Below, one piece after another: positions 1 through 64,000 of a DNA stretch of 64,000 nucleotides. The stretch comes from Pectobacterium carotovorum (GTDB lineage: Bacteria; Pseudomonadota; Gammaproteobacteria; Enterobacterales; Enterobacteriaceae), in the NCBI RefSeq assembly GCF_900129615.1, contig NZ_FQWI01000002.1:372001-436000 (forward strand), given 5' to 3'. The notes beneath the pieces are model-generated. The model was not told the origin of the DNA. It saw only the letters and a list, made by a program, of their open reading frames with translations, and did not search any database. The translations under genes and the position numbers were made by a program. Each line of letters begins with the position of its first letter. The stretch's first letter is position 1.

Positions 1-1
1 C

Positions 2-211
2 CGTATGTGTGAGCAGGGGGCTGAGCTATGGCGCTGGTTAGAGAAGGGCGCGCATTTCTACGTGTGTGGTGATGCCAGCCGCATGGCGAAAGACGTTGAT
101 TCGGCGCTTCGGCAGGTTGTGCAGGTTCACGGGAACATGAGCCGTGAAGATGCGGCGGCCTATATTGCCAAAATGGCACAGGACAAACGCTATGTCCGCG
201 ATGTGTACTGA
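2..211 (+). CDS. CysJ-like flavoprotein reductase, C-terminal end (partial)
   Basis: Only the last 69 or so codons lie in the window; the reading frame is open to the left edge. The visible part has the end of an NADPH-binding ferredoxin-reductase domain: a YVCGDASRMAKDV motif (the CGD loop of CysJ and P450-reductase-type enzymes), then a helix-rich tail ending in a terminal Tyr (RDVY), as in the sulfite reductase flavoprotein CysJ. The tail differs from E. coli CysJ over the last 30 residues, so this may be a CysJ paralog, for example a PepSY-linked reductase, rather than the assimilatory enzyme. It faces the convergent DJ-1-type gene across a hairpin. Family sure, identity less so. Confidence 0.7.
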   Translation, partial: RMCEQGAELWRWLEKGAHFYVCGDASRMAKDVDSALRQVVQVHGNMSREDAAAYIAKMAQDKRYVRDVY

Positions 212-277
212 GTTTGCCAGTGGCTTTTGCTGGTATCAGGCGCACCGCCTGATGTGTGACGTCCTTTCTAAGGTTGA

Positions 278-305
278 TGCGTTAGGTGTTTTACCACCTA
301 ACGCA
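278..305. terminator. Hairpin between convergent genes
   Basis: An 11-bp perfect inverted repeat (TGCGTTAGGTG / CACCTAACGCA) with a 6-nt loop lies between the two convergent stop codons. Neither side has a T-run, so factor-independent termination would be weak. It may mainly protect 3' ends. Confidence 0.4.
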
Positions 306-321
306 ACTGATGATGCGGTGA

Positions 322-1086
322 TTACGCTTTCGTTTTCAGCGCCTTGATTACGGCTTCGCCAAGCGCTTGAGCGGATGCTGGGTTCTGGCCGGTGATCAAC
401 CGCCCGTCAACGACGACTTTATTTTCGAAGATTGGGGCTTCTTCGAATGTTGCACCATCTTTTTTCAGCGCCGCTTCAAGTTCAAACGGCACAATCTTGT
501 CGTAATTACGGGATGCTTCTTCTTCCGCAGTAAAGCCGGTAAGGTGACGGCCTTTAATCAACAGTTCGCCATTGCTGAGCTTCACATTCAGCAAGCCAGC
601 TGGGCCGTGGCAAACGGCACTGATGATGTCATTTTTCTCGTACATCGTACGCACGATGTTGATCAACTCAGGATTGTTGACGAAATCCCACATCGGCCCG
701 TGTCCACCAACGAGCAGGATCGCGGTGTATTTAGCAGGATCAACTTTTGCCAGCGGGATGGAATTGGCCAATTTGTTGCGGTGCTCTGGGTTAGTCCAAA
801 AATCCAGACTCGCGCGATCTTTGAGATCGAACCCGTCAAACGGAGGCAACCCTCCTTTCGGGCTGGCGATATCATAATCCAGTCCGGCTTTATCGAAGAC
901 TTCAACCGGGTGGGTCAGTTCTGGAAACCAGAACCCGCCAACCAGCTCCGGCGTCTTTTTATCCAGACTGGAGACGACGATTAATACTTTCTCTTCTTTC
1001 AGATTGGTCTGAGCAAAAACAGGGGAGGCTGCGGCAAACACAGCCATCGCGGCGATAAGACCAGCACAGCGCTTTATTATTGACAT
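322..1086 (-). CDS. Exported DJ-1/PfpI family protein
   Basis: 254 aa. Residues 1-25 form a signal peptide (positive start SIIKR, Ala-rich core, VFA-Q cleavage site), so the protein is probably periplasmic. The rest is a DJ-1/ThiJ/PfpI fold close to the Hsp31/glyoxalase III type: acidic residue in WFPEL (E56), GGHGP at 127-131, and the nucleophile elbow AVCHGPAGLL with Cys159-His160. Members act as glutathione-independent glyoxalases, chaperones or amidases, and the substrate cannot be told here. The start is supported by AAAAGGAG six bases upstream. It is divergent from the LysR gene, which may control it. Confidence 0.85.
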   Translation of the reverse strand: MSIIKRCAGLIAAMAVFAAASPVFAQTNLKEEKVLIVVSSLDKKTPELVGGFWFPELTHPVEVFDKAGLDYDIASPKGGLPPFDGFDLKDRASLDFWTNPEHRNKLANSIPLAKVDPAKYTAILLVGGHGPMWDFVNNPELINIVRTMYEKNDIISAVCHGPAGLLNVKLSNGELLIKGRHLTGFTAEEEASRNYDKIVPFELEAALKKDGATFEEAPIFENKVVVDGRLITGQNPASAQALGEAVIKALKTKA

Positions 1087-1265
1087 AAAAAACTCCTTTT
1101 AGCAGGTGGGGTCTGCCGACTATATCTGTGATAACTGGTTGAAAATAGGGGGTAATAACGGGATGTATTGTTTAATAAATCGATGTAATAACTTTTTATT
1201 GGCGTGAGAAAATGTCGTAAAGTGCGTTTAATGATCCTGGTATCGCATGACGATGAGGAACCCTG

Positions 1266-2168
1266 ATGGGGCAATCTGATAGCTTTGATGGACTGGCAGA
1301 ATTTCTGGCGATAGCGAAACGATTGAGCATTCGCAAAGCCGCGCTCGATCTGGGCAAGACGCCGGGTTCGGTGAGTCTGTCGCTCCAGAAACTGGAGCAT
1401 CGCCTCGGCGTGCTACTTTTCCATCGCACGACACGCAAAATGGCATTGACGGAAGCAGGAGAAGACCTGCTGCTGAGAATTGGGCCCGCGGCACACGTTA
1501 TCGCAACGGGTTTTGAAGATGTGGCTCAATCGGCAAAAAAGCCCTCGGGGACGTTGAAGCTGATCGTAGAACGTTTGGCATTGCCTCATGTTATCGAGCC
1601 CCTCATACCTGCATTTCGTCAGGCGTGGCCGAATTTGAATATCGATATCACGGTGAGTAATCGTCACGATAATTTCGTCTCTGAAGGCTACGATGCTGGC
1701 ATCATGATCGGTTCATACATCGAACAGGATATGATTGCAGTACGGCTCTCCCCGCCATTTAAGTGGGCGATATTTGGTTCGCCAGACTATTTCAAAGCGA
1801 ACGGTAAGCCTAAAGCGACGTGCGATCTGGTGCATCACGAATGTATTCGCTTTCGTCGCCCAGAAAAGGGAGATATTTATCGGTGGGAGTTTGTCGAAAA
1901 TAAAGAAAGTGTAAGAGTTGAGCCGACCGGTACAATTACCGTGAACGATGGTGAGCTCATGCGTAGCCTCGCGGTCAGGGGCGTTGGGCTTATTTACTCA
2001 TCCACCTTCCATACCTCACGCGAACTGGCAAATGGCACGCTGGAAGCGGCGTTACTCGACCTCTCGCCGGGCAACGACGGCCTCTTTCTTTATTTCTCCA
2101 GAGCTGCGAGGAATCAACCCAAATTGCGTGCGTTTATCGACGTGTGTTCGCAGATAATTAAGACGTGA
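1266..2168 (+). CDS. LysR-family transcriptional regulator
   Basis: 300 aa. The N-terminal winged helix-turn-helix covers about residues 8-70 (LSIRKAALDLGKTPGSVSLS, then LGVLLFHRTTRKMALTEAG, a LysR hallmark). The C-terminal periplasmic-binding-like effector domain covers about 95-298 (GYDAGIMIGSYIEQDMIAVRL, GVGLIYS). GAGGAA lies 7 bases before the ATG. It is divergent from the exported DJ-1-like gene across 179 bp, the usual layout for a LysR regulator and its target. The inducer is unknown. Confidence 0.9.
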   Translation: MGQSDSFDGLAEFLAIAKRLSIRKAALDLGKTPGSVSLSLQKLEHRLGVLLFHRTTRKMALTEAGEDLLLRIGPAAHVIATGFEDVAQSAKKPSGTLKLIVERLALPHVIEPLIPAFRQAWPNLNIDITVSNRHDNFVSEGYDAGIMIGSYIEQDMIAVRLSPPFKWAIFGSPDYFKANGKPKATCDLVHHECIRFRRPEKGDIYRWEFVENKESVRVEPTGTITVNDGELMRSLAVRGVGLIYSSTFHTSRELANGTLEAALLDLSPGNDGLFLYFSRAARNQPKLRAFIDVCSQIIKT

Positions 2169-2541
2169 ATGCGTCTACCCTAATAGTTTCGCTGTGAAAA
2201 TAACTCTGCAAAGCTCCTCCCTTTTCAGTGGTATGTACTTCAATAGCGGTAAATATCACAATACCGCTCAGTAAGTAGGTTAAAATTTTGCTAATTAATC
2301 TATTTCTGGTCTTTATGGTAAATAATTCTGTTTTTTATAGTGTATTTTCCTGAAAAGTGGAAATTGATAACAGCACATCAGAAAAACAACAGGTATGATG
2401 AGCATGGCGCTTGGCGGGGGATGTTTGGAGGCAGATAAAATATATGAATCATTGATTACCGTAATGGTTAGATAGAGTAAAAGTTGTTGCTGATGGTTAT
2501 CTGGAGGTATAATTTTTTACACTCTATCCTGCTAAAATACT
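2169..2541. other. AT-rich intergenic stretch
   Basis: No gene is supported in these 373 bases. The composition is clearly more AT-rich than the flanking LysR gene and continues into the acyltransferase gene. Apart from a possible promoter near the right end I see nothing recognisable. Confidence 0.6.
2484..2513 (+). promoter_or_regulatory. Candidate promoter of the acyltransferase gene
   Basis: A perfect TATAAT at 2508-2513 is preceded by TTGTTG at 2484-2489 with an 18-bp spacer. Transcription would begin near 2520 and give a leader of about 55 nt to the ATG at 2575. Confidence 0.45.
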
Positions 2542-2574
2542 TTGATAATTTTTGCAAAACGTGAATTCACTCTA

Positions 2575-4566
2575 ATGACAACATCGAATCCTCATCTTTC
2601 ACACCCAAAATATCGCCCTGACATTGACGGATTAAGAGCTGTTGCTGTTCTTTCTGTTGTGGCTTTCCACGCCTTTCCTGCCTGGATGAAAGGCGGTTTT
2701 ATTGGTGTCGATATCTTTTTTGTAATTTCTGGTTTTTTGATTTCCACCATTATTTTCGAGAATTTAGATAAGGGAACCTTCAGTTTTTCAGAGTTCTATG
2801 CACGTCGTATCAAGCGGATATTTCCTGCCTTGTTACTCGTGTTATCGGTTTCTCTTGTCTTTGGCTGGTTTGCTTTACTTGCTGATGAGTATAAGCAATT
2901 AGGCAAGCATACTATGGCGGGGGTTGGCTTTGTTTCCAACCTCGTGCTCTGGGGCGAATCTGGCTATTTTGATAATGCTGCAGAAACTAAGCCACTTTTG
3001 CATTTGTGGAGCTTAGGTATAGAGGAACAATTCTATTTTCTCTGGCCTTTGCTGTGTTGGTTTTTTTGGAGAATTAATTTTCGCCGAATTGCGTTACTAC
3101 TTAGTTTTATTTTGGCTTCTTTTTTTCTGAATATTTATATGATAAGGAGCGATGGAATCGCAACGTTTTACTCTCCATTGACCCGATTCTGGGAACTGTT
3201 GTTCGGTAGTTTATTGGCGTTTATCGTTCTTTATCACAAGAGTTTTGTCGATAGGTTTCAAAAAAATCAGTTTGTGATAAATGGCTTTTCGTTATTTGGT
3301 TTTTTGGTCTTGGGTTTTGGTTTTTTATCCATCAATAAAGATGCATACTTTCCTGGCTTTTGGGCTCTAATTCCCGTTATTGGTGCTGTTTTAATCATTT
3401 TTTCCGGCCCTAATGCGATGCTCAATCGTTTGTTTTTGAGCAATAAGATAATAGTTTGGTTTGGTTTAATCAGTTTCCCTTTGTATCTATGGCACTGGCC
3501 GTTATTGACCTTTTTGAGAATTGTAGAGAGGGGCTCGCCAGATCGTTTGTTGCGATTAGCGGCTATTTTTTTATCGATCTTGTTAGCCTGGCTTACGTAT
3601 AAATTTATTGAAGGAAAAATAAGAAAATCAAAGGGATATAAATTTGTTAGTACGTTGGTTCTTTTAAGTTTTGTACTATTTTTATCCGGTTCTGCTGTTT
3701 TTTATAAAGATGGATTTGCAGAACGCAAGGCTGTGACAACGAGTGATTTTACCAAAGAGGTTCAGTATCAGTTTATGGGACCAATATGGGCCTATACAAA
3801 GAATGATATTTGCCTGTCTGAATACCCTTATAAAGATCAGGAGAAGATTGCTTGGTGGTTCTGCATGAAGAGTGGGACTAAGCCTCCAACTATTCTTCTT
3901 TTGGGTAATAGCTATGCAAACCAGCTTTATCCTGGGTTCGCTAAAAATGAAAAACTGAAACACCATACCATCCTTTCTATAGGAACGTGTGGGGTTGGTT
4001 TTGACAGTTCTGGGGACGATCCGAGACATCCTTGCTATGGCTCCAGGGTAACAGAGCAGGAAAATTTTATTGATGACATTATCAAGAGAGTAGCCTCCAT
4101 AAAATTTGTTATCTTGGATGGTTTGTCACTAGAACCATCGAGTGACTATATTGCCAAAGTGATTCAGCGTATCGACTTTCTTGAAAGTCAGGGTGTGAAG
4201 GTCATTATTTTTACGCCACATATAAGACCGGGTTTTCATCCAAAGGCCTGCTTTAAGTCGCCCCTTAAACAGCATCCAAAGGATTGCTTGGTTTCCTCTG
4301 ATGTTCGGAGTTCCATTCTGAAAGATTTCAACCCGCTGCTCGTGGCGGTTAATAAAACCCACCCCGGTGTGCTTGTTTTTGAACAAAATGACGTATCCTG
4401 TGATCGAAAGGACGGTAAATGTTCTTATGTTAGAAACGGCCTTCCATTATATCGTGACGAAGGCCATACCTCAGAATATGCTTCGCTGCTGCTTCAGGAA
4501 TACTTTATTAAATGGGCATCGAGCCATGTTCCAGCGATTCTCGACTCAGCGCCCGCTGACAATTAA
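2575..4566 (+). CDS. O-acyltransferase, acyltransferase-3 plus SGNH domains (OafA type)
   Basis: 663 aa from the ATG at 2575. An in-frame TTG at 2542 would add 11 residues, and neither start has a good Shine-Dalgarno, so the start is uncertain. The N-terminal half (about 15-370) is an acyltransferase-3 membrane domain with about ten hydrophobic segments. It has the DGLRAVAV...AFHAF signature, with the conserved Arg and His, and the LWSLGIEEQFY motif. The C-terminal half is an SGNH-hydrolase-like domain outside the membrane: LLLGNSYANQ is block I with GNS in place of GDS, and DEGH near the C-terminus supplies the catalytic Asp/His. Such proteins O-acetylate LPS O-antigen or other surface glycans. 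The gene is AT-rich, stands alone, and looks acquired. Confidence 0.85.
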   Translation: MTTSNPHLSHPKYRPDIDGLRAVAVLSVVAFHAFPAWMKGGFIGVDIFFVISGFLISTIIFENLDKGTFSFSEFYARRIKRIFPALLLVLSVSLVFGWFALLADEYKQLGKHTMAGVGFVSNLVLWGESGYFDNAAETKPLLHLWSLGIEEQFYFLWPLLCWFFWRINFRRIALLLSFILASFFLNIYMIRSDGIATFYSPLTRFWELLFGSLLAFIVLYHKSFVDRFQKNQFVINGFSLFGFLVLGFGFLSINKDAYFPGFWALIPVIGAVLIIFSGPNAMLNRLFLSNKIIVWFGLISFPLYLWHWPLLTFLRIVERGSPDRLLRLAAIFLSILLAWLTYKFIEGKIRKSKGYKFVSTLVLLSFVLFLSGSAVFYKDGFAERKAVTTSDFTKEVQYQFMGPIWAYTKNDICLSEYPYKDQEKIAWWFCMKSGTKPPTILLLGNSYANQLYPGFAKNEKLKHHTILSIGTCGVGFDSSGDDPRHPCYGSRVTEQENFIDDIIKRVASIKFVILDGLSLEPSSDYIAKVIQRIDFLESQGVKVIIFTPHIRPGFHPKACFKSPLKQHPKDCLVSSDVRSSILKDFNPLLVAVNKTHPGVLVFEQNDVSCDRKDGKCSYVRNGLPLYRDEGHTSEYASLLLQEYFIKWASSHVPAILDSAPADN

Positions 4567-4884
4567 GAGTGTGAGTACATCTATTTTAGTTTCACGCTTG
4601 TCTTGAGGTAGTCAGCTTTTCGGCTGGTATTTTCCAGTACTAGCCTATTCAGATATTCACGGAGCGCTTGCTGTTATAGTCATACAGCGAGCGCCCGTGG
4701 TTCATGTGATTTTATTCTCCGTGCCGAACAGGTAAAAAGCCCGTCTTTCTGTCTGATATTTCCGGTAACCCCTTCGATAAAAACACTCTGGTTTACGAGA
4801 GGCAGGTTGTTGATGCTGGTGAATAGTGGGTGAGGTGAGGAGCTGTGATGGTGTTTGCTAACCACTTGTCCTGTTTGAAAATAT
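4567..4884. other. Intergenic stretch between acyltransferase and ileX
   Basis: About 320 bases with no supportable gene. Short open frames here lack ribosome sites and family motifs. No insertion sequence or tRNA fragment was recognised. Confidence 0.5.
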
Positions 4885-4923
4885 CTCTAAAAAATAAAGG
4901 AGCTGCGCTATTAACGCAACTCC
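4885..4923 (-). terminator. Factor-independent terminator of ileX
   Basis: On the minus strand GGAGTTGCG and CGCAGCTCC form a 9-bp stem with one G-U pair. TTTATTTTTT follows directly. It lies eight bases beyond the tRNA 3' end. Confidence 0.8.
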
Positions 4924-4930
4924 TCGAATT

Positions 4931-5006
4931 TGGTGGCCCCTGCTGGACTTGAACCAGCGACCAAGCGATTATGAGTCGCCTGCTCTAACCACTGAGCTAA
5001 GGGGCC
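4931..5006 (-). tRNA. ileX: tRNA-Ile2, CAU anticodon (lysidine-modified)
   Basis: A 76-nt cloverleaf with encoded CCA: acceptor GGCCCCT/AGGGGCC, D-loop AGCTCAGTGGTTAGAGC, anticodon loop CTCATAA and T-arm GGTTCAAGTCC. A CAU anticodon could mean Met. The sequence matches E. coli ileX nearly base for base, and ileX sits next to mug in E. coli, so this is the minor Ile tRNA whose C34 becomes lysidine (by TilS) to read AUA. Confidence 0.9.
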
Positions 5007-5146
5007 GAATGGGCGATGATTATACGGTAATGTGCGGGGGGAGGTCTATAGCCTATCTGCCGGGTGGTGGTTTTATACTCAAGATAGCTTGTTGTTATTC
5101 TTATCAGAATTTACGATAGCTGTAGTCAACGGAAGTAGGGAAAGAC

Positions 5147-5650
5147 ATGATTACCGATATTCTGGCTATGAATCTTCAGGTTGTTTTCTGCGGCATCAAC
5201 CCTGGGCTGTCGACGGCCCATCACGGTTACCACTTCGCGAATCCCAGTAATCGCTTCTGGAAAGTGATTTATCAGGCAGGCTTTACCGAGCGTTTGCTGA
5301 CACCCGCGGAAGAACAGCATCTGCTGGATACCGGATGTGGCATCACCATGCTGGTGGAGCGCCCAACGGTTGAAGCCACCGAACTGGGGCGAGATGAGCT
5401 GCTGCAAGGCGGCAATGCGATTGTTGAGAAGATGACGCGCTATCAGCCGCGTGCGCTGGCGGTATTAGGGAAGCAGGCGTTCAGTCAGGCGTTTGGTATC
5501 AAGAAGGTTTCGTGGGGGCGTCAGGAGCTGCGTATTGGCGAGACGCAGGTTTGGGTACTGCCGAACCCTAGCGGGCTGAATCGTGCGACGCTGGAGTCAC
5601 TGGTGGCGTCGTATCAGGAACTGTATCAGGTATTGCAGGATGGCGCATAA
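5147..5650 (+). CDS. mug: G/U mismatch-specific DNA glycosylase
   Basis: 167 aa, the usual length. It removes uracil or ethenocytosine opposite guanine in base excision repair. GINPGLS near the N-terminus carries the catalytic Asn18 of Mug/TDG enzymes. LPNPSGLNR near residue 140 is the wedge motif inserted into the helix. [17 protein letters not shown] is also typical. GGGAAAG lies just upstream of the ATG. Position next to ileX and convergent with rpoD is conserved with E. coli. Confidence 0.97.
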
Positions 5651-5676
5651 ATCAGGGCTGGACGTTCTGACAGGCA

Positions 5677-5708
5677 AAAAATAACCCCGGCGGACCGGGG
5701 TTATTTTT
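5677..5708. terminator. Bidirectional terminator between mug and rpoD
   Basis: A 14-bp stem (AAAAATAACCCCGG / CCGGGGTTATTTTT) with a CGGA tetraloop has A-runs and T-runs on both sides, so it can end both mug and the convergent rpoD transcripts. Confidence 0.9.
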
Positions 5709-5747
5709 CATGTAGTTATCTGAAGTGTGGATTAGCTGAGGAGTGAA

Positions 5748-7583
5748 TTAATCATCCAGGAAGCTACGCAGCACTTCGGAACGGCTTGGGTGGCGCAGTT
5801 TACGCAGCGCTTTCGCTTCGATCTGACGAATACGTTCACGTGTAACGTCAAACTGTTTGCCCACTTCTTCCAGCGTATGGTCGGTGTTCATATCGATACC
5901 GAAACGCATGCGCAGGACTTTCGCTTCACGTGCGGTCAGGCCAGCCAGTACGTCGTGTGTCGCAGAACGCAGGCTTTCCGACGTGGCGGAATCCAGCGGC
6001 AGCTCCAGCGTCGTATCTTCGATGAAATCGCCCAAATGTGAATCTTCATCATCACCAATCGGGGTTTCCATTGAAATCGGCTCTTTCGCGATTTTCAGCA
6101 CTTTACGGATTTTGTCTTCCGGCATCAGCATACGCTCAGCCAGCTCTTCCGGCGTCGGTTCGCGACCCATTTCCTGCAACATCTGACGAGAGATACGGTT
6201 CAGTTTGTTGATCGTCTCAATCATGTGTACCGGAATACGGATGGTACGCGCCTGATCGGCGATAGAACGGGTGATCGCCTGACGGATCCACCAGGTGGCA
6301 TAGGTCGAGAATTTGTAACCACGGCGATATTCAAACTTATCTACCGCTTTCATCAGACCGATGTTGCCTTCCTGAATCAGGTCGAGGAACTGCAAACCAC
6401 GGTTGGTGTATTTCTTCGCGATAGAAATAACCAGACGCAGGTTCGCTTCCACCATTTCTTTCTTAGCACGGCGAGCTTTCGCTTCACCAATCGACATACG
6501 GCGGTTGATGTCTTTAACTTGCTCGATCGTCAGACCGGTTTCTTCTTCGATCTGCTGCAGTTTTTGCAGGCTGCGGGTGACGTCTTCTTCAACATCATTC
6601 AGCTTTTCAGACCATGGCTTGCCCATTGCGACGGCTGCGGCAAACCAGGTGTTGTTGGTTTCATTGCCAGTGAACATCGTGACGAAGTTTTTCTTCGGCA
6701 TTTTGCACTGTTCAACGCACAACTTAATGATCAAACGTTCCTGAGTACGTACGCGATCCATCATGGAACGCATGCTGTTAACCAGGAAATCAAACTGTTT
6801 CGGCACCAGACGGAACTGTTTGAAGACTTCAGACAGATTCAGGATTTCCTGTGCTGCCAGCGCATGGCTACGACCGTGGGCTTTGATAACCTGACGGGTC
6901 GTTTCATATTGCTCACGCAGCTCGGTGAATTTCTCACGCGCCAGCTCAGGATCGATGCTGTTATCGTCTTCTTCTTCCTCGTCGTCTTCTTCCTCGTCGT
7001 CATCGTCCATTTCTTCGGTCGAAAGCTCGGAGCCAACGTGAGTCGCGGTAGGGGCAATATCCTCTTCCGCATTAGGATCGACGAAACCAGTGATCAGATC
7101 GGACAGGCGGCTTTCGCCCGCTTCGACGCGGTCATACTGTTCCAGCAGGTAAGTAATGGCTTCAGGATACTCTGCAACAGAGCACTGAACCTGGTTGATA
7201 CCGTCTTCAATACGCTTGGCGATATCGATCTCGCCCTCACGCGTCAACAGCTCAACGGTACCCATTTCACGCATGTACATGCGAACCGGATCGGTGGTGC
7301 GACCAATTTCCGATTCAACACTGGATAGAACCTGCGCAGCAGCCTCTGCCGCATCTTCATCGGCATCATTGGTGTTTTCGGCCAGCAACAGATCGTCTGC
7401 ATCCGGTGCTTCTTCCATCACCTGGATGCCCATGTCGTTAATCATCTGGATGATATCTTCGATCTGATCCGAGTCGATGATATCTTCCGGCAGATGGTCA
7501 TTGACCTCAGCATAGGTCAGGTAGCCTTGCTCCTTACCACGGGTGACAAGCAGCTTCAGCTGTGACTGCGGGTTTTGCTCCAT
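5748..7583 (-). CDS. rpoD: RNA polymerase primary sigma factor (sigma-70)
   Basis: 611 aa, close to the 613 of E. coli. Region 1.1 occupies the first 80-95 residues. A very acidic run of Asp/Glu (about 195-215) lies in the non-conserved region. Region 2 (about 375-450) has [20 protein letters not shown] and the -10 recognition helix [17 protein letters not shown]. Region 4.2 at the C-terminus has [20 protein letters not shown], the -35 reader. Last gene of the rpsU-dnaG-rpoD operon. 154 bp separate it from dnaG, room for secondary promoters as in E. coli, but I could not name one. The start is the ATG matching E. coli; its ribosome site is weak. Confidence 0.98.
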
Positions 7584-7737
7584 AAGACGGTATCCACACT
7601 TCAGAGTATTTGGGTTGGTGTCGGTCAGCGTAGTTCGCTAACAATAGCATTAGGGGTATTTTTCTTATCGCCGCGGCCCCTGTAGCGGCTCTTTGCAGGG
7701 CTCAACCCTGCTATTTATCGGCAATTAAGCCTCTGTA

Positions 7738-9492
7738 TCAGTGTTTTCTGGTCAACGCCAGTTGCAACGACCAAAGCTCTTTTTTTTCTTTGGCGTTGAG
7801 CCCATGCGTTCTGTCACGGGCAATCAATGTTTCTTGTCGCTGTTTCAGCAGCTGATCGTAGAGCTCTGCCAGACTGATTCTGAACTTCTCGTCGAGCTCT
7901 TCCTCTACGATCATATGGTTCCATGAAGCCATGGTTTCAAGCTGTTTGCGGTACTTGCTGTCGCGATATTTTTCCAACAGCAGACCCATGTTCATCCCAG
8001 GGCTGACATTGCAGGTTTTCACCAAGTCCTGAAACAGCGATAAACCAGCCACTTTGTCTTCTTCAATGCCTTCCAGCGCGAGGTCAGGCACCTCGGCCGC
8101 CAGTCTTGGGTTTTGTACTAAAAGTCCTATAAGTATACGCATAGTTGTGACTTTTAGTTGCGGCGGCTGGTAGGACTGAGCCTGCTCTGCCACTTTCGGG
8201 AGCAGTCTGTCCAACTGGCTGTCGTCCAAAATGCCTAGCTTGTTGCCGAGCTGCTGGCGCAAATACAGCCGCAGCGTTTCTCCCGGTACCTGGCCTATCA
8301 GCGGCAGTGCCAGCGTGCTGAGCTTGGTACGGCCATCGGGTGAACTCATGTCCACCTGCTGTTGCAGCGTTTCAAATAGAAACTGCGACAGCGGCAGGGC
8401 CTGTTCCATGCGCTGTTCAAAGGCGACTTTGCCTTCTTTACGCACCAGCGTGTCGGGATCTTCACCGTCCGGCAGGAACATAAAGCGTAGCTGACGACCA
8501 TCGTTCAAATAGGGTAGCGCAGTTTCCAGCGCGCGCCATGCCGCTTCGCGTCCGGCACGGTCACCGTCGTAACAACACACCACCAGATCGGTGGCGCGAA
8601 ATAGTAACTGAATGTGATCGGCGGTCGTGGACGTACCCAGCGATGCCACTGCATAGTCAATCCCAAACTGTGCCAGCGCCACCACATCCATATAGCCTTC
8701 AACAACCAAGAGTCGCTTGAGCTCAGCGTGGTTTTGCTGCGCTTCATACAGGCCGTACAACTGGCGACCTTTATGAAAAATTTCTGTTTCCGGCGAGTTA
8801 AGGTACTTTGGGGTACCGTCGCCTAATACGCGTCCGCCGAAGGCAATCACTCGCCCCCGTTTGTCGCGGATGGGGAACATTACACGCTCGCGGAAGCGGT
8901 CATACGTTCGGCCCTGATCGTTAGTCACCAGCATGCCAGCATCGTTCAATGTGCTGCGGTCATCATTATTGCGGCCAAAGCGCTTTAAAACGTTATCCCA
9001 GCCGGGCGGGGCGAAGCCAATTGCAAAATGACTGATCACTTCTGCGCTTAAACCGCGCTGTTGCAGGTACTGCAACGCTGGCGAACCGACTGATTGGCTT
9101 AGTGCTTGTTGATAGAACCCGCTGAGCTGTCCCATCAATTCGTACAGACTTTGCCGTTGGTGACGCTCTAACTGGGTTGGGCCTGTGCCGGTTTCATAAG
9201 GCACTTCGAGGCCGTATTGGGTGGCCAGTTCTTCAATGGTTTCAACGAATTCGAGACGATCGTAATTCATCAAAAAGTCTATGGCGTTGCCGTGTGCGCC
9301 ACAGCCAAAACAGTGATAGAACTGTTTGTCACCGTTTACGGTGAATGAGGGGGTTTTTTCGTGATGGAACGGACAGCACGCATGGTAGTTTTTGCCCTGC
9401 TTTTTCAGTTTGACGCGCGCGTCAATGAGATCGACGATGTCGGTGCGAGCCAGCAGGTCATTAATAAATACGCGTGGGATTCGTCCAGCCAT
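7738..9492 (-). CDS. dnaG: DNA primase
   Basis: 584 aa. It makes RNA primers for chromosome replication together with DnaB helicase. The N-terminal zinc finger has Cys40, His43, Cys61 and Cys64 (CPFHHEKTPSF...HCFGCG). The TOPRIM core has VVEGYMDVVAL with the catalytic Glu near residue 265, and YDGDRAGREA with the metal-binding Asp pair. The C-terminal ~150 residues form the DnaB-interaction domain. AGGGGCTT precedes the ATG. Middle gene of the macromolecular synthesis operon, after an intercistronic hairpin that lowers its expression relative to rpsU. Confidence 0.98.
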   Translation of the reverse strand: MAGRIPRVFINDLLARTDIVDLIDARVKLKKQGKNYHACCPFHHEKTPSFTVNGDKQFYHCFGCGAHGNAIDFLMNYDRLEFVETIEELATQYGLEVPYETGTGPTQLERHQRQSLYELMGQLSGFYQQALSQSVGSPALQYLQQRGLSAEVISHFAIGFAPPGWDNVLKRFGRNNDDRSTLNDAGMLVTNDQGRTYDRFRERVMFPIRDKRGRVIAFGGRVLGDGTPKYLNSPETEIFHKGRQLYGLYEAQQNHAELKRLLVVEGYMDVVALAQFGIDYAVASLGTSTTADHIQLLFRATDLVVCCYDGDRAGREAAWRALETALPYLNDGRQLRFMFLPDGEDPDTLVRKEGKVAFEQRMEQALPLSQFLFETLQQQVDMSSPDGRTKLSTLALPLIGQVPGETLRLYLRQQLGNKLGILDDSQLDRLLPKVAEQAQSYQPPQLKVTTMRILIGLLVQNPRLAAEVPDLALEGIEEDKVAGLSLFQDLVKTCNVSPGMNMGLLLEKYRDSKYRKQLETMASWNHMIVEEELDEKFRISLAELYDQLLKQRQETLIARDRTHGLNAKEKKELWSLQLALTRKH

Positions 9493-9550
9493 AAGCCCCT
9501 AGTGTATACCCTTCTGTAAGGTGGTTACATTGGATATAGCTTATAAACGA

Positions 9551-9583
9551 CAACAAGCCGCGCTTCCTTTCGGAAAGCACGGC
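9551..9583 (-). terminator. Attenuating hairpin between rpsU and dnaG
   Basis: On the minus strand GCCGTGCTTTCC and GGAAGCGCGGC form an 11-bp stem with one G-U pair and one bulged U around a GAAA tetraloop, followed by TTGTTG. The weak T-tract fits the partial terminator known between rpsU and dnaG in E. coli, which makes much more S21 than primase. Confidence 0.6.
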
Positions 9584-9646
9584 CTTACGTATGCAACTGC
9601 TAAGTCTGCGGATTAATCACGCGTTGGAGGGAAACCCTCCTGAAAA

Positions 9647-9874
<228 letters not shown>

Positions 9875-9929
9875 TCAATAAATTCGGTTTGCCGCTGGCC
9901 TTGTGCCAGCCTTTTCAAAATGGTGCGGA

Positions 9930-9959
9930 ATTCTACTGCAAACGTGACGCCTTTGTAAA
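9930..9959 (-). promoter_or_regulatory. Promoter of rpsU-dnaG-rpoD
   Basis: On the minus strand TTTACA (9954-9959), an 18-bp spacer and TAGAAT (9930-9935) form a sigma-70 promoter about 70 bases upstream of rpsU. The surroundings (TTGCAGTA, TTCCGCACC) resemble the E. coli rpsU promoter. Confidence 0.75.
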
Positions 9960-10089
9960 GCATTGCGGTGATCATAAAACACCCAACCGCGGCCAGCGCA
10001 GAAATCAGGCCGCTTATGGTAGACTATCCGCAGTTTGAAGCAAGCGGCATTTAACGAATGCTTGTATCGTCATCAAAGTAGGAACAGCA

Positions 10090-11103
10090 ATGCGCGTATT
10101 GGGTATCGAAACATCCTGTGATGAAACCGGAGTAGCTATTTATGACACGGAAGCTGGTTTGCTCGCCAATCAGCTATACAGTCAGGTCAAATTACATGCT
10201 GATTATGGCGGTGTTGTGCCTGAGCTCGCCTCACGCGATCACGTGCGTAAAACAGTTCCGTTGATTCAGGCGGCGCTGCGCGAAGCTGGGCTACAGGCTG
10301 ACGATATCGATGGTGTGGCTTACACCGCTGGCCCAGGCTTGGTCGGCGCGCTATTGGTGGGTGCGACTGTCGGCAGGTCGTTGGCATTCGCATGGGGGGT
10401 ACCGGCGATTCCTGTGCATCATATGGAAGGGCATTTGCTGGCGCCGATGCTGGAAGATAATCCACCTGCGTTTCCTTTCGTGGCGCTGCTGGTTTCTGGT
10501 GGTCATACGCAGCTCATCAGCGTGACGGGCATTGGTGAATATCGCCTGCTGGGCGAGTCGATTGATGATGCGGCGGGTGAAGCATTTGATAAAACGGCGA
10601 AATTACTGGGATTAGATTATCCCGGTGGCCCAATGCTGTCGAAAATGGCGCAGGCGGGGGATTCCCAGCGCTTTACGTTTCCACGCCCGATGACCGACCG
10701 GCCGGGGCTGGATTTCAGCTTTTCCGGGCTAAAAACGTTTGCTGCTAATACGATTCGTAGTAACGGTGATGACGACCAGACACGTGCCGACATCGCACGT
10801 GCGTTTGAAGATGCCGTTGTAGATACGCTGGCGATAAAATGTCGTCGTGCGCTGGATGAGACGGGTTTTAAACGACTGGTCATGGCGGGGGGAGTGAGTG
10901 CAAACCGGACGCTGCGCCAGCGCTTAGGTGAAGTGATGGCGAAACGCGGTGGTGAAGTGTTTTATGCACGCCCTGAATTCTGCACGGATAATGGTGCGAT
11001 GATTGCCTACGCGGGCAGCGTACGTTTGGTTCATGGTGCAAGCCAGACGCTGGGCGTATCCGTTCGGCCACGTTGGCCGTTGGCTGAATTGCCTGCGGTG
11101 TGA
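10090..11103 (+). CDS. tsaD: tRNA N6-threonylcarbamoyladenosine transferase
   Basis: 337 aa, standard length. TsaD moves threonylcarbamoyl from TC-AMP to A37 of ANN-decoding tRNAs, with TsaB and TsaE. The ASKHA-fold signature [19 protein letters not shown] opens the protein. The metal site HHMEGH lies at about 110-115. GGHTQL, the phosphate loop SGLKT and [12 protein letters not shown] near 280 are all present. TAGGAA lies just upstream of the ATG. Divergent from rpsU, the conserved E. coli arrangement. Confidence 0.97.
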
Positions 11104-11120
11104 GACTTCAAACTCAATAG

Positions 11121-11178
11121 TCGCTACGTGTAGCGGATCTACACGTAGCGGAAAACGTAGTAAAAAAACACGTAGCAA
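11121..11178. repeat. ACGTAG repeats and hairpin between tsaD and argR
   Basis: CGCTACGTGTA (11122-11132) and TACACGTAGCG (11140-11150) form an 11-bp perfect stem with a 7-nt loop. The hexamer ACGTAG then recurs at 11155-11160 and in CACGTAGC at 11170-11177. The hairpin lies between the convergent tsaD and argR ends, but neither strand has a good T-run. Confidence 0.55.
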
Positions 11179-11213
11179 AGAACGAATTACAAAAACGGCA
11201 GCGGACGAGCGAA

Positions 11214-13092
<1,879 letters not shown>

Positions 13093-13126
13093 TCATTGAG
13101 ATTCTTGTAATACGTGGCGTTGAATA

Positions 13127-13163
13127 AAAAGCCGGAGATTGATATCTCCGGCTTTTCTTTTTT
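13127..13163. terminator. Bidirectional terminator of mdh and sfsB
   Basis: GCCGGAGAT-TGAT-ATCTCCGGC, with A-tract and T-tract flanks on both sides, ends the rightward mdh transcript. On the other strand it can end the convergent sfsB-type gene, whose stop codon lies at its edge. Confidence 0.9.
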
Positions 13164-13426
13164 TAATCGGGACGGATGAGTTTTTTTCTGTCGATAAGCT
13201 CATTGGTTTCCGGATTGTAGTACCGGCTGGGCCAAATCTCTGAAGGGTGAATACCCAGCGCATCGGCAATAAGCCATTCCCCCTTGGGCCAAGGGCGTGA
13301 GAGCGCATTAGCTAACGTCGATGAGCTTAATCCGGCCGCTCGCGATACCGCCGCCAGCGTTGTGTTTTTCTTGCGCAGTGCAGCAATGATATCAGCGGGA
13401 TGCCAGTCTTGTTTCCTTAAAATCAT
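13163..13426 (-). CDS. sfsB: SfsB/Ner-like DNA-binding protein
   Basis: 87 aa. It belongs to the Ner/SfsB (Nlp) family of small helix-turn-helix proteins related to the Mu phage Ner repressor: DWHPADIIAALRKKNTTLAAVSRAAGLSSSTLANALSRPWPKGEWLIADALG, then HPSEIWPSRYY, which is typical. In E. coli sfsB is also near ispB and affects maltose gene expression. Convergent with mdh, sharing its terminator. The upstream region has strong inverted repeats that may be its operator. Family sure, target unknown. Confidence 0.88.
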   Translation of the reverse strand: MILRKQDWHPADIIAALRKKNTTLAAVSRAAGLSSSTLANALSRPWPKGEWLIADALGIHPSEIWPSRYYNPETNELIDRKKLIRPD

Positions 13427-13480
13427 AATCCTTCCCTTATTTGCTATAAGACGACTGTCGATTAGTGGTATAAATAACGG

Positions 13481-13570
13481 ATGTTAGTTATATGCCGAAC
13501 TAACATGACATTATTATTTGGAAATAATATAGCATTAATTTTCCTTAAAATTCTCAATTAATTTCCAAAT
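13481..13570. promoter_or_regulatory. Two inverted repeats in the sfsB / Mu-HTH intergenic region
   Basis: ATGTTAGTT (13481-13489) and AACTAACAT (13498-13506) form a 9-bp perfect dyad with an 8-bp centre. ATTTGGAAAT (13516-13525) and ATTTCCAAAT (13561-13570) are a 10-bp perfect inverted pair 35 bp apart. Both lie in the 187-bp AT-rich gap between the divergent sfsB-type gene and the first Mu-HTH gene. They look like operator sites or promoter borders. The bound protein is not known. Confidence 0.55.
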
Positions 13571-13613
13571 GAGCGCGTTTTTGTTAGGGATGGCACTATC
13601 AGGATGAAAGGCA

Positions 13614-14000
13614 ATGAAAAAAGAGTGGTTTGCTACCAGCGATTTGGTTGGAGTCGGCGGCCTTCCGAAATCAAGACAAGGATTAAATAAGCGCGCCCGC
13701 GAGGATGGATGGGAGAAGCGTCGCCGTAAAGGCGTCCAGGGAAGAGGAGTGGAGTACTCAATTCACAGCTTGCCGGATACGGTAAAGAAATCCCTATTAC
13801 TCGAAATCGAGCCTTCCGCCTACTCGGCGAAACAGCCTGCGGCACTGGCCGTATGGATGCAGATTTACCAGCAACTATCTGAAAAAGAAAGAGATGAACT
13901 AATCGCTTATATTCTGCGAGTCGGGGTATCCTCCACGCTGAGCCAGTTGGGGATTACGCCGTCGGATGAGGAGCCTGTCTCATCAATGGAAATTGACTGA
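13614..14000 (+). CDS. Mu-type HTH DNA-binding protein, copy 1
   Basis: 128 aa. Residues 1-65 match the Mu transposase N-terminal DNA-binding domain (winged helix): EWFATSDLVGVGGLPKSRQG, then NKRAREDGWEKRRRKGVQ and YSIHSLP. There is no DDE catalytic domain. The C-terminal half is short and partly helical (LSEKERDELIAYILRVG). It therefore looks like a stand-alone regulator derived from a Mu-like phage transposase or repressor, not a transposase remnant that has just decayed. It is about 240 bp upstream of a close paralog in the same direction. Confidence 0.8.
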   Translation: MKKEWFATSDLVGVGGLPKSRQGLNKRAREDGWEKRRRKGVQGRGVEYSIHSLPDTVKKSLLLEIEPSAYSAKQPAALAVWMQIYQQLSEKERDELIAYILRVGVSSTLSQLGITPSDEEPVSSMEID

Positions 14001-14249
14001 TTCGCTACTGGCGATCTTTTCGAACGTTAATCTCAGTGACGAAAAGGAACCTTTATTTTCTGTCGCTTTGTAGCACTTTTTCTGGCCGCGGTGCCTGGTC
14101 ATCGCGCTAGATTTCATCATTTCTTCTATTACTTAGGTGTGTCGGTAACGCGTAAAAGTTAGCGGTTTAGGTAATTATAGTCTATTATATGGAAACTTTT
14201 GGGCGAGTTGACGTAATGCCTGTTCAAAACAAACAAGGGAGTGACGAGT

Positions 14250-14624
14250 ATGGACAAAGAATGGTTTGCAACAAGTGAGCTGGTTGGCGTGGGTGGATTG
14301 CCTAAGTCGCCGCAGGGGTTGAACAAGCGGGCGCGAGACGATGGTTGGGAAAAGCGCAGGCGGAAAGGGGTTCAAGGGCGAGGCGTCGAATACTCTATTC
14401 GCAGTTTGCCGAATGAGGTCAGGAATTCTCTGTTAGTGAAAGAGAATCCGCCAACCGAATATTATCGTATCGATAATGAGCCGACCCTGCTGTCATCGTG
14501 GGTGCACATTTTCCATCAACTTTCCGTTGATGAACGAACCCGGCTGATTAATTTCATCTTGCGTGAAGGGACAATAGCGATGCTGTCTCGGCTGGATGAT
14601 GTCGCCATCGACCAGACTGCCTAG
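14250..14624 (+). CDS. Mu-type HTH DNA-binding protein, copy 2
   Basis: 124 aa from the ATG at 14250. An in-frame GTG at 14241 adds 3 residues, but GGGAG lies 8 bases before the ATG and only 0-2 bases before the GTG, so the ATG is preferred. The first 60 residues are nearly identical to copy 1 (EWFATSELVGVGGLPKSPQG, NKRARDDGWEKRRRKGVQ). The C-terminal half keeps only the pattern (LSVDERTRLINFILREG). It arose by tandem duplication, with the DNA-binding part conserved and the tail diverged. A 25-nt hairpin follows the stop. Confidence 0.8.
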   Translation: MDKEWFATSELVGVGGLPKSPQGLNKRARDDGWEKRRRKGVQGRGVEYSIRSLPNEVRNSLLVKENPPTEYYRIDNEPTLLSSWVHIFHQLSVDERTRLINFILREGTIAMLSRLDDVAIDQTA

Positions 14625-14635
14625 TCTGGCGAACG

Positions 14636-14660
14636 AGTAGCGCTGCAAGGCAGCGCTACT
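14636..14660. terminator. Hairpin after the second Mu-HTH gene
   Basis: AGTAGCGCTGC and GCAGCGCTACT form an 11-bp perfect stem with a 3-nt loop. Only TTAT follows, so it is a probable but not classical terminator between this gene and convergent ispB. Confidence 0.55.
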
Positions 14661-14701
14661 TATGAATCAACGATCTTATCTGATAAGAACCTTACACTAC
14701 G

Positions 14702-15673
14702 TTAGAAATCACGCTGTACGGCTAAGTGGGCGAGGCCTTCGAGCGCCATACGGTGCGGCGTTTCCGGCAGCAACTGTAGTGCGCTAATTGCCTTATCTGC
14801 CTCTTCTTCGGCACGCTGACGCGTATAATCAAGCGAACCACATTGCTGCATAGCGGCAAGAACCGGTTCCAGCAGATGACGCCCGTTTCCTTCTTCAATC
14901 GCCTTGCGAATCAGCGAACTCTGTTCTGCATTTCCATTACGCATCGCGTGCAGTAACGGCAGCGTTGGCTTGCCTTCATTGAGGTCATCGCCCGTATTTT
15001 TACCCAGCGTTTTGCCGTCTGCGCTGTAGTCGAGCAGGTCATCAATTAATTGGAAGGCAGTGCCCAGGTAGCGGCCATAGTCCTGAAGCGCCTTTTCTTG
15101 CTCTGGCGTCGCGCCGGCAAGTATGGATGAAGATTGCGCTGCGGCTTCAAATAAACGCGCCGTTTTGCTGTAAATGACGCGCATATAGCTTTCTTCAGTG
15201 ATATCCGGGTCGTTGCAGTTCATTAGCTGCAAGACTTCACCTTCAGCAATTACGTTTACTGCTTCTGACATCAGCGCCAGCACGCGTAACGATTCGAGGC
15301 TGGTCATCATCTGGAAGGCGCGGGTATAGATGAAATCCCCAACCAACACGCTCGCTGCGTTGCCAAAGGCGGCATTTGCTGTCGCTTTACCCCGGCGCAT
15401 GTCGGACTCGTCTACCACATCATCATGCAGCAGCGTTGCGGTATGGATAAATTCGATCAGTGCTGCGACAGTGACATGCTTATCACCGTTATAGTCGAGG
15501 GCTCTGGCGGCAAGTACAGCAATCATCGGGCGTATACGTTTTCCACCACCGCTGATGATGTAATGTCCAAGCTGGTTTATCAAAACGACGTCGGAATTCA
15601 GCTGTTCAAGAATGACGTTATTAACAGCCGCCATATCCTGCGCAGTTAATGTTGTAATTTGTTCTAGATTCAT
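14702..15673 (-). CDS. ispB: Octaprenyl diphosphate synthase
   Basis: 323 aa from the ATG at 15673, the E. coli length; an upstream in-frame TTG would add four residues. It extends farnesyl diphosphate to the C40 side chain of ubiquinone and menaquinone. The two Asp-rich motifs are LLHDDVVDESD (D84-D85) and QLIDDLLDYSAD (about 211-215). GGGKRIRP near 43-50 binds the allylic diphosphate. Divergent from rplU-rpmA, as in E. coli. Confidence 0.96.
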   Translation of the reverse strand: MNLEQITTLTAQDMAAVNNVILEQLNSDVVLINQLGHYIISGGGKRIRPMIAVLAARALDYNGDKHVTVAALIEFIHTATLLHDDVVDESDMRRGKATANAAFGNAASVLVGDFIYTRAFQMMTSLESLRVLALMSEAVNVIAEGEVLQLMNCNDPDITEESYMRVIYSKTARLFEAAAQSSSILAGATPEQEKALQDYGRYLGTAFQLIDDLLDYSADGKTLGKNTGDDLNEGKPTLPLLHAMRNGNAEQSSLIRKAIEEGNGRHLLEPVLAAMQQCGSLDYTRQRAEEEADKAISALQLLPETPHRMALEGLAHLAVQRDF

Positions 15674-15828
15674 GGTTTGTGCCAACGTATGTCTTCAACA
15701 CTGCCGTAAGATTGCTGCTGCATATCGGCAAGACGGAACTTATTGCGCCGATTGTACTTGAAAAATGAGAGAGATAAACGGCAGTTGATACGTTGTATTC
15801 TTTTTCTTCACATCCGTTGATTATGCAC

Positions 15829-15857
15829 TTGTCATCCTCAGTATTTTTGCGTAGAAT
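15829..15857 (+). promoter_or_regulatory. Promoter of rplU-rpmA(-yhbE-obgE)
   Basis: TTGTCA (15829-15834), a 17-bp spacer and TAGAAT (15852-15857), then a GC-rich discriminator (CGCGCCC), typical of growth-rate and stringently controlled ribosomal protein promoters. Confidence 0.8.
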
Positions 15858-15893
15858 TCGCGCCCTATTATGAATATTTATAGCGCGCTCTGA

Positions 15894-16241
<348 letters not shown>

Positions 16242-16260
16242 GATTAGGAGAGCGGATTAA

Positions 16261-16518
16261 ATGGCACACAAGAAAGCTGGCGGTTCAACCCGTAACGGTC
16301 GTGACTCTAACGCACAACGTCTGGGCGTAAAACGTTTTGGCGGCGAAAGTGTACTGGCTGGTAACATCATCGTTCGTCAACGTGGTACTAAATTCCACGC
16401 AGGAACTAACGTTGGCTGCGGGAAAGACCATACTCTGTTTGCTTTGACTGATGGTAAAGTTCAGTTTGAAGTTAAAGGCCCGAAAAACCGTAAATTTATC
16501 AGCATCGTTGCTGAATAA
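16261..16518 (+). CDS. rpmA: 50S ribosomal protein L27
   Basis: 85 aa. [16 protein letters not shown] at the N-terminus reaches into the peptidyl-transferase centre, and [16 protein letters not shown] is the family core. AGGAGAG lies upstream. A strong terminator follows, though in E. coli some transcripts read through into yhbE-obgE. Confidence 0.98.
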
Positions 16519-16544
16519 TTTTTCGCGTTAGGTCTTACGGATTT

Positions 16545-16574
16545 AAGCCCCGCAATTCTTTGCGGGGCTTTTTA
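16545..16574 (+). terminator. Terminator after rpmA
   Basis: AAGCCCCGCA and TGCGGGGCTT form a 10-bp stem with a 6-nt loop, followed by TTTA. Confidence 0.85.
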
Positions 16575-16607
16575 CATTCTGATTCTGAGTAAACCATCTG
16601 GATAAGT

Positions 16608-17570
16608 ATGAATACTAAACAACAGACGGGCATCGGTCTTTGTCTGGCGCTGACTACGGCTGTTTGCTGGGGGGCGTTACCGATAGCCATGAAACAGGTT
16701 CTGGTGGTGATGGAACCTTATACGATTGTTTGGTATCGCTTTTTTATCGCTTCGATTGGACTCGGCATTATTCTGTCATCCCGTAAGATGTTGCCGCCAA
16801 TGCGGGTTTTCCGGCATCGGCGTTGGTGGGTTCTGCTACTGATTGCAACGGCTGGACTACTGGGTAACTTTGTTTTCTTTAGCTCATCTCTGCAATATCT
16901 GAGCCCGACGGCGTCTCAGGTTATCGGGCAGCTTTCCCCCGTAGGCATGATGTTCGCCAGCGTACTTATCCTAAAGGAAAAGATGCGCGGTACGCAGGTT
17001 ATCGGCGCGATCATGCTGATCTGTGGTCTGATCCTGTTCTTTAATACCAGCCTGATTGAGATTTTTACCCGACTGACGGACTACACGTTGGGCGTATTGC
17101 TGGGTGTTTGCGCCTCGGCGGTATGGGTATCCTATGGTGTAGCGCAGAAAGTTCTATTGCGACGTCTGACATCACAGCAGATTCTGTTTTTGTTATATGT
17201 GCTGTGCGTCGTCTTTATCACGCCTTTTGCCAAGCTTGAGGTTATTTTCCAACTGAGCAACTGGCAGCTTATTTGCCTGCTATTCTGCGGTGCGAATACG
17301 TTGATTGGCTATGGTGCGCTGGCTGAGGCAATGGCTCGCTGGCAGGCGTCGCAGGTTAGTGCGGTCATTACGCTGACGCCGTTGTTTACGCTGCTGTTTT
17401 CCGATCTGCTGGCGTTAGGGTGGCCGACTTTCTTTGCTGCGCCCGTACTGAATTGGGTTGGCTATGTCGGTGCGTTTGTGGTTGTTGCTGGCGCCATGTT
17501 TTCCGCTATTGGACATCGTTTCCTTCCTGGAAAGAAAGAGCCTGTGCTGCCATTGGTAGCGAAAAAGTAG
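16608..17570 (+). CDS. yhbE: EamA/DMT-family transporter
   Basis: 320 aa with ten hydrophobic segments in two EamA repeats (about 8-145 and 160-300). TTAVCWGALPIAMKQVL and the TASQVIGQLSPVGMMFAS region are typical of drug/metabolite exporters. Its place between rpmA and obgE matches E. coli yhbE. The substrate is unknown. The start is the ATG at 16608; GGATAAGT just upstream is a modest ribosome site. Confidence 0.9.
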   Translation: MNTKQQTGIGLCLALTTAVCWGALPIAMKQVLVVMEPYTIVWYRFFIASIGLGIILSSRKMLPPMRVFRHRRWWVLLLIATAGLLGNFVFFSSSLQYLSPTASQVIGQLSPVGMMFASVLILKEKMRGTQVIGAIMLICGLILFFNTSLIEIFTRLTDYTLGVLLGVCASAVWVSYGVAQKVLLRRLTSQQILFLLYVLCVVFITPFAKLEVIFQLSNWQLICLLFCGANTLIGYGALAEAMARWQASQVSAVITLTPLFTLLFSDLLALGWPTFFAAPVLNWVGYVGAFVVVAGAMFSAIGHRFLPGKKEPVLPLVAKK

Positions 17571-17796
17571 CTTAAGAGAACGCGTATTGCAGCGGTCACT
17601 GCCATTTTTTGACAGCCAGCATGTGTTGTTTATTTTTAATACAGATGAAATTATTGGAGCAGGCAGGTACAATCCGCTCCTTTGCTGGAATGCGTTCTGG
17701 TGCGTCGGTTTTTTAATGGTGAGTAGACACACGCTACATGCCATAAAATCAAAAAGTTACGCCAAGAAGAACCAATAACAAGCCTAAAACACGTAG

Positions 17797-19002
<1,206 letters not shown>

Positions 19003-19029
19003 TTCGTTCTTCTGCTAGTCAGCTCTCGC

Positions 19030-19072
19030 CAACGCGGCCTTACCTTCAAAGTAAGGCCGCGTTGTTGTTTTA
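19030..19072 (+). terminator. Terminator of obgE
   Basis: CAACGCGGCCTTAC and GTAAGGCCGCGTTG form a 14-bp stem with a 7-nt loop, followed by TTGTTTT. It overlaps the stop codon region of convergent dacB. Confidence 0.85.
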
Positions 19073-20503
19073 ATTGCTCTGATAAATATCTTTGTAGAGA
19101 CGGCTTTCAAATCTCACCAGAGGGACGCGACGGGCGCGCTGGTCTTCTGGCGGCACGGCATAGCCGGATAGGAACTGGACGAATGCCATACGCTGGCCGC
19201 TTGCGGTAGTAATGAAGCCTGCCAGATTGTATACGCCCTGCAGTGCCCCGGTTTTAGCCGAAACCTTGCCATCAACGCCAGCTTCATGCAGGCCGCCACG
19301 ATAACGCAGCGTGCCGTCATAGCCGGAAAGCGGAAGCATCGTGATGTAATTCAGTTCATTATCGTGCTGTGCGATGTACTGCAAGACCTGCATCATCGTT
19401 TCTGGTGAAATCAGGTTGTGTCGTGACAGGCCTGAACCATCGACAACAATGCTGTTTCCTAAATCTACACCCGCTTTCTGACGCAGGATTTGTCGCACGG
19501 CATCAGCGCCAGCGCGCCACGTTCCCGGCACGCTAAAACGCTCATGTCCAATGGTACGAAAAACCGTATCGGCTATCATATTGTCTGATTTTTTCAGCAT
19601 GATAGTGAGCAGGTCGTGCATCGGAGGCGATTGTGTTTGAGCCAGTACGCTTCCTGCCGGACCTGGCTGTGTCTGGCGACGAAGGCTGCCTTTAATACGG
19701 ATATCTGCCTGCTGTAGCTCATCTTTAACGATAGCGCCGGCATAGCTGGCTCCATCCTGAATCGCGAACGCCAGCGGAAGCGGTTCTGTGCGCTGGGTTA
19801 GACAGCCCGTAAGCGTAAAGCGATTCAATTCCCCAGGAACCACATCCAGCTCGCAGTATTGGGCATCGGCGGAGCCTTTAGCCAGCGTGCGTACCTCGCT
19901 GAACATTTGCACCGGATAATAGGATGCAACGCGGATAAACGCATTATCACCCGCCTTAGGCGCACTGTAGAGTGAGACGGAGAAGCAGTTGCGATCGACA
20001 ATTGCGGCACCCGGCGGGGCGCTGAAGCATTGTGTCATGTCGTTCCAGGGCCAGCCCGGCGCTTTATCGTGGCTGGCGAACACTGAGGTGTCGATCAGTA
20101 CATCCCCCGCGATTTCCTGTATCCCGCGCTTTCTTAATTCCTGCACCATATTCCGTATTTGCTGGCGCTTAAGCGTAGGATCGCCGCTAAACCGTACGAT
20201 GAGGTTACCGTTCAGAATACCGCTGGTGACAGGCCCGTGGCTTTCCATCGTGGTGATGAATCGATAATCTGGACCTAATTGCAGTAATGCTGCTAATGCG
20301 GTTATCACCTTTTGCGTACTGGCCGGAAGCGCCATTTGCTGGCTATTGAAGGCCATACTGGGTGTTGTTGCGCCAACTTTTTGTACCAATAGCGCCAAAT
20401 TGGCACCATCTGGTAAATATTGGCGATGATCCTCAACAGAAGCTGCATTGGCATGCAGAACAAAAGCGCAGGCAAGTCCGGTAACAATCGATGAAAAACG
20501 CAT
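19070..20503 (-). CDS. dacB: D-alanyl-D-alanine carboxypeptidase/endopeptidase PBP4
   Basis: 477 aa, same length as E. coli DacB. A signal peptide covers 1-20 (AFVLHANA-A). The three penicillin-binding motifs are STQK (Ser62-Lys65, nucleophile), SDN in LKKSDNMIAD near 306, and KTG in VSAKTGALQGV near 417. It trims and cleaves cross-linked peptidoglycan in the periplasm. Convergent with obgE and divergent from greA, as in E. coli. Confidence 0.97.
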   Translation of the reverse strand: MRFSSIVTGLACAFVLHANAASVEDHRQYLPDGANLALLVQKVGATTPSMAFNSQQMALPASTQKVITALAALLQLGPDYRFITTMESHGPVTSGILNGNLIVRFSGDPTLKRQQIRNMVQELRKRGIQEIAGDVLIDTSVFASHDKAPGWPWNDMTQCFSAPPGAAIVDRNCFSVSLYSAPKAGDNAFIRVASYYPVQMFSEVRTLAKGSADAQYCELDVVPGELNRFTLTGCLTQRTEPLPLAFAIQDGASYAGAIVKDELQQADIRIKGSLRRQTQPGPAGSVLAQTQSPPMHDLLTIMLKKSDNMIADTVFRTIGHERFSVPGTWRAGADAVRQILRQKAGVDLGNSIVVDGSGLSRHNLISPETMMQVLQYIAQHDNELNYITMLPLSGYDGTLRYRGGLHEAGVDGKVSAKTGALQGVYNLAGFITTASGQRMAFVQFLSGYAVPPEDQRARRVPLVRFESRLYKDIYQSN

Positions 20504-20771
20504 AATCTCAGCTAATAACGGGGTAACGTGTGGTCATACTACGGCGCAACAAGGGCTAAAGTAAACGATGACCCTCATTGAACTCTGGGGTAAAATACGT
20601 ATCAAAATGCAAAACCGCTGCTAGCCTGGAAATTTTGTTCCGGGGCTGGTTGCTTTTGTTTTATGTCCAGTGAGGACTTGCACGTTGCAGAGACTCCGTC
20701 GCCTTTGATTTTTAGCGCGTCAGGATGACGATTATTTGAGTCTTACGGACTTTTTTAGAGGTATAGACAAT

Positions 20772-21248
20772 ATGAAACAATTTCCGATGACATTGCGTGG
20801 CGCTGAAAAATTGCGCGAAGAGCTTGACCACCTGAAATCTGTGCGTCGACCTGAAATTATTGCGGCGATTGCCGAAGCGCGTGAGCACGGCGATCTGAAA
20901 GAGAATGCAGAATATCATGCCGCACGCGAGCAGCAGGGCTTCTGTGAAGGGCGTATTCAAGACATTGAAGCTAAATTATCTAACGCACAGGTTATCGATG
21001 TTACGAAGATGACTGCGAACGGGCGTGTTATTTTTGGTTCGACCGTGACGGTGATGAATCTGGATAACGAGGAAGAGCAAACTTATCGGATTGTTGGCGA
21101 TGACGAAGCGGATTTTAAACAGAATCTGATCTCTGTAAATTCCCCCATCGCGCGTGGTCTGATCGGCAAAGAGCAAGATGACGTCGTGGTTATCCGTACG
21201 CCAGGCGGCGACGTGGAATATGAGATCCTGAAGGTCGAATATCTGTAA
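20772..21248 (+). CDS. greA: Transcript cleavage factor GreA
   Basis: 158 aa from the ATG at 20772, the start matching E. coli; GAGGT lies 8 bases upstream, which decides against longer frames. GreA enters the RNA polymerase secondary channel and triggers cleavage of backtracked RNA. The coiled coil carries the acidic tip in [25 protein letters not shown]. The C-terminal globular domain follows from about residue 80. The 268-bp gap from dacB may hold the leader known in E. coli to produce short GraL RNAs, but I could not map it. Confidence 0.97.
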
Positions 21249-21293
21249 ACTTTGCCGTATTGTTGATTAAAACAGCAAAAATTGTAAAGAAAA

Positions 21294-21318
21294 GAAAAAG
21301 GCCGCTTGCGGCCTTTTC
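21294..21318 (+). terminator. Terminator of greA
   Basis: A-run, GGCCGC-TT-GCGGCC, then TTTTCT. The stem is 6 bp G/C plus A-T extension. The A-run side may also serve the convergent yhbY transcript. Confidence 0.8.
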
Positions 21319-21376
21319 TCTAACCGAGAGGCATGGCACCTTTCCGTTAAAACCGAGTATCCTGAAATAAAAAGTG

Positions 21377-21670
21377 TTATCGTGGTAACACAATTTTACG
21401 TTCTTTCGCAGGACGGTAGAGCACCAGCGTATGGCCGATGACCTGGACGTTAGCGGCACCCGTTTCACGAACAATCGCTTCAACAATCAAGGCTTTGGTT
21501 TCGCGGTCTTCTGTCGCTACTTTTATCTTGATCAGTTCGTGATGCGCTAATGCTTGTTCGATCTCAGCCAGAACACCTTCGGTGAGACCGTTATTGCCCA
21601 GCATGACAACCGGTTTTAGCGGATGTGCCAAGCCTTTCAGGTGTTGTTTTTGTTTATTACTTAGGTTCAT
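21377..21670 (-). CDS. yhbY: CRM-domain RNA-binding protein YhbY
   Basis: 97 aa, a single CRM domain: LSNKQKQHLKGLAHPLKPVV, with the GNNGLTEGVLAEIEQAL loop (GxxG-type RNA contact) and HELIKIKV. YhbY associates with pre-50S particles. Divergent from rlmE across about 140 bp, as in E. coli. Confidence 0.95.
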   Translation of the reverse strand: MNLSNKQKQHLKGLAHPLKPVVMLGNNGLTEGVLAEIEQALAHHELIKIKVATEDRETKALIVEAIVRETGAANVQVIGHTLVLYRPAKERKIVLPR

Positions 21671-21813
21671 TGTCTTTTTTACTTAGGTTGGGATTGAAAA
21701 CGGTTCATTCTACCGCCATCTCATGATTATAACCAATTTGACTGTTCTGATTGGTAATATGTGAGAAGTTTCTCCCCACCACGAGCGTGTTACTGAGAAT
21801 AGTTGGAAAATCG

Positions 21814-22443
21814 ATGGCGAATAAAAAGCGTTCTGCAAGCTCCAGTCGCTGGTTGCAGGAACACTTTAGCGATAAATATGTGCAGCAAGCCCAGAAAAAA
21901 GGGCTGCGCTCACGTGCTTGGTTTAAACTTGACGAAATACAGCAAGGCGACAAACTGTTTAAACCCGGTATGACAGTTGTGGATTTAGGCGCAGCGCCGG
22001 GCGGCTGGTCACAATATGTGGTCACGCAAATTGGTGGAAATGGTCGAATTATCGCGTGTGATATTTTACCGATGGATCCGATTGTCGGCGTCGATTTCCT
22101 GCAAGGGGACTTTCGTGATGAACTGGTCCTCAAAGCCTTGCTCGAAAGGGTTGGCGATAGCAAAGTTCAGGTGGTGATGTCTGACATGGCCCCTAACATG
22201 AGTGGTACACCAGCCGTTGATATTCCGAAGTCGATGTATCTGGTTGAATTAGCACTTGGTATGTGTCGGGATGTATTAGCACCAGGCGGAAGTTTCCTGG
22301 TGAAAGTGTTTCAGGGAGAAGGTTTTGATGAATACCTGCGGGAAATTCGCTCCCTGTTTACGAAGGTGAAAATTCGTAAACCAGACGCCTCACGTGCCCG
22401 GTCTCGTGAAGTGTATATTGTAGCGACAGGGCGCAAACTGTAG
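21814..22443 (+). CDS. rlmE: 23S rRNA 2'-O-ribose U2552 methyltransferase
   Basis: 209 aa from the ATG at 21814, equal in length to E. coli RlmE/FtsJ; frames extending upstream are not supported. A heat-shock enzyme that methylates U2552 in the A-loop of 23S rRNA. SAM motif I is [15 protein letters not shown]. The catalytic tetrad K-D-K-E is visible: Lys38 region, SDMAPNMSG (Asp), [11 protein letters not shown] (Lys) and the C-terminal SREVYIVA (Glu). Followed after 47 bp by ftsH, its usual operon partner. Confidence 0.97.
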
Positions 22444-22490
22444 TACCCTAACGCTGTTTTTTAACACAGTTGTAATATGAGGTTAATCCC

Positions 22491-24440
22491 TTGAGTGACA
22501 TGGCGAAAAACCTAATTCTCTGGTTAGTCATCGCAGTTGTGCTGATGTCTGTTTTCCAGAGCTTTGGGCCCAGCGAGTCGAATGGCCGTAGGGTGGATTA
22601 TTCAACCTTCTTGACTGAAGTGAATCAGGATCAGGTCCGTGAAGCACGTATTAACGGGCGTGAGATCAGTGTTATCAAAAAAGACAGCAACAGATACACG
22701 ACTTACATTCCTGTCAATGACCCCAAGCTACTGGATAACCTGCTAACGAAGAACGTGAAAGTCGTTGGTGAGCCACCGGAAGAGCCGAGCCTGCTGGCTT
22801 CTATCTTTATTTCCTGGTTCCCGATGCTGTTACTGATTGGCGTCTGGATCTTCTTCATGCGTCAAATGCAAGGCGGCGGCGGTAAAGGTGCCATGTCCTT
22901 CGGCAAGAGCAAAGCGCGTATGCTGACTGAAGATCAGATCAAGACGACGTTTGCTGATGTAGCCGGTTGTGACGAAGCGAAGGAAGAGGTTAGCGAGCTG
23001 GTCGAGTACCTGCGCGAGCCTAGCCGTTTCCAGAAACTGGGCGGTAAAATTCCGAAAGGCATTCTGATGGTCGGCCCGCCGGGAACAGGTAAAACGCTGT
23101 TGGCAAAAGCGATTGCTGGTGAAGCGAAAGTGCCTTTCTTTACGATTTCCGGTTCTGACTTCGTTGAAATGTTTGTGGGTGTTGGTGCTTCCCGTGTTCG
23201 TGACATGTTCGAACAAGCGAAGAAAGCCGCGCCTTGTATCATCTTTATCGATGAAATCGACGCCGTTGGCCGTCAGCGTGGCGCAGGTTTGGGCGGTGGT
23301 CACGATGAACGTGAACAAACGCTGAACCAAATGCTGGTTGAGATGGACGGCTTCGAAGGTAACGAGGGCATTATTGTCATCGCGGCAACTAACCGCCCCG
23401 ATGTGCTTGACCCCGCGTTACTGCGTCCAGGCCGTTTTGACCGTCAGGTTGTGGTTGGCCTGCCGGATGTTCGCGGTCGTGAACAGATTCTGAAAGTTCA
23501 CATGCGTCGCGTACCGCTGTCTCCAGATATCGATGCGTCAGTGATTGCTCGTGGTACTCCAGGCTTCTCTGGTGCGGATTTGGCTAACCTGGTTAACGAA
23601 GCCGCATTGTTCTCCGCGCGTGGCAACAAACGCGTTGTGTCGATGGTCGAGTTCGAGAAAGCGAAAGACAAAATCATGATGGGTGCAGAGCGCCGTTCCA
23701 TGGTAATGACGGAAAAGCAGAAAGAATCGACGGCGTATCATGAAGCAGGACACGCCATCATCGGTCGTCTGGTGCCAGAGCACGATCCAGTCCATAAAGT
23801 GACGATCATTCCGCGTGGCCGTGCACTTGGCGTGACGTTCTTCCTGCCTGAAGGTGATGCGATCAGCGCCAGCCGTCAGAAGCTGGAAAGCCAGATCTCT
23901 ACGCTGTACGGTGGTCGACTGGCCGAAGAAATCATTTACGGCGTGGAACATGTTTCAACAGGCGCGTCCAATGACATCAAAGTGGCAACGTCGATTGCTC
24001 GTAACATGGTAACGCAGTGGGGCTTTTCTGAAAAACTGGGTCCTTTGCTTTATGCGGAAGAAGAAGGCGAGGTATTCCTCGGTCGCTCCGTGGCAAAAGC
24101 CAAGCACATGTCAGATGAAACCGCGCGTATTATCGATCAGGAAGTAAAATCTCTGGTTGAACGTAACTACGTGCGTGCTCGCGAACTGTTGATGGCAAAC
24201 ATGGACATTCTTCACTCAATGAAAGATGCGTTGATGAAGTATGAAACCATTGATGCGCCGCAGATCGACGATCTGATGGGACGTAAGAAAGACGTTCGCC
24301 CGCCTGCGGGTTGGGAAGAGTCCCGCTCTGACAACGATTCTGGTAACGGTGGCGGTACACCTAAAGCCCCTACGCCAGTAGATGAGCCACAGACGCCTAA
24401 TCCTGGTAATACAATGTCTGAGCAAGTGGACGACAAGTAA
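22491..24440 (+). CDS. ftsH: ATP-dependent membrane zinc metalloprotease FtsH
   Basis: 649 aa from a TTG start. The TTG is preferred because GAGG lies 9 bases before it, whereas the next in-frame ATG (three codons on) is too far from it. Two TM segments (about 8-25 and 102-122) hold the protein in the inner membrane. The AAA+ domain has Walker A GPPGTGKT and Walker [12 protein letters not shown]. The zinc site is HEAGH near 417. It degrades RpoH, LpxC and unassembled membrane proteins. Downstream of rlmE in one transcription unit. Confidence 0.98.
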
Positions 24441-24470
24441 TTCGCCTGCGATTGACATCTGTAACTTACG

Positions 24471-24497
24471 AAACCCCAGCTCAGGCTGGGGTTTTTT
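24471..24497 (+). terminator. Terminator after ftsH
   Basis: AAACCCCAGC-TCAG-GCTGGGGTTT, then TTT: a classical stem with T-run 30 bases past the stop codon. Confidence 0.92.
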
Positions 24498-24561
24498 ACT
24501 GGGAATGTTCTTTGAATCACATTTCACGCTAACTATGTACACCAGAATGCGGAGGTAAATC

Positions 24562-25395
24562 ATGCAACTGGTTGCCAGAGACTCAACGCTGGATCTTTCC
24601 TGCCCACACATCATGGGCATTCTTAACGTCACGCCGGACTCTTTTTCCGATGGCGGCAAACACAACAAACTCGATGCGGCATTACTGCACGTTCAGGAGA
24701 TGATTACCGCTGGTGCGACCCTGATCGATATTGGTGGCGAATCAACGCGCCCCGGAGCCGCTGACGTGAGCACGGAAGAAGAGCTGAACCGTGTGGTGCC
24801 TGTGGTGGAAGCCATTGCTAAACGCTTTGACGTATGGATCTCGGTCGATACCTCAAAGCCGGAAGTGATGACGGCGTCGGCGCAGGCGGGTGCGCACCTG
24901 ATTAATGATATTCGCGCTTTGCAAGAGCCGGGAGCTCTAGAGGCGGCGGCGGCAACAGGCTTGCCAGTGTGTCTAATGCACATGCAGGGTATGCCGAGAA
25001 CCATGCAGCACAAGCCCCATTATGATGACCTGATGCAGGATATCGGCGATTTCTTGCAACAGCAGATTGATCGCTGTGTGAGCGCCAATATTCCGAAAAG
25101 TAAGCTATTGCTGGATCCTGGGTTCGGATTCGGTAAGAATCTTGCCCATAATTATGCGCTTCTGGCTCGCCTGAGCGAGTTACATCGTTTTGAACTGCCT
25201 CTTCTGGTTGGCATGTCGAGGAAATCCATGATTGGACAGATCCTCAATGTACCTCCTGCACAGCGTGTTCATGGTAGCGTCGCTTGCGCAGTGATCGCAG
25301 CGATGCAGGGAGCACAGATTATTCGCGTGCACGATGTTAAAGAAACGGCTGATGCCATGCGTATTGTTGAAGCTACCCTTTCTGCGAAGGAATAA
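24562..25395 (+). CDS. folP: Dihydropteroate synthase
   Basis: 277 aa. It condenses p-aminobenzoate with dihydropterin pyrophosphate, the sulfonamide-sensitive step of folate synthesis. TIM-barrel motifs: [16 protein letters not shown] (about 14-30), [11 protein letters not shown] (about 56-66) and DPGFGFGKN (about 185-195). GGAGG lies 8 bases before the ATG. Only seven bases separate it from glmM, so the two are cotranscribed. Confidence 0.97.
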
Positions 25396-25402
25396 AAACG
25401 AA

Positions 25403-26740
25403 ATGAGTAACCGCAAATATTTTGGTACCGATGGCGTACGCGGCAAGGTTGGCGATACGCCGATTACCCCTGATTTTGTGCTTAAACTGGGCTGGGCTGC
25501 CGGGAAAGTTCTCGCGCGACATGGCTCTCGTAAGATTATTATCGGCAAAGATACTCGTATTTCTGGCTATATGCTGGAGTCTGCGCTGGAAGCCGGGCTG
25601 GCTGCTGCGGGGTTATCCGCTTCTTTTACCGGCCCGATGCCTACGCCTGCGGTTGCTTATCTTACCCGTACGTTCCGTGCTGAAGCGGGTATCGTTATTT
25701 CTGCTTCTCACAACCCGTATTACGACAACGGTATTAAATTCTTCTCAATTGACGGGACCAAGCTGCCGGATGACGTAGAAGAAGCGATCGAAGCTGAACT
25801 AGAAAAACCGCTGACGTGTGTTGAATCGGCTGAATTAGGTAAAGCCAGTCGTATTGTTGATGCTGCCGGACGCTACATCGAATTTTGTAAGGGGACATTC
25901 CCGAGCGAGCTGAGCCTTAATGGCTTAAAGATTGTCGTCGATTGCGCCAATGGCGCTACCTATCATATCGCTCCCAGCGTATTGCGCGAGCTTGGCGCTA
26001 AAGTCATCGCGATTGGCTGTGAGCCGGATGGGATGAACATCAATGAAGAGTGCGGGGCCACGGACGTCAGACAGCTACAGGCGCGTGTACTGGCTGAAAA
26101 AGCGGACGTTGGGCTGGCGTTTGATGGCGATGGCGATCGGCTCATCATGGTCGACCATTTAGGCAATAAGGTCGATGGCGATCAGATTCTGTATATCATC
26201 GCCCGTGAAGGTTTACGTCAAGGGCAACTGCGCGGTGGCGCGGTGGGCACGCTGATGAGTAACATGGGGCTTGAGGTTGCGTTAAAGCAGCTCGGTATCC
26301 CGTTTGCTCGTGCCAAAGTGGGTGACCGCTATGTATTAGAAATGATGCAGGCAAAAGGGTGGCGCATCGGGGCCGAAAACTCCGGTCATGTGATCCTGCT
26401 GGATAAAACCACGACGGGCGACGGTGTGATTGCCGGTTTACAAGTCCTTACCGCGATAGTGAAAAACCATATGAGCCTGCATGATTTATGCAGCGGTATG
26501 AAGCTGTTTCCACAGATTCTGGTTAACGTGCGGTTTACGGGTGAACACGATCCGCTGGAAGACAAAAACGTGCAGCAGATTACGCAGGATGTGGAAAAAG
26601 AATTGGCCGGACGTGGGCGGGTATTGCTGCGTAAATCCGGTACTGAGCCACTCATCCGTGTCATGGTTGAGGGTGAACACGAAGAGACGGTCATCGCGTT
26701 GGCGAATCGTATTGCCGATGCGGTAAAAGCTGCCGGTTGA
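25403..26740 (+). CDS. glmM: Phosphoglucosamine mutase
   Basis: 445 aa from the ATG at 25403, the start matching E. coli; a frame extending back into folP is not used. It converts glucosamine-6-P to glucosamine-1-P for UDP-GlcNAc synthesis. The phosphoserine loop [12 protein letters not shown] carries the active Ser102. The Mg site is DGDGDR near 241-246. The sugar-binding ENSGH and the phosphate-binding [12 protein letters not shown] near the C-terminus are present. The GAAGGA ribosome site lies inside the folP stop region. Confidence 0.97.
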
Positions 26741-26772
26741 GGGCGTTTTTGATTCGCCAATCAGGTAGATAA

Positions 26773-26814
26773 GGCTTTCGATAGGTATCTTGTGTCGAAA
26801 GCCGCTGTTTTTTT
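26773..26814 (+). terminator. Probable terminator after glmM
   Basis: GGCTTTCGA (26773-26781) and TCGAAAGCC (26795-26803) form a 9-bp stem with a 13-nt loop. Four bases later comes a run of seven Ts. Confidence 0.65.
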
Positions 26815-26989
26815 CTGCAATCAACCTGTGGTGACCAAATTACCCTTGCGTACGCTACATCCTTTGGTTAGTATTCAGACCCGCTTGATAAGGGATGTTC
26901 TACATCCTGCTTAGCGGAATGACACGCGGTTTACCGCCAGAATATAGCATCTCCATAAATCATGGGGAAAACGGTTAACGGGTACGACT

Positions 26990-27322
26990 ATGTACGAAGC
27001 TCTATTAGTGATTTTCCTGTTAGTATCGATCGGGCTTGTTGCCTTGATCATGCTTCAGCAGGGTAAAGGTGCTGATATGGGAGCGTCGTTCGGAGCAGGT
27101 GCTTCTGCCACTTTGTTCGGTTCGAGCGGCTCTGGTAATTTCATGACCCGCATGACGGCGATACTGGCGACCCTGTTCTTCATCATCAGTCTCATTCTGG
27201 GCAACTTAAGTTCGCTGCAGAAAAAAGGCGGTGCATGGGATAACCTGAGCCAGCCAGAAAAAGCCGAGCAGACGACAACGCCTGCTGCACCTTCAACGCC
27301 GGCGAGTGACATTCCGAAGTAA
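26990..27322 (+). CDS. secG: Protein-export membrane protein SecG
   Basis: 110 aa, the E. coli length. Two TM segments (about 3-22 and 52-70) flank the conserved QQGKGADMGASFGAGASATLFGSSG loop, here split into shorter recognisable parts (GADMGASFGAG, FGSSGSGNF). It is the non-essential third subunit of the SecYEG translocon. The C-terminal tail is low-complexity (TTTPAAPSTPAS). Directly followed by leuU, as in E. coli. Confidence 0.97.
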   Translation: MYEALLVIFLLVSIGLVALIMLQQGKGADMGASFGAGASATLFGSSGSGNFMTRMTAILATLFFIISLILGNLSSLQKKGGAWDNLSQPEKAEQTTTPAAPSTPASDIPK

Positions 27323-27346
27323 GCGTTTTAAAGCAGTAATTGTGAT

Positions 27347-27433
27347 GCCGTGGTGGTGGAATTGGTAGACACGCTACCTTGAGGTGGTAGTGCCCGATTG
27401 GGCTTACGGGTTCAAGTCCCGTCCTCGGTACCA
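27347..27433 (+). tRNA. leuU: tRNA-Leu, GAG anticodon
   Basis: An 87-nt class II tRNA with encoded CCA: D-arm TGGAATTGGTAGACACG, anticodon arm CTACCTTGAGGTGGTAG with GAG, a long variable arm (TGCCCGATTGGGCTT) and T-arm GGGTTCAAGTCCC. It matches E. coli leuU except in the variable loop and at position 5, where T replaces A. That gives U5-U68, a mismatch in the acceptor stem. Located just after secG as in E. coli. Confidence 0.93.
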
Positions 27434-27437
27434 ACAT

Positions 27438-27470
27438 AAAAAATAGACGTCGATTGACGTCTATTTTTTT
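27438..27470. terminator. Bidirectional terminator of leuU and the biosynthetic operon
   Basis: AAATAGACGTC-GATT-GACGTCTATTT with A- and T-runs on both flanks. It ends the rightward secG-leuU transcript. On the other strand it lies just beyond the last gene of the leftward NRPS/PKS operon. Confidence 0.9.
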
Positions 27471-27495
27471 GTCTTTAATTTACTGTCTCAGCGCC

Positions 27496-28512
27496 TTACA
27501 GGCGTACCAACTGCTTGCCAAAGTGTTTGCTGTCTAATAAGTCGATAAAGGCTTGAGGCGCATTCTCTATTCCCTCAATAATATTTTCCCGATATTTTAA
27601 TCGCCCTTTCTCCACGGCATCCAATAGCCAGATGTTTGCTTCGGCATAGTCTTTGAACCATTCTGTCACAAGAAAAAAACGGCTTAGCGGGGCATCGGGC
27701 AGCGAAGAGAAAAATGCTACCGTGCTGGAAGCGTCAACGTCAGGATCCTGATTGTATTGTGCCGCACTGCCACAGACGGGGACTCTTGCACCTTCGTTAA
27801 GCAGTTTGGCAACAAAAAGCGAAACCCTGCCGCCAACGTTTTCAAAATAGATATCAATTCCGTTAGGGCAGGCAGCTCGCAAGGCGTGATTTAAGTCATC
27901 TTCTTTATAATTAATGCAGGCGTCAAAGCCTAATGTCTTAACGACATAGCGACATTTCTCTTCGCTTCCAGCCAAACCGACAACCCGGCATCCAGCCTGT
28001 TTACCTAATTGACCGACGACGGAACCTACGCCCCCTGACGCGGCGGAGACCACCAGCGTTTCTCCCGCTTTGGGTTTGGCAATTTTGTTCATGCCAAAAT
28101 AAGCGGAACGTCCCGGTGTACCCACCACGCCGAGAAAAATAGAGGGTGACAGAGCCGTTGGCGGCAGGCGGTGCGTAATAAAATCCTGAGGCGTGCCGAC
28201 ATAGTATTTCTGCCAGCCTGAAAAGGTGAACACACAATCTCCAACCTTAAAGTGTGGGTTCTTCGTTGCCACGACGTAGCCTACCGTTTCGCCTTGAATC
28301 ACTTCTCCCTGTTTGATTGGGCTCACATAGGCTGTGTTCTTGTTAAGCCGTGGGCGTGTATAAAGATCAATGGATAGCCATTTGTTTTCAACCAGATATT
28401 CGCCGGGCTGTAGTGCATTGATATGGCGTTCTTCGAGCCGGAAATCCTCTAACTGTGCGGGGCCATCAGGATGACGATTCAATACAATCAGCTTGTTTTC
28501 TAACGAGTTCAT
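27496..28512 (-). CDS. NADPH-dependent oxidoreductase, zinc-free MDR family
   Basis: 338 aa from the ATG at 28512, with AGGGA 6 bases upstream; a longer frame to 28533 is less likely. It belongs to the medium-chain reductase group of CurA/leukotriene B4 12-hydroxydehydrogenase type, which reduces alpha,beta-unsaturated ketones. WLSIDLYTRPRLN is the N-terminal hallmark. The Rossmann motif is VSAASGGVGSVVGQLGK (about 155-170). FDACINYKEDD, and NGIDIYFENVGG are also typical. There are no zinc ligands. As the last gene of the NRPS/PKS operon it may reduce a double bond in the product, since the PKS has no ER domain, or it may be an unrelated passenger. Confidence 0.85.
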   Translation of the reverse strand: MNSLENKLIVLNRHPDGPAQLEDFRLEERHINALQPGEYLVENKWLSIDLYTRPRLNKNTAYVSPIKQGEVIQGETVGYVVATKNPHFKVGDCVFTFSGWQKYYVGTPQDFITHRLPPTALSPSIFLGVVGTPGRSAYFGMNKIAKPKAGETLVVSAASGGVGSVVGQLGKQAGCRVVGLAGSEEKCRYVVKTLGFDACINYKEDDLNHALRAACPNGIDIYFENVGGRVSLFVAKLLNEGARVPVCGSAAQYNQDPDVDASSTVAFFSSLPDAPLSRFFLVTEWFKDYAEANIWLLDAVEKGRLKYRENIIEGIENAPQAFIDLLDSKHFGKQLVRL

Positions 28513-28564
28513 AATATTCCCTATATTTAGCATTCATTATGTTATGCACTACCTGCGGCGCTGA

Positions 28565-29191
28565 TCAGGCAGCGTTATCGTGTGCGAGTGAGGACCAGCG
28601 ATGCTTTGGCCATCGGAAACTGAAGATCACCAGCAGTAGCGTAAGAGGCCATCCGCTGATGAGGACAATCGTATCCATCGGCAGCCCAGGCTGGCGGGAA
28701 AGGAGGTAGATAATGATGGCTTTCACCAGATAAACCAGAATCCAGACCAGTGATACCTCGTTCCAGACTCGGACGTACTGCGGTGTGCCATAAACGGGGA
28801 GCGTCTTAAGCGCTGGCGTAGCTTGTTCCGCCAATGTTTGTATGACTGGACGCCCCTTGATGCTGTAAAGGGTAAAAATAATCACGGTTGATATTGCGCC
28901 GCTGACCGACAAAAAAACGCTCTCCTGATGGATATCAAACAGGATGACGCCTTCCAGATAAAGGTAGTGGCTAAGCCCCGACACAAGGATGAGAGCAATG
29001 ATTGGCAGATAGCCTTGCCAACGGCTGATGAGTTGCAGTACACCGGAATAGATCGCGGTTATTAACAGCGCGACGCCAGCCCCCCATTGTAAAAATGCGA
29101 TGTTGTAAATAACGACCGGTATGATGATGGTCAGAAGCGCATCGCGCGATACCAGATATCGCCAAACGGTTAACGACGGGGGATGGCCCAT
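28565..29191 (-). CDS. Six-TM membrane protein of the NRPS/PKS cluster
   Basis: 208 aa with six hydrophobic segments, at about 19-36, 38-56, 63-80, 90-110, 147-167 and 174-193. It resembles the VC0807/IspZ-like group of small integral membrane proteins, a weak recollection rather than a firm family call. AAGGAG lies 5 bases before the ATG. It sits between the NRPS and the oxidoreductase in the leftward operon. It is the only membrane protein of that operon, so export of the product or self-protection are possible roles. Neither can be shown from sequence. Confidence 0.6.
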   Translation of the reverse strand: MGHPPSLTVWRYLVSRDALLTIIIPVVIYNIAFLQWGAGVALLITAIYSGVLQLISRWQGYLPIIALILVSGLSHYLYLEGVILFDIHQESVFLSVSGAISTVIIFTLYSIKGRPVIQTLAEQATPALKTLPVYGTPQYVRVWNEVSLVWILVYLVKAIIIYLLSRQPGLPMDTIVLISGWPLTLLLVIFSFRWPKHRWSSLAHDNAA

Positions 29192-29255
29192 GTTTTCTCC
29201 TTACTTACGTCATAAAATCGCCGTTCTGCGTTGGAAACCGCAGACGGCGAATGTG

Positions 29256-32200
29256 TTATTGCCATACTTTTTTGAGCTGTTCGGCTATACGGGAAATGTG
29301 CGGTGCGTTCATCATTGAGATATGATCGCCGGACGTCGGCAGTACCGTCAGGCAACCTGAAGTGAGGCGACGCCACCCCAGTCCAGACTCTGGCAGACGG
29401 ATACGACCGGGTAAGATATCTTCCGCTTCGACGACCAGCACATCACCTGAGTAAAGCTCGCCACGGTAAGCGTCCGTCGCATAGATATGGGTTTGCAGGA
29501 TATTGATAAAGTCCTGAAATGCTCCAGGCCCAATCGACTGAGGAACCAGCCCCACACGTTTAAATTCAGCCAGAAAGCGCGACGTTCGTTGCGCATTGCT
29601 CATGTCTGCAAGCGACTGCTCCGACAGATCGAAAGACGCTCCGGTAAACAAAGCCACTTTATGCGCAAAATACGCCAGACGTTCAGCCTCGTTCATGTCT
29701 GCTGAGCCGTCGATGTTGATCTCTGGTGCCGGTTGATCCAACACTAACACCGTCGGTGTTATGCCTTTTTTCGCGAGCTGCTGCGCCATTTCAAAAGCAA
29801 TAGTTGCACCCAGAGACCATCCTCCTAATACCAGACGAGAGTGATGAACGATGTCGCTAGCTTCTGAGAGATAAAAAGCGGCAAGCGCTTTGATATCGGC
29901 GTTATAAGGCTGGTTAACGCTGAAATCGGGCACCTGAATACCATAGATCGGATAGCGCTCGCCCAATTCTCGCGCCAGCCCGGAATAGCACAGCACGTTA
30001 CCGCCTGCTGGATGGATCAGAAGCAACGTGGGGTTATCTTCAGGCTGCCCACGATTGATCGTCACCCTTGCGGCTTGAGTCTGCGATCCCTTTTCTTCAA
30101 TCACGTGGGCCAACTGGGCAATGCTGCTGTTTTCGAACAGTTGCCCCAGAGACAGGGATGTCCCAAAGTGCTGATTAACGCTCAGGATGAGCTTTAATGC
30201 GCTGAGAGAATTCCCGCCAAGGGTAAAAAAGCTCTCCTGCGTATCAATCGTCTCGCTTTGTAAAATATCGCGATAAATTTCATGCAGATCGTGTTCGCGC
30301 TGATTTTCCGGGGTATGGAATGCTACGCGCTTTTCTGCTGAGGGCAGGGGTAACGCGGCATAATTTATCTTACCGCTAGCAGTTAATGGCATTGCCTCTA
30401 GCCATACCCAGCGTTCGGGATGCATATAATCTGGCAGCTTTTTTTGCAGCGCCGTTTTTACTGTGGCCTGACTGGGTTCATCAATGCCGCACAGGTACGC
30501 GGTTAAGACGGTTTCCCCGTGGGGCAGCGTGTTTTGTTTAATGGCAACGTGGGTTGCATTAGCAACCTGTTGTAATGCCTGTTCGATCTCCGTCAGTTCA
30601 ACACGGTAGCCGCGCACTTTAACCTGACGATCCAAGCGCCCCATAAATTCAAGATTGCCATCAGGCAGGAAGCGACCTTTGTCACCGCTGCGATAAAGCC
30701 GCTCGCCCTCAAGATAAGGGTGGGGAATAAAGCGTGCGTGATTTTGATCTGGCAGGCCGATGTACCCTTCTGCGACATGCGAACCGCCCAGATAAATTTC
30801 GCCCGGTAAGCCGGCTGGAACGAGCTGGTGATAAGCATCAAGCAGCAGGACATGACTATCGGACAGAGGCTTACCGATGGGTAAATAGTCGCCTGAAAGG
30901 GAGCTGAGATCGTCCGGCACCGGATAGGTGGTGATGCCGACGGTGCATTCGGTTGGGCCATAATGATTGAGGATGCGGCAAGACGTTCGGAACTCGCGTA
31001 CGCGCTTGATGAGAGACAGAGGAACGCGTTCTCCGCCGATAACCAATAACTGACGAGGCAACAACGCTTCAGCCTGCGGTGAAGTCAATAACGTCGCTAA
31101 ATGCGACGGCGTAATCTTTATGCAATCGACCGGATAGTGCGCCAGATAAGCGAATAGCTCCTGTGGGGAGCGGAGTAATTCCGTGCTGATCACGTCTAAC
31201 TGACCCTGGTGAATCAGGGCAGGGAACAGCACCGTGTGTGCCAAATCGGTTGTGAAGGATGAAAACATGCCGTAGCGAGCATCGGGCGGCAGGTTGAGCA
31301 CGGGCCGAATGGCCTGACAGTAGTGGCTAAGCTGTGAGTGTTTGACACGAACGCCTTTCGGTTTGCCGGTACTGCCCGAGGTATAAATGATGTGAGCCGG
31401 GCCATCCGTAACCTGTGGCGGAGATGGATTGCTGACCGGCATTCTACTGCGATTTTGTCTTACGTAGAGGCAAGGGAGCCTGTCACCGGGTGCCTGTTCG
31501 TCGATGATGACACAGCGGGCGGCGGAGTTTTGCAAGATGAACTCAACCTGCTGAGCAGGGAGATCGATATCGATTGGAACATAGCATCCGCCTGCTTTTA
31601 ACACGGCCAGAATCGCGACGACGTAATACTCGCTTTTCGGCATGAACAGCGCGACGCACTCGCCATGAGCCATGCCGTCTTTCTGGAGCTGATGAGCCAG
31701 CTGGTTTGCCCGTTCATTGAGCTGAGCATAGCTGAACGTCCGGCCTTCACAACGAACCGCGATGGCATCGGGATGTTGCTGTGCCTGTTGTTCAAACTGC
31801 CGATGAACTGCAGGCGGGAACGCGTTAGGGGTCGGGCGGCACTGTGCGATTGTCGCGCGACGTTCTTCGTCGCTTAACAGTGAGATATCCCGAACGGTTA
31901 ACTGCGGCTGGGTGATTAAGGTTTCAAGAACCGTCCGCAGATCGTTCAACATACGCTGGATGGTGCTGCTGGAAAATAATGCGCTGCTGTAGTTCATGGT
32001 GAACAGCAGGCCGTCGCTATCCTTGTCTTCTTCTACCCATAAGTTCAGATCCAGTTTTGCGGTGCCGTAATCCACTTTTAACGGCTTATATTTGAACCCG
32101 CCATGGCTGCTGTGAAAATGGGGGAAGACCTGATACGTCAAGATTGCCTGGAAGATTGGATTGATCTGGGGATTACGCACATAGGTAATCTCGTCCAGAA

Positions 32201-33329
32201 TATAATTGAACGGCACGTCCTGGTATCTCAAGGTTTCTTCACACTCGGCGCGCGCGCCCTCAATCAGGGAGGCGACACTGGCATTAGGATCGATATCAAA
32301 ACGTAATGGCAGGGTATTCATGAATAGCCCCATCATGTTTTGCGTGGCAGGTAAATTTCGGTTGGCAAACGGTGCGCCGATGATGATTTCCTGCTGCCCG
32401 CTGTATTTATGCAGCAGGAGTTGGTATGCCGTGAGGATAACGTGGAATTGTGTCGCCTGATGCTGTGTCGCACAGGTTTGTAAGCGCTGGCAGAAAGACG
32501 CATCAAAGAACTGGCTGGCGATTCCCCCGGTGGTGCTCATTTTGGCCGGACGCGGGTAATCCGTTGCCAGATCTAACTGCCCTGTGATGCCATCCAGCTT
32601 CTTCGCCCAGTAGGCCAGCCCGGTCTGGTATTCGCCCTCGGTATACCACCGATCTTCCGCCAGTGCATAATCGGTGAACTGGAGCGTTTTTTCGATGGGT
32701 AATGTCCCGCCCTGCAGCAGACGAAAGTAGTTTTCCATGAGCATCTTGAAGAACACATTGACCGTCCACCCGTCGGAAATAATGTGATGAAATGTCAGGA
32801 ACAGGACATAGTCGTACTGATGGGTTTTGACCATATGGAGATAAACCAAGGGGCCATTCTCCAGATCAAAAATAATATTCCCTTTCGCCTTGGCTGTCTC
32901 CGAGACATATTTTTCAATGTCTTCTTCGCTGAATGCGGAGATATCTTCAAAGCTGAACGTGAAAGACATGTCGTCAGCAACGCACTGGCATACGTCGTTA
33001 TCGACCAGCCGGAATGTCGTACGCAGAATGTCATGTTGTTGCATCAGATAGTCGAGCGTTTGCTGTACTCGCTGCGGCTCCATGTCGTGCTCGATCCTGC
33101 AGGCAAGCACATAGGGATTGTTATAGACCTGGCTATCGTCAAGGTATTGGGAGAGCATCCAGATACGCTTCTGCGCGCTGGTCATGGGGAAATGTACTCT
33201 GCCGGGTGTCGCGTGCGGAACAATGGCCTTGCCTGAGGCTGTGTTGCCCGTTTTCTTCTTTTCTCTTGCCAGCTTTTTGAGTTCATCCAGGCTAAGCGAG
33301 GTCAGTTTTGCGGTGGGAAGCTGCGTCAT
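29256..33329 (-). CDS. NRPS module C-A-T-TE, predicted Asp-loading
   Basis: 1357 aa. Condensation domain (about 45-480) with intact HHIISDG at 181-187. Adenylation domain (about 510-1000) with YTSGSTGKPKGV at 649-660, NHYGPTE at 788-794 and catalytic Lys987. Carrier domain with LGGNSL, phosphopantetheine on Ser1041. Type I thioesterase (about 1095-1355) with GGWSLG, Ser1172, and a C-terminal GDHISM His. Aligned by eye to GrsA, the specificity residues read D-L-T-K-V-G-H-V-G, almost the Asp code of surfactin and bacitracin synthetases. It probably adds Asp to the chain delivered by the PKS and releases the product as acid or ring. Starts 77 bp after the PKS gene. Confidence 0.9.
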   Translation of the reverse strand: MTQLPTAKLTSLSLDELKKLAREKKKTGNTASGKAIVPHATPGRVHFPMTSAQKRIWMLSQYLDDSQVYNNPYVLACRIEHDMEPQRVQQTLDYLMQQHDILRTTFRLVDNDVCQCVADDMSFTFSFEDISAFSEEDIEKYVSETAKAKGNIIFDLENGPLVYLHMVKTHQYDYVLFLTFHHIISDGWTVNVFFKMLMENYFRLLQGGTLPIEKTLQFTDYALAEDRWYTEGEYQTGLAYWAKKLDGITGQLDLATDYPRPAKMSTTGGIASQFFDASFCQRLQTCATQHQATQFHVILTAYQLLLHKYSGQQEIIIGAPFANRNLPATQNMMGLFMNTLPLRFDIDPNASVASLIEGARAECEETLRYQDVPFNYILDEITYVRNPQINPIFQAILTYQVFPHFHSSHGGFKYKPLKVDYGTAKLDLNLWVEEDKDSDGLLFTMNYSSALFSSSTIQRMLNDLRTVLETLITQPQLTVRDISLLSDEERRATIAQCRPTPNAFPPAVHRQFEQQAQQHPDAIAVRCEGRTFSYAQLNERANQLAHQLQKDGMAHGECVALFMPKSEYYVVAILAVLKAGGCYVPIDIDLPAQQVEFILQNSAARCVIIDEQAPGDRLPCLYVRQNRSRMPVSNPSPPQVTDGPAHIIYTSGSTGKPKGVRVKHSQLSHYCQAIRPVLNLPPDARYGMFSSFTTDLAHTVLFPALIHQGQLDVISTELLRSPQELFAYLAHYPVDCIKITPSHLATLLTSPQAEALLPRQLLVIGGERVPLSLIKRVREFRTSCRILNHYGPTECTVGITTYPVPDDLSSLSGDYLPIGKPLSDSHVLLLDAYHQLVPAGLPGEIYLGGSHVAEGYIGLPDQNHARFIPHPYLEGERLYRSGDKGRFLPDGNLEFMGRLDRQVKVRGYRVELTEIEQALQQVANATHVAIKQNTLPHGETVLTAYLCGIDEPSQATVKTALQKKLPDYMHPERWVWLEAMPLTASGKINYAALPLPSAEKRVAFHTPENQREHDLHEIYRDILQSETIDTQESFFTLGGNSLSALKLILSVNQHFGTSLSLGQLFENSSIAQLAHVIEEKGSQTQAARVTINRGQPEDNPTLLLIHPAGGNVLCYSGLARELGERYPIYGIQVPDFSVNQPYNADIKALAAFYLSEASDIVHHSRLVLGGWSLGATIAFEMAQQLAKKGITPTVLVLDQPAPEINIDGSADMNEAERLAYFAHKVALFTGASFDLSEQSLADMSNAQRTSRFLAEFKRVGLVPQSIGPGAFQDFINILQTHIYATDAYRGELYSGDVLVVEAEDILPGRIRLPESGLGWRRLTSGCLTVLPTSGDHISMMNAPHISRIAEQLKKVWQ

Positions 33330-33406
33330 TATCGAGTCTCATTTTGTGACATTCGGTTTTACATTAGCGGCCGCCTTCGAGATGCATACTGAAGGCGGCC
33401 GTTCCC

Positions 33407-36400
33407 TTATTCCTGCAATAAGGCTTCCAGCTCGGTAAGGATCAGCGTTGCTAACCCTTTCACGGTCTGGTTCTGGTAAAACAGATCAACGCGAATATCG
33501 ATTTCAAATATGCCGGAAACGGTAGACACGACCTGTACTGCCAGCAGCGAGTTACCGCCCAGTTCAGTAAAGCTGTCGTTAACGCCGATCCCCGAGATCC
33601 CCAGAATCGACTGCCAGACTTTGACGATCTCCTTCTCGATGTCATTTTCTGGCGCGACATAATCCACAGAGAGGGCCGGTCGGGCATATCCTTCCGTTGC
33701 TTCGCTATTCTGCAAAATGAATTCAGGCGTTTCCTGTTCAGGAATCGACTCATAAATGAGCTGATCCAGATCGCTGGTGACGACGACTAACTGTTCAAAT
33801 TCCAGATGCGCAAGCTGGCGTTTTATCGCGTCCAGCCCTTCTGGCAACAGAATGTCTTTATCTGCCAGATTCACTTTTACTGCTGCTGTGGCTGCCGTTG
33901 AGGCGTTTTCTGACGTCGCGAGCTGATTGCCCATCGTCATCTTCATCAGCGTGTAGTTTTCCAGGACCAGCAGCGGAACGCCCTCTGGTGACAGGAACGT
34001 GATATCCATGACGATGGCGTTATCCTGCGGCTGATAGGCCTGCTTGAGCCTGGCGTGGGCGTAGCACTCTTTCCCCAGTGGCGATAAGAAGGTCATCTTG
34101 CCATAGCTGATAGGCAGGAAATTCTCCTGTGTAATCAATGACAGGCAGGAGATGGCCGTGGCATCAATCACTGCGGGGTGGTACGGGTAGCGGGTAAGAT
34201 CGTGCGTATAGTCGCTCCCCAGCACTTTGTGGATCAGCCATTCGTTATGGCCCTGAGCAATCTCGCGATGGTTGTTCCAACGCTGGCTAAATGACAGGAA
34301 ATTCTCGCCCGTGTTGGCATTTCCCAGCTCGGTGATAAATGGCGCGTAGGGAACCTGCGTGGTGCAGCGCTGTTTGATGGCGTCAATCGATTGTGGCGCG
34401 AGGTCAGCCGTTGGAGCGCCGTGGCCGATGCTTCCGAACGCGTGTTCTTGCCATGCCAGCTCAAGCACGCCCTGAGTCTTGAGGCTGAATTTATAGCCTT
34501 TCCCCTCTGGCGTGATGAATAGCCTCATCTGACGCGGCCAGGCATCGGTATAGATCACCGGCTTGGTCAACATCAGGTTCTTGACCTGAAGGCTTTCCTG
34601 AGATTTAAAGCCTGTCATGAATTCATGCAGCAGCGATAAGATTGTCGCTCCCACCAGTGAAGGTTGTTTCGCAAGGCGGTGCTCATCGATAACCCAGTCC
34701 TGCGTGGTGAGATTGACCTGATAGCTTTCCTGCATGCCTTCACGCTCAAGGAGCGTCAGCAGGTCGCCTTTGGCTTCTTCAACGGCAGCCAGCTTGCTGT
34801 TTTTCTTCTCCTGCAGCTGTTTTCCCCAACGGACGGCCATTCCCACATCGCCCCATTTTCCCCAGTTCAGCGAGACGGTGCGCCCACGGCGATGCTGGTT
34901 GCGATAATGCGCAAAGGCATCCATAAACGCGTTACCCGAGCAGTAATCAATGCGGGCTTCGTCACCGACGATGGAGGTAATAGAAGAGAATAAAATAAAG
35001 AAGTCAGGCTGTTTGTCCTGCAGCAGCTCATCCAGAATGAGCGATCCTGCCACTTTGGGATCGAGCACGTTGGCGCAATCGGCGTCATTCTTCAGAGCAA
35101 TGATACCGCCGCCAGCCACGCCTGCCGTATGGAACACGCCATCGACCTGCGGGAACGCGGATAACATCTCGCGCATACCGTGATAGTCATTCACGTCGAC
35201 CTGCGCCAGATGTATCGTGTTGCCACGGGCTTCCAGACGTAAAACGCTCGCCAGTTTTTCACTGATAGGATCGTCAACCGGATGCTGTTGGATCCAGGCT
35301 TGCCACTCTTCACGCGGTGGTAACGCCGCACGGTAAGTCAGGATGATCGTCGCATTACTGTTTTCAGACAGGTGGTTGGCAAGTAAGATTCCCAACCCAC
35401 CGAGGCCACCAGTGATGAGGTAGACGCCGTCGTCTTTCAATTCCGCAGGTAAACCGATATCGTCCTGTTTCAGATGCACGGCCTGGTAACTTTCTTCCCA
35501 GCGCTGGTTTCCGCGGTAAGCCACCAGATTGCCGTGTGTTGCGATATGGCTTTCTGCAATCAGGCTGTGGGCAAACTCATCAAGCTGTTCGGCGTTTTGT
35601 TTAAGATCGATATCCACCAGGTGGCACTGCACTTCAGGATACTCGTGATAGAACACGCGCGACGGCCCGACCAGTAGCGCATTCTCTGGTGAAGCGATGC
35701 GCTCACCCATCACGCTGAACGTGTTGCTGGTGGCGAAGGTCACATGCAGATCGTCCAGCAAATTCTCGTTCACCAGCGCCTGCTGGAGATAGAGAGCAGG
35801 GTAGAACGTGTTCAGCGGTGAAGAGAGATAGGTATGCTCAAGCGGCTGGACCTGTTCCGCCGCCGTCAGGTTCCATAAATACAGGATGCGTGATGGACGT
35901 AACCCTTGTCCTGTCAGGCTTTTCAGCAGCCGGACATAGTCGGCGCGTGAGGATACATTGAGGGTGTATTGGCTTTCGGAAAGCGTTTCCTGATACTGCA
36001 TTCCCGGGCTGACGAAAAAGACCTTATGCCCGTCCTTTTCCAGTAGTTGCTTCGCACGTTCGGCGATACCCAGCGTATCCGTCAGCAGCAGCCAGCAGGT
36101 GTTCTCAGCTTCAACGCGTTTGCCCGCCATGTATTTCGCCGGAATGGTTTTCTTCCAGGTCGGCATATAGAACCAATCGCCGATATCCGCCTGTTTCCGC
36201 TTTTTAGCTTTAACGGATTGCTCACTCTGCATGTCATTACTGGCTGACGACAGGGCTGGCAGGGCGAAGCGTTTCCGCTCAAAAGGGTAGCCCGGCAGCG
36301 GGATACGACGACGGTGCTGTTCTGGATGATGCTGATGCCAGGGAACGTTTACGCCGCTTGCCCAAAGCGCGCCTAGCGTCGACAGGAGATGCTCGCCGGA

Positions 36401-38908
36401 TAAGGCCACGTCTTTCGCCGTTGGCAGGGAGGCATAAATCAATGCGCCGTCTTCTGCGCTGAAATGCTGCTTGGCAGACGATTCCAGCGAGCGTCCCGGC
36501 CCGACTTCAAGGAACACGAAATCGTGATGCTCATCAGCCATCAGCGTTTTGAAGGCGTGAGAGAACAGCACCGGATTTCGTACGTGGCGCACCCAGTAGT
36601 CGCTGTTTTTCGCCAGTTCTTCAGTCACCCATTCGCCGTTAACGGTAGACACAAATGGGATCTGTGGCGCGTGCAGCGTGATGCTATCAATGACCTTTTT
36701 GAAAGCGGGCAGCATGGGTTCCATCATGTGTGAGTGGAAAGCATGCGAGGTATCCAGATGTTTGCAGAAGATATTGCTGTCTTCCAACTGCTGTTGGAAA
36801 CGTGCGACATCGTTTGAAGCACCGGCGATGACGCATAATCCAGGGTAGTTAACCGCCGCAATTTCCAGCTTGCTGCCGTGAAGTTTGGCCTTCAGGCTTT
36901 CTTCATCGAGCAGGACGGCCAGCATATCTCCCGCGGGTAATGCCTGTACCATCTTGCCCCGCATCGCAACGGCTTTCAGCGCATCTTCCAGTGAGAACAC
37001 GCCGGACAGGCAGGCTGCTACGTATTCCCCCACGCTGTGACCGATCATGACATCTGGCTGAATACCCCACGACATCCACAGTTTTGCCAGACTGTACTCC
37101 ACCACGAACAGGGATGGCTGGGTAAACTGGGTTTCATTGATGCGAGACTCGGCGATATCGTCGCTGTCCTGAAAGATAATCGACGTCAGATTGACGTCCA
37201 GAATCGGCTCCAGATAGTTACAGCATTGATCCATGCTCGCGCGGAAAACATCGTAGGTGTCGTACAGCTCACGCGCCATATTGACGTACTGGTTGCCCTG
37301 TCCCGGGAACATAAATACGACGGATTTTTGGTTTTTTCCCTGCTGCGTCACCACCAGTGAAGGCTGATCCAGCTTGGCCAGCAGTGAATCGCGATCCTTC
37401 CCGATAATAGCCGTGCTGTGAGAGAATTTTTGTCTCCCAACCTGCAAGGTGTAGGCGATATCTGCCAGATTGGCATCGTCATGCGCACTGAGGTAATCGC
37501 GCAGACGGTGTTTCATGTCTTCCAGCGCCGTGCGGCTTTTCGCGGAGAAAGGTAAAATCAGCAGGCTGTTGTCATGGGTATCGCCCGCTTTTAGCGACGG
37601 TGCGGCTTCCAGAATGACGCAGGCATTGGTGCCGCCGACGCCAAAAGAGTTCACCAGCGCGCGATGCGGTGTTTCTGACGGTTCCAGTTCACTGAGTTCG
37701 GTGTTCATGATGAACGGACTGGTTTCAAACTCAATGTTAGGGTTTGGCGATTCGAAATGGAGCGAAGCTGGCAGTTTGCCGGTTTCCAGCGCCAGTGAGG
37801 CTTTGATGAGGCTGGCCATGCCTGACGCTGCGTCCGTATGGCCAATGTTGGTTTTCACCGATCCCAGACGGCAATATTGAGTTTTATCCGTGTATTCCTG
37901 AAACGTCTGAGTGAGCGAGGTGAACTCGATGGGATCGCCCAGCGCCGTGGCGGTGCCGTGAGCTTCAACAAAGTTGATCGTGGCGGGATCGAGCTGTGCA
38001 TTAGCTATCGCCTGTTTGGCAACGGCGATCTGCCCGTGGATGCTCGGCGCGGTAAAGCCGGCTTTCAGGTTACCGTCGTTATTCACTGCGCCGCCTTTCA
38101 GCACGGCGTAAATATGGTCGCCGTCGCGTACGGCGTCATTCAGACGTTTCAGTAACACGACGCCAGCACCGCGGCTGAACACCGTGCCGTTGGCTCGGGA
38201 GTCAAAGGCATAGCAGCGGCCATCTGCGGATTCCATGCCGCCTTGCATATAAGGATAGCCCCGGCGTTCTGGCGTATCCACGGAAACACCGCCCGCGACG
38301 ATCAGGTCACTTTCCCCGTTCAGCAGGCTATTCATGCCCATCACGACGGCGACCATCGCGGTTGAACAGGCGGTCTGTACGTTAACGCTCGGCCCTTTGA
38401 GGTTGAGCTTGTAAGATACTCGGGTCGTTACGTAGTCTTTATCATTGTTGGTGACGACCGATGCACCGCTGGCGTACTTCTGCACTTCAGGATGGGCATT
38501 TACTTTACTCAAATGCCAGGCGGTTCCTGTTCCGCCGAATATGCCGACTTTTCCAGGATAGGTGGCAGGGACGTAGCCGGCATCTTCAAACGCGTGCCAG
38601 CAGCATTCCAAAAAGACGCGATGCTGTGGATCCATAATTTCGGCATCGCGTGGCGTAATATCAAAAAAGTTAGCGTCAAAGTGCTGTGCGTTACCCAGAA
38701 TGCCCCGGCGGCGAATATAGTTGGGCGAGGCGATCATTTCTTCTTCAATGCCTGACTCCCTCAGTTCTTCTTCACTGAATGTGCTGATCGTCTCCACGCC
38801 GTCCAACAGGTTTTGCCAAAATATTGCGGTATCTTCTGCACCGGGAAAGCGAGCCGACATTCCTACAATGGCAATATCCTTATCGCGGAACTGTTCTTGC
38901 TGTTTCAT
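33407..38908 (-). CDS. Type I polyketide synthase KS-AT-KR-DH-ACP
   Basis: 1833 aa. KS (about 10-435): TACSTAM with Cys181, VEAHGTATALGDP and KTNIGH. AT (about 530-830): GHSVGEY with Ser625 and HAFH at 722-725, the malonyl-CoA signature. KR (about 1155-1360): TGGLGGLG at 1166-1173, Ser1309, Tyr1322, Asn1326. Then a DH-like hot-dog region (about 1400-1660) with DEHRLAKQPSLV, His1410, and HPAVIDAT, Asp1582. ACP: LGGNSLL with Ser1787. There is no ER, MT or TE. DH after KR is an unusual order, and the HxxxGxxxxP motif reads Lys for Gly and Val for Pro, so dehydration is uncertain. One malonate extension is expected between an upstream peptidyl carrier and the C-A-T-TE NRPS downstream. Confidence 0.9.
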   Translation of the reverse strand: MKQQEQFRDKDIAIVGMSARFPGAEDTAIFWQNLLDGVETISTFSEEELRESGIEEEMIASPNYIRRRGILGNAQHFDANFFDITPRDAEIMDPQHRVFLECCWHAFEDAGYVPATYPGKVGIFGGTGTAWHLSKVNAHPEVQKYASGASVVTNNDKDYVTTRVSYKLNLKGPSVNVQTACSTAMVAVVMGMNSLLNGESDLIVAGGVSVDTPERRGYPYMQGGMESADGRCYAFDSRANGTVFSRGAGVVLLKRLNDAVRDGDHIYAVLKGGAVNNDGNLKAGFTAPSIHGQIAVAKQAIANAQLDPATINFVEAHGTATALGDPIEFTSLTQTFQEYTDKTQYCRLGSVKTNIGHTDAASGMASLIKASLALETGKLPASLHFESPNPNIEFETSPFIMNTELSELEPSETPHRALVNSFGVGGTNACVILEAAPSLKAGDTHDNSLLILPFSAKSRTALEDMKHRLRDYLSAHDDANLADIAYTLQVGRQKFSHSTAIIGKDRDSLLAKLDQPSLVVTQQGKNQKSVVFMFPGQGNQYVNMARELYDTYDVFRASMDQCCNYLEPILDVNLTSIIFQDSDDIAESRINETQFTQPSLFVVEYSLAKLWMSWGIQPDVMIGHSVGEYVAACLSGVFSLEDALKAVAMRGKMVQALPAGDMLAVLLDEESLKAKLHGSKLEIAAVNYPGLCVIAGASNDVARFQQQLEDSNIFCKHLDTSHAFHSHMMEPMLPAFKKVIDSITLHAPQIPFVSTVNGEWVTEELAKNSDYWVRHVRNPVLFSHAFKTLMADEHHDFVFLEVGPGRSLESSAKQHFSAEDGALIYASLPTAKDVALSGEHLLSTLGALWASGVNVPWHQHHPEQHRRRIPLPGYPFERKRFALPALSSASNDMQSEQSVKAKKRKQADIGDWFYMPTWKKTIPAKYMAGKRVEAENTCWLLLTDTLGIAERAKQLLEKDGHKVFFVSPGMQYQETLSESQYTLNVSSRADYVRLLKSLTGQGLRPSRILYLWNLTAAEQVQPLEHTYLSSPLNTFYPALYLQQALVNENLLDDLHVTFATSNTFSVMGERIASPENALLVGPSRVFYHEYPEVQCHLVDIDLKQNAEQLDEFAHSLIAESHIATHGNLVAYRGNQRWEESYQAVHLKQDDIGLPAELKDDGVYLITGGLGGLGILLANHLSENSNATIILTYRAALPPREEWQAWIQQHPVDDPISEKLASVLRLEARGNTIHLAQVDVNDYHGMREMLSAFPQVDGVFHTAGVAGGGIIALKNDADCANVLDPKVAGSLILDELLQDKQPDFFILFSSITSIVGDEARIDYCSGNAFMDAFAHYRNQHRRGRTVSLNWGKWGDVGMAVRWGKQLQEKKNSKLAAVEEAKGDLLTLLEREGMQESYQVNLTTQDWVIDEHRLAKQPSLVGATILSLLHEFMTGFKSQESLQVKNLMLTKPVIYTDAWPRQMRLFITPEGKGYKFSLKTQGVLELAWQEHAFGSIGHGAPTADLAPQSIDAIKQRCTTQVPYAPFITELGNANTGENFLSFSQRWNNHREIAQGHNEWLIHKVLGSDYTHDLTRYPYHPAVIDATAISCLSLITQENFLPISYGKMTFLSPLGKECYAHARLKQAYQPQDNAIVMDITFLSPEGVPLLVLENYTLMKMTMGNQLATSENASTAATAAVKVNLADKDILLPEGLDAIKRQLAHLEFEQLVVVTSDLDQLIYESIPEQETPEFILQNSEATEGYARPALSVDYVAPENDIEKEIVKVWQSILGISGIGVNDSFTELGGNSLLAVQVVSTVSGIFEIDIRVDLFYQNQTVKGLATLILTELEALLQE

Positions 38909-39048
38909 TTCATTACCTCACCGTGAATATATTCGCCTCCTTTTCACGGCGCAGGCCGCTAACCTTCTTTCTCCGAATACTATCCAGAGGAAGAAAGGTC
39001 GACGTCCTACGCCGTGAATATAGAAGGGACAGCTACATTAAAAGTTAA

Positions 39049-39321
39049 TTACTTTTTGCTACCTGCGACGCCAGCAGTAACCCGGCTGATAAGGCTTTGC
39101 AGGTTAGATGCCGACGGGTGTTGCAATGCTGCTTTGATTGAAACAGGAATGGCTGGAATAGACTTCGCATGCCAGTACTTCTTGGTGTTAGGAAGGATTT
39201 TCTGGCCAATCGCATAGTAGCTAGCGGGCTTGGATGAATTTTGGTGACTCAGAACAAATTTAATTGCCGAAGCCACTTTCGCTTTGACTGCCGAGGCAGC
39301 GTTCAATTGATTTGCAGACAT
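39049..39321 (-). CDS. Small basic protein of unknown function in the NRPS/PKS operon
   Basis: 90 aa from the ATG at 39321, with AGGTGG 7 bases upstream; a longer frame to 39366 adds a hydrophobic leader without a ribosome site. I do not recognise a family. It is Ala/Ser/Lys-rich, has no Cys, and is clearly basic. An amphipathic N-terminal helix (SAVKAKVASAIKFVLSH) is followed by a Tyr/Trp-containing centre and a helix ending AGVAGSKK. Its fixed place between the carrier-protein gene and the PKS suggests a function in the pathway: helper, docking protein or self-protection. It is not a carrier, thioesterase or MbtH protein by motif. Confidence 0.65.
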   Translation of the reverse strand: MSANQLNAASAVKAKVASAIKFVLSHQNSSKPASYYAIGQKILPNTKKYWHAKSIPAIPVSIKAALQHPSASNLQSLISRVTAGVAGSKK

Positions 39322-39420
39322 GGTATTACCACCTATTATCAGTGAAATAAGGATGATGAAACACATTGCCCATTGTTGGGCGGTTATTCCCCTGGAGTAT
39401 AAATACGCTTTTTGGCGTAA

Positions 39421-39693
39421 TTACTTCTTGCTGCTTGATTTCCCAGCGTGTATTTCGCTAATACGCTTGCTTAGCATCTGTACCGTTGGGTATTGGAATA
39501 AATCAACAATAGAGATAGGTGACTCCATTTTGTTTTTTATTTCGCGATAAACCTTGGACATCAGCAGGGAATTTCCGCCTGCATCGAAAAAGTTCTCTTG
39601 GATAGAGACTTTCGGATTGTTGAGTACGGTCCGCCAGATAGAAATAATATTTTTCTCTATCTCGGAAGGTAATATTGCTTTGTCATTTGACAT
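39421..39693 (-). CDS. Stand-alone carrier protein (PCP/ACP)
   Basis: 90 aa. One phosphopantetheine-binding domain: EIEKNIISIWRTVL, then VSIQENFFDAGGNSLLMSKVY, with attachment Ser42. The C-terminus is Lys/Ser-rich (AGKSSSKK), resembling the end of the adjacent 90-aa protein. The gene starts 10 bases after the stand-alone adenylation gene, so it most likely receives that enzyme's aminoacyl group. The GGNSL form is peptidyl-carrier-like. Confidence 0.9.
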   Translation of the reverse strand: MSNDKAILPSEIEKNIISIWRTVLNNPKVSIQENFFDAGGNSLLMSKVYREIKNKMESPISIVDLFQYPTVQMLSKRISEIHAGKSSSKK

Positions 39694-39703
39694 TTTTTCA
39701 CCA

Positions 39704-41215
39704 TTAGTTATTTACGCAGGAACACAGCTTGGATTTATCAATTTTTCCATTGGGGTGCGTTGGCATTTTTTCCAACGCAACGAAATGAGAGGGCACCATG
39801 AAAAAAGGCAGCGTCTTGGCAAGGTGCGCTTTTATCTCTTGAATATCGATGTGCTTCTGATGCCGTAATACATAAAAGGCTGAGAGTGATGGCGCCGCGT
39901 TTTCTGAGCGCTTTTCGAGAATCACGGCAGCATGGTTAATTTGCGGTAGCGCCTGTATGTGCGTTTCTATTTCCGCCAGCTCAATACGGTGTCCACGCAA
40001 TTTAACCTGGCTGTCTATTCGGCCAATGAACTCCAGAACGCCATCGACGCGCTGCTTAACCCAGTCGCCGGTTTTATACATTTTCTGCCCAGTCTGATGG
40101 TTAAACGGGTCATCAACAAATCGCTCCTGCGTCAGCTTTTCCGCATGCAGATAGCCTTTTGCCAGAATATCCCCTGCCAGATAAAGCTCACCGCTTTCCC
40201 CCACATCGACAGGCTGTTGCGCCTCATCTAATACATAAGCGGCGGCATGAGGGATAGGCTTGCCAATCGGGGCAATTTTTTCTTCTGCTCCCGGCTGGCA
40301 GAGCCAATGACAGGCAAAGATTGTTGCCTCGGTCGGGCCGTAGAGATTGTGGATCTTTCCCGGATATTGCAGGGAGAGATCGTTGACCAGCGTTTGATCG
40401 AGCGCCTCGCCGCCAGAAAAGATATGGCATAGAGAGGTGCAGCGGGATAGCACCTCCGTATCCACAATGACGCGCAGTGCTGTCGGCACGAACTGTGCGA
40501 CCGTGACCTGATGACGATGCATAAATTCAGCCAGCAGCTGCGGATCGTACTTGGCATCCTCGGTAATGACCGCACAGCTTGCGCCAGCGATCAGCGGCCA
40601 GAAAATTTCCCACACTGAGACGTCAAAGCTGAACGTGGACTGGTTAAGGACAACATCGTCGTGCTGTAGCACGAAGGCGCTTTGCATCCATGCCAGATAA
40701 TTGACCACCGTTCTGTGGCTGACCATGACGCCCTTTGGCGTTCCGGTGGAGCCGGAGGTGTACATCACATAACAAAGCTGTTCTTCACTAACTGAAGGAA
40801 GCGTGGGGGTAGCCTGAACGCTCAGATCGATCTGATTGATGTCAACGATCTCACGATGGCTCGGTGCCAGCGTAAGCGCGTGTGCATTGTCGGTAATAAC
40901 CAGACGCGCATCGGCATGATTGACCATGTAATCCAGACGCTCGTGCGGATAGTAAGGATCAAGCGGTAAATAGCACGCACCGGTTTTCAATACGCCGAGC
41001 AGGCTGACGATCAGATTCGGGCTTTTATTCAAATAAATACCGACAACATCCTTCGGCTTTACGCCCCGCTGCAATAGATCGCTCGCCATGGCGTTTGCCC
41101 GCTGATCCAATTGTCGGTAGGTCAACGTTTCTGTATCGCTTCTCAGGGCGATAGCGTCCGGCGTCTGATGCCGCTGCTGTTCAAATAAGGTGTGGAGCAC
41201 TCTTGCCGATGCCAT
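39704..41215 (-). CDS. Stand-alone amino acid adenylation enzyme
   Basis: 503 aa, an adenylation domain without C or T domains. Core motifs: MYTSGSTGTPKGVMVSH (about 151-167), FSFDVSVWE (about 196-204), NLYGPTE, the hinge and GHRIELAEIE, and catalytic Lys in NGKIDKSKL near the C-terminus. Asp198 aligns with the amino-group-binding Asp235 of GrsA. The code read by eye is D-V-W-Q-F-G-L-I-F, nearest in my memory to Ser-type codes but not an exact match. Partner of the carrier protein encoded just downstream. GAGGATC precedes the ATG. Confidence 0.9.
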   Translation of the reverse strand: MASARVLHTLFEQQRHQTPDAIALRSDTETLTYRQLDQRANAMASDLLQRGVKPKDVVGIYLNKSPNLIVSLLGVLKTGACYLPLDPYYPHERLDYMVNHADARLVITDNAHALTLAPSHREIVDINQIDLSVQATPTLPSVSEEQLCYVMYTSGSTGTPKGVMVSHRTVVNYLAWMQSAFVLQHDDVVLNQSTFSFDVSVWEIFWPLIAGASCAVITEDAKYDPQLLAEFMHRHQVTVAQFVPTALRVIVDTEVLSRCTSLCHIFSGGEALDQTLVNDLSLQYPGKIHNLYGPTEATIFACHWLCQPGAEEKIAPIGKPIPHAAAYVLDEAQQPVDVGESGELYLAGDILAKGYLHAEKLTQERFVDDPFNHQTGQKMYKTGDWVKQRVDGVLEFIGRIDSQVKLRGHRIELAEIETHIQALPQINHAAVILEKRSENAAPSLSAFYVLRHQKHIDIQEIKAHLAKTLPFFMVPSHFVALEKMPTHPNGKIDKSKLCSCVNN

Positions 41216-41346
41216 GGTCTGATCCTCTGGTGATGCCAGGGGTCACGCCGGGCATCCTTTTACGCGTTATGCAGGTACGGCACACATGCACTATGCCGAT
41301 GAGTAATTGCCGCTGAGTAATATTGCTGCTGAACAATGTGCTTTGA

Positions 41347-41976
41347 TTATGATGACGCTTCTTGTTGCTCCGCAGGTGCTGGTGACGTGGCGTTTTCCGC
41401 TGTCTGTGGCACGCTTTCCCCTGCGGGAATACTGGGTCTGATCGCAGCATCGGTCAGAAAATCGATGACGCGCATGAGCGCTTCAGGCGCGGGTTGACGT
41501 TTTACCTGCGTGTGAATGCTGTATTTAGCGCGTGTGTCTGTAGCTCGGGTCTGCGCTGACTTGTGTGATACCCGACCAGCCATTTTGACTTTGAACGGCC
41601 CCCATCCCAGTGACGCCGCCAGATTGCCGTCTTCTCCGGTATCATCGGATGAAGATTCACTCTGTGTGACTTCAAGTTCGAAATCGATCGTCCCTTCTTC
41701 AATAGAAATAATCGGATGGGTAATCGCGGCAATGAGCGGTATGCGCATCGTTTTTGTCACTGCACCTTTTGCGACTCCGCTTTCGTCAATAAGCGTTTCG
41801 TCGTAGTCGAATTGGATGGCGACAGCTTTATTATTTTGAATGCAGACGGATAATAGAAAATCCGTATAGGCTTTGCTGGCTTGAACCTGTGCGTTAATCA
41901 TTGCCTGTAATGGCCCGCTAATCATATTTTCCAGCGGTAGCGCATTAATAACAGAACCGATAAATTGTGAATCCAT
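41347..41976 (-). CDS. DUF2589-like protein A
   Basis: 209 aa from the ATG at 41976, with GGAGG 6 bases upstream; a TTG four codons earlier overlaps that site. The pattern is that of DUF2589 proteins: an amphipathic helix (SGPLQAMINAQVQASKAYTD), a beta-sandwich-like core (TKTMRIPLIAAITHPIISI, then EEGTIDFELEV), and PEALMRVIDFLTDAAIRPSI near 180. A Pro/Ala/Glu-rich tail follows. No signal peptide or TM segment. First gene of the leftward biosynthetic operon, 131 bp before the adenylation gene. A paralog heads the endolysin operon 5 kb away. Function of the family is not known to me. Confidence 0.75.
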   Translation of the reverse strand: MDSQFIGSVINALPLENMISGPLQAMINAQVQASKAYTDFLLSVCIQNNKAVAIQFDYDETLIDESGVAKGAVTKTMRIPLIAAITHPIISIEEGTIDFELEVTQSESSSDDTGEDGNLAASLGWGPFKVKMAGRVSHKSAQTRATDTRAKYSIHTQVKRQPAPEALMRVIDFLTDAAIRPSIPAGESVPQTAENATSPAPAEQQEASS

Positions 41977-42301
41977 CGGAGCCTCCAATTATCTACGAAT
42001 AGGGTGTGATGCACTGTCAATAAAAAATAGCAAAGGGAAGGAAAAATAATACCCGCCAGGGTACGGGGAGACTTTCGCATTCTGGCATAGTCCTTTTGGT
42101 ATATAGGCAATAATGTCTTTTATTTGTTAAACCCATACTCAGGCATGCGCGTTATTTCATGTGTCTTTCCTGGTATTAGCATGACGAACCCATCATTACG
42201 TGTTTTCATTTTTATAGCATTAATTTTTCATCGCGTGAGATACCGGAAGTCGCGTTAGAACCATTCCCGAAAAAAGCATCCTTTTACAATATGGAAGGAA
42301 A
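41977..42301. other. Divergent control region of the biosynthetic genes
   Basis: 325 AT-rich bases between the leftward operon and the rightward A-T-C NRPS. Promoters for both must lie here. A TCATG...CATGA inverted repeat (5 bp arms, about 18 bp apart, near 42157-42184) is the only dyad I noticed. No clean -10/-35 pair could be fixed. This is a natural binding region for the cluster's LuxR-type regulator, by inference. Confidence 0.45.
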
Positions 42302-45300
42302 ATGATGAAGAATAGAAAAACGGTCTTTGAAATTATCTCTGAATGGTCACTGAAAAGTCCCGAGAAGACGGCGGTGGAATTTAATGGCGACAGGCTGAAT
42401 TATCAACAACTAGAGTCTCAGTCGCGCCGTTTGGCCGATTATTTGTTATCACATTATCCAGATAATAAACGGGGAAGAATTGCCGTTTATCTGGAACCTG
42501 GTGTGATGATGCCCGTGGTCTTGCTAGCTATTTTAAAAGCAGGGCATACCTATGTTCCGCTCTCGCATTTTCATCCGTCAGAAAGAATTACGCAGATCCT
42601 TGATGATTCTTCGACATTTTTACTTATTTCCACGCGAGCGATGTTAAATAAAACGGCCATCGATAAGGTTTTTCCCTCCACGATGGTATTAGAGGATATC
42701 CATTATTCTGCTGAGCCTGTGGCGACGCTGCCACCCGTTTGCGAAAACGATCTGGCTTATATTCTCTATACCTCTGGTTCTACAGGGAAACCAAAAGGGG
42801 TGGCCATTGAACACCGAAACCTGAGTTATTATCTGAACTGGTTTAATGAGGATGTGTGGCCAGAGACCCGTGCGACGCTTCCTCTGACATCGACACTCAG
42901 CTTTGCCGCTGCCGTGACACAGCTTTATGCGCCTTTATTGCGCGGCGACACTCTATTTATTTTGCCTGCCGGCAGCTTGAATGAGCCGGAGGTGTTATTA
43001 CGCTGGCATCAACAGCATCCCGACGGTGCCATTTATTGCGTGCCGACCGTTTGGGATGAGCTGCTGCGCTATCAGGCATCTTCTTCTCATGCGTGGGCAT
43101 TACCTAAAACGGTCTTTCTTTCCGGCGAGCCCGTCTCTTTTGATTTAAAAGAGCGTACGTTCCAGCAGATTCCTGATGTCAGGCTCTTTAATCTGTATGG
43201 CCCGACGGAAACGACGGCCAACTGCTCATTTGCTGAATTAAAGCCGGGAAAAAGTGTGACGCTTGGTAAGGCACTGCGTGGCAGCGAAATTATGATCGTG
43301 GATGAGAACCTGCGTCCCGTGGCTGAAGGGCAAGAAGGGGAAATTTGCGCGTTCGGTGAAGGCGTCGCCCGTGGCTATATTAACCGCGACGAATTAACAC
43401 AGCAGCGTTTCTTCACCCATGTTCGAGCCGATAAACGCTCTTGGGGGCACCGCACTGGCGATCTAGGGAAAATGACGCCAGAAGGGGAGATCCTGTATCT
43501 GGGACGTATCGATCGCCAGATTAAGATTAATGGCATTCGTATCGAGCCTGAAGAAGTCGAAATTGTGTTACGTCAGCATGGCGATATCGACAAGGCGCTG
43601 GTGCGGCCGATTCAGGAAAACGGGCGTCAGCGTCTGGTGGCCTATCTGGTGAGCCGTAACCCGTCGCTTGCCACGAACGATCTGCGCCGCTTCTTGCAGG
43701 ATAAACTGCCGCGAGCGATGCATCCGTCTCACTTTATTATGCTGGAAACCCTGCCCAAATTGCCTAACGGGAAATTGGATGTGAGCCGGCTTCCAGAGCC
43801 TTGTCCGCAGCGCCCTGAGTTGGGATATCCTGTTAAAGCCGCAGGTAACGAGCTGGAACAGGAACTGATCGATATCTGGCAAGAGGTGCTTGGCTTTCGT
43901 GAACTCGGCGCCAACGATAACTTTTTCGATTTAGGGGGCGATTCGCTTCAGGCGATGAAAGCCCGGCTACTGATTAGAAAACGGCTGTTTAGTGAAATCG
44001 ACTACCCGTTATTTTTCAACAATGCGACGCCCCATCTGCTGGCTTTCATCGTCCCTTACTATGTGAACGATGACGAGCCTACGTCTGACGAGAACAACGC
44101 GGATATCGAGGCACTCGCACCCTCATCGCAGCAGCGTTATTTTCTGACGCTGGACCAGCTCAGCTCGGAGCCGTCGGCCTATCAATTGGCTTTTCGTCTG
44201 ACGATAAAGGGCCCACTGGATGAGTCTGCTGTGGAGTGGAGTATCCGGCGTATTCTGGAAGGTAATCCGGTGTTACGAACCCGCTTCGATCTGGATCGGC
44301 TACAGTGCTTTGAGGGGGATTATCCGATCGAGGCGATCCCGATTGAACGCCTGACGGCGTTCTCTCCTGATGGGGGAAAGAATACACTGAGCGACCGACG
44401 GCTGCTGGAGCTGATCAGCACACCTGAAATGGATGTAGAACACTCGCCGCTCATCTGTTTTCATCTGATTTCGCTGACAACACAACGACATATTCTGCTG
44501 GGGCGTGTACACCATACGGTATTCGATCATGACGCCATTGGCTTGTTCTTCCATCAGTTTGTTGATTACGTCCGTGCTTATAGCGCTGGCGATCGCAGCT
44601 ATCGAATAGGCAGTGAAGAGCGCTATCTGCGCTATCGGCAGCAGCAACGTCGCACCAAAGATCAATGCCATCCGAGAGAGCGTCAGTTCTGGCTGGATAA
44701 GATGGAGGATTACCTGGCTGCAGGAGCTGATGCGACGGCATTCCCGCTCAGTGACTGCCAGGACGGAGAAAATTATTGGTGCATTTTGTCAGATACGCTG
44801 ACGCAGGCGATAAAGCACTATGCCCAACAGCATCGCACGACGCCGTTTGTCTGCATGCTGACCGCTTTTACCCAACTGCTCAAAACGACAAACTATCGTC
44901 ATGTTCCCATCGGTATTCCGGTGTCGAACCGTATGTTGACTGAAAACGCCACCACAATAGGCTGTTTCGTTAACATGGTGGCTTACTACGATGATTCGCC
45001 GGCTCAGGAATCTTTCAGCACGCTTTTGGCCCGCAGCCAGAATAAGATCCATGCTATTTTGGACCATCAGACATTGCCCTATGATGTGTTAATGGCCGAT
45101 GTCCGGGCTAAAGGATGGTCTGATAAGCTGCGTTTTCCGGTCAGTTTTAACTATCTGACGGCCATGCCGCCAGCCGTACAGATCAATGAAACTGCCTATC
45201 AGATTACGGATATTGCTAATCATCAGGCTCGACTGGATTTAACGCTCTCTGTTTATGACGATGAGGCTCTGGCGCTGTGTTTTAATTATCAGCAGGCGGC

Positions 45301-45400
45301 TTTTAACGCGGAAGAGATTGCTGCACTGTCCCATCAGTACCATCAAATTCTGATGGATGTCGTACAGCCAAATACGGCTCTCTTGTGCAGTAATCTGTAG
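42302..45400 (+). CDS. NRPS A-T-C with altered adenylation pocket
   Basis: 1032 aa. Adenylation domain (about 8-500): LYTSGSTGKPKGV at 155-167, NLYGPTET at 297-304, catalytic Lys491. Carrier domain with LGGDSLQ, Ser548. C-terminal condensation domain (about 605-1030) with HHTVFDHD, His738 and Asp742, where the usual Gly of HHxxxDG is His. The residue aligned with Asp235 of GrsA is Ala202. The code reads A-A-T-Y-F-S-L-A-N, so the substrate may lack an alpha-amino group (an aryl, hydroxy or fatty acid) or be a beta-amino acid. Probably loads the starter and condenses it onto the next carrier-bound unit. GGAAGGA precedes the ATG. Divergent from the main operon. Confidence 0.88.
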   Translation: MMKNRKTVFEIISEWSLKSPEKTAVEFNGDRLNYQQLESQSRRLADYLLSHYPDNKRGRIAVYLEPGVMMPVVLLAILKAGHTYVPLSHFHPSERITQILDDSSTFLLISTRAMLNKTAIDKVFPSTMVLEDIHYSAEPVATLPPVCENDLAYILYTSGSTGKPKGVAIEHRNLSYYLNWFNEDVWPETRATLPLTSTLSFAAAVTQLYAPLLRGDTLFILPAGSLNEPEVLLRWHQQHPDGAIYCVPTVWDELLRYQASSSHAWALPKTVFLSGEPVSFDLKERTFQQIPDVRLFNLYGPTETTANCSFAELKPGKSVTLGKALRGSEIMIVDENLRPVAEGQEGEICAFGEGVARGYINRDELTQQRFFTHVRADKRSWGHRTGDLGKMTPEGEILYLGRIDRQIKINGIRIEPEEVEIVLRQHGDIDKALVRPIQENGRQRLVAYLVSRNPSLATNDLRRFLQDKLPRAMHPSHFIMLETLPKLPNGKLDVSRLPEPCPQRPELGYPVKAAGNELEQELIDIWQEVLGFRELGANDNFFDLGGDSLQAMKARLLIRKRLFSEIDYPLFFNNATPHLLAFIVPYYVNDDEPTSDENNADIEALAPSSQQRYFLTLDQLSSEPSAYQLAFRLTIKGPLDESAVEWSIRRILEGNPVLRTRFDLDRLQCFEGDYPIEAIPIERLTAFSPDGGKNTLSDRRLLELISTPEMDVEHSPLICFHLISLTTQRHILLGRVHHTVFDHDAIGLFFHQFVDYVRAYSAGDRSYRIGSEERYLRYRQQQRRTKDQCHPRERQFWLDKMEDYLAAGADATAFPLSDCQDGENYWCILSDTLTQAIKHYAQQHRTTPFVCMLTAFTQLLKTTNYRHVPIGIPVSNRMLTENATTIGCFVNMVAYYDDSPAQESFSTLLARSQNKIHAILDHQTLPYDVLMADVRAKGWSDKLRFPVSFNYLTAMPPAVQINETAYQITDIANHQARLDLTLSVYDDEALALCFNYQQAAFNAEEIAALSHQYHQILMDVVQPNTALLCSNL

Positions 45401-45408
45401 AGAACGCT

Positions 45409-45441
45409 AACGAAGGTGTCCCGAATTGAGACACCTTCGTT
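45409..45441. terminator. Hairpin between convergent A-T-C NRPS and holin-like genes
   Basis: AACGAAGGTGTC and GACACCTTCGTT form a 12-bp perfect stem with a 9-nt loop, eight bases past the NRPS stop. No T-run on either strand. A probable two-way transcript end. Confidence 0.5.
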
Positions 45442-45598
45442 GAGGAACCCGCATATAGGCATTGGCTTTATTGGCAAGGCATTGACTGCGTGGTTGAATA
45501 TGTCAGAAAAGGGAAAGCAGTAGCAGGAAGGCAACGGGGTGCCTTCCTGCCATATGGGCGATTTACGGCTGAGAGCGATGACTGTTGAGAATCGCGCA

Positions 45599-46030
45599 TT
45601 AATGGCCTGACGAGTTTTTATCATCGGGCGTTTTTCCCCGAGCCTCGTCGATTGAATGAACGCCTTTCGTCGCCTGCTTTATTTCTGATGCGACATCCAG
45701 AATATCGTTATTCTCTCGATAGCTGAAGAAATTTGCCAGCAGCGTAACCAGGCCTACGCTAATAGCACCAACCAGATAACCTAATCCTATTGCGTTCTCC
45801 ACTTTACTGATATTAACGTGCAGCAATTCGGCGATAATGCCTACCAGTGAGAAGGCTGCTGAAATGCTGATGATGATAATGATTAATGCGGCAATGAGCT
45901 TGTCGTAATTATTCAGTTTCTGCGGTCGCCAAAAAAAGGAAATACTGAGGCCGCCGAATAATCCTGCAACTGATGCAATAATATCACTGATCAGAATGTC
46001 ATAAATGATAGGGAGTTGTGAAGTATCCAT
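45599..46030 (-). CDS. Holin-like three-TM membrane protein
   Basis: 143 aa with three hydrophobic segments (about 10-32, 44-68 and 82-104), then a charged cytoplasmic-type tail (RENNDILDVASEIKQATKG, then GKTPDDKNSSGH). Size, number of segments and position directly after an endolysin gene fit a class I holin. No sequence family was recognised, so this rests on topology and context. Last of the three leftward genes, 56 bp after the endolysin. It could let the endolysin, or proteins and metabolites, cross the inner membrane. Confidence 0.6.
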   Translation of the reverse strand: MDTSQLPIIYDILISDIIASVAGLFGGLSISFFWRPQKLNNYDKLIAALIIIIISISAAFSLVGIIAELLHVNISKVENAIGLGYLVGAISVGLVTLLANFFSYRENNDILDVASEIKQATKGVHSIDEARGKTPDDKNSSGH

Positions 46031-46086
46031 AATATATCCACGATGGTTTTTTCTATGAAATAGCGTTTTTTAACTTTTTTTGAATA

Positions 46087-46548
46087 TTAATTTGGTGTGA
46101 TGGCCTGTAGGAAAAGTGCTTTCTCTGCTTCTCTACGGCGCAGGAGCCCTTCCACGACTTGTTGACCATCTTTGTCCCAGCGTGGGAATTGATCGGCTGC
46201 GGCAGCATAGCCACCTTGGTTAAGCAGGCGTAATAATGTCGACGTCTTCAGGCTATTGACGCCCAGGTTGTAGGTAAATGACGTTAATGCACCAAATTGA
46301 TTTCCGTTGAGATCAACGGTCACATAATGCTGAACACCGGCCTCCGCCGTTTTTAAGTCCTGCCGTAACAATGAATCCGCTTCCTGAAGGGTAATTCCAT
46401 TATCAAAGTTTTCATTCGGCAGTATTAAATGTCCATATCCAATCGTCCATTTACCTGCTGTGTCACGATACTTTGTTAATTTCAGACCTTCAAAACTCTT
46501 AATCAGCGAGAGACCTGCTTCATTGATCGTATCTGGAATATTAGCCAT
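46087..46548 (-). CDS. T4-type lysozyme/endolysin (GH24)
   Basis: 153 aa, soluble, without signal peptide. The GH24 catalytic triad E-x8-D-x5-T is intact in SFEGLKLTKYRDTAGKWTIG (Glu20, Asp29, Thr35), followed by GYGH. TSFTYNLGVNSLKTSTLLRLLN and GLLRRREAE are also endolysin hallmarks. It cleaves the glycan strands of peptidoglycan and needs a holin to reach them. The ATG overlaps the end of the DUF2589-like gene B by eight bases, with GAGGAA inside that gene, so the two are translationally coupled. No other phage gene is near. Confidence 0.93.
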   Translation of the reverse strand: MANIPDTINEAGLSLIKSFEGLKLTKYRDTAGKWTIGYGHLILPNENFDNGITLQEADSLLRQDLKTAEAGVQHYVTVDLNGNQFGALTSFTYNLGVNSLKTSTLLRLLNQGGYAAAADQFPRWDKDGQQVVEGLLRRREAEKALFLQAITPN

Positions 46549-47134
46549 TGCTTTTTTCCTCTTGCGTTATTCGGGGGAGAACGAGATTGGTGTATTCATC
46601 AATTAACCGCATGATGCTTTCTGGAGGATCCAGCGCAGTGAATTGCATTTCTATATCGACGTGCTGACTATTTCTTCCTTTTTTGTTTTTGCCTGAAGGC
46701 GACATGCTGACGTGAAAATTAGTGATGTTATGAGCGTCTAAAGATGAGGTGATTTCGTCCTGGCTGACCGAATCGGTTCTCACTGTCATTTGCACTTTCA
46801 TTTTTTCCAGCATCAACCCCCTTGGAGTAGAAAGGGCAACCAGTGGCAGTTCGACGTGGTGTCGGGGATCGAGTTGAATCGCAACGGTCTTCGGGGTTAA
46901 CACGCCATCAGCGTCACGTTCAAAAAAAGGCTCGAGAGTCTGTTGATATTGATGAGCGATAAATTGATTGGCGGCGGTGGCAGCATGCTGCATACCGCGA
47001 GCAATATCTGCTAGCGTCATTGCCTTTGATGACTCCGTGAGATGGTTCTGTGGGGAATGGATATTTTCCCCTTGGGTATTATCACCATTTTTTGTTTTTT
47101 TATTTTCCCCCGTGATCCAACTCTTGAATGACAT
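46541..47134 (-). CDS. DUF2589-like protein B
   Basis: 197 aa. After a hydrophilic 35-residue start (Lys/Asn/Gly-rich) it shows the same three blocks as the paralog at 41347-41976: an Ala/Gln-rich helix (DIARGMQHAATAANQFIAHQ), PKTVAIQLDPRHHVELPLVAL with LEKMKVQMTV, and LDPPESIMRLIDEYTNLVLP near the end. No signal peptide or TM segment. AAGGAG precedes the ATG. First gene of the leftward operon with endolysin and holin-like genes. The function is unknown; pairing with a lysis cassette suggests a cargo or release-related role. Confidence 0.75.
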   Translation of the reverse strand: MSFKSWITGENKKTKNGDNTQGENIHSPQNHLTESSKAMTLADIARGMQHAATAANQFIAHQYQQTLEPFFERDADGVLTPKTVAIQLDPRHHVELPLVALSTPRGLMLEKMKVQMTVRTDSVSQDEITSSLDAHNITNFHVSMSPSGKNKKGRNSQHVDIEMQFTALDPPESIMRLIDEYTNLVLPRITQEEKSNG

Positions 47135-47568
47135 ACTCTCTCCTTATCTTAATTTCCAGTTGCTAAACATAAACAATCTGGAGGGGAATGCATGATAATT
47201 TGAGAAGACGTTAACAGTTAATGAAAAAATAACGTATCAGTCATTGTGTTGGAGGCGTCATGTAATATGACATAGGCCGTTTTTTCACTATTTTAAAATT
47301 GATTGCGTTAGGTGTTTTTGTATGTTTGTGGAATTATTACACTATGGTGGTTTATTCTGAGATAATGTTTCATTGCTAGTGGTATTCCTTTTCAGTTTTT
47401 CATCTGAAATTATCATGTCAGTATGCGCGAATAAATATGGCTAAGTCTATAAGGTAAACGGCATATGCCAAATGGCGCAACATCATATCTTTCAAGATAG
47501 GCTAAAACTTATTAGAGAGTACTTTTAAATATGGCATTTTTAAAATAAAGGTAAATGGAGATTGCACA
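47135..47568. other. Divergent control region of the lysis operon and regulator
   Basis: 434 very AT-rich bases. Dyads seen: GTCAT-GTAAT-ATGAC (about 47258-47272) and the palindrome GGCATATGCC (47460-47469). Promoters for both the DUF2589-B operon and the regulator gene must be here, but I could not fix one. No gene is supported. Confidence 0.5.
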
Positions 47569-48183
47569 GTGAATGTTGTTATTATTGACAAATCCCCTGT
47601 TTTCATTCAGGGCTTATCTGTTGGACTGAATGATTTTATGCACGATGTCAATATTGTTGGCGTAAATGAAATTGATGATGTATGGCCTTGTCTTGAGGAG
47701 ATGAACAACGCTTTTATTTTACTAAATTGTAATAAAGAAAATGGAGAGTGCAGTTTATTCCTTGAGGAACTGCATGAGAAATATATTGGTGTTAGTGTAA
47801 TTATTATGGTTGATGCGATTGAAAGACATATTTTGAATAACTATCTTAAACACCATGTTATGGGCGTCATTCTTAAAACATCGCCGGTTGATTCTATTGC
47901 TCAGGCATTAAAAACGGTGTCGATGGGTATGGTCTGTTTACCGGATGATGGGGTGATCTATGAGGGGTGGAGTGTCGATAACAGTGTAAAAGGCAAACTC
48001 AGTGAAAGGCAGCATGAGGTTCTACAGCTGATTGCGTCAGGGGCTTCTAATAAACAAATCAGTCGAACATTAAACATCAGTGCAGGAACCGTGAAGTCAC
48101 ACCTGGAGTCGATTTTCAGGCGGCTTAATGTGCGTAACAGAACACAGGCTGCGATCGTACTATTAGAAGAAGAACGAAGATAA
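47569..48183 (+). CDS. NarL/LuxR-type regulator with degenerate receiver
   Basis: 204 aa from a GTG with GGAG 9 bases upstream. Residues 1-125 follow a response-regulator receiver pattern (MNVVIIDKSPVFIQGL at the start, VSVIIMVDAIE, then VMGVILKTSPVDSIAQALKTV with the conserved Lys). At the phosphorylation site the sequence is FILLNCNKENG, with Asn/Cys where Asp is expected, so ordinary phosphorylation is unlikely. The LuxR helix-turn-helix is at about 140-200 (LSERQHEVLQLIASGASNKQ, NISAGTVKSHLESIFRRL). No partner kinase is nearby. Divergent from the lysis operon, it is the only regulator in the cluster. Confidence 0.85.
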   Translation: MNVVIIDKSPVFIQGLSVGLNDFMHDVNIVGVNEIDDVWPCLEEMNNAFILLNCNKENGECSLFLEELHEKYIGVSVIIMVDAIERHILNNYLKHHVMGVILKTSPVDSIAQALKTVSMGMVCLPDDGVIYEGWSVDNSVKGKLSERQHEVLQLIASGASNKQISRTLNISAGTVKSHLESIFRRLNVRNRTQAAIVLLEEERR

Positions 48184-48389
48184 GTTCTATCCTATTATAT
48201 TATTCAGTTATTGTTTGATTTTTAAGCATCAGGGAATCCCCCACAGCGTCACCTCTTTCAGCTATTTCTGGCGTCCGTGCCTTTTTGCAACGGTTTGCCC
48301 GCTTTGTAGCTCGCGTGACGACACAAGATCTGCTTCCTACAGTGGAATACCATCATCGCGATGGCCGCTTCTACGCCCTTTAATGATTC
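48184..48389. other. Intergenic segment upstream of the metY promoters
   Basis: About 200 bases between the cluster regulator and the first metY promoter. No gene, repeat or attachment-site duplication was recognised. Base composition returns toward that of the core genome. Confidence 0.5.
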
Positions 48390-48418
48390 TTGACAAAAGA
48401 ACGAATTACACGTATAAG
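48390..48418 (+). promoter_or_regulatory. Distal promoter of the metY-nusA-infB operon
   Basis: A perfect TTGACA (48390-48395), a 17-bp spacer and TATAAG (48413-48418): a strong sigma-70 promoter about 75 bases before metY. Confidence 0.8.
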
Positions 48419-48448
48419 AATCGCCTTCGAACCAATCCTATGGATGAC

Positions 48449-48477
48449 TTGCATTTATGCAGTTGTCAGCGTAGTAT
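48449..48477 (+). promoter_or_regulatory. Proximal promoter of metY
   Basis: TTGCAT (48449-48454), a 17-bp spacer and TAGTAT (48472-48477). Transcription would begin a few bases before the mature tRNA 5' end. Confidence 0.7.
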
Positions 48478-48493
48478 TTGCCACGATTTCGGA

Positions 48494-48570
<77 letters not shown>

Positions 48571-48703
48571 CTTAACTTCCAGTAAAGTGTTTTTTCAAAT
48601 ACGTTCTTCACTCAATTTCTATCTCTTTTTGCAGTGATTTTTGAAAAAATCCTTCACCGAAAGTTATGCCGCATCGGTAAGCGGTATTAGGGTCCAGTTG
48701 CAT

Positions 48704-48729
48704 AAAGCCCCGATTTATCGGGGTTTTTT
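48704..48729 (+). terminator. Terminator 1 between metY and rimP
   Basis: CCCCGA-TTTA-TCGGGG followed by six Ts. Read-through past this and the next hairpin is needed for the downstream genes, as described for the E. coli operon. Confidence 0.85.
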
Positions 48730-48750
48730 GTTATTTGGCAACAAACAACT

Positions 48751-48771
48751 GGGCTATTAGGCCCTTTTTTT
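48751..48771 (+). terminator. Terminator 2 between metY and rimP
   Basis: GGGC-TATTAG-GCCC followed by seven Ts. The short stem suggests a partial terminator, just before the rimP start. Confidence 0.65.
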
Positions 48772-48788
48772 ATGTCTTGGGGGTGGAC

Positions 48789-49241
48789 TTGTCCACATTA
48801 GAGCAAAAATTAACAGAGATGATTTCAGCACCCGTTGCCGCATTAGGCTACGAATTGGTTGGGATTGAATTCATCCGTAGTCGCCAATCGACGCTGCGTA
48901 TCTATATTGATAGTGAAGATGGAATCACTGTTGATGATTGTGCTGATGTCAGCCACCAGGTCAGTGCGGTATTGGACGTAGAAGATCCAATCACTGTCGC
49001 CTATAACCTGGAGGTTTCGTCTCCAGGGCTTGAGCGTCCCTTATTCACGGCAGCACATTATCTGCATTTCGTTGGTGAAGAAGTCACCGTGGTGCTGCGT
49101 ATGGCAGTCCAGAATCGCCGTAAATGGTTGGGTGTGATCAAAGCTGTTGACGGCGAAATGATCACCATAACAGTGGAAGGCAAAGATGAAGTATTCGCAC
49201 TGAGCAACATTCAGAAAGCGAATCTTGTACCCCACTTTTAA
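48789..49241 (+). CDS. rimP: Ribosome maturation factor RimP
   Basis: 150 aa from a TTG start, matching the E. coli length and start ([11 protein letters not shown]). GGGGGTGG directly upstream is the ribosome site and decides for this TTG over earlier frames. It helps 30S maturation. The core [22 protein letters not shown] and the C-terminal [20 protein letters not shown] are conserved. Twenty-one bases before nusA. Confidence 0.96.
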
Positions 49242-49262
49242 AGTTTGGATGAGGCAACTAGG

Positions 49263-50792
49263 ATGAACAAAGAGATTCTGGCTGTTGTTGAAGCAGTTTC
49301 CAATGAGAAAGCCCTTCCGCGCGAGAAGATTTTTGAAGCGCTGGAAACCGCACTGGCGACAGCGACCAAGAAAAAATATGAGCAGGAAATTGATGTCCGC
49401 GTCAGTATCGATCGCAAAACGGGCGATTTTGATACCTTCCGCCGTTGGTTAGTGGTGAATGAAGTCACTCAGCCAACCCGCGAAATTACGCTTGAAGCGG
49501 CGCAGTTTGAAGATCCTGCTCTTGATGTTGGCGGTTACGTTGAAGATCAAATCGAATCCGTAACTTTTGACCGCATTACGACGCAAACGGCAAAACAGGT
49601 TATCGTACAGAAAGTTCGTGAAGCAGAACGTGCGATGGTTGTTGATCAGTTCCGTGAGCAAGAAGGCGAGATTATCACCGGTGTCGTGAAGAAGGTGAAC
49701 CGTGATAATATTTCGCTTGAAGTCAGACCAATCGATGGCTCTAACACCAGTGCAGAAGCGGTAATTGGCCGTGAAGACATGCTGCCTCGTGAAAATTTCC
49801 GCCCTGGCGACCGTATTCGTGGCGTGCTGTACTCTGTTCGTCCTGAAGCTCGCGGTGCTCAACTGTTTGTCAGCCGTTCCCGCCCGGAAATGCTGGTTGA
49901 ACTCTTCCGCATTGAAGTGCCAGAAATCGGTGAAGAAGTTATCGAGATTAAGGCAGCGGCCCGCGATCCGGGTTCACGTGCAAAAATTGCAGTGAAGACG
50001 AACGACAAACGTATCGATCCTGTCGGTGCTTGTGTCGGTATGCGCGGTGCGCGTGTGCAGGCTGTTTCCAGCGAGCTGGGCGGCGAGCGTATTGATATCA
50101 TTCTGTGGGATGATAATCCTGCACAGTTTGTCATCAATGCCATGGCACCTGCCGATGTGGTATCGATCGTGGTTGATGAAGATACCTGCACGATGGATAT
50201 CGCTGTTGAGTCGAGCAATCTGGCTCAGGCGATTGGTCGAAACGGGCAGAACGTACGTTTGGCCTCCCAACTGTTGAAACAGCATCGTTCAGACGATCGT
50301 TGGGAACTGAACGTGATGACAGTGGAAGATCTTCAAGCCAAGCATCAGGCTGAAGCACATGCTGCAATCGACGTCTTTACCAAGCACCTTGATATTGATG
50401 AAGAGTTTGCCACCGTGCTGGTTGAAGAAGGTTTCTCCTCACTTGAAGAACTGGCTTACGTGCCAATCAAGGAACTGTTGGCCATCGAAGGCCTTGATGA
50501 AGAAACCGTTGAAGCATTGCGTGAGCGTGCGAAAGCCGCATTAACAACGTTGGCACTGGCGCATGAAGAAAGCCTGGGTGACGGTCAACCTGCTGAAGAC
50601 TTGCTTGGCTTGCCTGGGCTGTCGCGTGAGTTGGCATTCAAGCTTGCTGCGATCGGTGTTTGTACGCTGGAAGATCTTGCTGAACAGGGTGTTGACGACC
50701 TGACAGATATTGAAGAGCTCAATGATGAGCAAGCGGGCGAATTGATTATGGCCGCACGTAATATCTGTTGGTTTGGCGACGACAACGAATAA
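49263..50792 (+). CDS. nusA: Transcription termination/antitermination factor NusA
   Basis: 509 aa from the ATG at 49263. N-terminal polymerase-binding domain (1-130), S1 domain (about 135-205), two KH domains (about 205-350, with [14 protein letters not shown] and [14 protein letters not shown]) and two acidic C-terminal repeats. Compared with my memory of the 495-aa E. coli protein there are two small insertions: about 6 residues in the S1 domain ([17 protein letters not shown]) and about 7 after KH2 ([16 protein letters not shown]). The rest aligns without gaps. Second gene of the rimP-nusA-infB operon. Confidence 0.97.
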
Positions 50793-50817
50793 CGAACTGT
50801 AGCAGGAAAGGAACAGC

Positions 50818-53517
50818 ATGACAGATGTAACCGTAAAATCGCTGGCAGCAGAGATTCAGACGCCGGTTGACCGCCTGATACAGCAGTTTGCTGATGCGGG
50901 AATGACCAAGTCTGCATCAGACTCTGTGACCCAGCATGAAAAAGAAACGTTATTGGCGCATTTGAACCGCGATCGCGGTAATGCACCGAGTAAATTGACG
51001 CTGCAACGCAAAACGCGCAGCACGTTAAATGTCCCTAGCACCGGCGGAAAAAGTAAGTCGGTGCAGATCGAAGTCCGCAAGACACGCACTTATGTAAAAC
51101 GCGATCCGATTGATGCCCAACAGGCTGAAGAGGAAGAGCAGGCACGGCGTGAAGCGGAAGAACAGGCACAACGTGCCGCTGAAGAGCAGGCTAAACGCGA
51201 GGCCGATCTGCGCGAAGCTGCTGAGAAAGCGAAGCGTGCTGCCGACGAGCAAGCCAAACGTGAGGCCGCTGAAAAAGCTAAGCGTGATGTAGCGGAAAAA
51301 GAAAAAGTGACGAACCAACAAAACGAAAATATGACCAAGCCGGCTCAGTCTGAGAAAGCGAAACGTGAAGCGGAAGCTGCCGAACTTAAGCGTAAAGCAG
51401 AAGAAACTGCACGCCTTAAGGTTGAAGAAGAAGCTCGTCGTATTGCTGAAGAAGCTCGCCGTATGGCTGAAGAAAATGCCGGGCGTTGGGAAGCGGAAAG
51501 CGCTAAACCTGAAGAATCTGCCGATTATCATGTGACGACTTCTCATCATGCCCGCGAAGCGGAAGATGAAAACGACCGTCAGGTTGAAGGTGAGCGCCGT
51601 ACCCGTACTCGCGCAGCCAAAGTCACCAAGCAGAAGAAAGGTAATCGCCAGTCTGAGTCCAAGGCTGACCGTGAAGAAGCGCGTGCTGTTACCCGTGGTG
51701 GCAAAGGTAAACGTAAGCCAAGTACACTGCAGCAGAGCTTCAATAAGCCCGCTCAGGCAGTGAACCGCGATGTGATCATCGGCGAAACGGTTACCGTTGC
51801 TGAACTGGCTAACAAAATGGCTGTTAAAGGCTCTCAGGTCATCAAAACGATGATGAAACTGGGTGCAATGGCAACCATCAACCAGGTCATCGACCAGGAA
51901 ACCGCACAGCTCGTAGCGGAAGAGATGGGCCATAAAGTCATCCTGCGTCGTGAGAACGAGCTGGAAGAAGCGGTAATGAGCGACCGTGATACGGGTGTTG
52001 CGGCGGAATCCCGCGCGCCAGTCGTGACCATCATGGGTCACGTTGACCACGGTAAAACCTCGCTGCTTGACTATATTCGTTCAACCAAGGTAGCAGCAGG
52101 TGAAGCGGGTGGTATTACCCAGCACATCGGTGCTTACCACGTTGAAACTGACAACGGTATGATCACGTTCCTGGATACACCGGGACACGCCGCGTTTACC
52201 GCAATGCGTGCTCGTGGTGCTCAGGCAACGGATATCGTGGTACTGGTTGTCGCAGCGGATGATGGCGTGATGCCTCAGACCATCGAAGCGATCCAGCACG
52301 CGAAAGCGGCTCAGGTTCCGGTTGTTGTTGCAGTAAACAAAATCGATAAGCCTGACTCTGATCCAGACCGTGTGAAAACTGAACTGTCTCAGTACGGCAT
52401 TATGCCGGAAGAGTGGGGCGGCGAATCTCAGTTTGTCCACGTATCTGCTAAAGCGGGTACCGGTATCGACGAACTGCTGGATGCGATTCTGTTGCAGGCC
52501 GAAGTTCTGGAACTGAAAGCGGTCCGTAGCGGCATGGCGAACGGTGTCGTGATCGAATCCTTCCTGGATAAAGGTCGTGGCCCAGTTGCAACCGTACTGG
52601 TTCGTGAAGGTACGCTGAATAAAGGCGATATCGTTCTGTGCGGCTTCGAATATGGCCGTGTTCGTGCGATGCGTGATGAATTAGGTCGTGAAATTACGTC
52701 TGCGGGTCCTTCTATTCCTGTAGAAATTCTCGGTATGTCCGGTGTGCCTGCTGCAGGTGACGAAGCGACGGTTGTTCGTGACGAGAAGAAAGCACGTGAA
52801 GTAGCCTTGTATCGTCAGGGTAAATTCCGTGAAGTTAAGCTGGCTCGTCAGCAGAAATCTAAACTGGAAAACATGTTTGCCAACATGACAGAAGGTGAAG
52901 TTTCTGAGCTGAACATCGTTCTGAAATCTGACGTTCAGGGTTCTTGTGAAGCGATTTCCGATTCACTGCAGAAACTGTCTACTGACGAAGTGAAAGTGAA
53001 GATCGTCGGTTCCGGTGTGGGCGGTATCACAGAAACGGATGCTACGCTGGCAGCGGCATCGAATGCGATTATCCTTGGCTTTAACGTTCGTGCAGATGCA
53101 TCAGCTCGCCGCGTAGTTGAAGCGGAAAGTCTGGATCTGCGTTATTACTCCGTCATCTATGATTTGATCGACGAAGTGAAACAGGCGATGAGCGGTATGC
53201 TGGCGCCGGAATATAAGCAAGAGATCATCGGTCTGGCCGAAGTGCGTGATGTCTTTAAATCACCGAAATTTGGCGCTATCGCCGGTTGTATGGTGACGGA
53301 AGGTATCGTTAAGCGTCACAACAAGATCCGTGTACTGCGTGACAACGTGGTGATCTATGAAGGCGAGCTGGAATCTCTGCGCCGCTTCAAAGATGACGTT
53401 AACGAAGTCCGTAACGGCATGGAATGTGGTATCGGCGTGAAGAACTACAACGACGTTCGCCCTGGCGATATGATCGAAGTCTTTGAAACGATTGAGATCA
53501 AACGTACGATCGCGTAA
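50818..53517 (+). CDS. infB: Translation initiation factor IF-2
   Basis: 899 aa. N-terminal IF2N helix bundle, then a long charged Ala/Glu/Lys/Arg-rich coiled region (about 95-230), then a second IF2N-like segment ([20 protein letters not shown]), the GTPase domain with GHVDHGKTS (about 408), DTPGH and NKID, and beta-barrel domains that bind fMet-tRNA. An in-frame GTG at 51307 (codon 164, in [15 protein letters not shown]) matches the internal start that yields the shorter IF2-2 form in E. coli. The operon starts at metY. Confidence 0.98.
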
Positions 53518-53550
53518 TCCGTTTTCGGCGACGACGTAAGTGATTCGTAA

Positions 53551-53576
53551 GGGGGGCCTAGTGCCCCCCGATTTTT
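53551..53576 (+). terminator. Hairpin between infB and rbfA
   Basis: GGGGGGC-CTAGT-GCCCCCC, a G/C-only 7-bp stem, followed by GATTTTT. It probably acts as a partial terminator or as an RNA stabiliser inside the operon. Confidence 0.6.
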
Positions 53577-53591
53577 ACTGGAGAATTTATC

Positions 53592-53990
53592 ATGGCAAAA
53601 GAATTCAGCCGCACCCAGCGCGTTGCGCAGGAAATGCAAAAAGAAATCGCCATTATCATTCAGCGTGAAGTGAAAGATCCGCGTATCGGCATGGCGACCG
53701 TATCCGGTGTGGAAGTGTCTCGCGATCTGGCGTATGCCAAGGTTTTTGTGACCTTCCTGAATGATAACGAACCAGAGCAAGTTCAGACGGCAATCAAAGC
53801 ACTGCAGGATGCGTCTGGTTTTATCCGTACCCTGGTTGGCAAAGCAATGCGCCTGCGTGTTGTCCCGGCACTGACATTCTCCTACGACAACTCATTGGTT
53901 GAAGGGATGAGAATGTCCAATCTGGTGACCAATGTGATCAAAAACGATACGGAACGTCGTTCTGTTACGGGCGAAGATCAGGAGGATTAA
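53592..53990 (+). CDS. rbfA: Ribosome-binding factor A
   Basis: 132 aa, KH-fold protein for 16S 5'-end maturation and cold adaptation. [40 protein letters not shown] and the AxG-type KH motif region are conserved. GGAG lies 9 bases before the ATG. The stop overlaps the truB start by one base (TAATG), so they are translationally coupled. Confidence 0.97.
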
Positions 53991-54934
53991 TGAGTCGTCC
54001 TCGTCGCCGTGGCCGTGATATACACGGCGTATTGCTATTAGATAAGCCGCAGGGCGTGTCGTCTAATGATGTTTTGCAGAAGGTAAAACGGATTTTTAAC
54101 GCCAACAGAGCGGGCCATACAGGGGCGTTGGATCCATTAGCCACCGGCATGTTGCCGATTTGCCTTGGGGAAGCGACGAAATTTTCCCAGTATTTGCTCG
54201 ATTCTGATAAACGCTACCGTGTTATTGCTCGCCTTGGGCAACGGACTGACACCTCTGATGCCGATGGCAACGTGATTGAAGAGCGTGCGATTGGTTTTTC
54301 TGCTGCCGATCTGGAACAGGCGCTGGAAGGTTTTCGTGGTACCACGCAGCAAGTGCCATCCATGTACTCGGCGCTGAAGTATCAGGGGCGTAAGCTGTAT
54401 GAGTATGCGCGTCAGGGGCTGACGGTTCCACGTGAAGCGCGTGAAATCACCGTGTACGAACTGCAGTTTATTCGCTGGGAAGGGGATGAGCTGGAGCTGG
54501 AGATTCACTGTTCGAAAGGCACGTACATCCGAACCATTATTGACGATCTGGGTGAAAAGCTGGGCTGTGGCGCGCATGTGATTTACCTGCGTCGTTTACA
54601 GGTGGCCACCTATCCTACAGAAAGAATGGTGACGCTGGAGCAGCTAGCGGCTTTGGCCGAGCAGGCTCAAACACAAGAGCTCCCACTTTCGCAGAGCCTC
54701 GATCCGCTGCTCATGCCGATGGAAAGCCCAGTTATTGATTTTCCTGAGGTGAATTTGACGCCGGTTGTCGCGGGTTATTTGAAGCTGGGGCAAGCGGTTC
54801 AGGCAGCGAATGCGCCCTCGAACGGCATGGTGAGAATCACCGAAGGTGACGAACACAAATTTATCGGAATGGGCGAAATCGACAGCGATGGCCGCGTTGC
54901 GCCACGTCGTCTGGTTGTTGAGTTTCCGGTGTAA
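53990..54934 (+). CDS. truB: tRNA pseudouridine-55 synthase
   Basis: 314 aa. It makes pseudouridine 55 in the T-loop of all tRNAs. Catalytic Asp48 lies in [33 protein letters not shown] and [18 protein letters not shown] are further core motifs, and the C-terminal PUA-like domain begins near 250. The ATG overlaps the rbfA stop; GGAGG lies upstream inside rbfA. Confidence 0.97.
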
Positions 54935-54951
54935 ACCCGCCTGTTGCTGCC

Positions 54952-54980
54952 TTGCTATCGCAGAACGCTGAGGGTAGAAT
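54952..54980 (+). promoter_or_regulatory. rpsO promoter
   Basis: TTGCTA (54952-54957), a 17-bp spacer and TAGAAT (54975-54980), about 70 bases upstream of rpsO with a GC-rich start region (AGCGCGGC), as for the E. coli rpsO promoter. Confidence 0.8.
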
Positions 54981-55056
54981 AGCGCGGCTTGACTATTGGG
55001 TGGCTGAATTAGAGATCGGCGCCTGTTTTTTTATCTATAATGTTTGGAGTATTACA

Positions 55057-55326
55057 ATGTCTCTAAGTGTTGAAGCTAAAGCTAAAATCGTAGCAGACTT
55101 CGGTCGTGGCACTAACGATAGTGGTTCTACTGAAGTTCAGGTTGCTTTGCTGACTGCGCAGATCAACCATCTGCAAGGCCACTTTTCTGAGCACAAAAAA
55201 GATCACCACAGCCGTCGTGGTCTGCTGCGTATGGTTTCTCAGCGTCGTAAGCTGCTGGACTACCTGAAGCGTAAAGATGTAGCACGTTACACCAGTCTGA
55301 TCGAGCGTCTGGGTCTGCGTCGCTAA
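55057..55326 (+). CDS. rpsO: 30S ribosomal protein S15
   Basis: 89 aa from the ATG at 55057, with TTGGAG 8 bases upstream; longer frames run into the promoter. [17 protein letters not shown] and [20 protein letters not shown] are the S15 signatures. It binds the 16S central domain and, in E. coli, represses its own mRNA through a leader pseudoknot. A strong terminator follows before pnp. Confidence 0.97.
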
Positions 55327-55346
55327 GTCTTCTGAGTTTCAGTGGG

Positions 55347-55374
55347 AAGGGGCCTCTTTTGGCCCCTTTCTTCT
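55347..55374 (+). terminator. Terminator after rpsO
   Basis: AAGGGGCC-TCTTTT-GGCCCCTT followed by TCTTCT. Confidence 0.85.
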
Positions 55375-55438
55375 AGGAAGCGTTAGCAAAACAGAGTAGT
55401 GTATTGTTGTTAATATGATCTTTCATTACAGAGGTTCG

Positions 55439-55495
55439 CGCGGCTAATGAGAGGCTTTATCTGCATAAGCAAGATAAGGGTTGTCATTAGTCGTG
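55439..55495 (+). promoter_or_regulatory. pnp leader hairpin (RNase III/PNPase autocontrol)
   Basis: In the pnp leader CGGCTAATGA (55441-55450) pairs with TCATTAGTCG (55484-55493) with one G-U, extended inward by a CTTTATCT/AGATAAGG stem. A long leader duplex at this place is cut by RNase III in E. coli and lets PNPase repress its own translation. I infer the same here. Confidence 0.75.
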
Positions 55496-55575
55496 AGGAT
55501 GTAGTGTAAAGGTCGGGAGTTCACTGGCGCGTTTATCTTGAATACGTGTAGCGCGCCCCAGCTAAGGATATTATT

Positions 55576-57696
55576 TTGCTGAATCCGATCGTCCGTAAGT
55601 TCCAATATGGTCAGCATACCGTCACGTTAGAGACCGGTATGATGGCACGCCAGGCTACCGCCGCTGTGATGGTAAGCATGGATGACACCGCGGTATTCGT
55701 TACCGTTGTAGGCGCTAAAAGTGCTAAACCTGGTCAAAGTTTCTTCCCATTAACGGTTAACTATCAGGAGCGTACTTACGCTGCTGGACGTTTCCCTGGT
55801 GGTTTCTTCCGCCGTGAAGGCCGTCCAAGCGAAGGTGAAACGCTGACCTCTCGTCTGATTGACCGCCCGATCCGCCCTCTGTTCCCAGAAGGTTTCCTGA
55901 ATGAAGTTCAGGTGATTGCGACCGTCGTTTCTGTTAACCCACAGGTTAGCCCTGACATCGTTGCCATGATCGGTGCCTCTGCGGCGCTGAGCCTGTCTGG
56001 TATTCCGTTCAACGGTCCTATCGGTGTTGCACGCGTCGGTTACCTGAACGATCAGTATGTCCTGAACCCAACGATGGATGAGCTGAAAGAAAGCCGTCTG
56101 GATCTGGTGGTTGCAGGTACAGAAGGCGCGGTTCTGATGGTGGAATCCGAAGCTGAGCTGCTGAGCGAAGATCAGATGCTGGGTGCTGTGGTGTTTGGTC
56201 ACGAGCAACAGCAGATCGTTATCCAGAACATCAACGCTCTGGTTGCTGAAGCTGGCAAACCGAAGTGGGACTGGCATGCGCCAGAAGTTAACGTTTCTTT
56301 AGAGCAGCGTGTACAGGCTTTGTCTGAAGCACGTCTGGGTGACGCTTACCGCATCACTGAAAAACAAGAGCGTTATGCACAAGTTGACGTCATCAAAGCT
56401 GATGTTGTTGCCGCTCTGCAAGCTGAAGACGAAACGCTGAATGCGGGCGATATCCAGGAAATTCTGGGTAACGTTGAGAAAAATGTCGTACGTAGCCGCG
56501 TGCTGGCTGGCGAACCGCGTATCGATGGCCGTGAAAAAGACATGATTCGTGGTTTGGATGTGCGTACTGGCGTACTGCCGCGTACCCACGGTTCTGCGCT
56601 GTTCACCCGTGGTGAAACGCAGGCGTTGGTAACGGCAACGTTGGGGACTGAGCGTGATGCGCAGAATATCGACGAACTGACCGGTGAACGTACCGATCGC
56701 TTCCTGCTGCACTACAACTTCCCTCCGTACTCTGTTGGTGAAACCGGTATGGTCGGTTCACCTAAGCGTCGTGAAATCGGTCACGGTCGTCTGGCTAAGC
56801 GTGGCGTGTTGGCCGTTATGCCGAAGGCGAACGAATTCCCGTACACCGTGCGTGTGGTGTCTGAAATCACTGAATCCAACGGTTCTTCTTCCATGGCGTC
56901 TGTCTGCGGTGCTTCTCTGGCACTGATGGATGCAGGCGTGCCAATCAAATCAGCCGTTGCGGGTATCGCGATGGGTCTGGTGAAAGAAGGCGACAACTTT
57001 GTTGTTCTGTCCGACATTCTGGGTGACGAAGACCACCTGGGCGATATGGACTTTAAAGTTGCCGGTAGCCGTGAAGGTATCACCGCGCTGCAGATGGATA
57101 TCAAGATCGAAGGGATTACCCGTGAGATCATGCAGGTTGCTTTGAATCAGGCCAAAGGTGCACGTTTGCACATTCTGGGCGTGATGGAGCAGGCGATCAG
57201 CACGCCACGTGGCGATATCTCTGAATTCGCACCACGTATTCACACCATCAAAATCAGTACCGATAAGATCAAAGATGTCATCGGTAAAGGTGGTTCTGTG
57301 ATTCGTGCGCTGACGGAAGAAACAGGCACGACGATTGAAATCGAAGACGATGGTACTGTGAAGATCGCTTCAACCGACGGCGAAAAAGCGAAACACGCGA
57401 TTCGTCGTATTGAAGAGATCACTGCCGAAATCGAAGTCGGCCGCGTGTATCAGGGTAAAGTTACCCGCATCGTTGATTTTGGTGCTTTCGTCGCTATCGG
57501 CGGCGGCAAAGAAGGCCTGGTGCATATTTCTCAGATCGCCGACAAGCGCGTAGAGAAAGTGACTGACTACCTGCAAATGGGTCAGGAAGTGCCGGTCAAG
57601 GTTCTGGAAGTTGATCGTCAGGGCCGCGTGCGCTTAAGCATCAAAGAAGCAACTGCGCAAACTCAGGAAGCGGCAGCCCCGTCTTCTGAGGAATAA
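55576..57696 (+). CDS. pnp: Polynucleotide phosphorylase
   Basis: 706 aa from a TTG start ([15 protein letters not shown] as in E. coli, also TTG there). Two RNase PH domains (about 1-230 and 320-545), an alpha-helical linker between, KH domain ([17 protein letters not shown], about 558-574) and S1 domain (about 622-690). A 3'-5' phosphorolytic exoribonuclease and degradosome subunit. The C-terminal tail is five or so residues shorter than in E. coli. The leader hairpin upstream points to autocontrol. Confidence 0.98.
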
Positions 57697-57720
57697 CGAC
57701 TGTTAGATAACGGTCTTATG

Positions 57721-57750
57721 GCACCTTGCCTGATTATCATGGCAAGGTGC
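57721..57750 (+). other. Hairpin between pnp and nlpI
   Basis: GCACCTTGCC and GGCAAGGTGC form a 10-bp perfect stem with a 10-nt loop. No T-run follows, so it may stabilise the pnp 3' end or partly separate pnp from nlpI rather than fully terminate. Confidence 0.55.
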
Positions 57751-57836
57751 TGCGTGTATCGTAAGGGAATGGATGTCCTTGCGTTGAGCGGTCCGGGACA
57801 GGATGTTCATCCAATGTTTGTCTTCGGGAGTGGGAA

Positions 57837-58721
57837 ATGAAGCCTTTCTTGCGCTGGTGTTATGTTGCAACAGCACTCATGCTGGCAGGATGCAGCAACA
57901 CGGATTGGCGTAAAGACGCAGTATTGGCGATTCCGTTACAGCCTACTTTACAGCAGGAAGTGATTCTGGCACGCATGGAACAAATCCTTGCAAGCCGGGC
58001 ATTAACCGATGATGAGCGAGCACAGCTATTATATGAGCGCGGAGTGCTGTATGATAGTCTCGGGTTACGGGCATTGGCGCGGAATGATTTTTCACAAGCG
58101 CTGACTATCCGCCCTGATATTCCAGAAGTTTTTAACTATTTGGGTATCTATTTAACGCAGGCAGGCAATTTTGATGCTGCCTATGAAGCGTTTGATTCTG
58201 TACTAGAGCTTGATCCAACTTACAATTATGCGCGTTTAAACCGGGGCATCGCTTTGTATTATGGCGGTCGCTATCTGTTAGCGCAGGATGATCTGCTGGC
58301 GTTTTATCGAGACGATCCGAATGATCCTTTCCGTTCGTTGTGGCTGTATCTTGTGGAGCGAGAAATCAATCCAGAGACGGCCAAAATTGCGTTGAAGAAA
58401 CGCTATGACGACGCCAAGAAAGGGCCTTGGGGATGGAATATTGTCGAATTCTATCTGGGCAGTATCAGTGAAAAAACACTGATGCAGCGTTTACAGGTAG
58501 AAGCTACGGATAACACTTCGCTCGCTGAGCATCTCAGTGAAACTGACTTCTATTTAGGTAAGCACTACCTAAGTCTGGGGGACAAGAACACCGCTTTGGC
58601 GCTGTTCAAGCTGACGGTTGCCAACAACGTTCATAACTTTGTTGAGCACCGCTATGCATTGTTGGAATTGGCGCTATTAGGCCAAGAGCAAGACGACCTA
58701 TCAGGATCGGACCAGCAATAG
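57837..58721 (+). CDS. nlpI: Lipoprotein NlpI
   Basis: 294 aa, the E. coli length. Lipoprotein signal peptide with lipobox LAGC (Cys19), likely sorted to the outer membrane (next residue Ser). TPR-like helices follow ([47 protein letters not shown], each cut here to recognisable halves). It is the adaptor that directs the protease Prc to peptidoglycan hydrolase MepS. Between pnp and deaD as in E. coli. Confidence 0.96.
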
Positions 58722-58758
58722 CTGACGAACACTTAATCAGCCTGAAAAACTTCGGTTA

Positions 58759-58784
58759 TCACCTTCACGGGTGAGGGCTTTTTT
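58759..58784 (+). terminator. Probable terminator after nlpI
   Basis: TCACC-TTCAC-GGTGA, then GGGC and six Ts. The stem is short, but the T-run is good. Confidence 0.6.
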
Positions 58785-58895
58785 GTTCGCTTTTTAATCC
58801 AATTTGAGCCGGTTCACACTTTTCAATGAAAATGACTGAAAATTTTCACGACGAGTTATGTAGACTGGCCGCCATGTTTAATGAGGCACGTGTAC

Positions 58896-60794
58896 ATGAC
58901 TGATTTAGTAACTTCTTTTGCCGATTTGGGGCTGAACACCTCTATCCTTAATGCCCTGACTGATTTGGGCTATGAAAAACCGTCTCCGATTCAGGCGGAA
59001 TGTATTCCCCACCTGCTGAACGGTCGCGATGTGCTGGGTATGGCACAGACCGGTAGCGGTAAAACAGCAGCGTTCTCTCTGCCATTACTGAACAATCTGA
59101 AACCTGAACTTAAAGCACCACAGATTCTGGTGCTGGCACCGACCCGCGAACTGGCGGTGCAGGTAGCAGAGGCCTGCAATGATTTCTCCAAACATATGCA
59201 CGGCGTGAATGTCGTTGCACTGTACGGCGGCCAGCGTTATGACGTGCAACTGCGCGCTTTGCGTGGCGGAGCACAGATCGTTGTGGGTACGCCGGGCCGT
59301 CTGCTGGATCACCTGAAACGCGGTACGTTGGATCTGTCCAACCTGAGTGGTCTGGTGCTGGACGAAGCTGATGAAATGCTGCGTATGGGCTTCATTGAAG
59401 ATGTTGAAAACATCATGGCTCAGATCCCTGCTCAACATCAGACTGCGCTGTTCTCTGCGACCATGCCGGAAGCGATTCGCCGCATTACGCGCCGTTTCAT
59501 GAAAGATCCGCAAGAAGTTCGCATTCAATCAAGCATTACTACGCGTCCAGACATCAGCCAGAGCTACTGGACGGTGCAGGGCATGCGTAAAAATGAAGCG
59601 CTGGTACGTTTCCTGGAAGCGGAAGATTTTGATGCGGCGATTATTTTCGTTCGTACCAAGAATGCGACGCTGGAAGTGGCCGAAGCTCTGGAGCGTAGCG
59701 GTTACAACAGCGCCGCGCTGAACGGTGATATGAATCAGGCGCTGCGTGAGCAAACGCTGGAGCGTCTGAAAGATGGCCGTCTTGATATCCTGATCGCAAC
59801 CGACGTTGCGGCGCGTGGTCTGGACGTTGAGCGTATCAGCCTGGTAGTGAACTACGATATCCCGATGGATTCCGAGTCTTACGTTCACCGTATTGGCCGT
59901 ACTGGCCGTGCAGGTCGTGCGGGCCGTGCTCTGCTGTTCGTCGAAAACCGTGAACGTCGCCTGCTGCGCAACGTTGAGCGCACAATGAAGCTGACAATTC
60001 CAGAAGTGGAATTGCCAAATGCAGAATTGCTGGGTCAACGTCGTCTGGCTAAGTTTGCCGCTAAAGTACAGCAACAGCTGGAAAGCAGCGATCTGGATAT
60101 GTACCGTGCGCTGCTGACAAAACTGCAGCCGCAGGAAGAGCTGGATGTTGAAACGCTGGCTGCTGCGCTGCTGAAAATGGCGCAGGGCGAACGTCCTCTG
60201 ATTCTGCCACCCGATCCGGTATTCCGTCCTCGTCGTGAATTCCGCGATCGTGATGAGTCTCGCAGTGATTCACGTGGCGATCGTCGTCGTGAGCCTCGCG
60301 ATTCCCGTGAACCTCGTGATGGCGATCGTCCGCAGCGTCGCGAACGTCGTGATGCTGGTGAGATGGAACTGTATCGTATTGAAGTGGGTCGTGATGACGG
60401 CGTTGAAGTGCGTCACATTGTTGGCGCCATCGCCAACGAAGGTGATATCAGCAGCCGTTATATCGGTAACATCAAGCTGTTCGCGTCTCACTCGACGATT
60501 GAATTGCCGAAAGGTATGCCGGGCGACCTGTTATCACATTTCACTCGTACGCGTATTCTGAACAAACCAATGAATATGCAGTTGATGGGTGATGCAGTTG
60601 CACAGCCAGAACGTCGTGGCGGTGGTCGTCCTGGTGGCGAACGTCGTGATGGCGCTGCGCCACGTCGCTCTTTCGGCGGTGGTGAACGCCGTGAAGGTAA
60701 CGGTAACGGCGGTGAGCGTCGCGAACGTTCTTTCAACCGTGATAACCGTGACGGTGCTTCACGTGCTCCACGTCGTCGTCCTGCTGACGCGTAA
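58896..60794 (+). CDS. deaD: Cold-shock DEAD-box RNA helicase
   Basis: 632 aa from the ATG at 58896, with GAGG 8 bases upstream; a start five codons earlier is possible. Q motif and motif I AQTGSGKT, motif II DEAD (VLDEADEML), SAT, and [11 protein letters not shown] in the second RecA domain. After it come a dimerisation/RNA-binding domain ([20 protein letters not shown]) and an Arg/Gly-rich tail with repeated GGERR units. It unwinds RNA in 50S assembly and mRNA decay at low temperature. Confidence 0.97.
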
Positions 60795-60825
60795 GCTACG
60801 ATTTTTTTAAAATCTACTGCAATAC

Positions 60826-60854
60826 AAAACGACCCTGAACGGGTCGTTTTTTTT
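60826..60854 (+). terminator. Terminator of deaD
   Basis: AAAACGACCC-TGAAC-GGGTCGTTTT, then TTTT. The A-run side can also serve the convergent yhbW. Confidence 0.92.
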
Positions 60855-60881
60855 GGTCAGAACAAACTCACTCGTTCGATA

Positions 60882-61889
60882 TTACAGCGTCTGCCGTACA
60901 TCCATCGCGATTTCAAACGAGCGCAGTCGCGCCTGATGGTCAAAAATTTGACCATTGATCATCACTTCATCCGCCTGCGTTTCACGCAAAAGGCTCTGCA
61001 ATCCATGACGGACTTTCACGCTATCGCCAACAATCGACAGCCGTAATGCTTGATCTGTACCGAACTGCTCGGCAGGCGATCCGACCGTGTCGATGTTTTC
61101 TACCGGCGCGGGCAGCGGGCCCGGTGTGCCACGGCGCAGGTTGATGAACTGTTGCTGCATCGAGGTGAAGAGGAAGCGCGCATCTCGATCGCTATCGGCT
61201 GCCACCACATTGACGCAAACCATCGCGTAGGGCTTGGCGTGGGTGGCTGAAGGGACAAAGTTCTCACGGTAGAGGCGGAATGCCTCCAGCAACATATCGG
61301 GTGCGAAATGGGCGGCAAAAGCGAAAGGTAAACCCAGTCTCGCTGCCAGCTGTGCGCTGTACAGGCTCGAGCCCAATAGCCAAATTGGAACGTGCAGACC
61401 TTGCCCAGGGACGGCTTGCACCGGTTGACCCGGCTGTGCGTCGGCAAAATAGCGCTGCAATTCCTGCACATCGCGTGGGAAATCTTCGATATCGGCATTG
61501 AGGTGACGGCGCAGTGCCATCATGGTGCGCTGGTCGGTGCCGGGTGCACGGCCTAATCCTAAATCGATACGGCCGGGGTACAGCGATTCCAGCGTACCGA
61601 ACTGCTCGGCGATGACGAGCGGTGAGTGGTTTGGTAGCATCACGCCGCCGGAGCCGAGACGGATGCGTTGTGTACCCGAGGCAAGATAGCCGAGCAGCAC
61701 CGACGTCGCCGCGCTGGCGATACCCGTCATGCTGTGATGTTCCGCCAGCCAATAGCGGTGATAGCCCCATTTTTCTGTCTGTTGCGCCAGATCCAGCGAG
61801 CGATGAAAGGCGTCACGCGCTGTTGCACCCTGCGGAATAGGCGCAAGATCGAGGACGGAAAACACGGTGGATTGAGAAGGTGTGGACAT
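60882..61889 (-). CDS. yhbW: Luciferase-like FMN-dependent monooxygenase family protein
   Basis: 335 aa from the ATG at 61889, equal to E. coli YhbW; a GTG at 61922 would add 11 residues, and the ribosome site is weak for both. Bacterial luciferase-like TIM barrel: [42 protein letters not shown] and [10 protein letters not shown]. The substrate is unknown. It lies between deaD and ubiV as in E. coli and is separated from ubiV by a terminator. Confidence 0.93.
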
Positions 61890-62016
61890 AATATGGCTCA
61901 CTTTGTTGTTCACTGACTCCACCCATCACGGTGGATGCTAACGCCGTCAGTCAATGATGAAAGTCAGAGCAGTATGAGGGAATGTGTCTGTTATGCGTAA
62001 TTCAAAAGGTGCGTTT

Positions 62017-62040
62017 GAGAAAAGGGCGGCTGACCGCCCT
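62017..62040 (-). terminator. Terminator of ubiUV
   Basis: On the minus strand AGGGCGG-TCAG-CCGCCCT followed by TTTTCTC, 14 bases past the ubiV stop. Confidence 0.8.
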
Positions 62041-62053
62041 GATAGGAAATGAG

Positions 62054-62932
62054 TTATTGAACGAGTTCAAGGCCGGCGACGCGGCGCCAGTAGCCGTTGC
62101 AATCTGCCTGATTTTCCAGCGTTAATGGTGCATTGCCTTGTTCGTTAGCGCGGAATTTATCCAGCATCGCCGGGGTGCTGATATCGTTCGGGGACAGCCT
62201 GACGATATCGACCAGATCCTGCATTGATGCCAGTTCGTTGCCGAGGTTGTAGCAATAGCCGCTTTGCGTCTGGATGCCGTTGAGGACAAACACCTGCTGG
62301 TTCTCCTGCGACAGCATTTTTCTGCCTTGCGGATAGCTGAGGCAGCAGGTTTCGCATTCATCCTTCGGCCGATCTTCTGAGCGGGCGGTAAAGCAGCGGG
62401 CGGAATAGGCTAACGGTAAATGGCCGTAGCTGAGCACTTCCACTTCAAACTGATGGCGAAAGCCAAGCTCGTCACACTGATTCAGCAAGTTTTGCAGCCA
62501 GTCTCGGGATAGCTCAACTGGCATGCACCAGCGCACCATGCCTTGTTTATGCAGGACTCGCAGAGTGTAAGCGTTGTAGCAGTTGAGCGCGTGCCCGGCG
62601 ACAAACGGCAGATTGCGTTCGGCGGCGATGTTAACTGCGCCCAGATCGTTCGCTTCCAGCAAAAACTCGCCGTTCTCCACATAGCGTTTTAGCTCGGTAA
62701 GTTCAGACGGCGCTTGTAAGAGCGCGAGCGTAGAAATCACCACCTGCTTACCGCTGTTGGCGACCTCGCGGGCAACGTTGAACCAGTCCGCCACCTTCAT
62801 CAAGCGGCGTTTGCTGCACACCGTTTCGCCGAGATAAATGATATCAGCGCTGCTGTTCACCGCGGCCCGATAAAACGCCTCAACATCCTCTTTCGGCCAA
62901 TAGTAGAGGATATTCCCTAATGCGTATTTCAT
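62054..62932 (-). CDS. ubiV: O2-independent ubiquinone biosynthesis protein UbiV
   Basis: 292 aa from the ATG at 62932, with AGGAG 5 bases upstream. U32-peptidase-family protein that forms a complex with UbiU and carries a 4Fe-4S cluster for hydroxylation of the ubiquinone ring without oxygen. Cluster cysteines are visible: one in AVCSKRR near residue 39, and three in ARCFTARSEDRPKDECETCC near 180-197. Eleven bases downstream of ubiU. Confidence 0.95.
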   Translation of the reverse strand: MKYALGNILYYWPKEDVEAFYRAAVNSSADIIYLGETVCSKRRLMKVADWFNVAREVANSGKQVVISTLALLQAPSELTELKRYVENGEFLLEANDLGAVNIAAERNLPFVAGHALNCYNAYTLRVLHKQGMVRWCMPVELSRDWLQNLLNQCDELGFRHQFEVEVLSYGHLPLAYSARCFTARSEDRPKDECETCCLSYPQGRKMLSQENQQVFVLNGIQTQSGYCYNLGNELASMQDLVDIVRLSPNDISTPAMLDKFRANEQGNAPLTLENQADCNGYWRRVAGLELVQ

Positions 62933-62943
62933 GTGTTCTCCTG

Positions 62944-63939
62944 CTACTGCCATTTACGGTGATAAGCGCCGAGCGTGGTCTGCGTGCCTTCTGCCACTGC
63001 GCCTAACGCATCCATCCAGGCCTGAGTGGGAACGAATGTGTCAGGATTGGCACGGCAGCGATCGATAGCCTGTCGCCACACCTGCGTAATCTGGCTGACG
63101 TAGGCCGGGCTACGCTGGCGGCCTTCTATCTTCACAGAGGCAATATTGGCAGCCATCAATTCAGGCAGAAGCTCCAGTGTGTTCAGGCTGGTTGGTTCTT
63201 CCAGCGCATGGTAGCGCTGCCCATCGACTACATAACGGCCTTTGCACAATGTGGGGTAACCGGCGTTTTCATCGTCCTGATAGCGATCGATCAGGATATT
63301 GTTCAGGCGAGATTCCATACCGTTTTCGGTCTGCTGCCAGCGTACAAATCGCGCTGGTGAGCAGGCACCCACGGTATTCGGTGATTCACCGGTCAGATAA
63401 GAAGAGAGATAACAGCGGCCTTCCGCCATGATGCACAGGCTGCCGAAAGCGAACACTTCGAGCGGCACCGGGCTGGTGCGGGCAATTTGCTTCACTTGAT
63501 GAATGGACAGCACGCGCGGCAGTACGATGCGTGAGACATCGAAATGGCGATGATAGAAACGGATCGCTTCGGTGTTTGTCGCGGAAGCCTGCACCGACAC
63601 GTGACGTTCGATGTGGGGATAGCGCTCGGCGGCATATTCCAGCATGGCGAGATCGGCGAGGATCAGCACGTCGGCCCCGATCTGTGCGGCCATGTCCACG
63701 GCGCGCTGCCAGCGCTGATAGCCGTCTGGGTGAGCAAACGTATTGATGGCGATGTGCAGCTTACGCCGGTGGCGGTGCACGTACTCGCGCGCTTCCTGTA
63801 GCTTCTTATCGGTAAAATTCAGCCCGGCAAAATGACGTGCGTTGGTGTCATCTTTTAGGCCGATATAGACCGCATCTGCGCCATTATCGATGGCAGCTTT
63901 CAGTGCCGGCAGGTTGCCAGCGGGGCAAAGCAGTTCCAT
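62944..63939 (-). CDS. ubiU: O2-independent ubiquinone biosynthesis protein UbiU
   Basis: 331 aa from the ATG at 63939, the E. coli length, with AAGGA 7 bases upstream. Partner of UbiV in anaerobic ring hydroxylation. It begins MELLCPAGNLPALKAAIDNG, the U32 signature. The four cluster cysteines are in GSLCIMAEGRCYLSS (169, 176), GACSPARF (193) and YPTLCKGRY (232). UbiT should be encoded divergently just beyond the right edge, by comparison with E. coli. Confidence 0.95.
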   Translation of the reverse strand: MELLCPAGNLPALKAAIDNGADAVYIGLKDDTNARHFAGLNFTDKKLQEAREYVHRHRRKLHIAINTFAHPDGYQRWQRAVDMAAQIGADVLILADLAMLEYAAERYPHIERHVSVQASATNTEAIRFYHRHFDVSRIVLPRVLSIHQVKQIARTSPVPLEVFAFGSLCIMAEGRCYLSSYLTGESPNTVGACSPARFVRWQQTENGMESRLNNILIDRYQDDENAGYPTLCKGRYVVDGQRYHALEEPTSLNTLELLPELMAANIASVKIEGRQRSPAYVSQITQVWRQAIDRCRANPDTFVPTQAWMDALGAVAEGTQTTLGAYHRKWQ

Positions 63940-64000
63940 ACACAATCCTTCATTAATCCCTTCGGGGCCGTAGCTGCTCGGTACGATCAATGATGTTCAG

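Follow-up and report, generated by a model that had tools for sequence, protein, structure and literature searches.

A phage-type cassette where related NRPS-PKS clusters carry a pump: a candidate module for product release between leuU and metY of Pectobacterium

Natural-product clusters commonly have their own pump, and a cluster without one raises the question of how its product leaves the cell. The window (the whole stretch of 64,000 nucleotides of Pectobacterium carotovorum DNA analysed here) poses this question, since hybrid NRPS-PKS genes and phage-type cassette genes are interleaved in it between leuU and metY. The earlier note had described such a block of biosynthetic and lysis-type genes, and our tRNA calls and domain searches (Pfam, PHROG) confirm it with the following features.

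27347..27433 (+), tRNA-Leu (GAG), leuU, left boundary of the block (ARAGORN, Rfam)
27496..28533 (-), zinc-type double-bond reductase (ER-like), conserved core (Pfam PF16884/PF00107)
28565..29191 (-), 208-aa membrane protein, conserved core (weak VC0807-family match, 20.8 bits, cut-off 65)
29256..33329 (-), NRPS C-A-T-TE (Pfam)
33407..38908 (-), type I PKS module KS-AT-KR-DH-ACP (Pfam)
39049..39321 (-), small basic protein of ~90 aa (no Pfam family)
39421..39693 (-), free carrier protein, PCP (Pfam PF00550)
39704..41215 (-), free adenylation enzyme (Pfam PF00501)
41347..41976 (-), DUF2589 protein a (Pfam PF11655, 82.5 bits, cut-off 23)
42302..45400 (+), NRPS A-T-C, divergent from DUF2589 a (Pfam)
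45599..46030 (-), 143-aa membrane protein, holin-like (see below)
46087..46548 (-), GH24 phage-type lysozyme, endolysin (Pfam PF00959 3e-44; PHROG endolysin 1.2e-57; PDB lysozymes)
46541..47134 (-), DUF2589 protein b (Pfam PF11655, 59.9 bits, cut-off 23)
47569..48183 (+), LuxR/GerE-type regulator (Pfam GerE, 75.1 bits, cut-off 23.5)
48494..48570 (+), tRNA-Met (CAU), metY, right boundary of the block (ARAGORN, Rfam)

By Pfam, the block combines NRPS C, A and T domains with PKS KS, AT and ACP domains and a terminating TE, and the earlier tally of three A domains, a single PKS module, one C-A-T-TE module and an orphan regulator is correct. Read by eye at the GrsA positions, the A domain of C-A-T-TE presumably resembles Asp codes, and that of A-T-C presumably lacks the Asp usual in amino-acid activators. 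Overlooked so far were the two DUF2589 genes and the small basic ORF at 39049-39321 (-), whose start we chose at the second ATG and which blastp/tblastn find in cassette-type clusters only. Between the same tRNAs E. coli K-12 has argG and yhbX, as had been stated.

The endolysin stands as described: the GH24 lysozyme, its E..D..T motif intact in 20 of 21 rows, is an endolysin-type wall hydrolase outside a phage genome, in a block that has no phage structural genes. Its neighbour with three hydrophobic segments can be called holin-like by size, these segments and position only, as domain and profile searches gave no convincing family and just weak, mixed matches, among them phrog_1024 in four of five members (best E 0.022) and Bax1-I in one member only (E 0.00027). 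No spanin was obvious by eye among ORFs of at least 40 aa at 45300-47700, and the lysis genes showed no DNA similarity to phage records. Both DUF2589 proteins score above the curated PF11655 cut-off; gene a lies 131 bp upstream of the free A enzyme on the same strand, gene b overlaps the lysozyme gene by 8 bp, and the A-T-C, holin-like and lysozyme genes separate the two. A receiver domain in the regulator matches weakly (Response_reg, 23.3 bits, under the cut-off of 30.2). When the two divergent promoter regions were compared (the second without G002 and G021), 10 of 40 shuffles gave a motif at least as good as the best shared one. Purifying selection acts on the cassette genes, with dN/dS of 0.07-0.18 across 14 genomes (G021 left out, A-T-C not among the genes). 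While a GH24 endolysin and a small membrane protein are shared with phage lysis cassettes, the block is unlike these in lacking capsid, tail and replication genes, in having the DUF2589 pair and a LuxR-type regulator, and in that its cassette is chromosomal and under such selection. A prophage remnant was considered and rejected, capsid, tail, replication and integrase genes being absent among the block's 14 scanned proteins.

Comparison of leuU-metY intervals across congeners, which the earlier note had proposed, finds the complete block at this position in 12 of the 23 in which the interval was read (two of the 12 with broken genes; G019, its leuU near a contig end, left out), and it is therefore more than a chance assembly. 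Brenneria alni and B. salicis have the same arrangement at 70-77% identity, and DUF2589 is present in 17 of 25 congeners, the window's own genome included. The interval is also a hotspot whose other cargo comprises transposase, integrase fragments, VgrG/Rhs-type genes and a RiPP cluster, besides near-empty intervals; a search for an att site in the form of a repeated leuU end found none.

Orthologous assembly lines without the cassette occur in Vibrio, in one Brenneria-group genome and in another enterobacterial genus. All four of these cassette-free tracts that are long enough to show it (G105, G231, G956 and Vibrio sp. THAF64, L043) have an MFS + HlyD exporter pair, with the MFS gene between C-A-T-TE and the membrane protein and the HlyD-type gene after the reductase. 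The pair is in none of the cassette-bearing tracts read, and the previous claim that the block has no dedicated exporter is borne out. Common to both types are A-T-C, A, PCP, PKS, C-A-T-TE, the 208-aa membrane protein and the reductase (66-68% identical in G105, G231 and Vibrio, 75% in G956), and the A-domain pocket motifs are nearly identical across eight rows spanning exporter and cassette types. Exporter-type tracts differ in that they lack DUF2589 and lysozyme genes, that their PCP, free in the window, is fused to A in G105, G231 and G956, and that an O-methyltransferase adjoins (by Pfam in Vibrio, by eye in G956 and V. tetraodonis). Searched genome-wide, G956, G105 and G231 have no DUF2589 gene, and G336 and G960 have two each. 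Nor was a close relative of the exporter-type MFS found elsewhere in 14 genomes with the cassette (the window's own, 12 congeners and G336), where even the best matches are at most 26% identical, as they are in a genome without the block, and are generic MFS.

On the PKS tree (G020 and G021 left out) all 13 rows of cassette type, out of 18, fall into a single clade, V. tetraodonis being labelled exporter-type, yet its locus ends inside C-A-T-TE with no pump visible, and G960 cassette-type, yet its cluster contig ends first and both of its DUF2589 genes are on a different contig. The change between pump and cassette takes one step on this tree and is therefore one evolutionary event, which leaves their exclusivity unreplicated. 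This single switch is, like gene content, pump-or-cassette alternation and near-identical pocket motifs, read from the sequence. Core and cassette are not the inseparable unit that the earlier note saw in them: the core occurs without cassette in G105, G231, G956 and two Vibrio, the cassette without NRPS-PKS core in G006 and G007 (RiPP cluster) and, elsewhere, in G015 and L112-L114. Since the two vary separately, which that note had named as grounds for its own refutation, its strict claim fails. Yet the two alternate, with either a pump or the cassette beside the core, as would be expected of genes that serve release, and the note's idea of release via a lysis cassette is partly supported.

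Might the hotspot have merely gathered a biosynthetic cluster and a cassette of phage origin that serve unrelated ends, the pump having been lost since general efflux suffices? Such a coincidence would agree with the varied cargo at the leuU-metY site, the separate occurrences of core and cassette and the presence of general MFS pumps. It does not, however, sit well with cassette genes in 12 of 12 core-bearing tracts at the site (two with broken genes), with their like arrangement in both Brenneria species at 70-77% identity, with a DUF2589 a gene that precedes the A enzyme gene on the same strand or with a pump absent exactly in the cassette clade, and we consider it unlikely.

At the same site, congeners G006 and G007 have the same cassette beside a YcaO-type RiPP cluster instead of NRPS-PKS genes, a second payload that, as with purifying selection, we take straight from the DNA. 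Their cassettes group together (99/95), and the rimP-nusA marker does not unite these two genomes. A relative of the RiPP cluster in Tistrella has no cassette and, by eye in GC-rich ORFs, no pump within ~9 kb, and therefore provides no second exchange of pump for cassette; a YcaO query at 1e-40 matched none of 295 genomes from the order, in a search that had no known positive and so is uninformative. In L112-L114 and G015, a similar cassette without NRPS-PKS adjoins an RNase A-like gene (PF18431, 35 bits in L113 against a cut-off of 27; 20.8 bits, under cut-off, in G015), and L112-L114, found by another route, encode a relative of the holin-like protein (49-50%). A barnase-like identity for a 177-aa protein in the G015 cassette, seen by eye and from recall, was dropped with no Pfam support. 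These RNase-associated loci would suit a self-contained device for competition or altruistic lysis with its own cargo, e.g. an RNase-type toxin, on which the metabolite cluster rides along; but searches of the block in the window found no RNase-type toxin and the pump-or-cassette pattern would go unexplained, which makes this quite improbable.

The DUF2589 pair is rare and is also found in viral contigs (IMG/VR). Genes a and b are adjacent in 64 of 68 further viral-contig loci, with a GH24 lysozyme within 3 kb in 0/68, whereas in the window a and b lie apart and with the lysozyme. Two other enterobacteria (G048, G056) have DUF2589 pairs without lysozyme nearby, so lysozyme is no obligate partner. 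DUF2589 a further matched one phage record (weakly) and four plasmid records, and a scan of viral contigs for holin-like relatives, by exact patterns only, found none. AlphaFold2 models of a and b are poor (mean pLDDT 53.0 and 59.4) and suggest, at low confidence, a long N-terminal helix and then strands; PDB sequence searches gave one non-significant match each for a and its profile (E 0.39, 0.44) and none for b. That the pair forms a particle or sheath storing or carrying the product, while the lysozyme remodels the wall without lysis, would fit a and b being neighbours in the lysozyme-free viral loci, as a structural pair might be, and the helix-then-strands outline of both models, but these are too poor to judge (pLDDT 53 and 59), the PDB sequence searches found no structural relative, and we hold it very unlikely.

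With the pump missing and phage-like genes among those of the factory, the product may therefore exit by opening or bursting of cells. We give even chances to the explanation that a phage-derived DUF2589-lysozyme-holin-like module took over product release by a regulated, probably lytic, opening of producer cells. The cassette (DUF2589 a and b, GH24 lysozyme, holin-like protein and LuxR-type regulator) would then do the job of the MFS + HlyD pump. Producer cells would switch the block on, the assembly line would produce in the cytoplasm a capped, malonate-extended peptide (the putative product), the holin-like protein would give the lysozyme access to the cell wall, with the DUF2589 pair assisting, perhaps as an envelope-associated scaffold, and the product would exit on envelope opening, probably because a minority of cells lyse. 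What we infer in this scheme are holin activity, lysis, co-regulation, the subpopulation and product identity. Speaking against a release module are the single switch, the want of a convincing holin family and of a visible spanin; so do a promoter motif not above shuffles, the Tistrella case, lysozyme-free DUF2589 pairs and a hotspot with other cargo. A bolder version, in which the DUF2589 pair, lysozyme and holin-like protein make up a distinct phage-derived release system, neither pump nor type 10 secretion system, whose cargo can be exchanged (NRPS-PKS products, RiPPs or RNase-like proteins) and of which the DUF2589 pair is a functional component, is conceivable and rather doubtful.

Type 10 secretion systems, as described in PMC10847048, are holin/endolysin/spanin clusters outside phages, with Serratia ChiWXYZ and Yersinia entomophaga YenLC as examples and spanins present in both. 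The block resembles them in that a wall hydrolase of phage type stands, outside any phage, with a small membrane protein, near a regulator and possible cargo. It is unlike them in that a small molecule, not a protein, would be released, that a DUF2589 pair is present, that no spanin is seen and that the holin is putative. The block may function much as a type 10 secretion system does; with a holin that is putative and no spanin obvious by eye, we do not class it as one.

Orthologous assembly lines that have either pump or cassette amount to a natural comparison, which lets one test directly whether small molecules are released when producer cells open or die in a programmed way. Release through this module would, besides, offer the first clue to a function of DUF2589, whose name turned up in a single paper of the open literature searched, and with it a rule for genome mining: to seek a DUF2589 pair and lysozyme beside exporter-less clusters.

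Domain searches and tRNA calls confirm the earlier note's claim that a hybrid NRPS-PKS and lysis block lies between leuU and metY, and argG and yhbX are indeed present in the corresponding interval of E. coli K-12, as that note had stated.

27347-27433: leuU, left end of the block
48494-48570: metY, right end of the block

According to domain searches, the plus strand encodes an A-T-C protein. The minus strand carries the genes for a free A enzyme, a PCP, a KS-AT-KR-DH-ACP protein, a C-A-T-TE protein, a membrane protein of 208 aa and a double-bond reductase of the zinc type. Interspersed with this core is a cassette of a phage-endolysin-type GH24 lysozyme, a 143-aa membrane (holin-like) protein, a LuxR/GerE regulator and two DUF2589 proteins (a, b) left unnamed in the earlier note. 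DUF2589 a lies on the minus strand 131 bp upstream of the free A gene, which is followed downstream, with gaps of 10-140 bp, by PCP, a small gene, PKS, C-A-T-TE, membrane protein and reductase; DUF2589 b and the lysozyme gene have an 8-bp overlap, and 56 bp further on comes the holin-like gene. We infer that the minus-strand gene runs are operons. Co-regulation of core and cassette through a shared promoter motif was not found, the observed match being reached by 10 of 40 shuffles. In the PKS module (window 33407-38908) KR precedes DH (Pfam), an order we judge unusual. A small basic protein (window 39049-39321), seen in cassette-type clusters only and with a conservation (50-95%) below that of its neighbours, may play an accessory part in clusters of this type.

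The leuU-metY interval is an integration hotspot whose cargo varies among congeners. It was examined in 23 of 24 (G019 omitted), twelve of which carry the NRPS-PKS core together with all cassette genes, their ORFs being near full length in ten and genes being broken in G020 and G021. Two others (G006, G007) have the same cassette and regulator with a RiPP-type cluster replacing the NRPS-PKS, G002 keeps a decayed remnant of a copy of the whole block, and eight hold neither cluster. The latter include near-empty intervals (G001, G011, G014 and G015, the last with two short block traces) and, named by eye, a transposase-like ORF in G005, integrase-like and VgrG/Rhs-like ORFs in G009 and fragments resembling integrase and PKS genes in G016; in G010, rimP was beyond reach within 20 kb. 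A core without cassette was found at this site in none of the 23 congeners, and the window contains no repeat of the leuU end.

L055, 1323-7818: YcaO-type RiPP cluster of G007
L054: its counterpart in G006

Pfam assigns a YcaO cyclodehydratase, a nitroreductase-type dehydrogenase and a papain-like peptidase to the G007 cluster, and no family to its 119-aa cysteine-rich precursor, 400-aa protein and 763-aa protein. The cysteine-rich stretch lies at the end of the precursor. A relative of this cluster, on Tistrella mobilis plasmid pTM3 (L263), is without cassette. The cassette proteins of G006 and G007 cluster together (99/95); the 2-kb rimP-nusA marker, which is short and adjoins the block, pairs G006 with G022 (0.97) and G007 with G008 and G021 (0.89). 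The simplest reading of these sequences is that cassette and RiPP cluster may have been transferred as one unit into the same site, bearing in mind that adjacent genes move jointly in any case.

Assembly lines orthologous to this one are present in Vibrio sp. THAF64 (PKS 65% identical), V. tetraodonis (64%), G105 and G231 from another enterobacterial genus (68%) and G956 (71%), which shares its genus (Brenneria group) with the cassette-type genome G336. All four tracts long enough (THAF64, G105, G231, G956; three lineages) encode an MFS and HlyD-type pump instead of the cassette, with the MFS between C-A-T-TE and membrane protein and the HlyD-type protein after the reductase; the Vibrio pair was assigned by Pfam, and the exporter genes of G105 and G231 are 99-100% identical. 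No tblastn match to the pump was obtained in any cassette-type tract, and the closest genome-wide match to the G105 MFS does not exceed 26% in the window's own genome, the 12 cassette congeners and G336; block-less G001 gives a similar match (26% or less). The whole genomes of G956, G105 and G231 contain no DUF2589 gene, and those of G336 and G960 two each; another member of the G336 genus, G162, has an unrelated-looking DUF2589 pair without orthologous PKS. Since eight rows drawn from both types have almost matching motifs around the substrate pockets in all three A domains, the products should be alike, and because an O-methyltransferase lies near the core in THAF64 (Pfam), V. tetraodonis and G956 (both by eye), they may be one methyl apart. 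The A-domain code positions, like the names EmrAB-like, SagB-like, TOMM/LAP and P4-type integrase, are general background and not results of the searches. No further orthologous PKS was found among 295 family genomes (remaining matches 34-44% identical) or 369 class genomes (other four matches 38-43%).

Of the 18 rows in a PKS tree, the 13 of cassette type make up a single clade (100/99), and the five of exporter type fall outside it; the type labels of V. tetraodonis and G960 are based on indirect evidence. With the root assumed to lie at Vibrio, the pump would be ancestral and exchanged once; exclusivity of pump and cassette is thus unreplicated, the exchange being one event. Median dN/dS values (NG86, 14 genomes) are low for DUF2589 a (0.07), DUF2589 b (0.18), lysozyme (0.08), the holin-like gene (0.14) and the regulator (0.09), and the cassette is therefore maintained.

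DUF2589 was detected in 20 of 59 relatives (17 of 25 in the genus, own genome included; 3 of 34 others) and in 3 of 369 class-sample genomes (own included). IMG/VR yielded 71 loci with DUF2589 a; with L112-L114 set aside, DUF2589 b lies no more than 1 kb away in 64 of 68 and a GH24 lysozyme within 3 kb in none, contig ends cutting some loci. Among 18 other, mostly bacterial loci (L112-L114 included), 11 have a GH24 lysozyme within 1 kb and seven have none, the 11 collapsing into fewer lineages. In L112-L114 and G015, a cassette adjoins an RNase A-like gene without NRPS-PKS, the PF18431 match being above cut-off in L113 and below it in G015.

L083, 10329-14833: cassette-only version of G015
L112-L114, about 1120-6421: cassette-only versions on viral contigs

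These comprise DUF2589 a/b, holin-like protein, regulator and lysozyme, which is encoded twice in each of L112-L114; an integrase-like ORF also lies nearby in those three. On environmental viral contigs (L115-L182) DUF2589 a/b are a frequent neighbour pair, and a protein with an N-terminal peptidoglycan-binding-like stretch (by eye) is common to 23 of the 71 viral loci. Two Vibrio plasmids (L106, L107) combine DUF2589 pairs with a conserved protein of ~91 aa, and are annotated with TcdA/TcdB-like proteins and, in L107, also a YcaO-like protein. On a Burkholderia stagnalis plasmid (L105, about 15001-17117), from another class of bacteria, a 72% identical DUF2589 a is directly adjoined by DUF2589 b and lysozyme.

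The lysozyme motif E..D..T (FEGL..Y.D..G..TIGYGH) is retained in 20 of 21 rows, G036 alone lacking the Asp, and no signal sequence was seen by eye. Three hydrophobic segments were seen in the holin-like protein, whose core is conserved across five relatives; family searches gave it no convincing match, and no obvious spanin was seen by eye beside its gene among ORFs of at least 40 aa. As for the literature, among the papers examined we found no description of an NRPS-PKS coupled to a lysis cassette. PMC6963963 treats coronafacic acid and a syringomycin-like NRPS with no mention of holin, lysozyme or YcaO, PMC9125672 gives 18 cluster families for Pectobacterium, and the terms sought are absent from PMC6989131. 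Type 10 secretion systems, as portrayed in PMC10847048, consist of holin, endolysin and spanins outside phages; a large protein toxin is set free there by lysis of a specialised subpopulation. We propose that the cassette may work similarly but do not class it with these systems, because its holin is putative and a search by eye showed no spanin. The earlier note's hunch that release may depend on lysis or holin-mediated transit has more support than it had there, albeit biosynthetic and lysis modules turn out to be separable. We think that the cassette would open the envelope of producer cells and thereby free the product made by its neighbouring genes.
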